Below are positions 1 to 64,000 of a stretch of DNA of 64,000 nt, in pieces. Source of the stretch: Accumulibacter sp. (GTDB lineage Bacteria > Pseudomonadota > Gammaproteobacteria > Burkholderiales > Rhodocyclaceae); the NCBI GenBank assembly GCA_024235695.1, contig JACKLX010000006.1, forward strand, positions 1-64,000, read 5' to 3'. The notes under the pieces are model-generated. The model was given only the letters and a program-made list of their open reading frames with translations. It searched no databases and had not been told where the DNA came from. The position numbers were made by a program, and so were the translations under genes. Numbering within the stretch: the stretch's first letter is position 1; every line of letters begins with the position of its first letter.

Positions 1-3000
1 GCCAACTCTACCATCTTGAACCTCGGCACCATGTGCGCTGGCGCGACTGGGCAGACAATCCGAATCCTGGGCGCCAGCCTTGTCAACGATGGTGTTCTAC
101 GCGCCGCAGGAGGCAGTTTCGATATCGAGACATCGCTGGTCATCAACGCACTGGGTGCGCTCACCGGCACTATCGGGAGTTCATTTAACGTCAGCGGGAA
201 CGTGCTCGGCGGCACGACTAATGCTGGTCAATTCGCCGCGCAGGCCACTCTGGCCCTCGACGGCAACGGCACGGTTGCATCACCCCAACTCTTGGAAGCG
301 ATGGGGCAAGACTTTGGTGCCGTTATTCGCGGGTTTTCGAGTAATTTTTCTTACGAGACGCTGAGGCTCGCAAACAACGCGCGCGTACAACTGGTCGATC
401 AATCACACAACGCCTCCGGCAATGACTCAGAGGCGGTCTACGCCAACTCGCTAATTGTCCCTGCGGGCACGACTCTAGACTTGAACGGTCTGAATCTCTA
501 CGCAAGGACAGCGCTAATTGACGGGATCATCATCGGAGGCACGGTCACGATTGTCGCACAAACCGGTTTTCTCGTAAGCTCACTTGACGTTGTCCCAAGC
601 GGCATTGTTATCCGATTTAACAAACCATTCGACGCTAGCGTCCTGAACCTGTACGACTCAGCGACGGGTGGATTGGGTACCGCAGATCTTGCGCTTTTCG
701 GCGCGACGCAAGGAGATATCCACGGCTCGCTAGTGGTGAATCGAACCAGCGACGAAATCACGTTCATCAAGACGGGTGGCGTGCTCGCGCCGGATAGCTA
801 CAGCCTCACACTACGTAGCGCGGTCAGCGGCTTCAAAGACGTAGCAGGAGAACTACTCGACGGCGACGACGACGGCACACCAGGCGGCGACTACTTCACC
901 AGCTTCGCCGTCGTCGGCCCGCTACCGCGCGTCGTCTCGCTACCCGACGTCATGCGCGGCCCCGGCCAGCCGGTCAACATCCCCACCACTGTCGCCGGCA
1001 TCCCGATCCGCCTCAGCGACGGCGCCGGCGTCGACTCGCTGCGGTTCACTCTCAACTACGACCCCGCGCTGCTGACCATCAGCGACGTCACCGCCCTGCC
1101 TGTCGGCAGCATGCTGGTCGCCAACCTCACCATCCCCGGCCAGGTCAAGGTCGCGATGTCGTTCCCCATACCGCTCGCCTCCGGCGCTGTGGACATCCTC
1201 ACCCTCACGGCCGCCGTCCCGGCGACCGCCCCCTACCGTGCGAAGCAGGTACTCGACCTGACCGGCGTCTCGGCTAACGAGGGAAAGGTCGCTGCGGTCG
1301 GTGACGACGCCGTCCACGTCGTCGCCTACTTCGGCGACACCACCGGCAACGGCGCCTACAGCTCGCTGGATGGCCAGCGAGTCCTTCGCCAGGTGGTCGG
1401 TCTGGACAGCGGCTTCGCCGCCTATCTGCTTGCCGATCCGGTGGTGGTCGCCGACATCACCGGCAACCGCACAGTCAGCTCGCAGGACGCGACGCGCATC
1501 CTGCAGGAAGTGGTCGGTTTCGAACCGATCGAGATCCCGCCGCTGGCCGGGATTGCCGTCACCGTTGCCACACCGGGACCCGACCCGTACGTGCACATCC
1601 CCACCGACCTCAGCGCAGTCCCCGGCAGCGTCATCACCGTTCCTGTGCTGATCGACGATGCCCTGGGGCTCGAAGCTGCCGATCTACGGCTTGTCTATGA
1701 TCCCGCAATGCTCGAAGTCCTTGACGTTCGCGCGGGTTCCGCGAGCAAGGGCGCGACGGTCGTTAGCAACTCGGCTACGGCCGGCGTAGTCACCGTCGGC
1801 CTCGCGCTCACCGTTGCCCTTCCCGCCGGTGGGGGGAGCCTGCTCGACATCGACTTCCGGATCAAGCCCACGGCAGCATTGGGCGCCACCGCGCTGAACC
1901 TCACCCAGGTCAGCCTCAACGAGGACGGTCTGGTCCTGACGCCTCTCCCGATTGCCGGGCAGGATCCGACCGATGGCCTGCTAACCATCCGCTCGGCAAC
2001 CGGCAATACCGCCCCGATGGCGACCGACGACGACTACACGACGGCCGAGGACACCCTGCTCAGCATCGCTGCGCCTGGCATTCTCGCGAACGACAGCGAT
2101 GTCGACGGCAATCCGCTCACCGCGAGCCTGGTTGATGGACCCGCGCATGGCACGCTGACCCTCAGCGCCGCTGGTGACTTCACCTACACCCCGAACGCCG
2201 ACTACTTTGGCAGCGACAGCTTCACCTATCGCGCCAACGACGGCCAGCTCGACTCCAACCTGGCGCTGGTCACCCTGACCATTACGCCGGTGAACGACGC
2301 CCCGGTGGCGATCGACGACGCCTACACGCTGAACGAAGACACGCCGCTCAACGTCCTGGCGGCCGGTGTTCTGAGCAACGACAGCGATATCGACAGCCCG
2401 ACGCTGACAGCCGTCGTGGTCGATCAACCGCAACACGGTACGCTGATCCTGGCGCCCGACGGCGGCTTCCTCTATACGCCTGACACCGACTACTTCGGCA
2501 GTGACAGCTTCAGCTACCACGCCAGCGATGGCCAGCTCGACTCCAACCTGGCGCTGGTCACGCTGACCATTACGCCGGTGAACGACGCACCGGTGGCGAT
2601 CGATGATGCCTACACGCTGAACGAAGACACGTCGCTCAACGTTCCGGCGGCCGGTGTTCTGAGCAACGACAGCGATATCGACAGCACGACGCTGACAGCC
2701 GTCGTGGTCGATCAACCGCAACACGGCGCGCTGACCCTGGCGCCCGACGGCGGCTTCCTCTATACCCCGGACGCCGACTACTTTGGTGCCGACAGCTTCA
2801 GCTACCGTGCCAACGACGGCCAGCTCGACTCCAACCTGGCACTGGTTACCCTGACCATTACGCCGGTGGACGATGCCCCGGTAGCGGCCGATGATGCCTA
2901 TACGCTCAACGAAGACACGCCGCTCAACGTTCCGGCGCCCGGCATTCTGGGCAACGACACCGACATCGACAGCCAGACGCTGACAGCCGTCGTGGTCGAT

Positions 3001-3762
3001 GGACCGCAACACGGCGCGCTGATCCTGGCGCCTGACGGTGATTTCCTTTACACCCCGGATGCCGACTACTTTGGCAGTGACAGTTTCAGCTACCGCGCCA
3101 GCGACGGCCAGCTTGACTCCAAACTGGCAACCGTCAGCTTGACCATCCAGCCGGTAAACGACGCTCCGGTCGCCGTCGACGACAGTGCCAGCACGCACGA
3201 AGACACACCGATAGTCCTGAATCTCACCGCCAATGACACCGACGTCGATAACGACCCTCTGTCGGTGAGCGTGGTAGGCACACCGCAGCACGGCAGCGCC
3301 GTGCTGAACTCTGACGGGACGGTAAGCTACACACCGTTTGCCAACTACTCCGGCGACGATGCCTTCGACTACACGGTCATCGACGGTGCGGGCGGTCAGG
3401 CTATCGGGACGGTCCGCATTTCGGTCACGTCGGTCAACAGTGCACCGGTGGCGGTCGATGATGCCTTCACGCTGGACGAAGATGTGCCGCTGAACGTTGC
3501 GGCCTCTGGCGTGCTCGCTAACGACACCGACATCGACAGCCCGACGCTGACAGCCGTCGTGGTCGATCAACCGCAACACGGCGCGCTGATCCTGGCGCCT
3601 GACGGTGGTTTCCTTTACACCCCGGATGCCGACTACTTTGGTGCCGACAGCTTCACCTACCGTGCCAACGACGGCCAGCTCGACTCCAACCTGGCGCTGG
3701 TCACGCTGACCATCCAGCCGGTAAACGACGCTCCGGTCGCGTCGACGACGACTACACGCTGA
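1..3762 (+). CDS. Giant modular exoprotein A, 5'-partial piece before frame break
   Basis: The frame is open from base 1, so the N-terminus lies upstream. Order of what is visible: a beta-solenoid-like stretch rich in N, G and L (to about 560), an SbsA-like Ig domain (about 590-900), a cohesin-like domain (about 930-1310), a dockerin-like element (about 1325-1530) with two Ca-loop-like segments (DTTGNGAYSSLD and DITGNRTVSSQD), a second cohesin-like domain (about 1560-1985), then tandem cadherin-like domains of about 96 residues from about 2011. Each repeat carries an AxDDxYTxNEDTPLN start, GxLxND, YTPDADYFGxDSF and TPVNDAPVA. The stop at 3760-3762 is reached only after a base is lost near 3740, so it is probably not the real end; the product almost certainly continues in the frame used from 4221. 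Role by family: surface or secreted adhesin-like protein. There is no enzyme motif and only one cysteine in this piece. Confidence 0.85.
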   Translation, partial: ANSTILNLGTMCAGATGQTIRILGASLVNDGVLRAAGGSFDIETSLVINALGALTGTIGSSFNVSGNVLGGTTNAGQFAAQATLALDGNGTVASPQLLEAMGQDFGAVIRGFSSNFSYETLRLANNARVQLVDQSHNASGNDSEAVYANSLIVPAGTTLDLNGLNLYARTALIDGIIIGGTVTIVAQTGFLVSSLDVVPSGIVIRFNKPFDASVLNLYDSATGGLGTADLALFGATQGDIHGSLVVNRTSDEITFIKTGGVLAPDSYSLTLRSAVSGFKDVAGELLDGDDDGTPGGDYFTSFAVVGPLPRVVSLPDVMRGPGQPVNIPTTVAGIPIRLSDGAGVDSLRFTLNYDPALLTISDVTALPVGSMLVANLTIPGQVKVAMSFPIPLASGAVDILTLTAAVPATAPYRAKQVLDLTGVSANEGKVAAVGDDAVHVVAYFGDTTGNGAYSSLDGQRVLRQVVGLDSGFAAYLLADPVVVADITGNRTVSSQDATRILQEVVGFEPIEIPPLAGIAVTVATPGPDPYVHIPTDLSAVPGSVITVPVLIDDALGLEAADLRLVYDPAMLEVLDVRAGSASKGATVVSNSATAGVVTVGLALTVALPAGGGSLLDIDFRIKPTAALGATALNLTQVSLNEDGLVLTPLPIAGQDPTDGLLTIRSATGNTAPMATDDDYTTAEDTLLSIAAPGILANDSDVDGNPLTASLVDGPAHGTLTLSAAGDFTYTPNADYFGSDSFTYRANDGQLDSNLALVTLTITPVNDAPVAIDDAYTLNEDTPLNVLAAGVLSNDSDIDSPTLTAVVVDQPQHGTLILAPDGGFLYTPDTDYFGSDSFSYHASDGQLDSNLALVTLTITPVNDAPVAIDDAYTLNEDTSLNVPAAGVLSNDSDIDSTTLTAVVVDQPQHGALTLAPDGGFLYTPDADYFGADSFSYRANDGQLDSNLALVTLTITPVDDAPVAADDAYTLNEDTPLNVPAPGILGNDTDIDSQTLTAVVVDGPQHGALILAPDGDFLYTPDADYFGSDSFSYRASDGQLDSKLATVSLTIQPVNDAPVAVDDSASTHEDTPIVLNLTANDTDVDNDPLSVSVVGTPQHGSAVLNSDGTVSYTPFANYSGDDAFDYTVIDGAGGQAIGTVRISVTSVNSAPVAVDDAFTLDEDVPLNVAASGVLANDTDIDSPTLTAVVVDQPQHGALILAPDGGFLYTPDADYFGADSFTYRANDGQLDSNLALVTLTIQPVNDAPVASTTTTR
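590..1985 (+). repeat. Module copy 1: SbsA-like, cohesin, dockerin, cohesin
   Basis: First copy of a roughly 1.4-kb coding module. Markers are FNKPFDASVLNLYDS, GVLAPDSYSLTLRS, SLPDVMRGPGQPV, GDTTGNGAYSSLDGQRV and DPTDGLLTI. The same markers recur in the same order at 6420-7860 with amino-acid divergence, so this is an old duplication within the gene. Confidence 0.75.
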
Positions 3763-5876
3763 ACGAAGACACGCTAACGTCCGGGCCGGGTTCTGGCAAC
3801 GACAGAATCGACAGCCGAGTCGGTCGATACGCAACACGGCCGCTGATCTGCGCGACGGTGGTTTCTTTACACCCGATGCCGACTACTTGGCTGACAGTTC
3901 ACTACCGCCAGCGACGGCCAGTCGACTCAACCTGGCACGGTCACCCTGACATCCAGCCGGGAACGACGCCCGGTCGCGGTGACGACGCCAGCTCCGAAGA
4001 CCGCCGTAGTGCCGATCTCACCGCCATGACACCGACGCTGACGGCTGTCTCGTGAGCCCCGCAACACAGCGCGCTGACCCTGACGGAGGAGCCATACTTT
4101 GTGCCGACAGCTTCACTACCGCCAACGACGGCCAGCTCGACTCCGCATTGTCACGCCGGTGAAACCGGTGGCGGCCGATGATGCCTTCACGCTGGACGAA
4201 GATGTGCCGCTGAACGTTGGGCCTCTGGCGTGCTCGGTAACGACACCGACATCGACAGCCCGACGCTGACAGCCGTCCTGGTCGATGGGCCGCAACACGG
4301 CGCGCTGATCCTGGCGCCTGACGGTGGTTTCCTTTACACCCCGGATGCCGACTACTTTGGCAGTGACAGTTTCAGCTACCGCGCCAACGACGGCCAGTTC
4401 GACTCCAACCTGGCGCTGGTCACGCTGAGCATCCAGCCGGTAAACGACGCTCCGGTCGCCGTTGACGACGACTACACGCTGAACGAAGACACGCCGCTCA
4501 ACGTTCCTGCGGCCGGTGTTCTGAGCAACGACAGCGATATCGACAGCCCGGTGCTGACCGCCGCGATGGTCGATGGACCGCAACACGGCGTGCTGACCCT
4601 GGCGCCTGACGGTGGTTTCCTTTACACGCCTGATGCCGACTACTTCGGCAGTGACAGTTTCAGCTACCACGCCAGCGACGGCCAGCTCGACTCCAACCTG
4701 GCGCTGGTCACCCTGAGCATCCAGCCGGTAAACGACGCTCCGGTCGCCGTTGACGACAGTGCCAGCACGCCCGAAGACACGCCGATAGTGCTGAATCTCA
4801 CCGCCAATGACACCGACGTTGATAACGACCCTCTGTCGGTGAGCGTGGTAGGCACACCGCAGCACGGCAGCGCCGTGCTGAACTCTGACGGGACGGTAAG
4901 CTACACACCGTTTGCCAACTACTCCGGCGACGATGCCTTCGACTACACGGTCATCGACGGTGCGGGCGGTCAGGCTATCGGGACGGTCCGCATTTCGGTC
5001 ACGTCGGTCAACAGTGCACCGGTGGCGGTCGATGATGCCTTCACGCTGGACGAAGATGTGCCGCTGAACGTTGCGGCCTCTGGCGTGCTCGGTAACGACA
5101 CCGACATCGACAGCCCGACGCTGACAGCCGTCGTGGTCGATCAACCGCAACACGGCACGCTGACCCTGGCGCCCGACGGCGGCTTCCTCTATACCCCGGA
5201 CGCCGACTACTTTGGTGCCGACAGCTTCAGCTACCGTGCCAACGACGGCCAGTTCGACTCCAACCTGGCACTGGTTACCCTGACCATCACGCCAATGAAC
5301 GATGCACCGGTAGCGGCCGATGATGCCTATACGCTGAACGAAGACACGTCGCTCAACGTTCCGGCGGCCGGTGTTCTGAGCAACGACAGCGATATCGACA
5401 GCACGACGCTGACAGCCGTCGTGGTCGATCAACCGCAACACGGCGCGCTGATCCTGGCGCCTGACGGTGGTTTCCTTTACACCCCGGACGCCGACTACTT
5501 TGGCAGTGACAGTTTCAGCTACCGCGCCAACGACGGCCAGTTCGACTCCAACCTGGCGCTGGTTACGCTGACCATCCAGCCGGTGGACGATGCACCGGTA
5601 GCGGTCGATGATGCCTTCACGCTGGACGAAGATGTGCCGCTGAACGTTGCGGCGTCTGGCGTGCTCGCTAACGACACCGACATCGACAGCCCGACGCTGA
5701 CGGCCGTCGTAGTCGATCAACCGCAACACGGCACGCTGACCCTGGCGCCTGACGGCGGCTTCCTCTACACGCCGGACGCCGACTACTTCGGCAGCGACAG
5801 CTTCACCTACCGCGCCAACGACGGTCGGTTTGACTCCAACCTCGCGCTGGTTACCTTGACCATCCGGCCGGTGAAC
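2011..5876 (+). repeat. Tandem 288-bp coding repeats (about 96-residue cadherin-like domains)
   Basis: Units recur every 288 bp in intact parts, for example GAYGAYGCC starts at 2314 and 2602. Roughly fourteen units can be made out, including two wrecked ones at 3740-4219. Two subtypes alternate: DDxYTLNEDTPLN/DDAFTLDEDVPLN units, and a divergent DDSASTxEDTP unit seen at about 3178 and 4752. Many neighbouring units are near-identical at DNA level, which favours unequal recombination and misassembly. Confidence 0.9.
3740..4219 (+). other. Deletion-riddled repeat segment breaking gene A (probable assembly error)
   Basis: These 480 bases can be aligned by eye with the flanking 288-bp repeat units, but bases are missing again and again while the remaining letters match. 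Examples are ccggtcgcgtcgac against the intact ccggtcgccgtcgac, and gttgggcctct against gttgcggcctct. About 425 bases stand where two full units (about 576) would be expected. Losses without matching substitutions suggest a bad consensus over collapsed repeats rather than natural decay. All three forward frames are disturbed here and no reading frame should be trusted. Confidence 0.8.
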
Positions 5877-8231
5877 GATGCGCCAACGCTCGATCCGATC
5901 GCCAACCAGACCGTCGACGAAGGCAGCCTGCTCGGCTTCACCGTCAGTGCTGCCGATGTCGAGAACGATGCGCTGAGCTTCAGCCTGGATAGCGCGCCGG
6001 CCGGCGCCAGCATCGACGCCGCCAGCGGCTTCTTCGCCTGGACGCCAGTCGACGGTCCGGCGAGTACCCGGATCGTCGTTCGCGCCACCGACACTGCCGG
6101 CGCCTTCAGCACCGCAAGTTTCGACGTCTCGATCCTCGACGTCGCGCCGACGCTGCTCCTGAGCGGCGCGGCCAGCATTGGCCTCGGCGAGCCCTATACC
6201 CTGGATCTGTCCGCCAGCGATCCGGGGCAGGACAGCATCAGCAACTGGCGCATCAACTGGGGTGACGGCAGCATCGACGACATCACCGGCAACCCGGCCA
6301 GCGTCACTCATGCCTACGCCGCCAGCGGCGCCGTGAGCATCACCGCGACCGCCACCGACGAGGATGGCAGCTACGCCGCCAACGCCCTGCCGGTGCAGGT
6401 CACAGCCGCCGAAGCGCTCAAGGTCACATCCCTGACGCCCACCGCGTCCGGCTTCCAGGTGCGCTTCAATCGTGCCATCGACCCCGCCGCACTCAACCTC
6501 TACGACAGTGAAGCCGCCCAGCTCGGTGCGCCCGACCTCACCCTCTTCGGGCTCGCCAGCGGCGCCGTCAAAGGCTCACTGATCGTCGACGCCGATGGCC
6601 AGGGACTCAGCTTCCTGCGCACCGGCGACGTGCTCGCGCCCGACAGCTACACCGTGCGCCTCGAAAGCGGCACCAGCGCCTTCAGGGACCTCGCCGGCGG
6701 CAGCCTTGACGGTAACGGCGACGGGCTTGCCGGTGACGCCTTCGAGAGCAGCTTCATCGTTGCGGCTAGCGGACGAACCCTCAGTCTTCCCGACTTCATG
6801 CGCGGGCCGGGCCAGTCCGTTGACCTCACAGCCCCCTCGCAGAACGGCCTCCTGCCGCTCTACCTGTCCGATGGCGCGGGGGTCACGAGCGTCGAGTTCA
6901 CCCTGCGCTACGATCCGGCCGATCTGGTCGTACAGAGCGTCTCGGCCGGCGCCGACCTGCCCGGCAGTGCCACCATCGATCGTTTGCCGATGCCGGACGG
7001 CGTCCTCAAGGTACGCGTCAGCAGTCCGATCGCACTGGCCGCCGGCAAGGTGCAACTGCTGCGCATCGAGGCGCAGGTGCCGACCACTGCCGCTTACGGC
7101 GCCAAGGATCTGCTCGACCTCGACGACGTGCTGATCGATGGCCAGAGTGCGACCGGCGACGACGCCTTGCACCTTGTCGCTTATCTCGGCGACACCAGCG
7201 GTGACGGCGCCTACGGTACGCTCGACGGCCAGCGCATCCAGCGCGTCCTGGTGAAACTCGATTCCGGCTTCGCTGCCTACGCCAACGTCGACCCGCTGAT
7301 CGTCGCCGACATCAACGCCAGCGGCAGCCTGACGTCGATCGACGCCAGCCGGGTTCTGCAGGAAGTGAGCTACCTGACCGGCGCGAGCACTGCGGACCGG
7401 CTGGAGATACCGCCGATTCCCAACGGCATCGGGCCGCTCGGCTTCGCCGGTCCCGACCCGCTGGTCGACGTCCCGATTGACGCCGTCGCCGAAGCAGGCC
7501 AGCTGGTCACCGTTCCGGTACGCATCGACACCGCCGCCGGGCTCGAATCGGTGCAACTGCGCATCGTCTATGACGCCAGTCGCTTCGAACTGGTCGAGGT
7601 GCGCCGTGGTTCGCTGACCGGCGACTTCGGCTGGTTCGTCAGCGGCCAGCAAGCCGGCCGGGTCACCGTCGACATGAGCCGGCTGGACGCGCTGCCGGCC
7701 GGTAGCGGCACCTTGCTCGACATCGACCTGCGTATCAAGGCCGATGCGGCGCCTGGTGTCAGCATGATCGATCTGCAATACGCGCGGCTGAACGATGGCC
7801 GCCTTACCCTGGGCGTCGCGCCGCAAGCCGGCGTCGACCCGACCGACGGGCGGATCACGATTGCCGGCAAGGTGCCAGCTGAGCCGATCGTTGCTGCGGC
7901 GAGCGACCCACAACCGCCGGATCGCCTGCTGTCGACGCAATCGCAATGGCAGGCGCTTTCAGCGCGGCCGGCCTTCGACGGCGCCGGCCAGGCGGCATCG
8001 GCGATTGACGGCAGCGCGCCATGGCGACCGGTGATCGACCTTGCCGGCAGCTTCTCGCTGCCGCCAGGCACCAATGACGCGCTGCTTGCCGACGGCAAGA
8101 GCAGGACGTGGTTGAAGGACTATCTCGGCAACGTCGGTCAAGCGCGCAGGGTGTCGCCGAATGCCGGGCTGAAGGTGACACTGGCGGCGTCACCGGGGGC
8201 GGACGCGGCGAGCAGCCGGGTGCGGACTTAG
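4221..8231 (+). CDS. Giant modular exoprotein A, 3' piece with true C-terminus
   Basis: This continues gene A in a different frame after the damaged segment; 4221 is the first codon I place in frame, not an initiation site. It holds about six more cadherin-like repeats (to about 5876), an Ig/cadherin-like domain (DAPTLDPIANQTVDEGS), a PKD-like domain with NWGDGS near 6259, an SbsA-like domain (about 6420-6760), cohesin-like, dockerin-like (GDTSGDGAYGTLD and DINASGSLTSID, about 7189-7370) and cohesin-like domains (to about 7860), then a roughly 125-residue tail. The tail carries W-x15-PNAGLKVTL near the end, which resembles the tail of giant protein B. There are no RTX nonapeptides. The order SbsA-cohesin-dockerin-cohesin repeats that at the start of the window, so the repeats are bracketed by two copies of one module. 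Likely an exported adhesin or scaffold. Confidence 0.85.
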   Translation, partial: ASGVLGNDTDIDSPTLTAVLVDGPQHGALILAPDGGFLYTPDADYFGSDSFSYRANDGQFDSNLALVTLSIQPVNDAPVAVDDDYTLNEDTPLNVPAAGVLSNDSDIDSPVLTAAMVDGPQHGVLTLAPDGGFLYTPDADYFGSDSFSYHASDGQLDSNLALVTLSIQPVNDAPVAVDDSASTPEDTPIVLNLTANDTDVDNDPLSVSVVGTPQHGSAVLNSDGTVSYTPFANYSGDDAFDYTVIDGAGGQAIGTVRISVTSVNSAPVAVDDAFTLDEDVPLNVAASGVLGNDTDIDSPTLTAVVVDQPQHGTLTLAPDGGFLYTPDADYFGADSFSYRANDGQFDSNLALVTLTITPMNDAPVAADDAYTLNEDTSLNVPAAGVLSNDSDIDSTTLTAVVVDQPQHGALILAPDGGFLYTPDADYFGSDSFSYRANDGQFDSNLALVTLTIQPVDDAPVAVDDAFTLDEDVPLNVAASGVLANDTDIDSPTLTAVVVDQPQHGTLTLAPDGGFLYTPDADYFGSDSFTYRANDGRFDSNLALVTLTIRPVNDAPTLDPIANQTVDEGSLLGFTVSAADVENDALSFSLDSAPAGASIDAASGFFAWTPVDGPASTRIVVRATDTAGAFSTASFDVSILDVAPTLLLSGAASIGLGEPYTLDLSASDPGQDSISNWRINWGDGSIDDITGNPASVTHAYAASGAVSITATATDEDGSYAANALPVQVTAAEALKVTSLTPTASGFQVRFNRAIDPAALNLYDSEAAQLGAPDLTLFGLASGAVKGSLIVDADGQGLSFLRTGDVLAPDSYTVRLESGTSAFRDLAGGSLDGNGDGLAGDAFESSFIVAASGRTLSLPDFMRGPGQSVDLTAPSQNGLLPLYLSDGAGVTSVEFTLRYDPADLVVQSVSAGADLPGSATIDRLPMPDGVLKVRVSSPIALAAGKVQLLRIEAQVPTTAAYGAKDLLDLDDVLIDGQSATGDDALHLVAYLGDTSGDGAYGTLDGQRIQRVLVKLDSGFAAYANVDPLIVADINASGSLTSIDASRVLQEVSYLTGASTADRLEIPPIPNGIGPLGFAGPDPLVDVPIDAVAEAGQLVTVPVRIDTAAGLESVQLRIVYDASRFELVEVRRGSLTGDFGWFVSGQQAGRVTVDMSRLDALPAGSGTLLDIDLRIKADAAPGVSMIDLQYARLNDGRLTLGVAPQAGVDPTDGRITIAGKVPAEPIVAAASDPQPPDRLLSTQSQWQALSARPAFDGAGQAASAIDGSAPWRPVIDLAGSFSLPPGTNDALLADGKSRTWLKDYLGNVGQARRVSPNAGLKVTLAASPGADAASSRVRT
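6420..7860 (+). repeat. Module copy 2: SbsA-like, cohesin, dockerin, cohesin
   Basis: Second copy of the module at 590-1985. Markers are FNRAIDPAALNLYDS, DVLAPDSYTVRLES, SLPDFMRGPGQSV, GDTSGDGAYGTLDGQRI and DPTDGRITI. The second dockerin loop (DINASGSLTSID) still has acidic and serine ligands for calcium. Confidence 0.75.
8028..8183 (+). other. C-terminal motif of protein A (candidate sorting signal)
   Basis: The tail reads PVIDLAG, then FSLP, then WLKDYL (W codon at 8109) and PNAGLKVTL (8157-8183), 16 residues before the stop. Protein B has PQIDF, FRLP, WRKAFV and PNNDLRVTP in the same order (47188-47352). Function unknown; a secretion or anchoring signal is inferred from its position and conservation between otherwise different proteins. 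Confidence 0.55.
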
Positions 8232-8289
8232 GGTGCCGCTGCCCGCCGGAGCAGCAGCTGTTGACACGGAACATGAAAGGGGAAACGCA

Positions 8290-8859
8290 ATGATACGAGG
8301 TGCCACGGTACGTGCGCTGTGCTTGTGCGGTCTTCTGTCGGCGGCAATTTCGGCGCAGGCGGTGCCGTTTTCGGTCGTCACTACGCCGACCACGGGTGAA
8401 CGCGGCACGGTGCTCACCAGCGCTCTGTTCGATAGCGGCGTTGACCATCTCGAAGCGGTCGATATGGTGCTCACCTTCGATTCCGACGTCTTCAGCTACC
8501 TGGGCTCGAGCACTGGCTCGGCGACCGGCGGCTTCTCGTTGCTGGCGGGGATTCCGACCGCGGCGGGCGGCACGCTGCTGCAGGTGGAAATGAGCCTGGC
8601 GACCGGCGGCCCGCCGGTCGATGGCATCGCCGGGTCACTGGTCGATGTCCGCTTCCTCATCAAACCGAATGCGCCGCTCGGCGACGCCGTACTGGCCTTC
8701 GAGTCCCTGCTGTTCTCCGATTACGACATTTCGCGAACGTCGGGACGCCTGACCGTGACTCCGGCGCAGGGCGGCGTCATCTCCGAGCCGGCGTCGTCGC
8801 TGCTCGTCGGATTGGCACTGCTCGCGCTGGCGGCGGGCTTGCAGCGTCGACTGCCGTGA
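8290..8859 (+). CDS. Small cohesin-like PEP-CTERM surface protein
   Basis: A 189-residue protein. The ATG at 8290 is preceded by AGGGGA at 8278-8283 with a 6-base spacer, and a signal peptide (MIRGATVRALCLCGLLSAA..., likely cut near SAQA) follows directly; an earlier in-frame start at 8233 would bury that signal. The middle (about residues 25-165) has the beta-rich cohesin pattern (VDMVLTFDSDVFSY, GSLVDVRFLIKPNAPLGD, SGRLTVTP) resembling the cohesin domains of gene A just upstream. The end is PEP-CTERM-like: SEPAS, a hydrophobic helix, then QRRLP. By family knowledge this tail is recognised by an exosortase and removed at the inner membrane; the exosortase is not in this window. Inferred role: a surface or exopolysaccharide-associated receptor for dockerin-bearing partners. 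The function is unproven; the signal peptide and sorting tail are clear. Confidence 0.8.
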   Translation: MIRGATVRALCLCGLLSAAISAQAVPFSVVTTPTTGERGTVLTSALFDSGVDHLEAVDMVLTFDSDVFSYLGSSTGSATGGFSLLAGIPTAAGGTLLQVEMSLATGGPPVDGIAGSLVDVRFLIKPNAPLGDAVLAFESLLFSDYDISRTSGRLTVTPAQGGVISEPASSLLVGLALLALAAGLQRRLP

Positions 8860-8915
8860 CGGGAGCGTATTACCGGCGGCAGGGGGCAAGGAGCGGCGGA
8901 CAGGGCGGAACGCGG

Positions 8916-8930
8916 CCGCTACGGTAGCGG
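8916..8930 (+). terminator. Small hairpin after the PEP-CTERM gene (weak terminator candidate)
   Basis: CCGCTA-CGG-TAGCGG forms a 6-bp perfect stem 57 bases after the stop at 8859 and 5 bases before the -35 box of the next gene. There is no T run, so intrinsic termination is doubtful. Confidence 0.3.
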
Positions 8931-8935
8931 AAAGC

Positions 8936-8963
8936 TTGACAGCGCCTCAGCAGCGGCTATAAA
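8936..8963 (+). promoter_or_regulatory. Sigma70-type promoter for the SapC-family gene
   Basis: TTGACA at 8936-8941 and TATAAA at 8958-8963 are separated by 16 bases, one short of the optimal 17. Transcription would begin near 8970, giving a leader of about 44 bases to the GTG at 9014. This is the closest match to consensus that I found in the window. Confidence 0.7.
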
Positions 8964-9013
8964 CGCAGCATGGCGTGCGCCGCATGCCGCTCACCGATGA
9001 GGAGTCCCCGCCC

Positions 9014-9769
9014 GTGCCCAAACAGTTGTTGATCTACGAGTCCGCGGTGCCCGTGTCGAACACGCGCCACGCCGGCGTGTCGGTCGAAGCGAGCGACCGC
9101 TATCCGTTCAGCGCCGGCATCAACGCGGTGCCGCTGATGGCTGCCGAGTTTCCGCCCGCGGCGGCCGAGTACGCAATCGTGTTTACCGCTCAGGGTGACG
9201 ACTTGATGCCGGCGGCGGTGCTCGGCGTGCGCAACGAGCAGAACCTCTACCTGTCGTCCGATTCGCGCTGGCAGGCCGACTACGTTCCGGCCTTCGTTCG
9301 TCGCTATCCATTCGTCTTTGCCTCGAGCGCCGACGGCAAGTCGCTGACGCTGTGCATCGACGAAGCGCACCCCGGGGTCAATCGCGAGGGGCGCGGCAAC
9401 GCGCTGTTTGGCGACGATGGTCAGCCGACGGCCTACGTGACGAAGGTGCTCGAGTTTCTCAAGGAGTACCAGGCGCATTTCGAGCGCACCCGCCTGTTCG
9501 GCCAGCGCCTCAAGGCGCTCGACCTGCTCGAGCCGATGCAGGCCAACGTCACGACGCCGAAGGGCGAGACGCTGTCGCTCGGCGGCTTCATGATCGTCAG
9601 CCGTGACAGGCTGCGTGCCCTGGCCGGCGACAAGCTGCAGGAGATGGCGCGTAACGACGAGCTCGAACTGCTCTACCTGCAGCTGGCGTCGCTACGCAAC
9701 TTCAACCAGGTCAAGGACCGCTTCGTCGGCACGCTCGCCGAGCAGCCGCTTGCCGCGGCCGCTCCTTGA
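9014..9769 (+). CDS. SapC-family protein
   Basis: A 251-residue protein, matching the usual SapC (PF07277) length of about 250. Typical features are the start VPKQLLIYESAVPVSNTRH, RYPFVFA near residue 98, LCIDEAHPG, and the C-terminal block GGFMIVSRDRL...LQLASLRNF. The GTG at 9014 is chosen because GATGAGGAG (8996-9004) lies 9 bases upstream and the promoter places the transcript start near 8970; GTG 8975 and ATG 8984 are also in frame but leave too short a leader. There is no signal peptide or membrane segment, so the product is probably cytoplasmic. In Campylobacter fetus, SapC is encoded in the S-layer locus, but its biochemical role is not established. Here it sits between giant surface-protein genes, which fits a part in making or exporting them. 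That link is an inference. Confidence 0.85.
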   Translation: MPKQLLIYESAVPVSNTRHAGVSVEASDRYPFSAGINAVPLMAAEFPPAAAEYAIVFTAQGDDLMPAAVLGVRNEQNLYLSSDSRWQADYVPAFVRRYPFVFASSADGKSLTLCIDEAHPGVNREGRGNALFGDDGQPTAYVTKVLEFLKEYQAHFERTRLFGQRLKALDLLEPMQANVTTPKGETLSLGGFMIVSRDRLRALAGDKLQEMARNDELELLYLQLASLRNFNQVKDRFVGTLAEQPLAAAAP

Positions 9770-9869
9770 CCTCGGCCGGACGGGCGAAGGCGCTGGCGGC
9801 GGCTGGCCCGACGATCGGCCGGCGGCTTGCGGCGCCGGTCGACCGGTCGGACGGTGCTGTGACCGGCTG

Positions 9870-10700
9870 ATGAAGCGCACCGCTGCCGCTCCCGAGTGGC
9901 GCGCGTGGCGCATCGCCCGGCGGTTGCTGGTCGCCTCACTGCTGGTCGCTGGCCCTGGCTGGGCCGATGTGCCGACCCCGGCCGAGGAGTGCCGGCTGCG
10001 CAACGCGGCAATCTGCGAGTTGAACGGCGTTCGGTACGTGGTAGACGGACCGTGTCCGGCGGCCGCACGGACGATCCGTCCGCCGGGCAGCGAGCGCTGC
10101 GACGAGGCGCCGCAGAAGAGCAGCCGCGGCGAACCGTCGCCCGCGCTGGCGATGCTCGGGGCGCCGACCGCGGCAACAGCCGGTACGGTGCCGGCGCCAG
10201 GCGCGGCCTCGGCACCGCACCGGGATCTGGCGTGGGTGGGGCGGATCGAGCGCTGGTTGTTGCCGCTCCTGCTGGCGGTCGGCGGCGTGCTGTTGTGCGG
10301 CCTCGCCCTGCTGGTCGTTCGCTGGCGCTGGCGTGTCCGCCAGCAAGAGCATGCGGGAACAGGTGTCAAGGCGAATGCGGACGTTGGCCGTTCGCTGCTG
10401 CAACTGGGCGTCGCCGGCGTTTGCGCCGTGCCGCTCGGCTATTTTGCGGCGCTGGCTGCCTTCCATTACGTCTTCTCGAGTGCCGACAACCACGATAGCG
10501 CGTTGCCCTGGCTGCTCGCCGCACCGTTGGCGGTGGTCGTCTTCCTGGTGGTCTGCGGCTTCGCCTTTGCGCTCATCGGCTTGCTGCTCGGCGGCCTGTT
10601 CAGAGGACGCCGCCGGCAGCTGCCGGATGACGGGGCAGACGCCGCGGGGAGCGCCGCGAAAGCGGGCCAGGGTTCGCGCAAGGGGTCCCGCCAGCCGTGA
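9870..10700 (+). CDS. Hypothetical membrane protein with Cys-rich N-domain and three TM segments
   Basis: A 276-residue protein of no family I recognise. The ATG at 9870 starts a signal-like segment (RRLLVASLLVAGPGWA, residues about 18-33). A short extracytoplasmic part with four cysteines follows (EECRLRNAAICELNGVRYVV, then GPCP and ERCDE), then an Ala/Pro-rich linker and three hydrophobic stretches: WLLPLLLAVGGVLLCGLALL, LGVAGVCAVPLGYFAALAAF, and LLAAPLAVVVFLVVCGFAFA and onward. The tail is basic (RGRRRQ, GSRKGSRQP). The frame runs further upstream to 9603, but that part overlaps SapC and reads as low-quality sequence. No good ribosome binding site is visible before 9870. It lies 100 bases after SapC in the same direction, so co-transcription is possible. 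Confidence 0.65.
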   Translation: MKRTAAAPEWRAWRIARRLLVASLLVAGPGWADVPTPAEECRLRNAAICELNGVRYVVDGPCPAAARTIRPPGSERCDEAPQKSSRGEPSPALAMLGAPTAATAGTVPAPGAASAPHRDLAWVGRIERWLLPLLLAVGGVLLCGLALLVVRWRWRVRQQEHAGTGVKANADVGRSLLQLGVAGVCAVPLGYFAALAAFHYVFSSADNHDSALPWLLAAPLAVVVFLVVCGFAFALIGLLLGGLFRGRRRQLPDDGADAAGSAAKAGQGSRKGSRQP

Positions 10701-10858
10701 GTGGCGGCGGTTCGACGCAGGTCGTGGGCGCAACCAGCCGCCTGCCGCTTGTCGTCGTCTGGGGGGCATGGCGTCGACGCCCGGGCAGGCGGCTGAGCGC
10801 TGTCGGGATTTCTTACAGTGGGCTACCGCCGACCGGCGCCGACTGCCGCTGAGTTCCA

Positions 10859-10924
10859 TTGAACACCGATTAAACAAGACGCTACAAGTTCGTCTTTTCG
10901 CGGGTATGGGAATTGCTTATAGTT
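10859..10924 (+). promoter_or_regulatory. Candidate promoter region for giant gene B
   Basis: Within an AT-rich patch, TTGAAC at 10859-10864 could act as a -35 box for TACAAG about 18 bases downstream, and a second -10-like TATAGT lies near 10919. Neither is close to consensus. The assignment rests mostly on base composition and position. Confidence 0.3.
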
Positions 10925-11121
10925 GTCAGAAATGTCGATTGCGGGTCGCGGTGATGGTGGGTGTTGCGACTGCTCCGCGGGTTGATGCCGCTATCGCCGC
11001 GCGACGTTGACGACCTTGGTTTTTCTTTGCGGCCCGGTGCTTTCGATCCGCGCTGGGCCGTCAAGGGATTTGCCGTCGTGGCGAATTCCTGGCAGCCTTG
11101 CCGGGTCGGGAAGCCAGGGTC

Positions 11122-11151
11122 GTCGCGAGCGCGACTCGCGGAGTCGTTTTT
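11122..11151 (+). terminator. Competing hairpins with T5 tail, attenuator-like, upstream of giant gene B
   Basis: CGACTC-GCG-GAGTCG (11132-11146) is a perfect 6-bp stem followed at once by TTTTT (11147-11151), the form of an intrinsic terminator. An alternative stem GTCGC-GAGC-GCGAC (11122-11135) shares bases with its left arm, so the two cannot form together. It lies about 30 bases before a tiny ORF that is stop-start coupled to gene B. Attenuation is inferred from layout only. Confidence 0.4.
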
Positions 11152-11179
11152 GTGGCCGGTGGATAGCGGGAGAAGACGG

Positions 11180-11215
11180 GTGAACATCGAGACCAATTGG
11201 CGGTCGCAAGACTGA
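11180..11215 (+). CDS. Putative 11-residue leader peptide coupled to giant gene B
   Basis: GTG at 11180 follows GGGAG (11168-11172) with a 7-base spacer, encodes VNIETNWRSQD and stops with TGA at 11213-11215, which overlaps the ATG of gene B at 11215 (TGATG). Gene B itself has no clear ribosome binding site before that ATG, so translational coupling would explain its initiation. The peptide may be functionless. A longer in-frame ORF from 10961 ends at the same stop. Confidence 0.35.
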   Translation: MNIETNWRSQD

Positions 11216-14200
11216 TGGATAGCAAAGCGCGCCCCGCAGTCTCACCGTCGACGAACAGGTCGGCGCCCAGGAACGCGCTGCGGACTCGCCGCGGGCTGGC
11301 ATGGCTGGGCGAGTTCCTGGCCAAGGCTTTCCGGCGACCGGCAGTCGAGGCGCCCGCAGCCGCCGGGCACCTGAACTTCGAGGCGTTGGAGCCGCGCATT
11401 CTGCTCGACGGCGCGCCGACCATCCCGGTCAGCCAGATCGACGGGTCGATCGACGTCGCCGGTGAAACCGACCGCTACGGCTTCACGCTGAACGAAACGG
11501 TGCGCGTGGTCTTCGATTCGCTGACCAACAACGCCAGCATGCGCTGGTCGCTCGAGGGGCCCCGCGGCGCAGTGGTCAGCGATCGCGGCTTCAACGCTTC
11601 GGATTCCTACGAGCTGGGCGGCAATGTCGCCATCGACCTGGCGGCGGGTGATTACACCCTCAGTGTCGACGGCGTCGCCGACACCACCGGCGCGTACAGC
11701 TTCCGACTGATCGACATTGCCCAGGCACAGGAGCTGACGCTCGGCTCGACGGTCAACGGGCAACTCGACCCCGCCAACGAGACCGACGCCTACCGCTTCA
11801 GCGTCGCCGCCGGCCAGCGCTTCTTCATCGACCGCTTTTCGAACACCGGCGACATCTACTGGCGGCTGCTCGATCCCTACGGCCGCACCGTCGTCGATCG
11901 CACCCACATGAACAACGACCTCGGCGAGGTGACGCTGAGCGTCGATGGCAGCTACACGCTGCTGATCGAGGGGCGCGCCTATACCAGCGGCAGCGCCAAC
12001 TACAGCTTCAACGTCGCCCTGGTCGACGACCCGGTGCCGCAGCCGATGGCCCTGGCGGCGCTGGTCGCCGGTCGCATCGCCCAGGCCGGCCAGCGCGACG
12101 TGTATACCTTCGCGCTGGCCAGCGACACCCGCGTCGTTTTCGATTCCCTGACCCGCGACTACAACATGCTGTGGTCGCTCACCGGGCCCGGCGGTACGGT
12201 CGTCGCCGATCGTCGTTTCGAGTATTCCGATTCGTACGAGCTGAGCGGCGACAACAGCATCCTGCTGCGCGCCGGCAGCTACACGCTGACCGTCGATGGC
12301 GAGGGCGACCGCGTCGGCAACTATGCTTTCCGCCTGCTCGACCTGGCCGCGGCGCAGCCGATCGCGGTGAACGCGACGGTCAGCGGCACCCTCGGTGACG
12401 AGGGCGCCAGCGCCGCGCAGGCACACGTCTCGCCGGGCGCGCCGCTGAGTGGCGCGGGCGCCAACGACGGCGCCCTGGCCGTCCATGGCGTCAGCCGCCA
12501 CGTCTCGGTGGCCGACGCCGCCAGTCTCAGGCCGGGTCAGTTGACGGTCGAGGCCTGGATCTACAAGGACCCCGCGCTTGCCAACTGGGGCGGCGTGCTG
12601 ATGAAGAGCAGCAACAGCAGCTGGTCCGATGGTTACGGCCTGAGCAACTACACCGACGGTCGCATTCATTTCTTCGTCAACAGCTACTCGACCAACGAGG
12701 TCAGCGCCGATCTCGCCGACAACACCTGGACGCACGTCGCCGGCACCTACGACGGCAGTACGCTCAAGCTGTACGTTAACGGCGTCCTGACCTCCAGCAA
12801 GGCCTACACGGCGACCATCAACCATTCGACGCAGCCCTTGCGGATCGGCGCCGGCGCCGGCGGCGACTACCCCTGGCGTGGGCAGATCGACGAAGTCCGC
12901 GTCTGGGGCGTCGCGCGCAGCGCCCAGGAGATCGCCGCGAACTACCAGCAGGGTCTGCAAGGCAACGAAGCCGGGCTGGCGGGCTACTGGCGGATGAACG
13001 AGGTGGCCGGCAGCCTTTTTGCCGACAGCTCGCCGGCCGCCAACGACGGCACGCTGACCAACGAACCCGCCCGGGCAAGCCGGCTTTACTCGTTCTCCGC
13101 GCTGGCCGGCGAGCGCTTCTTCTTCGACAGCCAGGGCTTGTCCGGCGACAACGTCTCGCTGCGAATCTTCGACGCCAACGGCCGCCTGGTGCATGGGCCG
13201 CAGTCATTGAACAGCGACGTCGACGTGTTTACCGCGACCGACAGCGGCGATTACGTGCTGGCGCTGGAAGGCCGGATCTATAACACCAACTCGAGCAGCT
13301 ACCAGTTCAAGCTGCAGCGCGTCGTCGATGGCAGTGGGCCGCTGGCGCTGGATAGCCGGATCGACGGCAACCTCGATCATCCCGGCCAGCGCCAGGCCTA
13401 CAGCTTCACGCTGGCGGCGCCGGCACAGCTGTTGTTCGACTCGCTTACTTACGACGACCAGGTCAACTGGAGCCTGGTTGGCCCGCGTGGCAGCGAGGTC
13501 GCCGGACGCAACTTCGTGTATTCCGATGCCGCCGAGTACAGCGGCAAGCCGCTGCTGAACCTGGCCGACGGGACCTATACGCTGACCGTCGACGGCAATC
13601 TCGACAAGACCGGCGCCTACGCCTTCCGCCTGCTGAATCTGGCAACGGCGAGCAGCGTCGTCGCCTACGACAGCGACGTCAGCGGCACGCTCAGTCCGGG
13701 TGGCATGACGCGGGTGTACAGGTTCACGGCCAGCGCCGGCGATCAGCTGGAGTTCGACCGCATCGCGCTCAGCGGCGGCAGCCCGACCTGGCGCCTGCTC
13801 GACGCCACCGGTTTCCAGGTTTTCGGGCCCGAGTCCTTCGCCGACCGGGCGACTACCGCTCTGCGCCTTGGCGGCACCTACTACCTGCTGGTCGAAGGTC
13901 GCAGCTGGGAAACCGGCGACATCGATTACCGCTTCAAGCTCGCTTTTCAGGGCAATGCGCCGGTGCCGGCACTGACCGGTACGGCGATCACCGTGGGCGC
14001 CACCGTCGCCGGCACCGTCGCTGCCGTCGGCGAGGTGGACGACTACGTGTTCGACCTCGCCGGGCCAGCGCGGCTCTACTTCGACAGCTTTGCGCCGAAC
14101 AACGATGGCAGCTTCCAGTGGTCGCTGGTCGGCCCGCGCGGCGTCGAGATTGCCGATCGCAGCACCTACTATTCGGAATCCTACGAGTTCGGCAACGGCA

Positions 14201-17200
14201 ACCCGGTGGTCGATGTGCCGCTCGCCGGCCGGTATCAGATCCGCATCCGGGCGGCCGGCAATGCCACCGGCAACTACAGCTTCCGCCTGCTGAACCTCGC
14301 CGACGGCACCATGGTGACGCCCGGAACGCCGGTCACCGCCAGCCTCGACCCGGCCAACGAAACCGACGTCTACCGTTTCACCGCCAACGCTGGCGACCGC
14401 GTCTTCTTCGACCGCCAGACTTTCAGCCCGGCCAACTCGAACTGGGTCAGCTGGCGGCTGATCGATCCCTACGGTCGCCAGGTCTGGGGCCCGGCCAACT
14501 TCTATGACGACGTCGACGTCGGCACGATCGAGTTTGCCGGCGTCTACACGCTGCTGATCGAGGGCCGGATCTGGAGCACGAGTTCGGTCGCCAGGTTTGA
14601 CTACGGCTTCAACATCCAGCCGGTGGTCGACGACCCGGCAAACGCGCTGACCATCGGCGACACGGTCAACGGCAACATCGCGCATGCTGGCCAGCAGGAT
14701 GGCTACACCTTCTCGCTGGCCGACCAGACGCTGCTGTATTTCGACAGCCTGAGCAACGCCAATGTCGCCTGGACCCTGCGCGGTCCCGACGGCTACCTCC
14801 TGAGTCGCAACCTGCAGAACTCGGATTCGTACGAGTTGGGCCAGAGCAACCCGCTGCTGCGTCTGGCGGCGGGCGACTACACGCTGACCCTCGACGGCGT
14901 CGGCGATAGCAGCGGCGATTACAGCTTCCGCCTGGTGGACGTCGCCAGCGAAGCCGTCGCCCTGATTCCCGGCACGGCGGTCAGCGACAGCCTGAGCAGC
15001 GCCCGCGTCACCGATTTCTACCGGTTCGACGTCGTCGCCGGTGAGCGCTACTACTTCGACCGGATCAGCTACGGCGACTACTACAACACCACCTACCGCC
15101 TGATCGACCCGCAAGGCAAGCAGGTCTGGGGCGGCTACGTCTGGCCCGAAGATCAGGAGATGAGCGCCTTTGCGCTGGCCGGCACCTATTACCTGCTGGT
15201 CGAAGGCCGGGTCGGCAACGCCGCGGCGGCCAACGCCTACAGCTTCAACATGTACAGGGTGGTCGACATCAGCGCCGGCTTGACGCTCGGCCAGACCGTC
15301 AGCGGCAGCTTCAGCGCACCCGGCCAGCGTGCCAGCTACCGCTTCACGCTCACCGACGCGCGCCAGTTGCTGTTCGACGGGCTGTCGCCGAACAACGCCA
15401 ATCCCGATATCTACTGGACGCTGACCGGGCCACGCGGCGCCGAGATCAGCAACCGGCGCTTCTATGGCTCCGAATCACACGAACTGGGTGCCAGCAGCCC
15501 GCTGCTGGCGCTGGTCGCCGGCGACTACACGCTGACCCTCGACGCGCCGGGCGACCAGACCGGCAACTTCAGCTTCAGGCTGCTCGACGTCGCCGCCGCC
15601 GCGACCGCATTCAGCAGCAACAGTGTCGTCGCCGGCCAGCTTGATCCGGCCAACGAAACCGACGTCTATACCTTCAACGCCACGGCCGGCACGCGCTACT
15701 ACATCGATCGCCAGAACCTCAGCAGCGGCGTCGGCGCCGACCGGCTGACCTGGCGCCTGTTCGATCCCTACGGTCGTCAGGTATTCGGCCCCTACAACCT
15801 CAACGACGTCGACATCTTCACGCTCGGCGAAAGCGGCGCCTACACGCTGATCGTCGAAGGCCGCATCTGGGATACGCAATACAGTGCCAGGATCGACTAC
15901 AGCTTCAAACTGCTGGAGATTACCGACGACGTCGTCGACATCGTTCCCGGTGTCAGCCACGGCGTCGATCGGTTCAGCGCCGATGGCCAGCTCGGCGGCG
16001 CGCTGAATCTCAATGGCCTGCGCTACGCCGAGGTCGCCGACAGCGGTGAACTCGACCTCACCGGTTCGCTGACTCTCGAAGCCTGGTTCAAGGTCGACGC
16101 CTATGCCGGAACCTGGCAGCCGCTGTTCTACAAGGGCAACGGCAACAGCAATCAGCGTACCTACACCCTGTGGCTGAATTCGGCCGGCTACCTGCACCTG
16201 TCCACCGGCAACAACGCCAATTACAACATCAACACCGCCGCCGGCAGCGTCGTCACCGGGCAGTGGCACCACGTCGCCGTCGTCCTCGACCGCGACAGCG
16301 CGACCGGCGTGATGAAGATCTACCTGGACGGTGTCGAGGCGGCCAGCGGCGCGCTCTCGAAAGCGGCCGCGAGTTCCAACGGCAATCCGTTGCTGATCGG
16401 CAGCAGCCTGGAGAATTACCCCCGCATGCAGGGCGCGGTCGACGAGGTTCGCCTGTGGAACAGCGTGCGCAGCGCGCAGCAGATCGCCGACAACAAGGAC
16501 CATACCCTGGTCGGCAGCGAAAGCGGGCTGCTGATGTACCTGAAGGCCGACGAAACCAGCGGCACGACGCTGGCCGACGGCAGCGGTCGCGGTAACTCGG
16601 GGCTGATCGTCCATCCCTGGGCGAGTACCCCCGGCGTCGTTGCCGGCCGCATCGATTTTGGTCAGCAGGATTACTACCGGTTCACGCTCGCTGACGCCAC
16701 GCGTCTCTATTTCGACTCGCTGACCGACAATAACAACATCCGCTGGACGCTCAGTGGTCCGCGCGGCACGCTGGTTTCCGATCGGCCGTTGCAGAACAGC
16801 GATTCGCAGAACGGCCTGAGCGTCTTCGACCTGGTGGCCGGCGAGTACACGCTGCGCGTAGACGGCGTCGGCGATACGACGGGCGATTATGGCTTCCGGC
16901 TGGTCGACCTGGCAGGAGCCCAGACCCTGGCGCTCGGTACCACGGTCAACAGCCAGCTGACGCCGGCCAACCGGACCGACGCCTACCAGTTCAGCGCCAA
17001 CGCCGACGACCGGCTGTATTTCGACGTCACCGCGACCAGCGGCGGCGTACCGTTCTGGCGCCTGCTCGACCCCTGGGGCCGCACGGTGTGGGGCCCCAAC
17101 TACATGCCAAATGACGACGTCCAGTTGCGGACGCTGCCGTTCACCGGTGTCTACACCCTGTTGGTCGAGGGCCGCCGCGACGCTGGCGACGGCAGCTCCA

Positions 17201-20200
17201 GCTACGGCCTGCGGGTCGCCAGGGTGACCGACCAGACGGTGGCGATCACGCCGGGTGTCGCTTCGGGAATGACGCCGAACTGGCTCGCCGGCGAGCACGC
17301 CGGTGCCATCGACCTGAACGGTTTCCAGTACCTGGAGGTGGCCGACAGCAGCAGTATCGACCTGACCGGCAGCCTGACCGTCGAGGCCTGGATCAAGCTC
17401 GATCAGTTCACCAATACCTGGCAGCCGATCTTCTACAAGGGCGACGCCAGCAGCGACTGGACGCGGCGCACTTACGCGATGTGGTTGAACAGCGATGGCT
17501 CGCTGCATTTCGGCTCCGATACGCGCTACACCAATACCGCCGCCGGCGTCGTCCAGGCCGGCGTGTGGACGCATGTGGCAGGAACCATCGACCGGGCGAC
17601 CGGCAGCCTGCGGATCTACGTCAATGGCGACCAGCTCGCCGCCCGCGACAACATCGGCACGACGCCTGCGAGCGCCTACGGCAAGCCGCTGCTGCTCGGC
17701 GGCGGGCTTTACCAGTCGACCGACAGCAACCTCTTTGCCGGCGCGCTGGACGAGGTGCGAATCTGGAATACGGCGCGTAGCCAGGCCCAGATCCAGGCCA
17801 CCAGGGACACGCCGCTGAGCGGCAGCGAGCTCGGCCTGGTGCTCTATCTGAGGGCCGACGAGGGCAGCGGCGAGACCCTCGGCGACCTCTCGGGCGATGG
17901 CAATCCGGGCCAGCTCAGGGCGCTCGCCGACGGCATCGTCCGCGGCCGTATCGAGCAGGCCGGGCAGGCCGTGCACCACAGCTTCAGCCTCGCGGCACCG
18001 GCGCTGCTCTACTTCGATTCACTGACCAACAGCTCCGACATGCGCTGGTCGCTGTCCGGTGCGAGTGGCCAGGTCGTCGCCAACCGCTCGTTCAGCCAGA
18101 GCGATTCGTACGATGGATCGTCGTTCTACAATCTCGCCGCGGGTGACTACACGCTGACCGTAGACCCGCAGGGCGATACCACCGGGCTCTTTGCCTTCCG
18201 CCTGCTCGACCTCGCTGACGCCGAGGTCCTGACCCCGGGCACGGCGGTTGCGGGTGGCCTCAACCCGGGCCGCCGCACCGACGCCTACCGCTTCGACGTC
18301 GGCACCGCCGATCAGCGCTGGTTCTTCGACGCGATCAGCCGCAGCGGTGCCGATGCCTACTGGCGGTTGCTCGATCCCTGGGGTGCGACGGTATTCGGCC
18401 CGAGCGCGGTCAACAATCCCGACAGCAACGACCTCGAGACGACGCTACCCTACGTCGGTACCTATACCCTGCTGATCGAGGGGCGCAACTACTGGGGCGG
18501 CAGCAGTTCGTCGTACACCGTCAACGTGCAGCCGGTCAACGACGTCGCCAGCGCCATCGCGCTCGATTCCGACGTCGTCGGCAGCATCGCCAACGCCGGC
18601 CAGCGGCAGGCCTACAGCTTTACCCTGAACAGCGACCAGGTCGTCTACTTCGACTCGCGAACCAACAGCAGCGCCTTCAGCTGGTCGCTGAGCGGACCAC
18701 GTGGCAGCGTCGTTGCCGGCCGCGCCTTCAACCGCTCCGACTCTGCCGACCTCGCCGGCAGTCCGGTCCTCGAACTGGTCGCCGGCGATTACACGCTGGT
18801 CGTCGACGGCACGGGTGACGCTACCGGCGCTTTCGACTTCCGGCTGATGGATCTCTCGGCAGCCCGTGCCATCGCCGTTGGTGCCGACGTCAGCGGCAGC
18901 CTGCAGCCAGGCAGCACGACGCAGATCTTCAGCTTTGCCGCCAGCGCCCGCGACCGTCTGGCTTTCGAGATGATCAGCGAGAGTCGCAACAGCGCCTACT
19001 GGCGCCTGCTCGACCCCTATTCCGGGTTGATTTTCGGGCCGCGCGATTTCGCCGATACCGGCGCGGTGACGATGCCCTTCAGCGGCACCTACTACCTGCT
19101 GCTCGAAGGGCGGGTCAGCGAAGCGAACGCTGTCGACTTCAGTTTCCGGATCGACGACACCGCACTGCCCAATAGTGGTGCTCACAGCAGCCAGGACTTC
19201 GACGCTACCGGCCTGCCGTGGGCGCCGGCCAGCTTCAGCAACTCGGCGCCGGCGGTGGTCGCCGGCGGTCCCTCGGGCGATTTCCTGCGCCTGCTGCCGG
19301 GCAGCGTCACCGGCTACAACACCATCGGCTTCAACAACGCCGGCGTCGGCGTCGTTCCGGCGACGGTCACCGTCGATTTCGACTTCCGGATCGGCAAGGT
19401 CAGCAATCAGGGCGACGGCATCGGCTTCGCCTGGCTGAACTCGGACGCCTGGGGCAACAGCGGCCCGGCGCCGCAATTTGGCGAAGAGGTCAACCTCGCC
19501 GGCAGCTTCGGCGTCGGCTTCGATCCGGTGAACAACGGCGAGATCAGTGACAACCATGTCTCGCTGCATTTCGACGGCAGCAAGTACGCCGAATTCAACG
19601 TCAGCGGCTTCCGCCTGGACAGTGGCGACTTCCACCACGCGCGCGTCGTCGTCACCGCTGTCGCCGGCGGCAGCATGGTCTCCGTTTACCTGACGGCCAA
19701 TGGCGGCAGCGAAGTGGCCGTCGTCGAGGACTACTTCATCAGCGGCATGCAGGCCTACGACGGCCGCATGGCTTTCGGCGCGCGCAATGGTGGCTGGCGG
19801 GCCGACAACGACCTCGACAACATCCGCGTCACGGTCGTTGCCGGCAGCGCCGAGGCCCTGCCGGTACTGACCCTCGGCACCGTGCCGGTGAGCGGTACGC
19901 TGTCTGCCAGCGGCGAGGTCGACCGCTACCGCTTGCCGCTGGCCGGCGACACGCGCGTCTATTTCGATTCGCTGACCGACAACGGCAACCTGCGGTGGAC
20001 GCTGAGCGGGCCGCGCGGCACGGTCGTTGCCGGGCGCAGCTTCACCGCTTCGGATGGCTACCAGGGCCTGTCGCTGATCGACCTGGCGGCCGGCGACTAC
20101 CTGCTGTCGGTTTTCGGCAGCACCGGCGCGTACAGCTTCAAGCTGATGGACATGGATCAGGCCGAGGTGCTGACGCCGGATACCGACACCAGCGGCACGC

Positions 20201-23200
20201 TCAGCCCCGGCAACGAAACCGACATCTACCGCTTCGACGCCGCCGCCGGCGAGCGATTCTACTTCGACCGGGTCAGCTTCAGCGGTGGCTACTACACCGA
20301 CTGGCGGTTGATCGACCCCTTCGGCCGGCCGCTGTGGGGACCGACCCACATGTACTACGACGACGTCGACCTCACGACCTTGCCGTACTCGGGTACCTAC
20401 TATCTGTTGCTCGAAGGCCGCTACCACGAAGGGACGGCGTCGAACTACACGATCAACGCCCGCAAGATCGATGGCGCTGCCAGCACGCCGATCACCCTCG
20501 GTGACCGTGTGGACGCCGACCTCGGCAAGCCGGGTGAGGTCGACAGCTTCAGCTTCGAGATCGCCGGCAGCGCGTCCAAGCGCGTCTACTTCGACGTTCT
20601 GACCAACACCACCCGGCTCAACTGGACGCTGAGCGGGCCGCGTGGCACGGTGGTTAGCGGCCGCTCGTTCGGCGCCACCGACGCCGCCAACGGCCGCTCG
20701 ATCATGGATCTGGCGCCGGGCAGCTACCGCCTGATCATCGACGGCAGTGGCGACGTCACCGGCGCCTATGCTTTCCGCCTGCTCGATCTGGCGTCGGCGA
20801 CGCAGATCGTCCCCGGTACGCCGCTGGTCGACCAGACGCTGACGCCGGGCAGGGCCACCGAGGTCTACTGGTTTGACGCCGCCGCCGGCGAGCGCTTCTA
20901 CTTCGACCGGGTCAGTTTCAGCGGTGGCTACTACACCGACTGGCAGTTGCTAGATCCGAACGGGCGGACGCTGTGGGGCCCGACGCACATGTATTACGAC
21001 GACGTCGACGTCACGACGCTGCCGCTCAGCGGCCGCTACACCTTGCTGGTCGAAGGCCGTTACCACGAAGACACGCCGACTTCGACCTACACCATCAATG
21101 TCCAGCCGGTGGTTGACCCGGTCACGCCGATCAGCCTGAACAGCCAGATCGCCGGCGTCATCGCCAGCGTCGGGCAGCGCGGCCTGCACACCTTCACGCT
21201 CACCGAGGCCAAGCAGGTCTATGTCGACGTCCTGACCAACAACACGAATCTGTCGTGGAGCCTGAGCGGCCCGCGCGGCGTCGAGGTGTCCGGCCGCTCG
21301 TTCGGCGCCAGCGATGGCGTGCACGGCCTGTCGCTGCTGGATCTGCTCCCCGGTGACTACACCCTGACCATCGACGGCAGCGGCGCCACGACCGGTGCTT
21401 ACGCGCTGCGCCTGCTCGACCTCGCCGCGGCGCAGCTGATCACGCCGGGTACGCCGGTCAGCGGCCAGCTCAATCCGGCCAGTGCGACGGAGATCTACCG
21501 CTTCAACGCCACCGCCGGCGACCGCTTCTACTTCGACCGGGTCAGCTTCAGCGGCGCCTACTACACCGAGTGGCGCCTGCTCGACCCCTGGGGCAACACG
21601 GTATGGGGGCCAACGCACTTCTATTACAACGACGTCGACGTCACGACGCTGGAGTTCGACGGCTTGTACACGCTGCTCGTCGAGGGCCGCTACCACGAGA
21701 GCGGGACGTCGAGCTACACGCTCAACGTCTCGCCGTCGCCGATCTCGCAGAAGGTCGTCCTGTCCGGCCTCGGCAGCGTACCGGGGCCCGATCTGACGGT
21801 CGAAAACCTGGCGCTGACGCCAGTCGGTGGCGGCCTCGCCGCCGGCGGTCAGGTGCTGGTCAGCTGGGACGTCGCCAACGCCGGCAACCTGCCGGCCAAT
21901 GCCCCGTGGAAAGACCGTATCCTGGTGCGCAACATGGACCGTGGCGGCGAGTTGATCGTCAACCTGCTGGTGGACTACGCCGACCTCGGCGCGGCGGCCG
22001 GACAGCCGCTGGCGGCTGGCGCCAGCCGTGCGCGGCAGGTGCTGGTCAGCCTGCCGCCGGGCAACAGCGGTACCGGCAACCTGCGTTTCGAAGTCGCCGC
22101 CGATGTCACCAACGCCGTCGCCGAGCCCGGTGCGGCCGAGCTGAACAACGCAGCGACGCTCGACGCGCTGGCGGCGGCAACGCCGTATCCGGACCTCCAG
22201 GTCGGTAGCGTCGCGGTGACCCCGGGCAGCGGCTGGGCGGCAGGCAGCACGGTCACCGTGAACTGGCGGGTGAACAATGGCGGCAGCGTCGGCGTCAGCG
22301 ACGCCTGGACCGACCGTGTCGTGGTGCGCAATCTGGCCACCGGTGCGATCCTGCTCAACGCCGGCAGCCGCTACCTGCCGGCGGTCGATGGCGCGCTGGC
22401 CGCCGGCGGCTTCATCGACCGCAGCCTCAGCTTCAGCTGGCCGGCCGGTGCCGTCGGCAGCGGCCGCTTCGAATTCCTGGTGACCACCGACGACGATGGC
22501 GAGATTTTCGAGAGCAACGCCAGCGACACCGCCGAAACCAACAACTCGGCCAGTCTTGTCGTCGCCTCGGCGCCCGACCTGCTGGTTGAGCAGTTGCGTC
22601 TCGCAGCAGCGACCGCCGCCACCGCCGGCGACAGCATCACGGTGTTCTGGGACGATCGCAATGAAGGCCTGATCGCCACCCCGGCGAGCTGGCACGATCG
22701 CCTGATCGTGCGCAACCTGAGCACTGGCGAAACGCTGCTCGACGTCGCTCTGCCGTACAACATCGCCCTGGTCGGCAACGGTGCGCTGGCGGCCAACGCC
22801 AGCGTGACGCGTTCGCATGACTTCCAGCTGCCCGAGGGCTTGCGCGGCACCGGCCAGATCGAGGTCGAGGTCCGCGTCGACCAGAATGCCGCCGGCCAGG
22901 GGGCTCTGGTCGAATACACCGCCGCCGGTGGCAGTGGCGAGGGCAACAACAGCGCCCGCCTGACCTTTACCGCCGCCGCCAGGCCCTATGCCGATCTGCT
23001 GGTCAGCAGTTTTACCGCGCCGCCGAGCGGACGCGGCGGCGAGACGATCACCCTCGACTGGACGGTCCTCAACCAGGGGGCTGCCGCGACCAGCGCGCAG
23101 TGGAGCGATCGTATCGTGCTCAGCCGCGATGACGTGATCGGCAATGCCGACGACCTGACGCTGGCCAGCGTCGGGCACTATGGCGTGCTCGCGCCGGCGG

Positions 23201-26200
23201 CCTCGTATCAGCAGAGCCGGCAGCTGATCCTGCCCGAGCGGCTCGACGGCACTTTCCGGCTGGCGATCGTTGCCGACGCGCTGGGCGAAGTCAGCGAACC
23301 GGACAGCCGCGCCGACAACACGTCGACCGCGGCCATCCAGTTGTCGACACCGCACGCCGATCTGCAGGTCGAGGTGGTCGCGGCGCCGGCCAGCACGCGC
23401 AGCGGCGAAGCGACGCCGGTGAGCTGGCGGGTGCGCAATGCCGGTGACCGGCCGACCGACGTGACGCAATGGAAGGACAGCATCTATCTGTCGACCGACG
23501 CCACGCTCGATGCCGGTGATACCTTGCTGGCCCAGATACTCCATGCCGGCGGGCTGGCCGTCGGCGCCAGCTACAGCGGCCAGAGCAATGTCTTCCTGCC
23601 CTTCGGCCTGACCGGCGACTACCGCATCCTGGTTCACACCGACTCCGGGAGTCAGGTCTTCGAGAGCGTTTTCGACGCCAACAACGTCACTGCCAGCCTG
23701 GCGCCGCTGCAGGTGCTGGCGCCGACGCTGGCCGATCTGACCGTCAGTCAGATTGTCGTGCCGGTGCAGGGCGCGCCGGGTCAGACGACGACCGTTTCGT
23801 GGACCGTCGTCAACGCCGGCAACGGCGCTGCGCACGGCAGCTGGAGCGATCGCGTGTACCTCAGTGCCGACGGCAGCCTCGCCGGCGCGCAGTTGCTGGC
23901 GACGGTGCCACACAGCGGCGAACTGGCGGCGCTGGCGAGTTACACGGCGAGCACCGCGATCGTCGTGCCGGACGTCGCCGACGGCGATTACCGGATCGTC
24001 GTCAGCAGCGATGTCACCGATACCGTCTTCGAAGGCAGCCAGGAGAGTAACAACACCACGGTCTCGGCGGCCACCCTGCGCGTCGTGCACCCGGACCTGG
24101 CGCCGCTGTCGGTCGCCGCACCGGCCAGCGCGCTTTCCAGCGAGACCATCGTCGTCTCGTGGCGGATAGCGAACGCCGGCAGCAGCGAGGCGCTCGGCGC
24201 CTGGAGCGATCGCCTCTACCTGTCGCGCGACGCGAGCCTCGGTGCCGACGACACGCTGCTGGGCGAGCTGGCGCATGCCGGCCCGCTCGCCGCCGGCAGC
24301 AGCTACGACGCCCAGCTGCCGGTCGGTCTGCCGCTGGCAGCCAGCGGCGACTACTTCCTGCTGGTGGTCAGCGACGCGCTCGGGGAGATCCGCGAGGTCG
24401 GCGGCGAGAACAACAACGTCGGTTCGACGCCGTTCACCGCCGCGCTGGCGCCTTACGCCAATCTCGTCGTCAGCGCGGTGACGGCGGAAGCCAGTGTGCC
24501 CTATGCGCCGGCGCCCGAGGTGGTGGTCGGCGACCCGGCACAGATCACCGTCAGCTGGACGGTCAGCAACGACGGCACCGGCGTCGGCCAGACGACGCAA
24601 TGGACCGACGCCCTGCTGGTATCCAGCGACAGCATCGTCGGCAACGGCGACGACCGCGTCGTCGCCACCTACGCCCACGCCGGCGCGCTGGCGGTCGGCG
24701 ACAGCTACAGCCGCTCCGAGACTTTCCTGCTGCCGGCGTACTTCCAGGGGCGCTACCACTTCTTCGTGCGCAGCGACGCCGGCGACGAGGTCTTCGAGAA
24801 CGGCCTCGAGGTCGACAATGCCGCCGAGGCGGCCCGCATCTTCGATGTCATGCGCATTCCCAACGCCGACCTGGTGGTCAGCCAGGCGAGCGTCCCCGCG
24901 ACCGCCAGTTCGGGTCGCGGGATCAATGTCTCGTGGCAGGTCAGCAACCTCGGCATCGGCCCGACGGACATCCCGGGCTGGAACGACACCGTCGTCCTTA
25001 CCGCGGATGCCGCCGGCACGCAGGTGGTCGCCGTGCTGGGGGCGTTCACTCACCTCGGCGTGCTGGCTGCCGGCGACAGCTACAGCCGCACGCAGGAGGT
25101 GACGATTCCCGACGGCCTGTCGGGCAGCTACTACGTGCGCGTGCAAAGCTCCGGGCCCTTCGAGTTCGTCTACACCGGCAATAACAGCCGCGTCGCGGGA
25201 CCGGTGGACGTCGTCCTGTCGGACTCGCCGGACCTCCAGGTGACCGACATCGTGACGCCGGCGACGGCCTCCGAAGGCGATACCATCGACGTCCGCTGGA
25301 CGGTCACCAACAACGGCCTGGCCAGGGCCAGTGGCGCCTGGACCGACGTCGTCTCGATGCGCAAGGTCGGTCAGCCCAACGACCCGGGGATCTTTCTCGG
25401 CAGCTTCACCTACGATGCCGGTGGCCTCGAAGCCGGCATCTCCTACACCCGCACCGAGCGCTTCCGCCTGCCGCCGCGTACCGAGGGTGTCTACCAGGTG
25501 GTGGTACTGACCAACGCCAGCCGGCAGGTGTACGAGTACGGCAACGCCGCCGCCAACAACAGTGCCGCCGACGACCAGGTCTTGCAGGTCGCGCTGCTGC
25601 CGCGTTCCGATCTGCAGGTGGCCAATGTCGTCGCGCCGGCGCGGGCTTCGGCCGGCGCGACGGTATCGCTGCGCTTCTCGATCATCAACCAGGGGACCGT
25701 TCCGACGACGACGCCGCGCTGGAGCGACCGCGTCTACCTGTCGCTCGACAACAAGCTCAGCGGCGACGACCTGCTGATCGGCAGTTACGACAACGGTGCG
25801 GCGCTCAATCCCGGCGAGCAGTACGCGACCGACAGCGGCAGCCTGCAGATTCCGATCCGCTTCCGCGGCGACGTCTTCCTGATCGTCCAGGCCGACGGCA
25901 GCGGTTCGGTCGACGAGTATCCCAACGACGCCAACAACATCGCTGCCGTGCCGCTCTTCGTCGAGCCGTACCCGCTTGCCGATCTGGTTGCCGGCAGCGT
26001 CGTCGCACCGGCGCAGGCGGTCGAGGGCGCCAGCATCGAGGTTCGCTACACGGTCGCCAACCGCGGCAGCGGCACCACCGCCGGCGCCAGCTGGACCGAC
26101 ACCATCTGGTTGTCGCGCGACAAGACCCGGCCCAACGCCAGCGGCAACAGCGCGATCCTGCTCGGCACGCTGCAGCACCAGGGCGCGCTGGCGGTCGGCA

Positions 26201-29200
26201 GCAGCTACGACGTCACCACCCAGGTTGCCTTGCCGGCGCACGTCGCCTCGGGCACTTACTACATCACCGTCTGGAGCGACTCCTACGACGTCATTCTCGA
26301 GGATACGCTGGCCAGCAACCTCAACCCGGACGACATCAACGAGCTCGACAACAACAACTACAAGGCGCGCGCGATCGATGTCATCGGCGGCTTTGCGCCG
26401 CCGCCGCCCGACCTCCGGATCACCGCTCTCGCCGCTTCGCCGCTGGCCTCGACCGACGCACCGCTGAGCGTCACCTGGACGGTCGCCAACACCGGTGCCG
26501 GCGAAGCCGCCGGCAGCTGGAACGATGTCTTCTGGCTGTCCGACAAGCCGACGCTCGACGCGCCCGGGGCCAGGCAGTGGTATCTCGGCGCGGTGGCGCA
26601 CGACGGTGGTGCGGCGCCAGGCGCCAGCTATACCCAGAGCACCAGCTTTGCGCTGAACCCGGCGGCGGCCGGCCAGTACCTGCTTGCCTACACCGACTAC
26701 AACCCGTTCAAGCCCAAGCCCTACGACGTTGCCGAGGGCGACGAAGAGAACAATACCCGTGTCCAGGACACCGGCGTCGTAGCGCAGCCGGCCGACCTGC
26801 AGGTGGTGACCATCGCCGCGCCGAGCGTGAATTATTCGGGCGAGAAAACGACCGTCAGCTGGACGGTCAAGAACTTCGGCGGCGCCGTCTGGCAGGGTAG
26901 CCGCTACTGGCTGGACAGCGTCTACCTGTCGCCGGACCCGGTCTTCCTGCCGGAGCGGGCGACCAGTCTCGGCACCTTCGTGCACAGCAACGCCGCCGGC
27001 CTCGCCGCCGGCGCGAGCTACACCGAGAGCGCCGAGGTGACGCTGCCGCGCGGCATAGGCGGCAATTTCTATCTCTACGTGATCACCGACGCCAATCGCT
27101 ACGACCCGCGCTACCCGGCGGGCGAGGCGGGCGCCGGCGACAATGCCTACTATCGCGACGTCTACTACCCGACCTCGGTGTACGAGGGCGTCGGCGGCCA
27201 GGACAACAACCGCGGCATCGGCAGCATTCCGGTCACCTATCGCGAACCCGACTTGAAGGTCACTTCGCTGCTGGTTCCATCGGCCGGTGGCCAGTCGGGC
27301 AGCACCGTGACGGTCAATTACACGGTGACCAACATCGGCAACCGTGACACCCGCGAGAGCAGCTGGTGGGACCGCCTGTTCCTGTCCCGGGACGATTCGC
27401 TCGACACCTTCGACCTGCAGGTGGCCGAAGCCCGTCACTACGGCGTGCTGACTGTCGGCGACAGCTATACCGGTACGGCGACCGTCAGCCTGCCGGAAGG
27501 TATCGCCGGCGCTTTCAGCCTGCTGGCGTTCACCGATTCGGAAGCCGACAGCCGCCTGGCGTGGTGGAACAGCAACATCGTTCCCGAGTATCGCGGCGTC
27601 GGCATCGACGCAAACAGCGACACGGTGCCGGAGTTCCGCGGCGAGGGCAACAACATCACCGTCGCCGCTCTGCCGGTGGCGGCGGCGCCGCTCGCCGACC
27701 TGCAGGTCACCGTCGTGAGCGCGCCGAACCACATCACCGTCGGCAACGATTTCACCGTCACCTATACCGTCAGCAACCTCGGCGGCGCCGGCACGCCGGC
27801 CGCACAGGCGCGCTGGGACGACCTGATCTACCTGTCACGCGACCCGCTGCTCGACCTCGACAGCGACCGCTATCTGCTGACCGTCGAACATACCGGCGGC
27901 CTGGCGCAGGGCGACAGCTACACGGTCAGCAAGACGCTGCGTGCTCCGCTCGACATCAGCGGTGCGTACTACGTCTTCGTGGTCACCGATCCGGCTCGTG
28001 GCAGCGGCCGTGGCAAGGTCTTCGAGGGCGGCTTCGAGCGCAACAATGCGACGCCGAATTCGCCGCCGTCGATCTTCGAACTGCCGCCACCGGCCGATAT
28101 CCAGGTCGAAGCCATCAGCTTTGCCGGCGCCGGCGCAGCCGGCGATACGATCCACGTCGAGTGGACCGTCGCCAACCACAGCATCAACCCCACCGCCAGC
28201 GGCTGGACCGATGCCGTTTATCTCTCCGACGACAACCTCTGGGATATCAACGACCGTCTGCTCGGCAAGATCGCGCACAGCGGTGTGCTCGCCGAGAACG
28301 ACAGCTATACCGCCAGCCTCGACGCGCTGGTGCCGCCGATCAAGGGCGGTCAGTACCGGCTGATCGTGCGGCCCGACATCTACAACGAGGTCTTCGAAGG
28401 CCCGTACCGCTCGGCGGGTGAAGCCAACAACTTCGCCACCTCGGCCAACGCGCTGAGCATCGCCGTCGACGAGTTGCACCTCGGCGTCGCCTTGAGCACC
28501 ACGCTGTCCACCGCTCAGAGCCGCGTTTACAAGCTCACCGTCGGACAGGGCGAAACGCTCAAGCTGAGCCTGACCGCCGCTGACCACGACGCTGCCAACG
28601 AGATCTTCATCCGCTACGGCGACGTTCCCGATGGCTTCAACTACGATGCCACCTACGAGAACCCGCTGCAGGCCAATCAGACCGCGGTCATCCCGTTCAC
28701 CAGGCCGGGCGATTATTACGTCCTGATTCGCGGTCACAGCGAACCGAAGGCGAACGCCCAGGTCAAGCTGCTGGCCGAGGTGGTGCCTTTCGCGATCACC
28801 GCCGTCTCGGTCGACCAGGGCGGCGACAGTCGCTGGGTGACGATCGACGTGCGTGGCGCCCGGTTTGCCGACAACGCGATCCTCAAGCTGGTGCGGCCCG
28901 ACGTCGCCGAGTACGAGCCGGTCAAGTGGGACGTCATCGACTCGACCTGGATTCGCGCCACCTTCGACTTCCGTGGCGCGCCGCTCGGACTCTACGACCT
29001 CAAGGTGATCAATCCGGACGGCAAGCAGGCGGTCGTCGCCTACCGTTTCCTGATCGAACGGGCGCTCGAACCCGACGTGACGATCGGTCTCGGCGGTCCG
29101 CGCGTGCTCGCCGCCGGCGAGACCGGCACCTACGGCGTCGCGCTGCAGAGCCTGACCAACGTCGACACGCCCTACGTGCGCTTCACCTTCGGCGTTCCCG

Positions 29201-32200
29201 AAATGGGCCGCAACGACTTCGTCTACGATCTGCCATTCCTCAAGTATTACAACAACCTGCGCGGCCAGCCCGAGAGCGGTGGCGAGGACGTGCCGTGGGC
29301 CAGCCTCGATTCGGCGACCAACACCAACGGTCAGATCCTGTCGTCGGGCTACGCCTACGATGTCATCGCCGGCGGCTACGTCGGTGCCACCTTCAACGTC
29401 CAGACCTATCCCCTGCTGAAGGCGCTGTCGACGCTGAACTGGGACGCGCTGCGCGTCGGCCTGTACGAGATGTATCCCGATCTGGAGCCGATTCAGGCGC
29501 TTGCCGGTGGGCCGCAGTCGATGATCACGGTGTTGCCGGAGTTCTGGGATCTCTGGCTGCTGGCGGGTTCGGAAGACGGTCTGCCCGACAAGTGCGTGAT
29601 CCCCTTCATTCCCTATCGTTTCAACATCGTCGGCGCGGCAACGGCGATGACCCGCGACGAGTTCATCGCCGACCAGACCGCCGAGGCGCTCAAGCTGCGC
29701 GCCGCGATTCTGGTCGACAGCGATCTCGACGCGAAGATCGCCGACCCGCGCACCGACGACACTTCGCTGGCCGAGAAGCGCGCCGCGATCGCGCTGCGCG
29801 TCCTCGCTGCCGACGCGACGACCTGGAGCCAGGCTTACCTGGCGGCGCTGGAACAGGTCGGCATCCTGCGGCCGGTGGATGAGGCGCCGCCGATCCGCCA
29901 GGACATCAAGGTGATGAGCTTGATGAGCACGCTGGCCACCGGCATCCTGATCGGGCCGGCCGGCGATCAGATTCGCACCACCGCCGACCTCGCCGATTTC
30001 TTCGCCAGGATCAAGCAATGGTACGGCGACGAACCGGGCACCAGGGCCGCCATCGACCATTACGAGTACCGCGAGAGCGACTGCCTGTCGGGCGACATTC
30101 CGGTGCCGGCCTTGCCAACCTTCGACGACTACAACCTCGACCTGTCGCATCCGACGTATTTCCAGACCTTCAACATCTTCGTGCCCTACGTCGGTTTCAA
30201 CAGGGACGGTGCGTCGGCGGCAACCATTGCCTTGCCCGACTACGCCTCGGTCGCGGCTTCCAACGAACTGACGGCGCTGGATTTCTCGCGCCTCTACGAA
30301 CAGGCGATCGGCGATGGTCAACTGGCGTCGATTGCCGGTCCACAGGGCTACGGCGTCGATCAGTTCCTGCCGGTCGGACAGGCGCTGCCGTATACCGTCA
30401 AATTCGAGAATCCGTCGGCGGCGGCCACGTCGGTGACCGAAATCCGCGTCGTCAGCGAACTCGATCCGGCGCTTGATCCGAGCACCTTCCGCCTCGGCGA
30501 CATCAAGCTCGCCGACCTGACGGTGCATGTCCCGACCGGTCGGGCCCTGTTCCAGGGTGATTTCGACCTGCGCAATTCGAAGGGTTTCATCCTCCGCGTC
30601 TCGGCGGGAATCGACCCCGGCACGCATACCGCGTCGTGGGTTTTCCAGGCGATCGACCCGGATACCGGCGAGCTGCTGCAGGACGCCACGCGCGGCCTGC
30701 TGCTGCCCAACGCCGCCGACGGTCGCGGCGTCGGCCAGCTCGGCTATACCGCGCAGGCCCGCGACGGACTGGTTTCGGGAACGTCGGTCAAGGCCAGGGC
30801 AGTGGTCCGCTTCAACGCCATTGCGCCGCAGGAAACGCAGCAGCTGGTACAGACGCTCGACACCGGCGCGCCGGTCACGACGCTCACTGCCAAGCCGGTG
30901 CAGGCCGCTGGCGCCGACTACGAGGTACGCTGGTCGGCGGTTGACGAAGCCGGCGGTTCCGGCGTCGCGCACGTTACGGTCTATGTCGCCAAGGACGGCG
31001 GCGATTTCCGCATCTGGAAGCGGCAGACGACCGACAGTTTCGACATCTACACCGGCGAGGTCGGCCATCGCTACGAATTCCTCGCCCTGGCAAGCGACCT
31101 TGCCGGCAACCGTGAACGGGCGCCGGGCGGCGTTCAGGCACCTGACGACGGCTCCGGCGCCAATCTCGGCGGGCTGCCGAGTTTTGGCCAGACGTCGCAG
31201 GACCTGCCACCGCCACCGGCGCCGGTGCTGCCGCCGACCAACCCGCTGTTCGTCGCCGCCCAGCAGCAGATTCCGGCGGCGACACCGCTCGCCAGGCTGC
31301 CCGAGTTCAGCGAGGTCATGCGGCCGTTCACCGCGCAGTCCTACGCCACCGATTTCGTCGAGAGCCACGCGGCGATCGGCCCGCTGGCGATGATCGAGAT
31401 GCCCGATGGCTCGACGATCGTCAGCGGTGGTCCGAACCGTGGCTGGCTGTACCGCATTCCGCACGACGGCGGCCGTGCTCTGCAGCCCTTCGCCGAACTC
31501 GACGAGCCGATCTTCGACCTGGCGCTCGACGAGCACGGCCAGCTCTGGGCAACCACCGGCGGCGGCGCCTTGTTGCGCCTCGACGCGGACAGCGGTGAGG
31601 TGCAGGCACGCTTCGGCACCGGCATCACGCAGGCGCTGGCGGTCAAGCCATCGACCGGCGAGATCTACGTCTCGTCGGGCGATGGCATCGAGATCTTCGA
31701 TCCGACCAGCGGCAGCTTCCGGCATTTCAGCGACCTGCGCGTCGACGACCTCGCTTTCGCTGCCGACGAGACCTTGTGGGGCACCTCGTGGCCGGCGCGC
31801 GGTGATGTCGTCAGCTTCGACAAGCGCGGACGCGCGACGGTCAGGGTGCGTCTCGACGGCGAAGTCGACTCGCTCGCCTTCGGGCGCGCCGGCACGCGCC
31901 TCGCCGGCTTGCTGTTCGTTTCCAGCAATTCGACGCGCGGCGAGATCGGCTCGGCGCTGACCATGGTCGATCTGACCACCCTGCACAGTGTCGAGATCGC
32001 CCGCGGTGGTTCGCGCGGCGAGGCGGTGGTGGCGACCAGCGATGGTCGCGTCCTGCTCGGCCAGTCGCACCAGGTTGACGTGATCAGCCCGATCGTCGCA
32101 CCACAGGTCATCGCTACCAATCCGCCCGACATGGCGGTCGTGCTGCTGCCGCTGTCCGAGCTGACGATCAGCTTCGACCAGGACATGTTTGTCGGCGTGG

Positions 32201-35200
32201 TCTCGGATTCGGGCTCGGTGCTCAATCCGCTCAATTACCAGGTGGTTCGCCAGAACGGCGGTCTGGCGACGATCACCGGCGTCAGCTACGAGGCCGCGAC
32301 GCGTACCGTCACCCTGGCGGTCAGCGACCTGCAAGCCGACCTCTACGATCTGCGCGTGCTCGGCAGTGTCCGCAGCAGTGCCGGCATGGCGCTCGGCTCG
32401 GCGTTCATCTCGAGCTTCGTCGCCGCCCAGGACTTTTCGTCGGTGGTCCGCCTCGACTTCGATCGCGTTCGCAGCGACCGCGGCAGCGGCATCGTTTCCT
32501 ACGACGTGACGATCACCAACGAGGCCGACTACGACCTGCTGCTGCCGGCGTCGCTGATCATCGACCCGGCGCGCTACTTCCAGGGCCGGCCGCTCGGCGG
32601 CGTCGCTCCCCAGGGCGCCGGCAGCCTGTGGTATATCGACCTCTCGGGCAAGCTGCCCAACGGCAAGCTGCAGGCCGGTGCGTCGCTGGCCACCTTCAGC
32701 GTCTCGATCACCAATGGCGCGGCGCAACAGATCGGCATCGGCCACGGCATCTACGCCGTGCCCTATCCGAATCAGCGACCGGCCTTCACCTCGACGCCGC
32801 AGACCAGCGCCGACGCCGGCCAGGCCTACAGCTACCAGGCGACGGCGGTCGATCCCGACGGCCGGACGGTGGCCTACCTGCTGCTCGATGGCCCGAGTGG
32901 CCTGCAGCTCGACAGCGGCAGCGGCGTCCTCAGCTGGCTGCCGACGTCGCTCAGCCCGGCCAGCGCTTCGGTGCTGCTGCGCGCCTACGACAGCCGCGGC
33001 GGTTTCGACAGCCAGGCTTTTGTCATCGAGGTTGCCGGCGCCAATCGGCCACCGGTGGTTTCCGAGCTGCCGGCCGAGATCGAGGGCCGGGAAGGGCAGT
33101 CGCTGCTGGTCGGTCTCTCGGCCCAGGATCCCGACGAGGACTTCCTGCAGTACTTCGCCAACAATCTGCCGCCGGGGGCGGTCTTCGATCCGCTGCTCAA
33201 GGCGCTGGTGTGGACGCCCGATTACCTCTCCGCCGGCACCTACAACGACGTCGAACTGGTGGTCAGCGACGGCAAGACCTCGGTCAGCCGTTCGTTCACC
33301 CTGCTGATCAAGCCGGACAACGCGCCGCCGGAAGTCAAACCGGTCGCCGAACGGACGATCCGCGAAGGCGATTCGCTGCGCCTGCAGCTGCAGGCTTCCG
33401 ACGTCGACGGGCAGAAGCTGCGCTTCTTCGCCAACGTCCTGCCGGTCGGCGCCTACCTCGATCCGAATACCGGCGTCTTCGAATGGAACGCCGGCTTCAC
33501 GCAGGCCGGGGACTACCTGCTCAAGCTCGGCGCCAGCGACGGCGCCAAGTCGACCGAAACCGAGCTGCGGGTGCACGTGCTCAACGTCAATGCCGCACCA
33601 CGCTTCGACGAACTCGGTTCGTGGATCAGCTTCGAGGGGCAGCCGTTGAGCTTCCGCGCCTTCGCTTTCGACCCCGACAACCCCGGTTTCATCCCGCAGG
33701 ATCGCCAGAGTAGCGGCACGCTCACCGTGCAGGAAGGTGCCGACGCGAGCGTCAGCTACGTTATCGGCGGTTTGCCGGCCGGCGCCAGCTTCGACCCGGT
33801 GACGGCGATGTTCACGTGGACGCCCGATTTCAGCCAGGCCGGCGATTACAGCGTACGCTTTTTCGCCACCGACGACGGTGACGGCGGCGCGCCGCTGACT
33901 TCCGAAATCGTCGTGCCGATCAGCATCCGCAATGCCAACCGCGCGCCCGATATCGCCGAGATCCTGCCGCAGGGCGTGCAACGCGATAGCGTCTTCGAGC
34001 TGCCGGTCAACGCCAGCGATGCCGATGGCAATCCGCTGAAGCTCGCTGCCAGTGGCCTGCCGGCCTTCGCGAGTTTTGTCGACAACGGCGATGGCAGCGG
34101 CAAGTTCGTCTTCGCGCCGCATTCGGGCGACCGCGGCGACTACGAGATCGCGCTCACCGCGACCGACGACGGCGACGGTGGCGGCGCGCTCCTGGCGCAG
34201 TCATTCACCCGGCGCTTCATCCTCAGCGCGCTGTCGGCCTCGGAAGCGCCGCTGCTGGCGCCGATCGGCGACAAGCTGGCGCTGGTCGGCCAACGATTGA
34301 GTTTCAGCATCGACGCCCGCGATCTCGACCAGGATTCGCTGAGCTTCGCAATGATCAACGCGCCGGCCGGCATGACCATCACGCCGCAGCCGACCTACGG
34401 CCGGGCACTGGTCGAATGGACGCCGAATGCGGCCAGTCTCGGCCAGACCTTCGACGTCCGCTTCGAGGTCAGCGACAACGGCAACAACGGCGCGACGGCG
34501 CCGAACAAGGCTTCGCAGGTGGTCCGCGTCAAGGTCCGCGACAGCAACACGGCGCCGCTGCTGGCCCCGGTCGGCGACCTGACGCTGGTCGAGGGCCAGC
34601 CTTTCAGCCTGCAGCTGGCGGCTTTCGACGCCGATGGCGACGCCCTGACGTACGCGGTCGAAAATCTGCCGGCGGGTGCCAGATTCGATCCCGTCAGCGG
34701 TCTTCTGAGCTGGACACCGAACCTCTTCAGCGCCGGCCAGTACCCGGATGTCCGCTTCTCGGTCAGCGATGGCTCCGGCGCGAGCAGCGAAAGCGTGCGT
34801 CTGACGGTACAGAACAGCAACCAGGCGCCGATCGTCGTCGCCCTGCTGCCGCAGAGCGGGCGCGAGGGTGCGCTGGTGCAGTTCCAGCTGAGCGTTGGCG
34901 ACATCGATGGCGACCCGGTGCTGTTCAGCGCGCTGACGCCGTTGCCGGCCGGCTCGCGCTTCGATGCGCGCAGCGGTGAGTTCCGCTGGACGCCGACCTA
35001 CGAGCAGGCCGGTGACTACAGTTTCAGCTTCTCGGCACGCGACCCGCAGGGAGCAAGCAGCCAGACGACGGTCAGCCTGGCGATCGCAAATGTCAACCGG
35101 GCGCCGCAGTTGACCGTCTCCAATCACGTCGCGCTGCTCGGCCGACCGCTGGCTTTCCGGATCGTCGCTCAGGACGCCGATCAGAATTCCCAGCTCAGCT

Positions 35201-38200
35201 ACAGCGCCAGCGGTCTGCCCGAGGGGGCGACGCTCGATGCGACCACCGGGCTGCTGCAATGGACGCCGGGCGCCGGTCAGGCAGGCGACTATCTGGTCAT
35301 GGCGCAGGTCTCGGATGGCCTCGCCAGTACGACGCTGCCGCTGGTGATTCGCGCCGCGCTGACGCCGCCGGCAGCAAGCGTGATCATCGAGAACACGCCC
35401 AGCTTCCCGGTCATCCCCGGCCAGCAGGTGCTGGTGCACGTGATCGCCGAGAGTTTCGGTGCGATCGCCGGTTTGCGGCTCTACGCCGACGGCGTCGAAG
35501 TGCCGCTCGACCAGGATGGGCGTGCGCTGCTGACCACCACCACCGTCGGCAAGATTGCCCTGCGCGCCGAGGCGACCGACGTCGACGGTTTCGTCGGCAG
35601 CAGCGTGTCGGCGATCCGCGTCCGCGATCCGCAGGACAGGAGCGCGCCGACGCCGTCGTTCGCCAGCCAGCTGGCGTTCGCCCGGATCGGCGAAACGACG
35701 GCTCTGGTCGGCAGCACCGGCGACGACAATGTCGATTCCTGGACGCTGGAAATCGCCCGCTACGGTGACCAGCACTATTCGCTGCTGGCCAGCGGCAACG
35801 CCGAGGTCGATGCCGCCGCCTTCATGCAGCTCGATCCGAGCAGCCTGGCCAACGGCTTCTATTCGCTGCGGCTGCAGGTGGTCGATCTGGCCGGGCGGCG
35901 CGGTGAAGCGAGCATCGCCATCGAGGTCGATTCGGCGACCAAGCAGCCGCAGCTGCTGCGCTCCGAAACAGACTTCGTGTTGACCGTGGCCGGCCACGAC
36001 CTGCCCTTCGCGCGCAGCTACGATTCGCTCGCGCGCTCGATTCCCGGCAGCTTCGGCGAGGGCTGGCGGCTCGCCTTCCGCGACGTCGACCTGCAGACCG
36101 ACGTGTCGCTCACCGGCCGCGAAGCGGCCGGCGTGCTGGGGACCTTTGCCGACGGTCAACGGGTTTTCGTGACCCTGCCCGACGGGCAGCGGACGGCGTT
36201 CAACTTTGCCCCGCAGAAACACTCGATCGCCGGTCAGACCTGGTATCTGCCGGCCTTCGTCGCTGCCAACGATAGCGGCTGGTCGCTCGAGGCGCCGGCA
36301 ACGCCGCTGCAGCGCGCCGGCTCGAGCTACTTCGATCTGGTCACCGGCAAGGGCTACAACCCGGCCAATGCGACCGCTACCGACTACGTCCTGGTGGCTC
36401 CCGACGGTACGCGCTACCTGATCGGCGATGGCGAGGTACGCGAGGTCGCCTTCAGCGACGGCGTCCGCCTGCTGGTCAGCGACAGCGGCATCGTCGCCAG
36501 CACCGGTGAGCGGGTGCAGTTCTCGCTCAACCACGACGGCTTCATCGAGCGCGTCGTCGCCAGCGACGGCCGCCAGTTCCTCTACGACTACGACGTGCAG
36601 GGTCGCCTGGTTGCCGTTCGCGACCTGGAGGCCGCGCGCTCGCTCCGCTACGGCTACCAGGAGGGCGCTCTCGGCCGCCTGGCGATGGTTGCGGGCGCCG
36701 CCGGCGGTCAGCTTTTCGACTATGGCGCGACGGCCGTCGCCGAGCAAGCGATCACCGCCGATCTGGGTTCGGCGATCACCTACCTGGCGACGCCGGTCAG
36801 CGGTCATCTCGCGGCCGGCGAGAAGGCCAGCTTCGCATTCACGCTGCGCCAGTCCGAACTGGCGTCGACCGCCAGCGCGTCGGTTTACCTTGGCCTGATC
36901 GTCGACGGCAGCGGCGGGCTGCTGCCGCAGATTCCGGTCCTTTCCGGGATCTCGCCGCTGGCCTCGTCAGTGCAGGGCAACCGCGCCTTTGCGCTCTACA
37001 AACTCGATCGCGCCGGCCTGACGTTGATCGAGGTGGCGGCCGCCAGCGCCGGCAGCTACCAGCTGTCGCTGTTTGTCGCCGGTGACGCCAACCGCGACGG
37101 CAGCGCCGATGGCAATGACGCTGTGCTGATCGCTGCCGCCAGCGGGCTGCGCAGCGGCGATGCCGGTTACACGCTGGCTCTCGATGCCGATGCCAACGGC
37201 GTGATCGACAGCGGCGACCTGCAACTGCTGATGCAGAACACCGGCTTTGCGCCGAATCGGGCACCGGTGGTGGTTGCCGGTGCGGTCAGGACGCACGAGG
37301 ATCTGGACGTCAGCGCGTCGGTTGCGAGTTTTGTGACCGATCCCGAAGGCGACCGCAGTTTCTTCTCGATCGTCGGCGCCAGTCATGGCACGGCACGCCT
37401 GTCGGGCGACGGTCGGTCGGTGATCTTCGCGCCCGAAATGGGTTTTGTCGGCACCGCCGACTTCACCATCCGCGCCGATGACGGCTTCGGCCAGACGATC
37501 CAGACGATTGCCGTGACGATCAGCAATGCGGCGCTGACGCGCATCGACTTCGTCGAGCGTGCCTGGCGCCTCGATCTCGGTGAAGGACGGCAGATCCGCC
37601 TGGTCGGCGATTTCGCCGACCAGAGCGGCGTCGCCTTGCCGGCTTCGTACGTCAACCTGATCAGTACCAACGCCGCCAGTGGCACGATCGTTGCGGACGG
37701 GCGGATCAGCGCCGTCGGCAAGGGCTCGGGGGTGATCGTCGCGGAGCGCGGCGAGCTGCGCGCGGCGACTTCGTTTACCGTCGGTACGCCGACCGAGACC
37801 GTTGCGGCCTATGTCTTCGGCATGGGAATCGACGTCTATCCGGGCGCCGTCGCGCTGCTCGAGAACGGTGGCCTTCGCCAGATCGTCACCAGCCTCGCTG
37901 GCCAGGTCGATCTGACGCCGGCGAGCAGCGGCACACGCTATTTCGCCGGCGACGATCGTGTCCTGAGCGTTTCGGCCGATGGCCTGATCACCGGCAAGGC
38001 GGCGGGCAGCTCGACGGTCACCGTGATCAACGGCGGCGGCGAATTCGTCATTTCGGCCAGCGTCGAGGCGCCGATCAGCGGACCGGCCGTGCTCGGCAGT
38101 CTCGGCGGTATCGTCGAGGGTGCAGACGGTTCGCTGGTAGCCGTGGCGGCGGGCGCCCTGACCGGCAATACGCAGGTGTCGATCGCCCCCCTGACGCCTG

Positions 38201-41200
38201 CGGCGCTGCCGCTGGCGATGCCCGAGAGCATGGCCATGGCCGGCGCCTTCCGCCTCGAGATCGGCGACGGCAAGCTGGCGACACCGGTGCAGCTGGCGAT
38301 TCCGACGAGCGGTCTGGCGGCCGGCAGCAAGGTCGTCTTCATGCGCTACGCCGAGGTGCCGACCCCCGAGGGAACGATGCTGCCACTGTGGCTGCAGGAA
38401 GAAACCGGCGTCGTCGGTGCCGACGGCGTCGCCCGTACCTCGTCGCCGCCGTACGCCGGTGTCGCGATATCGGGCGTCTATATCGCCGGTGTTGCCTCGG
38501 ACGCCACTTTCGGGCAGGTGCGCGGACGTACCTACGGCACTTTCCCGACGGGGATCAGCGACGGTGGCTCGTCGTTCGCGACCCTCTCGTCTCTCGGTGG
38601 CGGCTCGGCGATCGGCGCGGCCTTCTCGCTGACCTCGGGCTTCATCATGACCGCGCTGTTCGGTTCGCGTGAACTGCAGATCATTTCGGTGCCGGCACAG
38701 GGTCTGCCGCAGCGGACCACGCTCGGCGTCGAGATCGATCCGGGCAAGGTCAGCGACTACTCGATCCAGGTCGTCAATCCCTACAGCCCGAGCACGTCGC
38801 CGGCCAGCGAGCCGTTCATCGCCGAGGCACGGCTGGTCTTTCACGCCACCGCCAGCGGTGACCTCGCGCCTTTCGTCGAGATCAAGGGCGACCGCTTCAC
38901 TTACGACAACCCGCCGGCGCCGGCGTCGGCCAAGGATGGCAGCCAGATCAGCGACCTTTTCGTCGTTTTCGTCGCGCCGGACGGCCGCACCTACGAGGTC
39001 CATCCCGACGCCGCGAGTTCGCCGACCGAGGTCTTGGTGCCGGTGCCGCAATCGCTCGCCATTGGCACCGCCAAGGTCTATGTCAGGCGGCCGCAGGTGC
39101 TCAGCAACAACGGCGCCTGGAATCAGCTGGTTGGCAAGGAAAGCAACCGCGTGCAGCTCTCGTATGACGCGCGCTACGTTTTCGGCGGCCTCAGCGGCAA
39201 CGAGCTGCTGGTGATCGACAGCCAGAGCAAGGACCTGGCGGCGCGTATCCCGCTCGGCGGCAGCTTCCCGGCGCCGCGCTCGGTGGCGATCAGCGCCGAC
39301 AACACGCGCGCCTACGCTGCCCTGCGTTACGAGAGCTCGGTCGCCGTGGTCGATACCGTCGCGCTGCAGCAGGTCGACGCCGACGGCGATCTCGCCAACG
39401 GCGTCAGCCGGGTCGAACTGCTGCCGGGCGCCAGACCGTTCTGGATCGTCGCCGGCAAGGGCGGCAAGAAGGCCTACGTCTCGGACGAGGTCGCCGGGCG
39501 GATCTACGTGCTCGATATCGATCCGTCGTCAGGCAGCTACAACAAACTGGTGCGGACCCTCGACGTGGCACCGGCGCCGTCCGGTCTGCGCGGCATGGCG
39601 ATCAATGCCAACGGCACAAGGCTGTTCGTCGCAGCGCCGGAAAAGGTGCTTTTCGGCGCTTCCAGCGGTGGCGACGGCAGGGTCTTCGTGATCGACGTGG
39701 ACGAGGGCAGTGCGACCTACGGTGACGTTCTCGAAGTGCTGGCCGCCGGTGCCGAGCCTTACGGCGTGTCGGCGACCAACGACGCCAATGTCATGCTGTA
39801 CACCAACCGTCTCTCCGACTCGAAAGGGGTGGTGATCGTCAAGGGCGACGTCGGCAACTACACGCAGACGACGGTCGGGCTGCTCCTCGGTTCGGTCAAC
39901 GACTACTTCGACGTCAACAATGCGATCTCGGTGGTGCTCTCGAAGGACAGCGACTACGCCTTCGTTTCGGGCTTCAACGTCTTCATTCAGGACAATCCCT
40001 CGCACGACCCGAACTACGATCCCTTCCATCCGGCCGGTGGCAACATCGGCATCATCCGCGATCCGCTGGGTGCGGCGCCGACGCTGGTTGCCGCAACGCG
40101 TCCGGTGCCGATGTCCTGGCCCGACAATCTCGTCCTGTCGCCGGACGGCGACACTCTCTACGCCGCTTACCGCGGGCAGCGGGTGGTGATGGGTTTCGAC
40201 GTTCAGGCGATGATCAGCGCGGTCAACAATCCGGCCTTCGCCGGCCAACTCGACCGCAAGCCGATCGACGATCTCGATCCGTCGATCAACGTCCGCTCGA
40301 ACTTCAAGATCATTGTCCCCGGCAGTCGCTTCGTCGATCCGGTCTTCGGCGTTCCGGCAGGCGCCAGCAATGGCCCGATCGGTGTCGGCGGGCAGGCCAA
40401 CGGCCTGATCGCGCAGGGCGGCGCGTCGCTCGAACTGCTGGCGCCGGGTACGCTGACCAGCGAACTGACGCCAACCTTCTCCTGGCTGGTGAAGGGTTTC
40501 CCGAACGCCAAGAGCCGCCTCTTCGTCAGCACCTACCGGGGCAGCGACGGTCTCTTCCCGACCGACCTCGGGACGCCCGATCTCAACGCCGACCGGATCT
40601 TCTCGTCCGCCCTGCTCGACGCGAGCAGCATCGACGCGCAAGGTTCGGCGGTCTTCATCAAGGCGCTGGCCGCGAACCTCAAGCTCACCGCCGGCCAGCA
40701 GTACTTCTGGGGCGTCGAGGTGGTGTCGCCGGCCGGTACGGTGGTCGCCCGCGACTGGCGGGTGGTCAAGACCGAAGCCTTCCGCGACGCGTCGAAGCCG
40801 TTCAGCAGCGTAACGCTGCTGACCCATGGTTTCCAGCTCTCGCCGACGGCGCCGGCCAACGTCGCCGACAGCCTCTCCGCGTTCATCGAAATGGCCGAGA
40901 ACATTGCCCGCGCAGGCGGCGAGGGGGTTGCCGCGCTGTACCAGAAGACCACCGGCCGCTGGCTGGTGTTCTACAACGGCGCCACCTCTGCTACCGGCGT
41001 CGATCTCGAAACGGTGCTCGGCTCGCCGACGATGGCTGGCAGACCGGTGGTGCTGGTCAGCGACTGGTACAACGAGTCGGATTTCCCGACCAACGGCTTC
41101 AGCGAGGCGGCGGCCGATACCATCTATTCGGCGCTGGCCAGGCTCAACTTCAACGTCGGTAACGACAAACTGTTCGACTCACCGATCCACCTCATCGGCC

Positions 41201-44200
41201 ACAGCCGTGGCACGGTGGTGAATAGCGAGATCGCGCAACGCTTCGGCATATACAAGCCGGCGGTACGGCTGTCGATGACCTCGCTGGACGTCCACGACTT
41301 CAACCAGCCGTCGCTCGACATTCCCGTTGGCGAGTACATTCAGCTGTTTGGCAGCGGCGTCAGCGCGCTGGGAGCGACGGCCCTGGGTACCGCGATCCAG
41401 TTGTGGGGGATGCTGCCGACGAACGCGATCATTCCAACCGGCAACTTCCTCGATCCGGACGTGCAGCGCTGGAGCAACATCGATTTCGCCGAACACTATT
41501 ACCAGATTCTCGCCAGCAATACGGCGTTGCCGGTCGGTGCCGGCATCGTCTCGACGCCGAACGGCCGTTTCGTGCCGAACTTCGATGTCAGCATCAACCT
41601 CAACGGGCGCGCCGGCTTCACCACCGACGACGGTTTGGCGACGGCGACGGCGCTTTCCAGCGGCTCGCTGCGGCCTGGCGGTCCGCACAGCCGCGTCTGG
41701 CGCTGGTACGGGGCGACTACCGATCTTTCGGTGATCGAGTTCAACAAGGGCGGCGAACCCGTTTTCCGTCGCCTCGCGGACAAGGACGCGATCGAATTCC
41801 AGGGCGTCACCGTCCCCTGGTACAACGCCCAGTCGTTTGCCCTGGGCTTCGGTCCATCGGAGGGGATCGGCACCGGCTGGGCGTTCTCGCCGCAGGGCGG
41901 CGTGCCCTACGCCGGTGCCCCGAGCAACAACCGCGTCCCGGTGACCTTCGACAACAGCGAAACGATGAATGCGTCGGGCCTGCCGGTGCCATCGGTGTTC
42001 AACGGCGATTTCGAGGAAGGCGCGCTCAATCGCAGCTGGCTGCTGCAATACTCGGCAGGTGGTCTGGCGACCAACCTCACCGGCGACCTGCCGGGGTGGT
42101 CGTTCCACGGAGGTGGCTTCGAGAAGACCTACGCGCCGGGCGATCGGCTGATCACGCTGGCCAACGGCACGCACGCGGCGATGCTCGACAATGACAACTC
42201 GTGGATCCGGCACAACCGGATGGTCGTTCCCGATTGGGCCGAGTACCTGAGTTTCGACGTCCGGGTGGTCAATGCGGCGGTCGGCGAAACGCTGCGGGTC
42301 GAGGGTTACGTTCCCGATACCGGCGCCTGGATCGACCTCGGCTCGGTCGCGCTCGACAGTCAGGGGAACAATTTCGGTAATCGCCTGCTGGCCGTTCCGG
42401 TCGATTTCCGCGGTGCCGAACGGATGCTGAAGTTCACGCTCAGCGGCGGCGGCTCGGCGAACGCCGAGATCTGGCTCGATCATGTCCAGTTCATGCGCGG
42501 ACTGATCGCCGACAGCACCACCGATCCCAACGACAAGGGAGTGTTCTTCAGCGACACCGCGACCGGGCCGACAACCGGTTTCAACAGCCAGTGGGTTGAA
42601 CTGACCAATCGTTTCCCCGACCCGTTTACGGTCACCGTGACCACCGATCCGAACGACTTCCTGGTGGTCGTCGACGGCGCTTTCGAAAAACTGCTCAACG
42701 ATAACCAGGCGCACGCGCCGCTCTACGACAACTTCGTCGTCAATCCGGGCGGCACCCTGCACCTCGATCTGAAAGCCAGGTTCAGCGACGACTTCGTCAA
42801 GACCTACACCGACGCCGACCTGCCGATCGAGAAGACTGCCCTGTATTTCACGATCACGCTGGGTAACGGCAGCGTTCGCGACGAAGTGGTCGACCTCTTC
42901 TACCTGCCTGATTTCGCTGATGGCGATGCCTCCGACGGCGTGTGGACGATGATCGACACGCTCGACGGCAAGACACGCACGCTCGCCTTCGACAATGCCG
43001 CACAGGTCGACGTCAAGCCCCTGTCCAATCCGACCGGGCAATTCTCGGTCGACGAGACCGGCAGCATCGCGCAGGGGATCAAGTACCAGTCGGTCTACAG
43101 CAGCCCGATCGACGACTTCGCCGAGTTCCAGATCGAGGAGGGTGGCCGCAATCTCGGCAAGATAACGGTCAAGGCCCGTGCCGTCGAAAAGCAGACGGTC
43201 GGCGTTTCGCTGGCGACGCTGCGCACCATGGTGCAGGCGATTCGTACCGAGTATGACCAGTGGGTGGCCGATCCGACGACACCGGTGCATGACGCGAACG
43301 GTTTTGCCACCGGCAACTACGGCATCTTCGCCAGCCTCTTCTCGCCGGTGATCACCGACGCCGAATGGGCCGACGTGCTGAGCGGTTTCCATACCGTTTT
43401 CGGCAAGGACCCGACGGCCCTGGGGCCGGTGTACGCCGCTTCGATCTATCTGCCGAGCATCCAGCAGAACGAGTTTTCCTACGCCGAAAACGGCCTCAAT
43501 CCGATCGTCATGATCAACCGGCCGTGGGTAAACGCGACCGACAACGATGCGCGCAGCTTCGCCGGGCTCGACTTTGCCTACACCAGCTTCGAGAACAAGC
43601 TTACCGAGGCTGGTGCGGGCGCCGGCAGCTTTGGCGGCAAGGTGCTGCGCGACGATATCTCGATTCCGGCCAAGCGCTTCCTGCTTTCGCAGGTGGTCAA
43701 TCCAGTGCGGACCGGCGCGATGGCCGGCGGCAGCGCCATGACCCTGGTCGTCGATGGCATCCTGCGTGCCTATCTGAACGTCGGCGATACGCGGCATGAC
43801 GTCGGCAAGTCCTTCGGCTGGGTAGTCGGTCACGAACTGGCGCACAACCTCGGGCTGTTCGACGAGTACATCTACAATCCCTTCCAGTCGGTGCCGCGCA
43901 ACGGCGGCGACAACTTCATGTCCACCGCCAATACCGTCACTGTCGCCAATCGACAGCGCGAAGCGCTGCACCTGGCGATGGACAACCCCGATACGACCGT
44001 CTCGCTGGCCGGCACCAATGCCCTGGCGGCCTGGTACCTGGACCTCAACGCACTCGACGCGTCGAACCGCCCGGGCCGCGGTGTGCAGGCATTGTCGCCC
44101 GGAGCCGGTGACGGCGACCCCGAGGCCGATCCACTGACTGCGCTGCTGGCGTTCATCGGCCTGAAAGGGGCGGCGACCAGCGGCGTCACTTCCCAACCGC

Positions 44201-47200
44201 TGCTGCTCAATGGCGACATGCACAGCGGCATCGTCAACGGTGGCTTCGACGTTGCCGACACGACCGCAATCGATTACGGCTGGACCGCCGTCGGTCAGGC
44301 CGGCGTGGTCAACGGCCAGGGCGTTGTCAACGAGGATCCTCGGCTGGCGTCGCGGCTGGTACAGACCTTTGTCGTTCCCGATCAGGCGCAGCTCCTGCGC
44401 TTCGAACTGCTCGGCGCCGATTTCGTCAGCAACGAGGAAGGACCGGCGGATGCCTTCGAGGTCGCGCTGCTCGATCTTTTCGGCAACGCCGTCGCCGGCA
44501 CCATCCCGGTGGGCGACAGCGACGCGCTGTTCAACCTGCAGGCTGGCGGCAAGGTGTTCGCCGCACCGTCGGTCAGTGCGACCGGGCTGGTCGACCGCAA
44601 TGGCGGTACACTGCCGGTCGGCCAGCCGGTGACGGTCAGCATCGATCTGAGCGGAATTGCTTCCGGTACCGTGCTGACGCTCTACTTCGATCTGCTCGGC
44701 TTTTCCGGCGCGGCGAGCCGGCTGCGCATCGACAATGTCGGCATCATCACGGTCGGTGACAGCAACAACGTGCCGCCGGTCGCCAGCAGCAGCGCAATTA
44801 CCGCCAGCGAGGAGGGCGCGGCGGTAGCGCTTGGTCTGAGCGCGCCGACCGACGTCGATAGTCCGCTGCTGTCGATCACGGTCAACAGCCTGCCAATACT
44901 CGGCGAAATCCAGTACGCCAACGGCAGCGCCGTCAGTATCAATGACACGCTGAGCAGCGCGCAACTGCTCGGCCTCAAGTACCTGCCGCCGGCCGAATAC
45001 AACGGCCGCGACGCGGTCGGACGTTTCACCTACAGCGTCAGTGACGGTGTCAGCACGGTCAGCGGCGAGACCGCGATCGCGCTGACAGCGGTCAACGACG
45101 CGCCGGTGGCCAGCAGCAGTGCAATCGTCGCCAGCGAGGAAGGAGCAGCGGTGACGCTCGCCCTGAGCGCGCCGAGCGATGTCGATAGCGCGGTGCTGAA
45201 CATCGTCGTCACCGCTTTGCCGGCGCTTGGTGAGGTGCAGTACGCCGACGGCAGCGCGCTGCGCGTCAATGACGTGTTGACCAGTGCGCAACTGATCGCC
45301 CTGAAATACCTGGCACCGACCGAGTACAACGGCAGCGACCCGGTCGGCCGTTTCACCTACAGGGTCAGCGACGGCAGTCGCACGGCGACTGGCGAGACGA
45401 CGATCACGCTGATCCCGGTCAACGACGCACCGGTCGCCAGCGGTAGCGCGATCACCGCCGATGAAGGTGGCGCCGCCGTCGCGCTCGGCCTGAGCGCGCC
45501 GACCGACGTCGACAGCCCGCTGCTGACAATTGTCGTCAGCGGTTTGCCGGCACTGGGCGCCGTGCAATACGCCGATGGCAGCGCCGTCAGGGTCAACGAC
45601 GCCTTGAGCAGTGCGCAGTTGCTGGCGCTGAAGTACCTGCCGCCAGGTGCTTACAACAGCAATGATGTGGTCGGCAGCTTCTCGTACCGCGTCAGTGACG
45701 GCAGTCGCTCGGCAATCGGTGAGACGGCGATCACCGTCATCCCGGCCAACTACGCGCCGGTAGCCAGCAGCAGCGCGATAGTCGCCGTTGAAGAAGCTCC
45801 GGCGGTGTTGCTCGGTCTGAGCGCGCCGATCGACGTCGACAGCCCGTCGTTGACGATCGCCGTCAGCGGCCTGCCGACCATCGGCGAGGTGCAGTACGCC
45901 GACGGCAGCGCGGTTCGCCTCGGTGACAGGCCGAGTAGCGCGCAACTGCTCGCCCTGAAGTATCTGGCGCCGACCGAGTACAACGGCAGCGACCCGGTCG
46001 GCCGCTTCAGCTACACCGTCAGCGACGGCCAGCGCACGGCAATCGGCGAGACGACGATCACCGTCACGCCGGTCAACGACCCGCCGCTGGCGCTTGCCGA
46101 CAGCGCCAGCGTAGACGTGCACGATTCCGTGCTGATCGACGTTCTGGCCAATGACAGCGATGCCGAGAATCAGGTGCTGACGCTGGTCAGCGCCGGCGGC
46201 GCGGCGCGCGGCAGCGTCGTGATCGAGAACGGCAAGCTGCGCTACACGCCGCTGCCGAACAGCCTTGGTGCCGACCGATTCAGCTACCTGGTGTCCGACA
46301 GTGGTGGGGCCACGGCGACCGGCACGGTCGACGTGCTGGTCACCGGCAACCACGCACCGACGCTGGCGGCGCTGGTCGACCTCAGCGTTTCCGAAGGTGG
46401 GCGCTTGACGGTCAATGCAGTCGGCAGCGATGTCGATCCCGGCGACATCCTGAGCTACTCGCTGACCGTGGCGCCGGCAGGTGCGAGCATCGACCCGAAC
46501 AGTGGCACCATCGTCTGGCAGGCCCTTGATGGCAGCGGCAGCTACGACTTCAGCGTTCGCGTCGTCGACCGTGCCGGCGCATCGGCCAGCGGCAACTTCA
46601 CGGCCAACGTCCTCAATGTGGCGCCGACGCTAAGCATCGCCGGCTTGTCGTCGACCTACGCCGATGAAGTCTACGCCCTTACCCTGAGCAGCCAGGATCC
46701 CGGCGACGACACCATCAGCAACTGGCGAGTCGACTGGGGCGACGGCCAGGTCATCGACTACGCTGGCAACCCGATGCAACTCGAGCACCGCTATACCGGC
46801 GTTTTCGGGCCGCTTCAGATCCGCGCGACGGCGACCGACGAGGATGGCAGCTACCTCGTTGATCCGCTGCCGCTGACGGTGCTGCCGCGGTCACCACAAG
46901 TCGTCGGCGGTAGTGGCACCGGCGGCGCCAGCGGCGGAGACGTCGTCGGCAGTGGCGGTGCCGGCGTCGACCGTGTCGACCGAGTCGACGCGTTGCTGCT
47001 TGCCGTCAATGGTCTGCTGGGGAGCAATCAGCTGGCGACCAGACCGCCGGTCGCGGCAAGCAATGGCGATGGCCGGGTCGGCATTGGCGACGCGGTCGGT
47101 AGCGGAACGCGGGTGAACGCTGTCGAGGTGCCGGCGTTTGCTGTCGAGCCGGCGCGCTCGCTGTTCGAAGCATCCCCGGGCGACCTGCCGCAGATCGATT

Positions 47201-47730
47201 TTCGTCCGCGGCCTGCCGGTTTCCGCTTGCCGATCGATCAGCTGCGTCGCCAGCCGGCGGCGAGCGACGACTGGCGGAAAGCCTTTGTCACCGATATGGC
47301 CAAGAAGCCGGACAATTCCGACAATCCGAACAATGACTTGCGGGTGACGCCCGGACCTTCGCTACAATCTCCAGCGGCACCTGCAGAGCGTCCGGAAGAC
47401 GCCAGCGAGAGCACGCGTGAAGGGGCGCAGGTCGAAACGCCGGCGGGTGCGCCGGAGGGTGCACAAGAGGGTACGGCAAACCGCAACCGCCAGGCGGCGG
47501 GAGACGGCCAGCCGGTGGCTGCGGCGAAAGACGATGCGCCAGCGGACATCGCCGAGGCATCGGCGGATGGCAAGGCCGATGCCACGCTGGACCAGTTGTT
47601 GCTGGTCCTGCCTCTGGCGCCGTTCCAGCCGGTATTTTTCAAGAGCATTCTAGGGAGAAGGACGTGGCAGACAAGAAGGTCGAAACCCCAGCGCAGACCG
47701 CCGGCGACGAGGGACAGCGCATCCGGATGA
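11215..47730 (+). CDS. Giant LEPR-XLL modular exoprotein B (12,171 residues)
   Basis: One uninterrupted frame; product well over 1 MDa. Residues 53-68 hold the LEPR-XLL motif (NFEALEPRILLDGAP) after a basic N-terminus. Then about twelve ~210-residue pre-peptidase-C-like units (71-3507) with three lamin-G-like inserts (417-616, 1574-1802, 2008-2242) and a legume-lectin-like domain (2659-2879); 17 CARDB domains (3522-5742); a conserved unnamed region (5746-6646); a propeller (6719-6959) and Big_5-like domain; putative-Ig repeats (7186-8052); an RHS-like segment (8243-8503); a dockerin-like element (8622-8678); a second, YVTN-like propeller (9319-9702); an alpha/beta-hydrolase-like domain with GHSRG (Ser9997); a metzincin-like domain (HELAHNLGLFDE from His10873); four 109-residue repeats; cadherin-like and PKD domains; and a Pro/Ala/Glu-rich tail with the motif shared with A. 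ATG 11215 is chosen over TTG 11197. Likely exported; only two cysteines seen. Confidence 0.9.
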   Translation: MDSKARPAVSPSTNRSAPRNALRTRRGLAWLGEFLAKAFRRPAVEAPAAAGHLNFEALEPRILLDGAPTIPVSQIDGSIDVAGETDRYGFTLNETVRVVFDSLTNNASMRWSLEGPRGAVVSDRGFNASDSYELGGNVAIDLAAGDYTLSVDGVADTTGAYSFRLIDIAQAQELTLGSTVNGQLDPANETDAYRFSVAAGQRFFIDRFSNTGDIYWRLLDPYGRTVVDRTHMNNDLGEVTLSVDGSYTLLIEGRAYTSGSANYSFNVALVDDPVPQPMALAALVAGRIAQAGQRDVYTFALASDTRVVFDSLTRDYNMLWSLTGPGGTVVADRRFEYSDSYELSGDNSILLRAGSYTLTVDGEGDRVGNYAFRLLDLAAAQPIAVNATVSGTLGDEGASAAQAHVSPGAPLSGAGANDGALAVHGVSRHVSVADAASLRPGQLTVEAWIYKDPALANWGGVLMKSSNSSWSDGYGLSNYTDGRIHFFVNSYSTNEVSADLADNTWTHVAGTYDGSTLKLYVNGVLTSSKAYTATINHSTQPLRIGAGAGGDYPWRGQIDEVRVWGVARSAQEIAANYQQGLQGNEAGLAGYWRMNEVAGSLFADSSPAANDGTLTNEPARASRLYSFSALAGERFFFDSQGLSGDNVSLRIFDANGRLVHGPQSLNSDVDVFTATDSGDYVLALEGRIYNTNSSSYQFKLQRVVDGSGPLALDSRIDGNLDHPGQRQAYSFTLAAPAQLLFDSLTYDDQVNWSLVGPRGSEVAGRNFVYSDAAEYSGKPLLNLADGTYTLTVDGNLDKTGAYAFRLLNLATASSVVAYDSDVSGTLSPGGMTRVYRFTASAGDQLEFDRIALSGGSPTWRLLDATGFQVFGPESFADRATTALRLGGTYYLLVEGRSWETGDIDYRFKLAFQGNAPVPALTGTAITVGATVAGTVAAVGEVDDYVFDLAGPARLYFDSFAPNNDGSFQWSLVGPRGVEIADRSTYYSESYEFGNGNPVVDVPLAGRYQIRIRAAGNATGNYSFRLLNLADGTMVTPGTPVTASLDPANETDVYRFTANAGDRVFFDRQTFSPANSNWVSWRLIDPYGRQVWGPANFYDDVDVGTIEFAGVYTLLIEGRIWSTSSVARFDYGFNIQPVVDDPANALTIGDTVNGNIAHAGQQDGYTFSLADQTLLYFDSLSNANVAWTLRGPDGYLLSRNLQNSDSYELGQSNPLLRLAAGDYTLTLDGVGDSSGDYSFRLVDVASEAVALIPGTAVSDSLSSARVTDFYRFDVVAGERYYFDRISYGDYYNTTYRLIDPQGKQVWGGYVWPEDQEMSAFALAGTYYLLVEGRVGNAAAANAYSFNMYRVVDISAGLTLGQTVSGSFSAPGQRASYRFTLTDARQLLFDGLSPNNANPDIYWTLTGPRGAEISNRRFYGSESHELGASSPLLALVAGDYTLTLDAPGDQTGNFSFRLLDVAAAATAFSSNSVVAGQLDPANETDVYTFNATAGTRYYIDRQNLSSGVGADRLTWRLFDPYGRQVFGPYNLNDVDIFTLGESGAYTLIVEGRIWDTQYSARIDYSFKLLEITDDVVDIVPGVSHGVDRFSADGQLGGALNLNGLRYAEVADSGELDLTGSLTLEAWFKVDAYAGTWQPLFYKGNGNSNQRTYTLWLNSAGYLHLSTGNNANYNINTAAGSVVTGQWHHVAVVLDRDSATGVMKIYLDGVEAASGALSKAAASSNGNPLLIGSSLENYPRMQGAVDEVRLWNSVRSAQQIADNKDHTLVGSESGLLMYLKADETSGTTLADGSGRGNSGLIVHPWASTPGVVAGRIDFGQQDYYRFTLADATRLYFDSLTDNNNIRWTLSGPRGTLVSDRPLQNSDSQNGLSVFDLVAGEYTLRVDGVGDTTGDYGFRLVDLAGAQTLALGTTVNSQLTPANRTDAYQFSANADDRLYFDVTATSGGVPFWRLLDPWGRTVWGPNYMPNDDVQLRTLPFTGVYTLLVEGRRDAGDGSSSYGLRVARVTDQTVAITPGVASGMTPNWLAGEHAGAIDLNGFQYLEVADSSSIDLTGSLTVEAWIKLDQFTNTWQPIFYKGDASSDWTRRTYAMWLNSDGSLHFGSDTRYTNTAAGVVQAGVWTHVAGTIDRATGSLRIYVNGDQLAARDNIGTTPASAYGKPLLLGGGLYQSTDSNLFAGALDEVRIWNTARSQAQIQATRDTPLSGSELGLVLYLRADEGSGETLGDLSGDGNPGQLRALADGIVRGRIEQAGQAVHHSFSLAAPALLYFDSLTNSSDMRWSLSGASGQVVANRSFSQSDSYDGSSFYNLAAGDYTLTVDPQGDTTGLFAFRLLDLADAEVLTPGTAVAGGLNPGRRTDAYRFDVGTADQRWFFDAISRSGADAYWRLLDPWGATVFGPSAVNNPDSNDLETTLPYVGTYTLLIEGRNYWGGSSSSYTVNVQPVNDVASAIALDSDVVGSIANAGQRQAYSFTLNSDQVVYFDSRTNSSAFSWSLSGPRGSVVAGRAFNRSDSADLAGSPVLELVAGDYTLVVDGTGDATGAFDFRLMDLSAARAIAVGADVSGSLQPGSTTQIFSFAASARDRLAFEMISESRNSAYWRLLDPYSGLIFGPRDFADTGAVTMPFSGTYYLLLEGRVSEANAVDFSFRIDDTALPNSGAHSSQDFDATGLPWAPASFSNSAPAVVAGGPSGDFLRLLPGSVTGYNTIGFNNAGVGVVPATVTVDFDFRIGKVSNQGDGIGFAWLNSDAWGNSGPAPQFGEEVNLAGSFGVGFDPVNNGEISDNHVSLHFDGSKYAEFNVSGFRLDSGDFHHARVVVTAVAGGSMVSVYLTANGGSEVAVVEDYFISGMQAYDGRMAFGARNGGWRADNDLDNIRVTVVAGSAEALPVLTLGTVPVSGTLSASGEVDRYRLPLAGDTRVYFDSLTDNGNLRWTLSGPRGTVVAGRSFTASDGYQGLSLIDLAAGDYLLSVFGSTGAYSFKLMDMDQAEVLTPDTDTSGTLSPGNETDIYRFDAAAGERFYFDRVSFSGGYYTDWRLIDPFGRPLWGPTHMYYDDVDLTTLPYSGTYYLLLEGRYHEGTASNYTINARKIDGAASTPITLGDRVDADLGKPGEVDSFSFEIAGSASKRVYFDVLTNTTRLNWTLSGPRGTVVSGRSFGATDAANGRSIMDLAPGSYRLIIDGSGDVTGAYAFRLLDLASATQIVPGTPLVDQTLTPGRATEVYWFDAAAGERFYFDRVSFSGGYYTDWQLLDPNGRTLWGPTHMYYDDVDVTTLPLSGRYTLLVEGRYHEDTPTSTYTINVQPVVDPVTPISLNSQIAGVIASVGQRGLHTFTLTEAKQVYVDVLTNNTNLSWSLSGPRGVEVSGRSFGASDGVHGLSLLDLLPGDYTLTIDGSGATTGAYALRLLDLAAAQLITPGTPVSGQLNPASATEIYRFNATAGDRFYFDRVSFSGAYYTEWRLLDPWGNTVWGPTHFYYNDVDVTTLEFDGLYTLLVEGRYHESGTSSYTLNVSPSPISQKVVLSGLGSVPGPDLTVENLALTPVGGGLAAGGQVLVSWDVANAGNLPANAPWKDRILVRNMDRGGELIVNLLVDYADLGAAAGQPLAAGASRARQVLVSLPPGNSGTGNLRFEVAADVTNAVAEPGAAELNNAATLDALAAATPYPDLQVGSVAVTPGSGWAAGSTVTVNWRVNNGGSVGVSDAWTDRVVVRNLATGAILLNAGSRYLPAVDGALAAGGFIDRSLSFSWPAGAVGSGRFEFLVTTDDDGEIFESNASDTAETNNSASLVVASAPDLLVEQLRLAAATAATAGDSITVFWDDRNEGLIATPASWHDRLIVRNLSTGETLLDVALPYNIALVGNGALAANASVTRSHDFQLPEGLRGTGQIEVEVRVDQNAAGQGALVEYTAAGGSGEGNNSARLTFTAAARPYADLLVSSFTAPPSGRGGETITLDWTVLNQGAAATSAQWSDRIVLSRDDVIGNADDLTLASVGHYGVLAPAASYQQSRQLILPERLDGTFRLAIVADALGEVSEPDSRADNTSTAAIQLSTPHADLQVEVVAAPASTRSGEATPVSWRVRNAGDRPTDVTQWKDSIYLSTDATLDAGDTLLAQILHAGGLAVGASYSGQSNVFLPFGLTGDYRILVHTDSGSQVFESVFDANNVTASLAPLQVLAPTLADLTVSQIVVPVQGAPGQTTTVSWTVVNAGNGAAHGSWSDRVYLSADGSLAGAQLLATVPHSGELAALASYTASTAIVVPDVADGDYRIVVSSDVTDTVFEGSQESNNTTVSAATLRVVHPDLAPLSVAAPASALSSETIVVSWRIANAGSSEALGAWSDRLYLSRDASLGADDTLLGELAHAGPLAAGSSYDAQLPVGLPLAASGDYFLLVVSDALGEIREVGGENNNVGSTPFTAALAPYANLVVSAVTAEASVPYAPAPEVVVGDPAQITVSWTVSNDGTGVGQTTQWTDALLVSSDSIVGNGDDRVVATYAHAGALAVGDSYSRSETFLLPAYFQGRYHFFVRSDAGDEVFENGLEVDNAAEAARIFDVMRIPNADLVVSQASVPATASSGRGINVSWQVSNLGIGPTDIPGWNDTVVLTADAAGTQVVAVLGAFTHLGVLAAGDSYSRTQEVTIPDGLSGSYYVRVQSSGPFEFVYTGNNSRVAGPVDVVLSDSPDLQVTDIVTPATASEGDTIDVRWTVTNNGLARASGAWTDVVSMRKVGQPNDPGIFLGSFTYDAGGLEAGISYTRTERFRLPPRTEGVYQVVVLTNASRQVYEYGNAAANNSAADDQVLQVALLPRSDLQVANVVAPARASAGATVSLRFSIINQGTVPTTTPRWSDRVYLSLDNKLSGDDLLIGSYDNGAALNPGEQYATDSGSLQIPIRFRGDVFLIVQADGSGSVDEYPNDANNIAAVPLFVEPYPLADLVAGSVVAPAQAVEGASIEVRYTVANRGSGTTAGASWTDTIWLSRDKTRPNASGNSAILLGTLQHQGALAVGSSYDVTTQVALPAHVASGTYYITVWSDSYDVILEDTLASNLNPDDINELDNNNYKARAIDVIGGFAPPPPDLRITALAASPLASTDAPLSVTWTVANTGAGEAAGSWNDVFWLSDKPTLDAPGARQWYLGAVAHDGGAAPGASYTQSTSFALNPAAAGQYLLAYTDYNPFKPKPYDVAEGDEENNTRVQDTGVVAQPADLQVVTIAAPSVNYSGEKTTVSWTVKNFGGAVWQGSRYWLDSVYLSPDPVFLPERATSLGTFVHSNAAGLAAGASYTESAEVTLPRGIGGNFYLYVITDANRYDPRYPAGEAGAGDNAYYRDVYYPTSVYEGVGGQDNNRGIGSIPVTYREPDLKVTSLLVPSAGGQSGSTVTVNYTVTNIGNRDTRESSWWDRLFLSRDDSLDTFDLQVAEARHYGVLTVGDSYTGTATVSLPEGIAGAFSLLAFTDSEADSRLAWWNSNIVPEYRGVGIDANSDTVPEFRGEGNNITVAALPVAAAPLADLQVTVVSAPNHITVGNDFTVTYTVSNLGGAGTPAAQARWDDLIYLSRDPLLDLDSDRYLLTVEHTGGLAQGDSYTVSKTLRAPLDISGAYYVFVVTDPARGSGRGKVFEGGFERNNATPNSPPSIFELPPPADIQVEAISFAGAGAAGDTIHVEWTVANHSINPTASGWTDAVYLSDDNLWDINDRLLGKIAHSGVLAENDSYTASLDALVPPIKGGQYRLIVRPDIYNEVFEGPYRSAGEANNFATSANALSIAVDELHLGVALSTTLSTAQSRVYKLTVGQGETLKLSLTAADHDAANEIFIRYGDVPDGFNYDATYENPLQANQTAVIPFTRPGDYYVLIRGHSEPKANAQVKLLAEVVPFAITAVSVDQGGDSRWVTIDVRGARFADNAILKLVRPDVAEYEPVKWDVIDSTWIRATFDFRGAPLGLYDLKVINPDGKQAVVAYRFLIERALEPDVTIGLGGPRVLAAGETGTYGVALQSLTNVDTPYVRFTFGVPEMGRNDFVYDLPFLKYYNNLRGQPESGGEDVPWASLDSATNTNGQILSSGYAYDVIAGGYVGATFNVQTYPLLKALSTLNWDALRVGLYEMYPDLEPIQALAGGPQSMITVLPEFWDLWLLAGSEDGLPDKCVIPFIPYRFNIVGAATAMTRDEFIADQTAEALKLRAAILVDSDLDAKIADPRTDDTSLAEKRAAIALRVLAADATTWSQAYLAALEQVGILRPVDEAPPIRQDIKVMSLMSTLATGILIGPAGDQIRTTADLADFFARIKQWYGDEPGTRAAIDHYEYRESDCLSGDIPVPALPTFDDYNLDLSHPTYFQTFNIFVPYVGFNRDGASAATIALPDYASVAASNELTALDFSRLYEQAIGDGQLASIAGPQGYGVDQFLPVGQALPYTVKFENPSAAATSVTEIRVVSELDPALDPSTFRLGDIKLADLTVHVPTGRALFQGDFDLRNSKGFILRVSAGIDPGTHTASWVFQAIDPDTGELLQDATRGLLLPNAADGRGVGQLGYTAQARDGLVSGTSVKARAVVRFNAIAPQETQQLVQTLDTGAPVTTLTAKPVQAAGADYEVRWSAVDEAGGSGVAHVTVYVAKDGGDFRIWKRQTTDSFDIYTGEVGHRYEFLALASDLAGNRERAPGGVQAPDDGSGANLGGLPSFGQTSQDLPPPPAPVLPPTNPLFVAAQQQIPAATPLARLPEFSEVMRPFTAQSYATDFVESHAAIGPLAMIEMPDGSTIVSGGPNRGWLYRIPHDGGRALQPFAELDEPIFDLALDEHGQLWATTGGGALLRLDADSGEVQARFGTGITQALAVKPSTGEIYVSSGDGIEIFDPTSGSFRHFSDLRVDDLAFAADETLWGTSWPARGDVVSFDKRGRATVRVRLDGEVDSLAFGRAGTRLAGLLFVSSNSTRGEIGSALTMVDLTTLHSVEIARGGSRGEAVVATSDGRVLLGQSHQVDVISPIVAPQVIATNPPDMAVVLLPLSELTISFDQDMFVGVVSDSGSVLNPLNYQVVRQNGGLATITGVSYEAATRTVTLAVSDLQADLYDLRVLGSVRSSAGMALGSAFISSFVAAQDFSSVVRLDFDRVRSDRGSGIVSYDVTITNEADYDLLLPASLIIDPARYFQGRPLGGVAPQGAGSLWYIDLSGKLPNGKLQAGASLATFSVSITNGAAQQIGIGHGIYAVPYPNQRPAFTSTPQTSADAGQAYSYQATAVDPDGRTVAYLLLDGPSGLQLDSGSGVLSWLPTSLSPASASVLLRAYDSRGGFDSQAFVIEVAGANRPPVVSELPAEIEGREGQSLLVGLSAQDPDEDFLQYFANNLPPGAVFDPLLKALVWTPDYLSAGTYNDVELVVSDGKTSVSRSFTLLIKPDNAPPEVKPVAERTIREGDSLRLQLQASDVDGQKLRFFANVLPVGAYLDPNTGVFEWNAGFTQAGDYLLKLGASDGAKSTETELRVHVLNVNAAPRFDELGSWISFEGQPLSFRAFAFDPDNPGFIPQDRQSSGTLTVQEGADASVSYVIGGLPAGASFDPVTAMFTWTPDFSQAGDYSVRFFATDDGDGGAPLTSEIVVPISIRNANRAPDIAEILPQGVQRDSVFELPVNASDADGNPLKLAASGLPAFASFVDNGDGSGKFVFAPHSGDRGDYEIALTATDDGDGGGALLAQSFTRRFILSALSASEAPLLAPIGDKLALVGQRLSFSIDARDLDQDSLSFAMINAPAGMTITPQPTYGRALVEWTPNAASLGQTFDVRFEVSDNGNNGATAPNKASQVVRVKVRDSNTAPLLAPVGDLTLVEGQPFSLQLAAFDADGDALTYAVENLPAGARFDPVSGLLSWTPNLFSAGQYPDVRFSVSDGSGASSESVRLTVQNSNQAPIVVALLPQSGREGALVQFQLSVGDIDGDPVLFSALTPLPAGSRFDARSGEFRWTPTYEQAGDYSFSFSARDPQGASSQTTVSLAIANVNRAPQLTVSNHVALLGRPLAFRIVAQDADQNSQLSYSASGLPEGATLDATTGLLQWTPGAGQAGDYLVMAQVSDGLASTTLPLVIRAALTPPAASVIIENTPSFPVIPGQQVLVHVIAESFGAIAGLRLYADGVEVPLDQDGRALLTTTTVGKIALRAEATDVDGFVGSSVSAIRVRDPQDRSAPTPSFASQLAFARIGETTALVGSTGDDNVDSWTLEIARYGDQHYSLLASGNAEVDAAAFMQLDPSSLANGFYSLRLQVVDLAGRRGEASIAIEVDSATKQPQLLRSETDFVLTVAGHDLPFARSYDSLARSIPGSFGEGWRLAFRDVDLQTDVSLTGREAAGVLGTFADGQRVFVTLPDGQRTAFNFAPQKHSIAGQTWYLPAFVAANDSGWSLEAPATPLQRAGSSYFDLVTGKGYNPANATATDYVLVAPDGTRYLIGDGEVREVAFSDGVRLLVSDSGIVASTGERVQFSLNHDGFIERVVASDGRQFLYDYDVQGRLVAVRDLEAARSLRYGYQEGALGRLAMVAGAAGGQLFDYGATAVAEQAITADLGSAITYLATPVSGHLAAGEKASFAFTLRQSELASTASASVYLGLIVDGSGGLLPQIPVLSGISPLASSVQGNRAFALYKLDRAGLTLIEVAAASAGSYQLSLFVAGDANRDGSADGNDAVLIAAASGLRSGDAGYTLALDADANGVIDSGDLQLLMQNTGFAPNRAPVVVAGAVRTHEDLDVSASVASFVTDPEGDRSFFSIVGASHGTARLSGDGRSVIFAPEMGFVGTADFTIRADDGFGQTIQTIAVTISNAALTRIDFVERAWRLDLGEGRQIRLVGDFADQSGVALPASYVNLISTNAASGTIVADGRISAVGKGSGVIVAERGELRAATSFTVGTPTETVAAYVFGMGIDVYPGAVALLENGGLRQIVTSLAGQVDLTPASSGTRYFAGDDRVLSVSADGLITGKAAGSSTVTVINGGGEFVISASVEAPISGPAVLGSLGGIVEGADGSLVAVAAGALTGNTQVSIAPLTPAALPLAMPESMAMAGAFRLEIGDGKLATPVQLAIPTSGLAAGSKVVFMRYAEVPTPEGTMLPLWLQEETGVVGADGVARTSSPPYAGVAISGVYIAGVASDATFGQVRGRTYGTFPTGISDGGSSFATLSSLGGGSAIGAAFSLTSGFIMTALFGSRELQIISVPAQGLPQRTTLGVEIDPGKVSDYSIQVVNPYSPSTSPASEPFIAEARLVFHATASGDLAPFVEIKGDRFTYDNPPAPASAKDGSQISDLFVVFVAPDGRTYEVHPDAASSPTEVLVPVPQSLAIGTAKVYVRRPQVLSNNGAWNQLVGKESNRVQLSYDARYVFGGLSGNELLVIDSQSKDLAARIPLGGSFPAPRSVAISADNTRAYAALRYESSVAVVDTVALQQVDADGDLANGVSRVELLPGARPFWIVAGKGGKKAYVSDEVAGRIYVLDIDPSSGSYNKLVRTLDVAPAPSGLRGMAINANGTRLFVAAPEKVLFGASSGGDGRVFVIDVDEGSATYGDVLEVLAAGAEPYGVSATNDANVMLYTNRLSDSKGVVIVKGDVGNYTQTTVGLLLGSVNDYFDVNNAISVVLSKDSDYAFVSGFNVFIQDNPSHDPNYDPFHPAGGNIGIIRDPLGAAPTLVAATRPVPMSWPDNLVLSPDGDTLYAAYRGQRVVMGFDVQAMISAVNNPAFAGQLDRKPIDDLDPSINVRSNFKIIVPGSRFVDPVFGVPAGASNGPIGVGGQANGLIAQGGASLELLAPGTLTSELTPTFSWLVKGFPNAKSRLFVSTYRGSDGLFPTDLGTPDLNADRIFSSALLDASSIDAQGSAVFIKALAANLKLTAGQQYFWGVEVVSPAGTVVARDWRVVKTEAFRDASKPFSSVTLLTHGFQLSPTAPANVADSLSAFIEMAENIARAGGEGVAALYQKTTGRWLVFYNGATSATGVDLETVLGSPTMAGRPVVLVSDWYNESDFPTNGFSEAAADTIYSALARLNFNVGNDKLFDSPIHLIGHSRGTVVNSEIAQRFGIYKPAVRLSMTSLDVHDFNQPSLDIPVGEYIQLFGSGVSALGATALGTAIQLWGMLPTNAIIPTGNFLDPDVQRWSNIDFAEHYYQILASNTALPVGAGIVSTPNGRFVPNFDVSINLNGRAGFTTDDGLATATALSSGSLRPGGPHSRVWRWYGATTDLSVIEFNKGGEPVFRRLADKDAIEFQGVTVPWYNAQSFALGFGPSEGIGTGWAFSPQGGVPYAGAPSNNRVPVTFDNSETMNASGLPVPSVFNGDFEEGALNRSWLLQYSAGGLATNLTGDLPGWSFHGGGFEKTYAPGDRLITLANGTHAAMLDNDNSWIRHNRMVVPDWAEYLSFDVRVVNAAVGETLRVEGYVPDTGAWIDLGSVALDSQGNNFGNRLLAVPVDFRGAERMLKFTLSGGGSANAEIWLDHVQFMRGLIADSTTDPNDKGVFFSDTATGPTTGFNSQWVELTNRFPDPFTVTVTTDPNDFLVVVDGAFEKLLNDNQAHAPLYDNFVVNPGGTLHLDLKARFSDDFVKTYTDADLPIEKTALYFTITLGNGSVRDEVVDLFYLPDFADGDASDGVWTMIDTLDGKTRTLAFDNAAQVDVKPLSNPTGQFSVDETGSIAQGIKYQSVYSSPIDDFAEFQIEEGGRNLGKITVKARAVEKQTVGVSLATLRTMVQAIRTEYDQWVADPTTPVHDANGFATGNYGIFASLFSPVITDAEWADVLSGFHTVFGKDPTALGPVYAASIYLPSIQQNEFSYAENGLNPIVMINRPWVNATDNDARSFAGLDFAYTSFENKLTEAGAGAGSFGGKVLRDDISIPAKRFLLSQVVNPVRTGAMAGGSAMTLVVDGILRAYLNVGDTRHDVGKSFGWVVGHELAHNLGLFDEYIYNPFQSVPRNGGDNFMSTANTVTVANRQREALHLAMDNPDTTVSLAGTNALAAWYLDLNALDASNRPGRGVQALSPGAGDGDPEADPLTALLAFIGLKGAATSGVTSQPLLLNGDMHSGIVNGGFDVADTTAIDYGWTAVGQAGVVNGQGVVNEDPRLASRLVQTFVVPDQAQLLRFELLGADFVSNEEGPADAFEVALLDLFGNAVAGTIPVGDSDALFNLQAGGKVFAAPSVSATGLVDRNGGTLPVGQPVTVSIDLSGIASGTVLTLYFDLLGFSGAASRLRIDNVGIITVGDSNNVPPVASSSAITASEEGAAVALGLSAPTDVDSPLLSITVNSLPILGEIQYANGSAVSINDTLSSAQLLGLKYLPPAEYNGRDAVGRFTYSVSDGVSTVSGETAIALTAVNDAPVASSSAIVASEEGAAVTLALSAPSDVDSAVLNIVVTALPALGEVQYADGSALRVNDVLTSAQLIALKYLAPTEYNGSDPVGRFTYRVSDGSRTATGETTITLIPVNDAPVASGSAITADEGGAAVALGLSAPTDVDSPLLTIVVSGLPALGAVQYADGSAVRVNDALSSAQLLALKYLPPGAYNSNDVVGSFSYRVSDGSRSAIGETAITVIPANYAPVASSSAIVAVEEAPAVLLGLSAPIDVDSPSLTIAVSGLPTIGEVQYADGSAVRLGDRPSSAQLLALKYLAPTEYNGSDPVGRFSYTVSDGQRTAIGETTITVTPVNDPPLALADSASVDVHDSVLIDVLANDSDAENQVLTLVSAGGAARGSVVIENGKLRYTPLPNSLGADRFSYLVSDSGGATATGTVDVLVTGNHAPTLAALVDLSVSEGGRLTVNAVGSDVDPGDILSYSLTVAPAGASIDPNSGTIVWQALDGSGSYDFSVRVVDRAGASASGNFTANVLNVAPTLSIAGLSSTYADEVYALTLSSQDPGDDTISNWRVDWGDGQVIDYAGNPMQLEHRYTGVFGPLQIRATATDEDGSYLVDPLPLTVLPRSPQVVGGSGTGGASGGDVVGSGGAGVDRVDRVDALLLAVNGLLGSNQLATRPPVAASNGDGRVGIGDAVGSGTRVNAVEVPAFAVEPARSLFEASPGDLPQIDFRPRPAGFRLPIDQLRRQPAASDDWRKAFVTDMAKKPDNSDNPNNDLRVTPGPSLQSPAAPAERPEDASESTREGAQVETPAGAPEGAQEGTANRNRQAAGDGQPVAAAKDDAPADIAEASADGKADATLDQLLLVLPLAPFQPVFFKSILGRRTWQTRRSKPQRRPPATRDSASG
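11425..21735 (+). repeat. Pre-peptidase-C-like coding repeats of giant gene B
   Basis: About twelve units of roughly 610-650 bp, diverged in DNA. Each has a first half (AGQRxxYxFTL, YFDSLTNN, WSLxGPRGxxV, AAGDYTLTVDGxGDxTGxYxFRLLDLA) and a second half (NETDxYRFxAxAGxRFYFDR, WRLLDPYGRxVWGP, DVDVTTL, YTLLVEGR). Lamin-G-like domains interrupt or precede units at about 12463-13060, 15935-16620 and 17236-17940, and a lectin-like domain at about 19190-19850. Confidence 0.8.
21780..28440 (+). repeat. CARDB coding repeats of giant gene B (17 copies)
   Basis: Seventeen copies of a roughly 120-130 residue CARDB domain, each opening with a PDLxVxxVxxP phrase, then VSWTVxNxG, WxDxVYLS and GALAxGxSYxxxxxxxLP. 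CARDB is an Ig-like fold found in cell-adhesion-related bacterial and archaeal proteins. Copies are diverged, not recent duplicates. Confidence 0.85.
41188..41220 (+). other. Alpha/beta-hydrolase nucleophile elbow inside giant gene B
   Basis: IHLIGHSRGTVV has the G-x-S-x-G elbow, with Ser9997 as candidate nucleophile. Upstream VTLLTHGF (about 40807) fits the strand before an oxyanion loop and VLVSDWYNE (about 41050) follows. The domain spans roughly 40800-41500. Asp and His partners were not assigned. Confidence 0.6.
43816..43935 (+). other. Metzincin-like zinc-protease motif inside giant gene B
   Basis: VVGHELAHNLGLFDEY encodes HExxHxxGxxD with His10873, Glu10874, His10877, Gly10880 and Asp10883. 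NFMST 19 residues after Asp10883 supplies a Met-turn candidate (Met10902). The pattern fits zinc metalloproteases with an Asp third ligand. Activity is untested. Confidence 0.65.
44776..46083 (+). repeat. Four 327-bp coding repeats near the 3' end of giant gene B
   Basis: Starts at 44776, 45103, 45430 and 45757, spaced exactly 327 bp (109 codons). Each unit reads PVASSSAIxAxEEGAAVxL, then DVDSPLLxI, LGxVQYADGSAV, SAQLLALKYLPPxEYN and GRFxYxVSDG, a cadherin/Ig-like pattern. Confidence 0.9.
47188..47352 (+). other. C-terminal-region motif of protein B shared with A
   Basis: PQIDF, GFRLP, WRKAFV (W codon at 47272) and PNNDLRVTP (47326-47352) match the order and nearly the spacing of the tail of protein A (W to PN: 18 residues here, 16 in A). 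In B about 125 further residues, rich in Ala, Pro, Glu and Gly, follow before the stop. Confidence 0.55.
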
Positions 47731-47960
47731 ACACGGCGTCGGTCAAGAGCACCTACTGCAACATGGTCAACGTGACGACGACGCGCGAGGAAGTGGTGAT
47801 GAACTTCGGCGTCAACGAGAGCTGGGACCGGACCGCCTCGGAGTACGACGTTCGTCTGGAGCACCGCATCGTGATGAGTCCCTTCGCCGCCAAGCGCCTG
47901 GCAACGATGCTCGGCAAGCTGGTCGATGAGTACGAAGGGCGCTACGGCGAGCTGAAGTAA
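47664..47960 (+). CDS. DUF3467 family protein
   Basis: A 98-residue soluble protein. The block from MNTASVKSTYCNMVNVTTTR through EEVVMNFGVNESWD and VRLEHRIVMSPFAAKRLATM to the end is the DUF3467 pattern (Thr-Arg-Glu-Glu-Val, Ser-Pro-Phe-Ala-Ala-Lys-Arg-Leu). The GTG at 47664 follows AGGGAGAAGG; an ATG at 47727 is possible but lacks such a site. The start lies inside the end of giant gene B, overlapping it by 67 bp in another frame, which suggests translational coupling. The family has no established biochemical function; lacking signal or membrane segments, it should be cytoplasmic. Its place between a giant exoprotein and two export-type genes suggests a service role in that system, perhaps chaperone-like, but nothing in the sequence proves it. 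Confidence 0.85.
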   Translation: MADKKVETPAQTAGDEGQRIRMNTASVKSTYCNMVNVTTTREEVVMNFGVNESWDRTASEYDVRLEHRIVMSPFAAKRLATMLGKLVDEYEGRYGELK

Positions 47961-48091
47961 GGCGGGGCGCCCGGGGCATGGCGCCGCCGCGGTGGCCCGT
48001 GCTGGCGAGGTGACCGTTGCACGGTGCATCAGAGCGGGCAGCGTTGCCGTCCCCGTCTTTTCCATCACCATCGAGGTACTGAGGCCAGCCG

Positions 48092-49957
48092 GTGTCTTCC
48101 AGCTCGTATTCCTCCAGCCCGCAGCAGGCTGGCTTGTCGTCGGGCGTTGGCGGGCCGTCCGGTCGGGCCCATGATGATGCGCTGTGGGGAGCTTTCGCGT
48201 CGGCGCAGACCGCGGCCGAGTTCTGCCGCAGCTGGCTGTCGTTGCAGTGCGTGCAGGTGGTCGACGTGCACTCGGCGATGCTGCTGCTCGAGCAGGACAG
48301 CGGCACCTTCGTGCCGGCAGCTGTCTGGCCATCCGCACAGACCGACGTGACCTATCTGGCGCCGGCCGCGCAGCAATGCCTCAGCGAACGGCGCGGCATG
48401 CTGCTGCCGGGCCAGCCGGGGGCGCCGGTGATCGTCGCCTATCCGGTCGAGCTTGACGGGCGGGTGCACGGAGCGGTCGTGCTGGACGTCGCCGAACGCA
48501 GCGAGGAGGCCTTGCAGGCGGTGCTCAGGCAGTTGCACTGGGGCATCGGCTGGATCGAGACGCTGTTCCTGCGTCGCCAGGGTCTCGACGACGCGCAGAC
48601 GCTGGAACGTGCGCGCGCCGCGCTCGACATCCAGGCGGTGGCCGCCGAGCACGCACGTCTCGAGCCACTGGCGATGGCGCTGGTCAACGACCTGGCCAGC
48701 CGCTTCGGCTGTGACCGGGTGTCGCTCGGCATCGACCGTCAGGGGCGGGCGCGGTTGCTGGCGATCTCGCATTCGGCGTTCTTCGAGAAGAAGAGCCAGT
48801 TCGTGACGGCGCTCGAGAACGCCATGGACGAAGCGCTCGACCAGCGGCGCAGCGTTGCTTTCCCGATCATCGACGAAGAGGCGAACGGCATTGCCATCGC
48901 CCATCGTGATTTTGCCGCCGCGCGGGCGGTCTGCTCGGTTGTCCTGAGCAGCCGTGGCGTCGGTGTCGGTGTGCTGACCTTCGAGCGCGACGACGGCAGG
49001 TCGTTCGACGCCGAGGAGGTCAGGACCTTCGAGGCGGTGAGCACGCTGCTCGGCCCGGTGCTTGACGATCGCATCGAGCGCCATCGCTGGTTTGCCGGTC
49101 GGCTGGTCGACCAGCTGCGCGCCTGGTGGGCGCATTTCAAGGATTCCCGCCGGCCGGCGTTTCGCGTCGGCGTGGTGCTGGCGCTGTTGCTGGTGCTCGG
49201 CGTTTTCAGCCTCGACGGCGAGTACCGGGTGAGCGCGCGGGCGGTGGTCGAAGGCGAGGTGCAGCGCGCCGCGGTGGCGCCATTCGACGGATTCCTGCGC
49301 GAGGCGCCGGTGCGCGCCGGCTTTGTCGTCAAGCAGGGACAGGTCCTGGCGACGCTTGATGACCGCGACCTGCTGGTCGAGCGGCAGCGCTGGCTGTCCG
49401 AACGCGAGCAGCATCAGGGGCGTTATCGCGATGCGCTGGCCAAGCATGAACGAGCCAACGCCAATGTCTCGCTGGCGCAGATGCAGGAAGCCGAATCGCA
49501 GCTGGCGCTGGTCGACGAGAAGCTGGCACGCGCCAGCATCGTCGCCCCGTTCGACGGTGTCGTCGTTTCCGGCGATCTGAGCCAGTTGCTCGGCTCACCG
49601 GTCGAGCAGGGCAAGCTGCTCTTCGAACTGGCGCCGCTCGACGCCTATCGGGTGATCCTCAAGGTGGACGATCGCGATATCGGCGATGTGCGCGTCGGCC
49701 AGTCGGGGAGCCTGGTGCTGACCGGCCTGACCGGCGAGGTGCTCGACTTCGAGGTTCGCAACCTGTCGATGGCCGAGCCAGAAGACGGCCGCAACGTTTT
49801 CCGGGTCGAGGCGCAGCTGGCGCGCAGCGATCTCAAGCTGCGGCCAGGCATGGAAGGCGTTGGCAAGATCAAGGTTGGCGAACAGACCTACGCCTGGATC
49901 TGGACGCATCGATTGACCGACTGGCTGCGCATGCAGGCCTGGACCTGGCTGCCGTAG
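48092..49957 (+). CDS. GAF-domain HlyD-type membrane-fusion (adaptor) protein
   Basis: A 621-residue protein. Residues 30-165 look GAF-like and 185-330 form a clearer GAF domain (LASRFGCDRVSLGI, SVVLSSRGVGVGVLTFE, VSTLLGPVLDDR). One membrane helix follows (about 356-375, FRVGVVLALLLVLGVFSL). The remainder is HlyD-like: a lipoyl half (VAPFDGFLREAPVRAGFVVKQ, GQVLATLDD), a helical hairpin (about 427-480), the second half (ASIVAPFDGVVVSGDLSQLL) and a beta-barrel part (VDDRDIGDVRVGQSG). This predicts cytoplasmic GAF sensors joined to a periplasmic adaptor, an unusual fusion. GTG 48092 is preceded by GAGG (48081-48084) with a 7-base spacer. The next gene starts 12 bases after the stop. By family, HlyD adaptors link inner-membrane pumps to TolC-type channels; no such partners are encoded here. 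Confidence 0.85.
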   Translation: MSSSSYSSSPQQAGLSSGVGGPSGRAHDDALWGAFASAQTAAEFCRSWLSLQCVQVVDVHSAMLLLEQDSGTFVPAAVWPSAQTDVTYLAPAAQQCLSERRGMLLPGQPGAPVIVAYPVELDGRVHGAVVLDVAERSEEALQAVLRQLHWGIGWIETLFLRRQGLDDAQTLERARAALDIQAVAAEHARLEPLAMALVNDLASRFGCDRVSLGIDRQGRARLLAISHSAFFEKKSQFVTALENAMDEALDQRRSVAFPIIDEEANGIAIAHRDFAAARAVCSVVLSSRGVGVGVLTFERDDGRSFDAEEVRTFEAVSTLLGPVLDDRIERHRWFAGRLVDQLRAWWAHFKDSRRPAFRVGVVLALLLVLGVFSLDGEYRVSARAVVEGEVQRAAVAPFDGFLREAPVRAGFVVKQGQVLATLDDRDLLVERQRWLSEREQHQGRYRDALAKHERANANVSLAQMQEAESQLALVDEKLARASIVAPFDGVVVSGDLSQLLGSPVEQGKLLFELAPLDAYRVILKVDDRDIGDVRVGQSGSLVLTGLTGEVLDFEVRNLSMAEPEDGRNVFRVEAQLARSDLKLRPGMEGVGKIKVGEQTYAWIWTHRLTDWLRMQAWTWLP

Positions 49958-49969
49958 GCGATTTGCGGC

Positions 49970-52117
49970 ATGGCCGGCCCTTTTCTCAGCGCGTCGTGGT
50001 ACCGGGTCGCCGAACTCCGGCCCGAGTTGCGGGCGCACGCCCGCATCCATCGCCAGCGCTTTCGCGGTCAACCGTGGTACGTCTTGAGCGACAGCGCTTC
50101 CGGCAAGCTCCACCGCTTCAGTCCGGCGGCCTACCAGATCATCCGCTTGATGGACGGCAAGCGGACGATCGACGCGATCTGGACCGAGGTGGCGGCCGCC
50201 GCCGGGGCGCAGGCGCCGACCCAGGATGAGGTGATCCGGCTGCTGTCACAACTGCACGCCGGCGACCTGCTGCAGGCGGACCTGCCTCCCGACGTGGACG
50301 AACTCGCCGAACGCAGCGGCAAGCAGCGACGCCAGCGGCTGCTGCAGCGCTTCGTCAATCCCCTGTCTATCCGCCTGCCGCTGTGGGATCCGGACGCTTT
50401 CCTGAACCGGACCTGGCCACTGGTGCGCCACCTGTTCTCGCCGCTTGGCGTGTTTTTCTGGTTGCTCGCCGTCGTGCCGGCGATCGTCCTCGCCGGCGTG
50501 CACTGGCGCGAACTGACCGCCAATCTCAGCGACCAGGTACTCTCCGCGCACAATCTGCTGCTGCTCTGGCTGGTCTATCCGCTGATCAAGGCGATGCACG
50601 AACTGGGTCATGCCTACGCGGTGAAGTCGGGCGACGGCGAAGTGCACGAAATGGGCATCATGCTGCTCGTCCTGGCGCCCATTCCCTACGTCGACGCGAC
50701 CGCCGCCGGCGCCTTTCGCAGCAAGCTCAGGCGCGCCATGGTTGGCGCCGCCGGGATGCTGGTCGAGCTCTTTCTGGCGGCAATCGCGATGGCGGTGTGG
50801 GTGCTGGTCGAGCCGGGTCTGGTGCGCTCGATCGCCTTCAACGTGCTGTTCGTCGCCGGCGCGTCAACGCTGCTGTTCAACGGCAATCCGCTGTTGCGCT
50901 ACGACGGTTACTATATTCTCGGCGACCTTATCGAGATCGCCAACCTCGGCAACCGCTCGAACCAGTACTGGCAGTGGCTGGCCAAGCGCTACCTGTTTGG
51001 CGCCACCGCGGTCGAGCGGCCGGCGGCGACCGCCGGCGAGCGCCGCTGGTTCATCTTCTATGGGGCCGCGTCCTTCGTCTACCGGACGCTGGTGATGATC
51101 GTCATCACCCTGTTCGTTGCCGGCGAGTTCTTTGTCGTCGGTGTCGTGCTGGCGATCTGGGGAGCGGTGACGATGTTCGTGCTGCCGATTGCCAAGGGCT
51201 TTTCCTACGTGCTGTCTAGTCCCGAGCTGCAGCGCACGCGCCGCCGCGCCGAGCTGGTTACTTTCGGCTCGCTGGCGGCTTTCCTGCTGTTCATCGTGGC
51301 GGTGCCGATGCCGCTGCGCACGCACGCCGAGGGCGTCGTGTGGGTGCCCGAGAACGCCGAGGTACGCGCCGGCGCGAGCGGATTCGTCGAACGTCTGTGG
51401 GTTGCTCCCGAGTCGTCGGTCGGTGTCGACGAGCTCTTGCTGTCGACCGCCGAGCCGGCCGTCACGGCGAGCGTCGAGCAGGCGAGGGCGCGGGTCCGGC
51501 AGTTCGAGGTCCAGTACGCGACGCTGATGTTCGAGGAGCGCGCGCGGGCGGCAGCGATCCAGGAAGACCTGTTGCGGGAAAAGGTCGCGCTGGCGCGCTA
51601 CGAGGAAAAGCTCGACGCGCTGCTGGTGGTCGCCGCGGTTCCCGGCGTGCTCAAGCTGGCGCGGCCGCAGGACCTGCCGGGCCGCTTCGTGAAAAAGGGC
51701 GAACTGCTGGGCTACATCGTCTCCGGACCGCCGCGGCTGGTGCGCGTGGTGGTCGGCCAGGACGATATCGCGCTGGTTCGCCAGAGCCTGGAGGCGGTCG
51801 ACGTCAAGATTGCCGACCGCTTGCACCGGACCTATCCGGCCCGCCTGATCCGCGAGGTGCCCGGCGCGCACGAGCGGCTGCCGAGCAAGGCGCTGGCGGT
51901 TCAGGGTGGCGGAAAGCAAGCCACCGACCCGCGCGACCCGGAGGGACTGAAGGCCCTGCAGCGGGTGTTCCAGTTCGACCTTGAACTGCCCGAGGAAGTC
52001 GGCCCGGTACACATCGGGACGCGCGTCTTCGTGCGCTTTCAGCACCGCTCGGAGCCGCTTGCGCAGCAGTGGGGAAGGCGTTTGCGACAACTCTTCCTAT
52101 CGCGCTTCGACGTCTAG
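49970..52117 (+). CDS. PqqD-like / M50 metallopeptidase / HlyD-like fusion protein
   Basis: A 715-residue protein. Residues about 30-105 resemble PqqD-like winged-helix domains (GQPWYVLSDSASGKLHRFSP, IIRLMDGKRTIDAIW), which in peptide-maturation systems bind leader peptides. The polytopic middle (about 150-445) holds the M50 site HELGH (His210, Glu211, His214) and, far downstream, NGNPLLRYDGYY with Asp312 as candidate third zinc ligand. The part after residue 445 is HlyD-like: EGVVWVPENAEVRAGASGFV, a coiled coil (500-550), then a second beta half. The predicted protein is thus an inner-membrane protease with a periplasmic adaptor arm and a cytoplasmic recognition domain. The ATG at 49970 has no strong ribosome binding site and lies 12 bases after the GAF-HlyD stop, so coupling is likely. 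Possible role: processing or export of the LEPR-XLL giants (inference). Confidence 0.85.
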   Translation: MAGPFLSASWYRVAELRPELRAHARIHRQRFRGQPWYVLSDSASGKLHRFSPAAYQIIRLMDGKRTIDAIWTEVAAAAGAQAPTQDEVIRLLSQLHAGDLLQADLPPDVDELAERSGKQRRQRLLQRFVNPLSIRLPLWDPDAFLNRTWPLVRHLFSPLGVFFWLLAVVPAIVLAGVHWRELTANLSDQVLSAHNLLLLWLVYPLIKAMHELGHAYAVKSGDGEVHEMGIMLLVLAPIPYVDATAAGAFRSKLRRAMVGAAGMLVELFLAAIAMAVWVLVEPGLVRSIAFNVLFVAGASTLLFNGNPLLRYDGYYILGDLIEIANLGNRSNQYWQWLAKRYLFGATAVERPAATAGERRWFIFYGAASFVYRTLVMIVITLFVAGEFFVVGVVLAIWGAVTMFVLPIAKGFSYVLSSPELQRTRRRAELVTFGSLAAFLLFIVAVPMPLRTHAEGVVWVPENAEVRAGASGFVERLWVAPESSVGVDELLLSTAEPAVTASVEQARARVRQFEVQYATLMFEERARAAAIQEDLLREKVALARYEEKLDALLVVAAVPGVLKLARPQDLPGRFVKKGELLGYIVSGPPRLVRVVVGQDDIALVRQSLEAVDVKIADRLHRTYPARLIREVPGAHERLPSKALAVQGGGKQATDPRDPEGLKALQRVFQFDLELPEEVGPVHIGTRVFVRFQHRSEPLAQQWGRRLRQLFLSRFDV

Positions 52118-52330
52118 CAAGTGACCGGCCTCAAGTGCGACGATGGCGACGCGAGGGTTCGCGCCGAGGCCCTTGGCGATGGATGGCGAGCCGCGTCGTG
52201 TGGCTCTTCGCCCGCGCGGGGCGAACCTGGGGCAGGCGCAGGGTCTGGACGTCGCGTGGTCGCGTAGGCCTTTCGACGGGCCGTTGCCGGATGCGTGGCG
52301 GTACGCAGCGCGCCGACAAGCCAACTTCTC

Positions 52331-52359
52331 TTGCTGCCGCGAAGCGATTTTGGCATAAC
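52331..52359 (+). promoter_or_regulatory. Weak sigma70-like promoter candidate upstream of gene C
   Basis: TTGCTG (52331-52336), a 17-base spacer and CATAAC (52354-52359). Three of six and four of six consensus positions match. It lies about 370 bases before the next plausible start codon. Confidence 0.25.
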
Positions 52360-52623
52360 ATTGGCGACGCTGATCGACACTAGCCGTTAGCGGACTCGCA
52401 CTTCGCAGAGACGGTTGCGAGCGGCGACGGAAAATGAACTTGACATCGAATTCCGGGTCCCAGAGAGGTGTTGCGTGCGGGGCGCTGACTTGCCGACCGA
52501 ATGCCCCGCTCAGCGGGCGCTTCGACAGGAGAACGCTTGGTGCGGCGAAGGCCTTCGGGAACTGCGCTGATGGCGCGCTTCGCGACAAACCCGGACAAGA
52601 GCGTTGAGCTTGTGCAGGGCTGC

Positions 52624-52665
52624 AACACTCCCGTCGAGAGATGGGGCAAGAAAGCCGAGAGTGTT
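52624..52665 (+). other. Inverted repeat AACACTC/GAGTGTT upstream of gene C
   Basis: AACACTC (52624-52630) and GAGTGTT (52659-52665) are perfect 7-bp complements with a 28-base loop, followed by the palindrome CCCGCGGG. There is no T run, so it is not an obvious terminator; it could be an operator or an mRNA structure. Confidence 0.25.
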
Positions 52666-52728
52666 CCCGCGGGGAAACAAATCGGGCCGCCATGCTGTTC
52701 GTGAGCATCGTCGCATAGGGAGGGACGC

Positions 52729-52902
52729 ATGGCCGGCAGTCGATTGCAGCGCGAGAGCACGCTGAGCCTCGCTCGTTCCTCCTTTCCGCGGACTCTGGTC
52801 GCGTCGCCCGGCCTCGTGGCATCTCGGGAAGGCGATTGCCGCGTCGCCGGCGCCGGCTTTTTCACCTTGCTCGCAGTTCTCGTGCCGAGCACCTTCTCGT
52901 GA
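52729..52902 (+). CDS. Small ORF (57 residues) directly upstream of giant gene C
   Basis: ATG 52729 has a strong ribosome binding site, GGAGG at 52719-52723 with a 5-base spacer. The frame reads MAGSRLQRESTLSLARSSF to a hydrophobic end (GFFTLLAVLVP) and stops with TGA at 52900-52902, two bases before the ATG of gene C. The peptide has no known family. Given the weak start of gene C, its translation may serve to load ribosomes onto gene C; the arrangement resembles the tiny ORF before gene B. Confidence 0.4.
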   Translation: MAGSRLQRESTLSLARSSFPRTLVASPGLVASREGDCRVAGAGFFTLLAVLVPSTFS

Positions 52903-52904
52903 CC

Positions 52905-55900
52905 ATGAGCAAGCGCGCGCGCAGCCGCTCTCCGCTCCAGTGCGGTTTCGCGGCGAATCCGATCGTCGCGGCCCTGCGCAGGATCATCTCGGCCAAAGTC
53001 TTCTTCTTGAGCACGGGGGCCAGGCGCCGGGGCGACGTCGCTGCGTCGCCGACGCTGCGTTTCGAAGGCCTGGAGCCCCGCTTGCTGCTTTCCGCGGATC
53101 TGTCTCCCTTTCCGAGTCAACTGTCACCGTCCGATTCGTCGGCGCACCTGGCGCTCCTGGCGGACACCGGTCCTCGGATCGACCTCGGCGGCGGTGCAAG
53201 TTCGCTGGTGTCGATGACGGTTGCCGACGTCGAACCGGTCGCACTGTCTTCCGATGAAATCTTCCCCGAGACGACTCGCGTCCCGCCAAAGGCTCCGGAG
53301 CGTGATTGGCGTCTGACAGTTGCCGGTCACGCCGCATCGCACGTGATCGTTTTTGTCGACGGCGGTCTTCGTGACTACCAGACGCTGGTCGCCGCAATTG
53401 CCGCGGGTGAGGAGGGATCGGTCGCACTCGGTTCGCCGAACACCGAGGTGTTCGTCATCGACCCGGCACACAACGGCCTGCAGCAAATCACTGACGCGCT
53501 GTACGGTAAGACCGGCATCTCCGCGATCCACATCTTTTCGCACGGGCTCGATGGCACGCTGGAGTTCGGCGCCGATCGCATCGACGCCGCAGGCCTTGAT
53601 GCCCATTCCGCGCAACTGGCGACATGGAGTAGTGCGCTGACTCCAGACGGCGACATTATGCTGTACGGGTGCGACGTAGGTTTCGGGCAACAAGGCGACC
53701 GCTTTCTCGCCCGCATGGCTGAGCTCACCGGCGCCGACGTCGCGGCCTCGATCGATGCAAGCGGCAACCCGCAGTTGGGTGGCAATTGGCAACTGGAAAA
53801 GAGCACCGGTGCGATCGAAGCAGGGCTGCCGGCGAGCGAGTTCTCGCTCAACGGCTTCCAATCCCTCCTCGGCAGCCGGACATGGGACGGGGGAGGTGAT
53901 GGCGTTTCGTGGAGCGATCGTTTCAACTGGAGCGGTGATCTGACGCCCGGGGCGAACGACGATGTCGTCATTGACGCTGCGCTTGGTGATCCGGCCATCA
54001 GTATCTCGGCAGTAGCGGGGTCGGTGCAGGTGAAGAGCCTGACCAGCAGTCGGCCGATCAGCGTTCTCTCGGGGGCGACAGTGCAGGCCTCATCAACCAT
54101 CGTGCTGAACCGAAGCATGACTCTCGCGGGCGGCACGATCGAGGGCGGCACAGTGAGCGTCGCAGGTGGCGCGAAGCTGGTGGCGACCAACGCCGGCGGC
54201 ACGCTGAAGGACGTGACGCTGCGCGGCGACGCGGCGCAGAGCGAGCCGACGGTGCTCGAACTGAGCGGTGGTTACGGCGTCAATGTCGGCGTCAGTGGCG
54301 ACCTGACGCTGGACAACGCGACGATCGCGCTGCAGAACTACGGCCAGCTCTACTTCAGCAGCGTCGCGGCGACGCTGGGCGGAAACGGCACGGTGCTGTT
54401 CGGCGACAACAACAGTTACAACAGCGTGCGGGAAGTCGCCAGCGGCGGCGAGTTGACCATCGGTTCGGGAGTCACGGTCAAGGGGGCGGGCGGGACGATC
54501 GGCTACAACGCCGGCTGGGGCGGCCCGGCGAACGTCGCGGTGCGCAACCTGGGGACCATTGGTCCCGATCGGGCGGGGACCATCGTGCTGAGCGGCGCCA
54601 GCTTCGCCAACCAGGGAACGCTGCAGGCCAGCGGTGGCGGTACGCTGAATGTGCAGCCGACGAGCTGGAGCAATGCTGCCGGCGCGCAGATCACGGCCAG
54701 CGCCAGTACGCTGACTCTGGCAGGGTCGTACGCGAACAGCGGCACGATCAGCGCCAGCAACTCGACGGTCAACCTCGGAGGCAGCCTGACGCTGGGCCAG
54801 CTGGGAACCTTCGACCGCAGCGGCGGCACGGTAAATCTGACCGGGACGCTCAACAACAGCGGCAACACGCTGGCGCTGGACGCCGGCAGCGGTTCGTGGA
54901 ACCTCGCGGGCGGCACGATCGAGGGCGGCACGGTGAGCGTCGCGGGTGGCGCGAAGCTGGTGGCGACCAACGCCGGCGGCACGCTGAAGGACGTGACGCT
55001 GCACGGCGACGCGGCGCAGAGCGAGCCGACGGTGCTCGAACTGAGCGGTGGTTACGGCGTCAATGTCGGCGTCAGTGGCGACCTGACGCTGGACAACGCG
55101 ACGATCGCGCTGCAGAACTACGGCCAGCTCTACTTCAGCAGCGTCGCGGCGACGCTGGGCGGAAACGGCACGGTGCTGTTCGGCGACAACAACAGCTACA
55201 ACAGCGTGCGGGAAGTCGCCAGCGGCGGCGAGTTGACCATCGGTTCGGGAGTCACGGTCAAGGGGGCGGGCGGGACGATCGGCTACAACGCCGGCTGGGG
55301 CGGCCCGGCGAACGTCGCGGTGCGCAACCTGGGGACCATTGGTCCCGATCGGGCGGGGACCATCGTGCTGAGCGGCGCCAGCTTCGCCAACCAGGGAACG
55401 CTGCAGGCCAGCGGTGGCGGTACGCTCAATCTCCAGGCCACGGCGTGGAGCAACAGCGGACTGATCAGCGAGAGCAACGCGACGCTCAATCTCGGCAGCC
55501 GCTTCAGCACGGCTGACCTGGGCAACTACAGCCGCAGCGGCGGGACAATCAATCTGACCGGGACGCTCAACAACAGCGGCAACACGCTGGCGCTGGACGC
55601 CGGCAGCGGTTCGTGGAACCTCGCGGGCGGCACGATCGAGGGCGGCACGGTGAGCGTCGCGGGTGGCGCGAAGCTGGTGGCGACCAACGCCGGCGGCACG
55701 CTGAAGGACGTGACGCTGCGCGGCGACGCGGCGCAGAGCGAGCCGACGGTGCTCGAACTGAGCGGTGGTTACGGCGTCAATGTCGGCGTCAGTGGCGACC
55801 TGACGCTGGACAACGCGACGATCGCGCTGCAGAACTACGGCCAGCTCTACTTCAGCAGCGTCGCGGCGACGCTGGGCGGAAACGGCACGGTGCTGTTCGG

Positions 55901-58900
55901 CGACAACAACAGTTACAACAGCGTGCGGGAAGTCGCCAGCGGCGGCGAGTTGACCATCGGTTCGGGAGTCACGGTCAAGGGGGCGGGCGGGACGATCGGC
56001 TACAACGCCGGCTGGGGCGGCCCGGCGAACGTCGCGGTGCGCAACCTGGGGACCATTGGTCCCGATCGGGCGGGGACCATCGTGCTGAGCGGCGCCAGCT
56101 TCGCCAACCAGGGAACGCTGCAGGCCAGCGGTGGCGGTACGCTCAATCTCCAGGCCACGGCGTGGAGCAACAGCGGACTGATCAGCGAGAGCAACGCGAC
56201 GCTCAATCTCGGCAGCCGCTTCAGCACGGCTGACCTGGGCAACTACAGCCGCAGCGGCGGGACAATCAATCTGACCGGGACGCTCAACAACAGCGGCAAC
56301 ACGCTGGCGCTGGACGCCGGCAGCGGTTCGTGGAACCTCGCGGGCGGCACGATCGAGGGCGGCACGGTGAGCGTCGCAGGTGGCGCGAAGCTGGTGGCGA
56401 CCAACGCCGGCGGCACGCTGAAGGACGTGACGCTGCGCGGCGACGCGGCGCAGAGCGAGCCGACGGTGCTCGAACTGAGCGGTGGTTACGGCGTCAATGT
56501 CGGCGTCAGTGGCGACCTGACGCTGGACAACGCGACGATCGCGCTGCAGAACTACGGCCAGCTCTACTTCAGCAGCGTCGCGGCGACGCTGGGCGGAAAC
56601 GGCACGGTGCTGTTCGGCGACAACAACAGTTACAACAGCGTGCGGGAAGTCGCCAGCGGCGGCGAGTTGACCATCGGTTCGGGAGTCACGGTCAAGGGGG
56701 CGGGCGGGACGATCGGCTACAACGCCGGCTGGGGCGGCCCGGCGAACGTCGCGGTGCGCAACCTGGGGACCATTGGTCCCGATCGGGCGGGGACCATCGT
56801 GCTGAGCGGCGCCAGCTTCGCCAACCAGGGAACGCTGCAGGCCAGCGGTGGCGGTACGCTCAATCTCCAGGCCACGGCGTGGAGCAACAGCGGACTGATC
56901 AGCGAGAGCAACGCGACGCTCAATCTCGGCAGCCGCTTCAGCACGGCTGACCTGGGCAACTACAGCCGCAGCGGCGGGACAATCAATCTGACCGGGACGC
57001 TCAACAACAGCGGCAACACGCTGGCGCTGGACGCCGGCAGCGGTTCGTGGAACCTCGCGGGCGGCACGATCGAGGGCGGCACGGTGAGCGTCGCGGGTGG
57101 CGCGAAGCTGGTGGCGACCAACGCCGGCGGCACGCTGAAGGACGTGACGCTGCGCGGCGACGCGGCGCAGAGCGAGCCGACGGTGCTCGAACTGAGCGGT
57201 GGTTACGGCGTCAATGTCGGCGTCAGTGGCGACCTGACGCTGGACAACGCGACGATCGCGCTGCAGAACTACGGCCAGCTCTACTTCAGCAGCGTCGCGG
57301 CGACGCTGGGCGGAAACGGCACGGTGCTGTTCGGCGACAACAACAGTTACAACAGCGTGCGGGAAGTCGCCAGCGGCGGCGAGTTGACCATCGGTTCGGG
57401 AGTCACGGTCAAGGGGGCGGGCGGGACGATCGGCTACAACGCCGGCTGGGGCGGCCCGGCGAACGTCGCGGTGCGCAACCTGGGGACCATTGGTCCCGAT
57501 CGGGCGGGGACCATCGTGCTGAGCGGCGCCAGCTTCGCCAACCAGGGAACGCTGCAGGCCAGCGGTGGCGGTACGCTGAATGTGCAGCCGACGACGCTTG
57601 CCAACTTCGCCGCCGGCACCTTGAGCGGTGGGGTTTGGGAAGTGTCTGCGGGCAGTACCTTGCGCGTTGTGTTGGCTTCCCCGATCGTCAGCAACGCGGC
57701 CAGTCTCGTCCTCGACGGTGCGAGCGCCAATTTCTATCGCGATGCCGGTACGACCAGCGCCTTGAGCGGCCTCGCTGACAACGCGAGCGGTGGCAGCCTG
57801 ACGCTGCGAAGCGGCGCTAGCCTCGCCCTGGCAAGCGCCTTCAGCAATACCGGTGCGGTAGTAGTCGGTGCCAACAGCCGTTTGCAGGTCGGCAGTGGTG
57901 AACAGTTTGCCGACCATGTCCTCGGTTTCAGCTCGCAGTACAGCACGGGTTCGTGGTCAGCCGCGCAGGCTGTGGGTGCTTCCAACACCGTCAACTATGG
58001 CGATTTGCCCACATCCTGGGCGCCGTCATCGTTCAACGGTACGCTCGAATTCCTGACATTGGGCTTTGCAACACCCGTTTACAGCGATGGCGCAACGATT
58101 CGCGAAACCTCCGGCAACGGTTTCGTGTACCAGATCGACGCGGTGGATGAAGGCGACGTTCTGCATACTGTCTGGAGCGGCACGGACGCCAGCCAGCCGG
58201 GAACGCCGGTCGATTTCAGGGTGTCGTGGGCGACGACGCCGTACTTGGTCAAGGGTCTAAGAATCTATGTAGATACCAGTCACGACCTCGGCGCCTGGGA
58301 AGAAATCGACTCGGTCAGTCTGAGTGCCCGGGTGACCACGAATTCTTACGTGCAGACAGCGGGAAGCACGCTGATTGACGGTGGTCGGCTGGGCGCGCCT
58401 GGCGTCGTCGAACTCCTGGGCGGCAGTCTGGGCGGTTCGGGGTCCATCGAGGCCGACGTGGCGAACTCGGCGGTCATCAATCCCGGTAGCCCGCTCGGCA
58501 CGCTGAGGGTCGTCGGTAATTACACGCAGGATGTTGGTGGCGCGATCATCGTCGAGCTCGGCGGTGTGACCGCGGGTTCTCAGTTTGACCAGCTTATCAT
58601 CGACGGCACCGCGACGCTTGACGGCGAACTCGACGTGCAACTGACCAACGCTTTCACGCCAAGCACCGGCGACGCGTTCAAGGTCCTGAGCTTCGCCTCG
58701 CGGAGCGGACAGTTCGCGCAGATCTCGAGCCCGTTGGCTGTCCTGCGCGCCAATTACAGCGGCAGCGATCTCACCCTGATCAGTGAAGCGCCGGGTATCA
58801 AGGTCAACCCCACCTTTGGCTTGACCACTTCCGAGGGCGGGGCTGCTGCCAGTTTCAGCGTCAGCCTCGACACGGCGCCGACGGCCGAGGTGTCGATCGG

Positions 58901-61900
58901 TCTGGCCTCGGACAACGCAGGCGAAGGCACTCTGTCGACGTCGTCGCTGGTGTTCACGCCGACGAACTGGAATCAGCCACAAACGGTCACGGTCACCGGC
59001 GTCGATGACCTGGTCGATGACGGTGACGTGGCGTATCACGTCGTCACCGCGCCGGCTGTCTCCGCCGACCCGGCCTACGACGGCTTCAACGCCAGCGACG
59101 TGGCGCTCAGCAACCTCAACGACGACCATGCCGGGTTCATCTTCAGTGTTACTTCCGGGCTGGCGACATCGGAATCGGGAGCGGGCGCGACGTTCACCGT
59201 CACGCTCGCTTCGCAGCCGACGGCGGACGTTACCTTCGCGCTTTCGTCGAGCAACGGTGGCGAAGGCAAGGTACTTCCCCAGCACCTCAGCTTCACCGCA
59301 CGGGACTGGAACGTCGCCCAGACCGTCACCGCCACCGGCGTCGATGATCAGGTGGTCGATGGCGACGTCGCCTGGGCGATCGTGACGTCGCCGGCGGTCA
59401 GCGCCGACCGCAAGTACCAGGGGCTCAACCCGCCTGATGTCAGCCTGGTCAACCACGACAACGACACGCTGGATCTGCGCATTGCCAACCTGTCCATTGC
59501 TCCGGCCACTGGACTGCAGTCGGGCGGCACGGTGATGGTCAATTGGACGGTGGCGAACGTCGGCAGCATCCCGACCAGCCGTTCCTTTTCCGACCTGCTG
59601 GTGGTCAAGAACGCGACAACGGGGCAGACGCTGCTGAGCACGCCGCTAATCTACGACCAGTACGCGGTGGCCAACGGCCCGATCGAAGCAGGCGGGTCGC
59701 GGCAGCGGCAGTATTCCTTCAAACTGCCCGATGGCCTCGTCAGTGTCGGCGACCTGACGTTTGCCGTCACGCTCAATGCGTTTGGCGAGATCAGTGAATC
59801 CAGTCCCGGCGCGAGCAACAATACCGCCAGCGTCACCCAGACCTCGACGCTGGCGCCGTATCCTGACCTGCTGGTCCGCAACCTGCGCGTGCAACCCGCC
59901 AATGGTCTGTCGTCCGGCAGTCCGCTGCTTGTACTCTGGGACGACGCCAACGCCGGCAATGGCGCGACAAGCGGCCCGTGGGCAGATCGGCTGACGGTCA
60001 GGAATCTGACCACCGGCGAAGTGCTGCTCTCGGCCACCGTCGTTCACGATCCGGCGGCGGCACCCAACGCGCCGATCGCCGCCGGCGGCACACAGTCGAA
60101 ACAGTACGCGTACACCCTGCCCGACGGACCGCGTGGCGTCGGCGACCTCGAAGTCACCGTCCTTGCCGATGCGAACGGCAACCTCTTCGAGCTCAACCCG
60201 GCGGGCAGCGCCGAAGCCAACAACATCGCCGTCGTCACCACCACTTCGACGCTCGCCACCTACCCCGACCTCGAGGTCGCAAACCTGCGGATCGACCCGC
60301 CCAGCGGCCTGGTGTCGGGAGCCTCTTTCACGGTCCTCTGGAACGACAGCAATACCGGCGCGCGCGCCACGTCGGGTGGCTGGACCGACCTGCTGGTGGT
60401 CAGGAATGGCAGTACCGGCGAGACCCTGGCAAGTGTCGCCCTGCCCTATGATCCCGCCCTAGAAGGCAATGGCAGCATCACGCCGGGCGGCACGCGTGCC
60501 AGGCAATATACCTATCAACTGCCCGATGGTCTGCGCGGCGTTGGCCAAATCCAGGTGACGGTCAGCATCGACAGCAGCCAGACGATTTTCGAAAACAATG
60601 CTGGCGGTACCGGCGAGGGCAATAACTCGGCGGTGTTGACGCGCAACTCGGCGCTGGCTGCGTATCCTGACCTGCAAGTGAGCGGCCTGGGCATCGACGG
60701 GCCCGACGGAGTCGTTTCCGGTGGCGTCGTGACCGTTCGTTGGGACGACGGCAACGCGGGCAGCGGCGCGACTGCCGGTTCCTGGACCGACCTTCTGGTA
60801 GTGAAGAACAGCAGCACCGGCGAGACCCTGGTCAGCCGAGCGCTCGCCTACGACCCGACGCTCGCCGGTAACGGCAATATCGCCGCGGCTGACAAACGCG
60901 CCCGGCAGTACAGTTTTCAGTTGCCCGATGGCGCCTCCGGGGTCGGCCAGCTCTTGTTGACGGTGACCGCCGACAGCGGTAATGCGCTGTTCGAGAACAA
61001 CGCCGCCGGTACGGCCGAGAGCAACAACGTCGCTTCGCTGAGCACGCCGTCGGCCACCGGTGCGTACCCTGACCTGCAGGTGAGCGACCTGGTTTTCGAC
61101 CCCGCCAGCGGCCTGCAGTCGGGCGACGTCGTCACGCTGCGCTGGAATGACAACAACAGCGGTGGACGGGCGACGAGCGGTTCCTGGAACGATTACGTCA
61201 CCGTCACCAACCTCACCACCGGCGAAACGCTGGCCACGGGCGCAGTCGCCTACCAGGAATCGGGCTCCGGCAACGGCTCGATCGCCGGCGGGGCTACGCG
61301 ACCGCGCGAGTTTTCCTTTGCCTTGCCGAGCGGCGTGCGTGGCACCGGGCAAATTCAGGTCACCGTCAGCACCGACTGGTTCAACCAGCTCTTCGAGTAC
61401 AACGCCGCCGGGGCCGGCGGCGCAAGTACGGCGGAAGCCAACAACAGTGCCAGTGCGACGGCAAGCTCGCTGCTCGCACCGGCAGCCGACCTGCAGGTGG
61501 CCGGGCTGGGGCTGACCCCGACTTCCGGCCTGCAGTCCGGCGACAGCGTCGTCTTGCACTGGGATGTCGCCAACACCGGCACGGCGGCTGTCGGGAAAGT
61601 GTTCTACTCGCACGTCAGCGTTTTCAACCAGCAGACGCATCAGCAGCTGGATGGGTTTGACCTGCTGTATGACCCGACGCTCGCCGGCAACGGCGCCATT
61701 ACCAGTGGTGATTCGCGTTCGCAGCAGTTCGCCTACGCCTTGCCGCGGGGCAATGCCGGCGCCGGCGACGTGCTGTTTACGGTTACCGCCGACTACTACG
61801 ACCAGATCTCCGAGTACAACACCGCCGGCCCGAGCGGTGCCAGCACCGCCGAGTCCAATAACGCGGCCACCGTGACCGCGACCTCGGCGCTGGCGCCCTA

Positions 61901-64000
61901 CGCGGACCTGGCGGTATCCGGAGTAACGGCGCCGGCCTTGACGGTCGGCGACCCGGCGCAGGTGACGATCAGCTGGAGCGTCACCAACGTTGGTAATGCG
62001 CCGACGACGGTCGGCGCCTGGGTCGATTCGATCATCGTTTCGCCCGACGCCAACGCCAACCACGGCACGGTGCTCAAGGAGTTCGCGCATCAGGGTGCGC
62101 TGGTGACCGGTGCCGGCTATTCGCGCAGCGAGACATTCCTGTTGCCGCCACAGTTCCAAACGCATTCTCACCTCTTCGTGCGCAGCGACGCCGGCGACGT
62201 GGTATTCGAAAACAGTGTCGAAGCGAATAACGTCGGCGAAGCGGTCAACCTGTTCGACGTGACGCCGATACCCTATGCCGACCTCGCTGTCTCGGCGGTG
62301 AGCGCGCCGCTTTCCGGCGCCAGCGGCCAGCCGATCCAGATCAGCTGGACGGTCACCAACCAGGCATTGCACGCGATCGGCACCACCAACAGCGGTACCT
62401 GGGCGGACTCCGTTTATCTCGCGTCCGACGCCGCGGGCAAGAACATAGTCGCCGGCCTGGGCAGCTTCGATCACGTCGGCGCGCTGGCCATCGGCGGTAG
62501 CTATACCCATACCGTCAGCGCTTCCCTGCCCGACGGTCTGAGCGGTAACTTCTACGTGGTCGTTGGCACCGGCGGCCCACACGAGTTCATCTACACCGAC
62601 AATAACAGCGCCGTCTCGGGCCCACTGGCGGTGGCCTTTTCGGCGCCACCGGATTTGCTGCCAAGCCGGCTGGCGGCGACGACGCCGGGATCAAGCGCGG
62701 CACTCACCATGGCCAGGGCCGGCGACAAGATCGACGTCAGCTGGAACGTTCAGAACGCCGGCAGTGGTGATACCAGGGGCGAATGGCTGGACCGCATCGT
62801 TCTCAAGGAAGTCGGCGGAACCAGGTCGTTCACGCTCGGCGCGTTCAACTACGCAACGGCTTTGCAGGCCGGCAAGTTCTACGCCCGCACCGAGCAGCTG
62901 CAGCTGCCGAGCAAGGTGCAGGGCGTCTTCCAGCTCGTGCTGACGACCAATGCAGGGCTGTTCCCGATCTTCGAGAACGGCGCCAGCGGCAACAACACGC
63001 TCACCGACACGCAGACCTTGACCCTGACGGTGCCGCCCAATCCGGACGTGCAGGTGTTCTCGATCGATAATGCGCCGGCGACGGCCAACGCCGGCGGAAC
63101 CGTCGCGCTCGACTACACAGTGATCAACCAGGGGAGCGTCGAGGCGCGTGGCCACTGGACCGACAACGTCTACCTGTCGCTCAAGGACCACCTCGACGGC
63201 AGCGCGATCTTCCTTGGTTCGTTCGACAACCAGTCGGCGCTTAAGCCGGGCGACAAGTATCAGGGACATTCCGACAATCTGGCGGTGCCCAAGCGACTTG
63301 GCGGGCCGGCGTATCTGATCGTCTACACCAATGCCGGCGGGGCGCTCGACGAATTCCCGCGCGGCGACAACAACACGCTCGTGCACTCGATCTACATCAA
63401 CCCTGAACCGCCAGCCGACCTGGTCACCAGCCTGGTCACCGCGCCGAACCAGACCTTCGACGGCACCACCATCGACGTCTCGTACCACGTCAGCAACCTC
63501 GGGCTGGAAAACACCGACCGGGCGAACTGGACCGACACCATCTGGCTGACCAGGGATGCGACACGCCCGAACGTGACCAAGGGGGACGTCTTGCTGGCGA
63601 CGCTGCCGCACGTCGGCGTCCTCGGCAACGACCCCTCGATCATCTCGCCGCCGGTCAGCTACGACGTCAGTACCCAGGTCACGCTGCCCAAGCACATCGC
63701 GGGGCAGTTCTATATCACGGCCTGGTCCGATTCCTTCGACGTCGTACTCAAGAGCACCCAGGACGTCAATGTCAATCCCGACGACCCGGGCCAGCTGAAC
63801 AACGACAACTACAAGGCTCGCCCGATCACCGTGCTGCTGACGCCGCCACCCGATCTGGTGGTCACGGTGGTGACCCCGCAGGCGTCGGCGGTCGGTGGCG
63901 ACGATTTCACCGTGCAATGGACGGTGCAGAACAAGGGGACCAGTCCGACCGAAGACAGCGTTCTCTTCGACCAGGTGTATCTCTCCGACAAACCGCTTTT
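52905..64000 (+). CDS. Giant LEPR-XLL / DUF4347 modular exoprotein C, 3'-partial
   Basis: Open frame from ATG 52905 to the window end (3,698 codons seen, no stop); the start is two bases after a small ORF. GTG 52899 is also in frame. Residues 56-65 are LEPRLLLSAD after a basic N-terminus. A DUF4347 domain follows (about residues 148-324: VIVFVDGGLRDYQTL, VFVIDPAHNGLQQIT, AIHIFSHGLDGTLEFG, IMLYGCDVGFGQQG, LTGADVAAS). Then NWSGDLTPGANDDVVID and a beta-solenoid made of five units of about 717 bp (54123-57593), an unnamed domain with EFLTLGFATPVYSDG (about 57900-58330), an autotransporter-passenger-like stretch (GSLGGSGSIEADV), two Calx-beta-like domains (58800-59455) and at least twelve CARDB domains from 59464. 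There are no RTX repeats. Expected to be exported and adhesive; the C-terminus is not in view. Confidence 0.88.
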   Translation, partial: MSKRARSRSPLQCGFAANPIVAALRRIISAKVFFLSTGARRRGDVAASPTLRFEGLEPRLLLSADLSPFPSQLSPSDSSAHLALLADTGPRIDLGGGASSLVSMTVADVEPVALSSDEIFPETTRVPPKAPERDWRLTVAGHAASHVIVFVDGGLRDYQTLVAAIAAGEEGSVALGSPNTEVFVIDPAHNGLQQITDALYGKTGISAIHIFSHGLDGTLEFGADRIDAAGLDAHSAQLATWSSALTPDGDIMLYGCDVGFGQQGDRFLARMAELTGADVAASIDASGNPQLGGNWQLEKSTGAIEAGLPASEFSLNGFQSLLGSRTWDGGGDGVSWSDRFNWSGDLTPGANDDVVIDAALGDPAISISAVAGSVQVKSLTSSRPISVLSGATVQASSTIVLNRSMTLAGGTIEGGTVSVAGGAKLVATNAGGTLKDVTLRGDAAQSEPTVLELSGGYGVNVGVSGDLTLDNATIALQNYGQLYFSSVAATLGGNGTVLFGDNNSYNSVREVASGGELTIGSGVTVKGAGGTIGYNAGWGGPANVAVRNLGTIGPDRAGTIVLSGASFANQGTLQASGGGTLNVQPTSWSNAAGAQITASASTLTLAGSYANSGTISASNSTVNLGGSLTLGQLGTFDRSGGTVNLTGTLNNSGNTLALDAGSGSWNLAGGTIEGGTVSVAGGAKLVATNAGGTLKDVTLHGDAAQSEPTVLELSGGYGVNVGVSGDLTLDNATIALQNYGQLYFSSVAATLGGNGTVLFGDNNSYNSVREVASGGELTIGSGVTVKGAGGTIGYNAGWGGPANVAVRNLGTIGPDRAGTIVLSGASFANQGTLQASGGGTLNLQATAWSNSGLISESNATLNLGSRFSTADLGNYSRSGGTINLTGTLNNSGNTLALDAGSGSWNLAGGTIEGGTVSVAGGAKLVATNAGGTLKDVTLRGDAAQSEPTVLELSGGYGVNVGVSGDLTLDNATIALQNYGQLYFSSVAATLGGNGTVLFGDNNSYNSVREVASGGELTIGSGVTVKGAGGTIGYNAGWGGPANVAVRNLGTIGPDRAGTIVLSGASFANQGTLQASGGGTLNLQATAWSNSGLISESNATLNLGSRFSTADLGNYSRSGGTINLTGTLNNSGNTLALDAGSGSWNLAGGTIEGGTVSVAGGAKLVATNAGGTLKDVTLRGDAAQSEPTVLELSGGYGVNVGVSGDLTLDNATIALQNYGQLYFSSVAATLGGNGTVLFGDNNSYNSVREVASGGELTIGSGVTVKGAGGTIGYNAGWGGPANVAVRNLGTIGPDRAGTIVLSGASFANQGTLQASGGGTLNLQATAWSNSGLISESNATLNLGSRFSTADLGNYSRSGGTINLTGTLNNSGNTLALDAGSGSWNLAGGTIEGGTVSVAGGAKLVATNAGGTLKDVTLRGDAAQSEPTVLELSGGYGVNVGVSGDLTLDNATIALQNYGQLYFSSVAATLGGNGTVLFGDNNSYNSVREVASGGELTIGSGVTVKGAGGTIGYNAGWGGPANVAVRNLGTIGPDRAGTIVLSGASFANQGTLQASGGGTLNVQPTTLANFAAGTLSGGVWEVSAGSTLRVVLASPIVSNAASLVLDGASANFYRDAGTTSALSGLADNASGGSLTLRSGASLALASAFSNTGAVVVGANSRLQVGSGEQFADHVLGFSSQYSTGSWSAAQAVGASNTVNYGDLPTSWAPSSFNGTLEFLTLGFATPVYSDGATIRETSGNGFVYQIDAVDEGDVLHTVWSGTDASQPGTPVDFRVSWATTPYLVKGLRIYVDTSHDLGAWEEIDSVSLSARVTTNSYVQTAGSTLIDGGRLGAPGVVELLGGSLGGSGSIEADVANSAVINPGSPLGTLRVVGNYTQDVGGAIIVELGGVTAGSQFDQLIIDGTATLDGELDVQLTNAFTPSTGDAFKVLSFASRSGQFAQISSPLAVLRANYSGSDLTLISEAPGIKVNPTFGLTTSEGGAAASFSVSLDTAPTAEVSIGLASDNAGEGTLSTSSLVFTPTNWNQPQTVTVTGVDDLVDDGDVAYHVVTAPAVSADPAYDGFNASDVALSNLNDDHAGFIFSVTSGLATSESGAGATFTVTLASQPTADVTFALSSSNGGEGKVLPQHLSFTARDWNVAQTVTATGVDDQVVDGDVAWAIVTSPAVSADRKYQGLNPPDVSLVNHDNDTLDLRIANLSIAPATGLQSGGTVMVNWTVANVGSIPTSRSFSDLLVVKNATTGQTLLSTPLIYDQYAVANGPIEAGGSRQRQYSFKLPDGLVSVGDLTFAVTLNAFGEISESSPGASNNTASVTQTSTLAPYPDLLVRNLRVQPANGLSSGSPLLVLWDDANAGNGATSGPWADRLTVRNLTTGEVLLSATVVHDPAAAPNAPIAAGGTQSKQYAYTLPDGPRGVGDLEVTVLADANGNLFELNPAGSAEANNIAVVTTTSTLATYPDLEVANLRIDPPSGLVSGASFTVLWNDSNTGARATSGGWTDLLVVRNGSTGETLASVALPYDPALEGNGSITPGGTRARQYTYQLPDGLRGVGQIQVTVSIDSSQTIFENNAGGTGEGNNSAVLTRNSALAAYPDLQVSGLGIDGPDGVVSGGVVTVRWDDGNAGSGATAGSWTDLLVVKNSSTGETLVSRALAYDPTLAGNGNIAAADKRARQYSFQLPDGASGVGQLLLTVTADSGNALFENNAAGTAESNNVASLSTPSATGAYPDLQVSDLVFDPASGLQSGDVVTLRWNDNNSGGRATSGSWNDYVTVTNLTTGETLATGAVAYQESGSGNGSIAGGATRPREFSFALPSGVRGTGQIQVTVSTDWFNQLFEYNAAGAGGASTAEANNSASATASSLLAPAADLQVAGLGLTPTSGLQSGDSVVLHWDVANTGTAAVGKVFYSHVSVFNQQTHQQLDGFDLLYDPTLAGNGAITSGDSRSQQFAYALPRGNAGAGDVLFTVTADYYDQISEYNTAGPSGASTAESNNAATVTATSALAPYADLAVSGVTAPALTVGDPAQVTISWSVTNVGNAPTTVGAWVDSIIVSPDANANHGTVLKEFAHQGALVTGAGYSRSETFLLPPQFQTHSHLFVRSDAGDVVFENSVEANNVGEAVNLFDVTPIPYADLAVSAVSAPLSGASGQPIQISWTVTNQALHAIGTTNSGTWADSVYLASDAAGKNIVAGLGSFDHVGALAIGGSYTHTVSASLPDGLSGNFYVVVGTGGPHEFIYTDNNSAVSGPLAVAFSAPPDLLPSRLAATTPGSSAALTMARAGDKIDVSWNVQNAGSGDTRGEWLDRIVLKEVGGTRSFTLGAFNYATALQAGKFYARTEQLQLPSKVQGVFQLVLTTNAGLFPIFENGASGNNTLTDTQTLTLTVPPNPDVQVFSIDNAPATANAGGTVALDYTVINQGSVEARGHWTDNVYLSLKDHLDGSAIFLGSFDNQSALKPGDKYQGHSDNLAVPKRLGGPAYLIVYTNAGGALDEFPRGDNNTLVHSIYINPEPPADLVTSLVTAPNQTFDGTTIDVSYHVSNLGLENTDRANWTDTIWLTRDATRPNVTKGDVLLATLPHVGVLGNDPSIISPPVSYDVSTQVTLPKHIAGQFYITAWSDSFDVVLKSTQDVNVNPDDPGQLNNDNYKARPITVLLTPPPDLVVTVVTPQASAVGGDDFTVQWTVQNKGTSPTEDSVLFDQVYLSDKPL
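54123..57593 (+). repeat. Five near-identical solenoid-coding repeats (717-bp period) in gene C
   Basis: Units begin with CTCGCGGGCGGCACGATC at 54123, 54903, 55620, 56337 and 57054; the spacings are 780, 717, 717 and 717 bp, all whole codons (260, 239, 239, 239). The last unit is partial. Only a few base changes separate the units, for example CTGCACGG in unit 2 against CTGCGCGG elsewhere. Each encodes AGGTIEGGTVSVAGGAKLVA, then LSGGYGVNVGVSGDLTLDNA and further Gly/Asn/Thr-rich strands typical of right-handed beta-solenoids. Confidence 0.95.
58800..59455 (+). repeat. Two Calx-beta-like domains in gene C
   Basis: Two copies of about 110 residues: TTSEGGAAASFSVSLDTAPT...NWNQPQTVTVTGVDDLVDDG and TSESGAGATFTVTLASQPT...DWNVAQTVTATGVDDQVVDG. 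The closing GVDDxxxDGD phrase is shared with many large secreted proteins. Confidence 0.7.
59464..64000 (+). repeat. CARDB coding repeats of gene C (at least twelve copies)
   Basis: Copies begin near 59464, 59857, 60262, 60664, 61066, 61480, 61898, 62272, 62650, 63040, 63408 and 63846, the last cut by the window end. Copies 1-6 are alike (YPDLxVxxLxxxPxxGLxSG, LPDGLRGVGQIxVTV). Copies 7-12 match in order copies 8-13 of the array in gene B. Confidence 0.85.

Follow-up and report, generated by a model that had tools for sequence, protein, structure and literature searches.

Other exporters rely on an ABC pump, whereas the module adjoining the LEPR-XLL giant-protein genes has a shortened SecA, the putative motor, in that place. 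A literature search found no description of such an export module, and a machine for LEPR giants is apparently undescribed so far.

Gene layout in Accumulibacter

The window analyzed is 64,000 nucleotides of Accumulibacter sp. DNA. The sequence-only reading had reported three genes, all in one direction, flanked by two LEPR-XLL giants, and this layout was correct:

LEPR-XLL giant
DUF3467
GAF-HlyD
PqqD-M50-HlyD fusion
LEPR-XLL giant

LEPR-XLL giants count among the largest bacterial proteins. The operon at this locus is broken up by the second giant and a partial duplication. The putative export module extends further than the genes visible in the window; a SecA-like ATPase in shortened form lies 33 kb downstream, beyond the window's end, along with a third HlyD.

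Conservation and co-occurrence

The gene cluster adjoining the giant-protein genes is conserved. Among 80 named relatives, retained by similarity to M50-HlyD, GAF-HlyD lies upstream of M50-HlyD in 76/76 assessable loci, and a SecA-like gene lies downstream in 73 of the 76. LEPR-XLL giants and the module are also associated, as a genome-neighborhood survey proposed earlier confirmed: within the order, LEPR-XLL occurred in 21/25 genomes with the module versus 6/175 others, and within the phylum in 33/37 versus 17/262. Where both were on one contig, they were neighbors in 20/21 and 20/22 cases.

Proposed export machine

A Sec-like hydrophobic core was absent from 84 of the 89 LEPR regions. The best reading is that the module exports LEPR giants without an ABC pump: PqqD-M50-HlyD would read the leader and possibly also trim it, the accessory SecA would act as motor, and HlyD/TolC would form the conduit. 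The cluster is probably a dedicated machine that would recognize, trim, and export the giant proteins.

Module genes and their giant neighbors

The three genes on which the sequence-only reading had centered, encoding a DUF3467 protein, a GAF-HlyD adaptor, and a PqqD-M50-HlyD fusion (hereafter M50-HlyD), are intact, lie close together on one strand, and stand between giants 1 and 2, just where they had been placed. Both giants had also been called LEPR-XLL proteins, and both exceed the NF012209 cut-off of 17 bits. The features are as follows.

Features of the window (coordinates, strand, description)
4230..8231, +, C-terminal part of an upstream giant, with tandem-95 repeats, cohesin-like; C-terminal motif at 8109-8177
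8975..9769, +, SapC-family protein, 264 aa, between two giants (PF07277, 237.7 bits)
11197..47730, +, giant 1, an ORF of 12,177 aa; LEPR-XLL protein and candidate substrate (NF012209, 25.0 bits)
11377..11415, +, LEPR-XLL stretch of giant 1, FEALEPRILLDGA (NF012209)
47272..47346, +, C-terminal motif of giant 1, WRKAFVTD...NPNNDLRV, a looser copy of W..DFV...NPN..LR[VI]
47664..47960, +, DUF3467 protein, 98 aa (PF11950, 70.6 bits, cut-off 25), overlapping the 3' end of giant 1
48092..49957, +, GAF-HlyD adaptor, 621 aa; Pfam GAF and HlyD_3/HlyD_D23; one membrane helix
49970..52117, +, PqqD-M50-HlyD fusion, 715 aa; PqqD-like domain, membrane metallopeptidase, HlyD
50078..50272, +, PqqD-like domain of the leader-binding type, residues 37-101 (PF05402, 27.7 bits, cut-off 23.4)
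50597..50611, +, M50 zinc motif HELGH; H210, E211, and H214 invariant in A1 and A3, alignments of M50-HlyD homologues
50879..50908, +, second M50 motif NGNPLLRYDG; N304, N306, P307, and D312 invariant in A1 and A3
52836..64000, continuing beyond the window end, +, start of giant 2, an ORF with LEPR-XLL (NF012209) and DUF4347
53061..53099, +, LEPR-XLL stretch of giant 2, FEGLEPRLLLSAD (NF012209, 28.1 bits)

Giant 2 begins at about 52836, but an in-frame ATG at 52905 may be its true start. Directly behind the upstream giant, positions 8233-8859 encode a small protein whose end weakly matches PEP-CTERM (E 0.04), and stretches of giant 1, read by eye, are metallopeptidase-like (GHELAHN), hydrolase-like (GHSRG), and RHS-like. 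As had been said from the sequence, no ABC or outer-membrane component was seen among the window genes examined.

Pfam recognizes in GAF-HlyD a GAF domain (28.4 bits, cut-off 22.4, residues 190-321) and HlyD_3 (69.2 bits, cut-off 22.2), and the AlphaFold model (pLDDT 88.0) gives Foldseek matches to MacA/MexA-type adaptors; as we read the model, a second GAF-like unit appears to precede the Pfam GAF domain. The claim that PqqD-like, M50, and HlyD parts are united in one protein is borne out for M50-HlyD by PF05402 above its cut-off, by invariant M50 motifs, and by the modeled HlyD part. Pfam Peptidase_M50 (15.2 bits, cut-off 27.2) and HlyD_3 (15.8 bits, cut-off 22.2) both score below cut-off. 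Neither the HExxH nor the NxNPxxxxD residues vary in A1 or A3, and in the AlphaFold model both motifs are set in membrane helices and the HlyD part is clear as an adaptor fold. NF041824, the PqqD/M50 model of the daptide HExxH protease, matches residues 18-405 at 149.2 bits and NF058609 (YydH/LiaK) matches at 33.8 bits, each missing its cut-off (300 bits for NF041824). The PqqD-like domain has a profile match to PDB 3g2b (PqqD; E 0.0077), and its strand and helix order in the model appears to fit a PqqD-type winged helix. One M50-HlyD alignment comprised 62 of the 80 named-locus proteins described below plus P0003, picked by hand, with L162 (whose frame holds a stop), L142, and L176 left out; another homologue set comprised 39 of the 80 and the window protein.

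Contig C6, of which the window is positions 1-64000, totals 224,536 nucleotides. Giant 2 remains an open frame to C6:81236, and a second frame from 81230 continues to 84538; the break at C6:81230-81236 may be a frameshift, an assembly error, or the junction of two genes. Behind giant 2 lies a second DUF3467 gene (C6:84472-84765), 92% identical to that in the window, followed by a 160-aa remnant whose start is like GAF-HlyD and whose end is like M50-HlyD; together they occupy C6:84472-85382 (about 4473-5383 of locus L004). The remnant, which joins the start of one gene to the end of the other, is by its sequence a decayed duplicate. A SecA-like ATPase of ~670 aa comes next, in a frame to C6:87384, and then a third HlyD protein (C6:87388-88293) with a signal-peptide-like start. 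The Accumulibacter relatives have the same genes in one row, the M50-HlyD stretch overlapping the start of the SecA-like gene in five of five loci, an overlap that was read in the sequence letters for two. We infer that the window operon was split by the second giant and partially duplicated, in events whose order is likewise a reconstruction; nucleotide matches of 71-87% between the two module copies fit this.

Conservation of the module and association with LEPR-XLL

A genome scan with an M50-HlyD profile gave 591 confirmed stretches, the best 80 of which are the named loci. Their titles include alpha-, beta-, and gammaproteobacteria, Desulfobacterota, Nitrospirota, Omnitrophota, and Rokubacteria, and many are metagenome bins. 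These best 80 of 591 are a biased sample because they were kept for similarity to the query. In them, GAF-HlyD lies at most 1.5 kb upstream of M50-HlyD in all 76 assessable loci, the SecA-like gene at most 1.8 kb downstream in 73 of 76 (it is absent from L136, L147, and L186), and the third HlyD gene no more than 6 kb away in 45 of 59. DUF3467 was found by tblastn in 20 of the 69 loci with at least 3 kb of upstream sequence, and a LEPR start fell inside the examined flank in only 11 of the 80.

Neighboring ORFs of at least 80 aa were clustered for 75 of the 80 named loci, the five closest Accumulibacter being left out. In these 75, still from the best 80 of 591, large repeat-type frames formed a cluster present in 47 loci, and a cluster with a SapC representative was present in 18, making SapC a recurrent accessory of the module; ten of its members lie upstream of GAF-HlyD, four between M50-HlyD and the SecA-like gene, and four further downstream. 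In those 18 loci, SapC nearly excludes DUF3467, both being found in L172 only. The same 75 loci (best 80 of 591) yielded an ABC-ATPase cluster in seven, at scattered positions on both strands of the flanks examined, a PAS/GGDEF/EAL-representative cluster in eight, and a radical SAM-representative cluster in four (L165 6754-7701, L172 16729-17739, L147, and L187). The L165 radical SAM gene, the one member scanned, stands between two copies of DUF3467; in some lineages, a modification step is possible. TolC clusters occur near the module in 8 of the 75 (best 80 of 591), in 4 of 36 loci of the order sample, and in genome G067, and none was seen beside the window's own module.

The 36 order loci, at 32-55% identity to the query, retain GAF-HlyD in 35 cases and the SecA-like gene in 30; of the six exceptions to the latter, four run off their contig, and L054 and L055, with enough sequence to show it, do not have the gene. 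Gene order differs in L070, and GAF-HlyD comes last in G067. No ABC gene was among the recurrent clusters looked at in the flanks of these 36 loci, and inspection of the recurrent neighbor clusters revealed no recognizable SecY2 or Asp protein.

The module is associated with LEPR-XLL giants. A survey of co-occurrence had been set beforehand as the test that could refute the proposed link, and the two gene families both co-occur and adjoin in the order and phylum samples. A module match was counted as strong at E <1e-100 in the order sample, which was queried with a single protein, and at E <1e-150 in the phylum sample, which was queried with a profile; both thresholds were picked after the scores were seen. 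LEPR-XLL was found in 21 of 25 strong-module genomes versus 6 of 175 others in the order sample (200 genomes; Fisher p 2e-19) and, among the matches listed, in 33 of 37 versus 17 of 262 in the phylum sample (299 genomes; p 5e-27); these p-values overstate the evidence because the relatedness of genomes is ignored, but the pattern nevertheless recurs in both samples. Taking any M50-HlyD match, the frequencies are 26/42 versus 1/158 for the order, the one being a 23-aa frame, and 48/108 versus 2/191 for the phylum among the matches listed, of which one is a 64-aa frame. LEPR genomes with no strong module carry a weaker M50-HlyD match in five of six cases (order) and in 15 of 17 (phylum, matches listed). 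LEPR-XLL is present in 5 of the 17 order genomes, and 15 of the 71 phylum genomes among the matches listed, that have only a weaker M50-HlyD match; because 12/17 and 56/71 thus have no LEPR match, either LEPR sequences escape the 24-position model or there are other partners for the wider M50-HlyD family.

Among the genomes of the named loci (best 80 of 591), LEPR-XLL was found in 65 of 78 (41/49 plus 24/29, L161 and L183 being left out), and control genomes gave 0/14 in each search. Massilia sp. Leaf139 and Azotobacter beijerinckii DSM 378, both cultured, are examples that combine the module with a single LEPR match. No LEPR match was obtained in 13 of the 78 genomes of the named loci, in 4 of the 25 module genomes of the order, and, among the matches listed, in 4 of the 37 of the phylum. 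The four from the order are assemblies of 310-580 contigs, and G258, one of the 13, has a LEPR-like start (in L182) that the model missed.

Adjacency was counted in the order for 59 of 60 M50-HlyD matches, the window genome's own remnant being left out. Twenty-one of the 59 share a contig with a LEPR start, all on the same strand, and 20 of these pairs are at most 7.5 kb apart, gene to gene; the remaining pair is 182 kb apart. For the phylum, adjacency was assessed for 48 strong matches among the matches listed, with a few LEPR rows on other contigs left out: in 22 cases a LEPR start is on the same contig, 20 of them at most 8 kb away and 19 of these 20 on the same strand, and two pairs are ~11 kb apart on opposite strands.

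The SecA-like ATPase, a second operon type, and candidate signals of the giants

An ABC exporter had been expected outside the window; the ATPase that adjoins the module there is instead a shortened SecA-like protein in a clade of its own. It contains PF07517, PF01043, and PF21090, i.e., the DEAD motor, preprotein-binding, and second P-loop domains, in which the Walker A and DEAD residues vary little or not at all, and is alignable to residues ~16-608 of a 781-residue SecA2; for a wing/scaffold, no SecA_SW match was obtained. The SecA tree covered 29 of 30 loci; L264 had no match to the Walker pattern, and L287, whose match holds a stop, fell on a long branch. A 100/100 branch splits 17 short SecA-like forms from 12 housekeeping SecAs in this tree, which included no SecA2. 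After the RQGDxG pattern, 73-81 residues remain in 13 of the 17 short forms (the pattern missed four) versus 320-356 in the 12 housekeeping proteins. Housekeeping SecA is present in 20/20 genomes searched, module genomes included, and the short form in 13 of 14 genomes picked for the module (G457 is the exception) and in none of six picked as having no strong module. The two-helix finger region is the part of SecA that inserts into SecY. Because that part is absent, a motor role for the shortened protein is a guess; it is doubtful that a SecA that has lost this region acts on SecY in the canonical way, and the adaptors are possible new partners.

A second operon type was recognized at 22 loci whose M50-HlyD is 24-31% identical to the query. 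Its genes run in the order giant, TolC, HlyD, GAF-like HlyD, and PqqD-M50-HlyD; a large repeat-type protein and M50-HlyD are present in all 22, the GAF-like HlyD in 19, HlyD in 15, and TolC in 14, and no SecA was found near the operon at any of the 22. In profile comparisons, the second-type M50-HlyD is homologous over nearly its whole length, the PqqD-like region included, and its HlyD neighbor over the second GAF and HlyD parts; the M50-HlyD homologue also passes Pfam Peptidase_M50 (37.2 versus a cut-off of 27.2). Some second-type giants carry LEPR-XLL on the same contig (G093, G120, and G180). Common to both types are the LEPR giant, GAF-HlyD, and PqqD-M50-HlyD, and the original choice of genes was therefore apt, as they are exactly the shared parts. 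The SecA-like protein is not needed for every LEPR giant because it is absent from the second type, from L054, L055, and G457, and from 3 of 76 named loci (best 80 of 591).

The LEPR consensus over 89 regions is [F/L]E[A/P/T]LEPR[L/V/I]L[L/M/F]S[A/G]D, the E and R of LEPR having been required by the search. Upstream of it, basic residues outnumber acidic ones (means of 7.3 versus 2.5 per 30 positions in 46 regions). A 12-residue hydropathy of at least 1.9 between positions -60 and +25 was reached in only 5 of the 89 regions, leaving 84 that have no Sec-like core; by comparison, the third HlyD of the module reached it at 49 of 57 N-termini. DUF4347 follows LEPR in giant 2 (Pfam) but is not general, a rough motif finding it in 9 of 82. 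NF012209 is passed by both window giants, whereas PF07595, the Planctomycete extracellular motif, is only weakly resembled by one stretch, in giant 2 (53055-53117; 11.4 bits, cut-off 25.5, E 0.29); the two N-terminal signals may be related. In the available parts of the literature found, LEPR-XLL is only a name, given to a ~8000-aa Vibrio protein (PMC10868602) or used as a transcript name (PMC9611531), and those parts of the two papers assign it no export machine. One RRE recognition class is W/Y/LxxP/L/I in the accessible portion of PMC12710340, and the F/L-E-x-L start of the LEPR motif seems to resemble it: [WYLF]xx[PLIMV], a pattern that we widened from that class, has its last position on the first L of LEPR in 75 of the 89 regions. 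We treat the resemblance as a lead only.

At the other end of the giants, the motif W..DFV...NPN..LR[VI] was found near the end of 13 of 1207 frames of at least 450 aa, and nowhere else in 939,941 residues. Its carriers, several of which have their ends immediately before the module, include the upstream giant (8109-8177), the tail of giant 2 on C6, and 11 large frames of other loci. A role as a further sorting or anchoring signal is possible, but the motif is a lead only because the pattern was written after examples had been seen. Three further LEPR-XLL starts occur in the window's genome (contigs C4, C18, and C24), in which one intact M50-HlyD was found (the assembly is 84% complete); one module may therefore serve several giants.

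A candidate export route and its alternatives

The three window genes probably belong to an export module dedicated to LEPR-XLL giants, of which they would form the part that sits in the membrane and recognizes the substrate. In the scheme that we propose, the giants would carry no classical signal peptide and be marked by a basic N-terminal region followed by [F/L]E-x-LEPR-x-LL-SAD. The PqqD-like domain of M50-HlyD would bind this leader in the way that RiPP leaders are bound by RRE domains, and the M50 center would remove it at the inner membrane. PqqD-type domains bind leader peptides, and by this analogy, together with the resemblance to an RRE class, it is plausible that the domain reads LEPR; the intact zinc site, and nothing further, suggests that M50 trims the leader. 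The shortened SecA-like ATPase, with its nucleotide- and preprotein-binding domains but no wing or two-helix finger, would drive the unfolded chain into a periplasmic adaptor formed by M50-HlyD, GAF-HlyD, and the third HlyD, the GAF domain acting as a cytosolic sensor or gate. The chain would exit via a TolC-type channel, which some species encode in the operon, and DUF3467 or SapC could have an accessory role. From leader binding onward, these steps, as well as the direction of transport and any participation of SecYEG, are what we infer from gene content. Export is the simplest reading because the module combines three adaptors, a motor-type ATPase, and in some cases TolC with substrates that have no Sec-like signals. 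More tentatively, and as a possibility that we would not yet call probable, this may be a new Gram-negative export class in which a LEPR leader is read and removed by PqqD-M50-HlyD, a shortened SecA motor replaces the ABC protein, perhaps without SecY, and a TolC-type channel lets out chains that reach 14,000 residues or more; it would span several phyla and include SecA-containing and SecA-free types.

It is also conceivable, if unlikely, that the giants leave by SecYEG or by an ABC exporter encoded elsewhere and that the module only matures and anchors them, M50 trimming and the SecA-like protein acting as an unfoldase or chaperone. Housekeeping SecA in every one of the 20 genomes searched, a SecA-like protein that lacks its C-terminal third, and a second operon type with no SecA nearby would all suit that arrangement. 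However, 84 of 89 LEPR regions have no Sec-like hydrophobic core, ABC genes near the module are scattered (7 of 75 loci from the best 80 of 591) and none recurs at a set position, and three adaptor-type proteins per operon, with TolC in some, point to a conduit of the module's own. A RiPP-like pathway, in which PqqD-M50 matures a small peptide and the giants are merely neighbors or targets, is quite improbable. The best curated match of the M50 protein is indeed the daptide metalloprotease model NF041824, at 149 bits, and radical SAM-representative clusters do occur in 4 of 75 loci (best 80 of 591), but the cut-off of 300 is missed, the radical SAM gene is rare and variable in position, and the only small recurrent cluster among ORFs of at least 80 aa in those 75 loci (best 80 of 591) is DUF3467.

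We consider regulated intramembrane proteolysis, with GAF-HlyD and M50-HlyD sensing the giant at the envelope and M50 freeing an adhesin regulator, to be highly improbable. It would account for the GAF domain and for the second GAF-like unit read from the model, and the PAS/GGDEF/EAL-representative cluster in 8 of 75 loci (best 80 of 591) is compatible with it; yet no anti-sigma factor or membrane-bound regulator was recognized among the clusters present in at least 4 of the 75 loci (best 80 of 591), and a SecA-like ATPase and a secreted third HlyD would be superfluous for signaling. Module genomes are often large, so that two families common in large, repeat-rich genomes could both be commoner there and be neighbors by chance or hitch-hiking, but we give this practically no credence: close pairs predominate (20/21 in the order and 20/22 in the phylum, among the matches listed), nearly always on one strand, rather than scatter.

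Type I secretion systems and tripartite pumps of the HlyB-HlyD-TolC kind, including the Lap and Sii systems, resemble the proposed export module in their HlyD/MexA-type adaptors, in TolC in some cases, and in giant repeat-rich substrates. Here, however, no recurrent ABC ATPase stands beside the module in the flanks examined, its place being taken by the SecA-like protein; one adaptor is fused to PqqD-M50 and one to GAF; and the proposed signal is N-terminal. Gram-positive SecA2 is linked to very large surface proteins, and accessory Sec is similar in having a second SecA beside the housekeeping one and a link to very large proteins, but here the SecA is shortened, with no wing/scaffold, and belongs to a Gram-negative envelope with HlyD and TolC parts. 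The PqqD-M50 proteases of RiPP systems (NF041824 and NF058609) share the succession of a PqqD-like domain and a HExxH membrane protease, whereas the present protein has a C-terminal HlyD added and neighbors of thousands of residues rather than peptides. SapC (PF07277) is known from the Campylobacter S-layer secretion operon, where it stands with type I (ABC) genes; here it stands with the SecA-like gene and M50-HlyD.

No description of this module was found in the open-access literature searched, and the available part of the review PMC8277102 has no mention of PqqD, M50, GAF, or metalloprotease. The module is a candidate for a new export system, its function being read from genomes and its novelty from the open-access literature searched. 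If the proposal is true, the LEPR-XLL giants, single chains of 8,000-14,000 residues that show no Sec signal, would at one stroke be given a signal together with candidates for the motor and the protease, and SecA would have been reused outside its canonical form.
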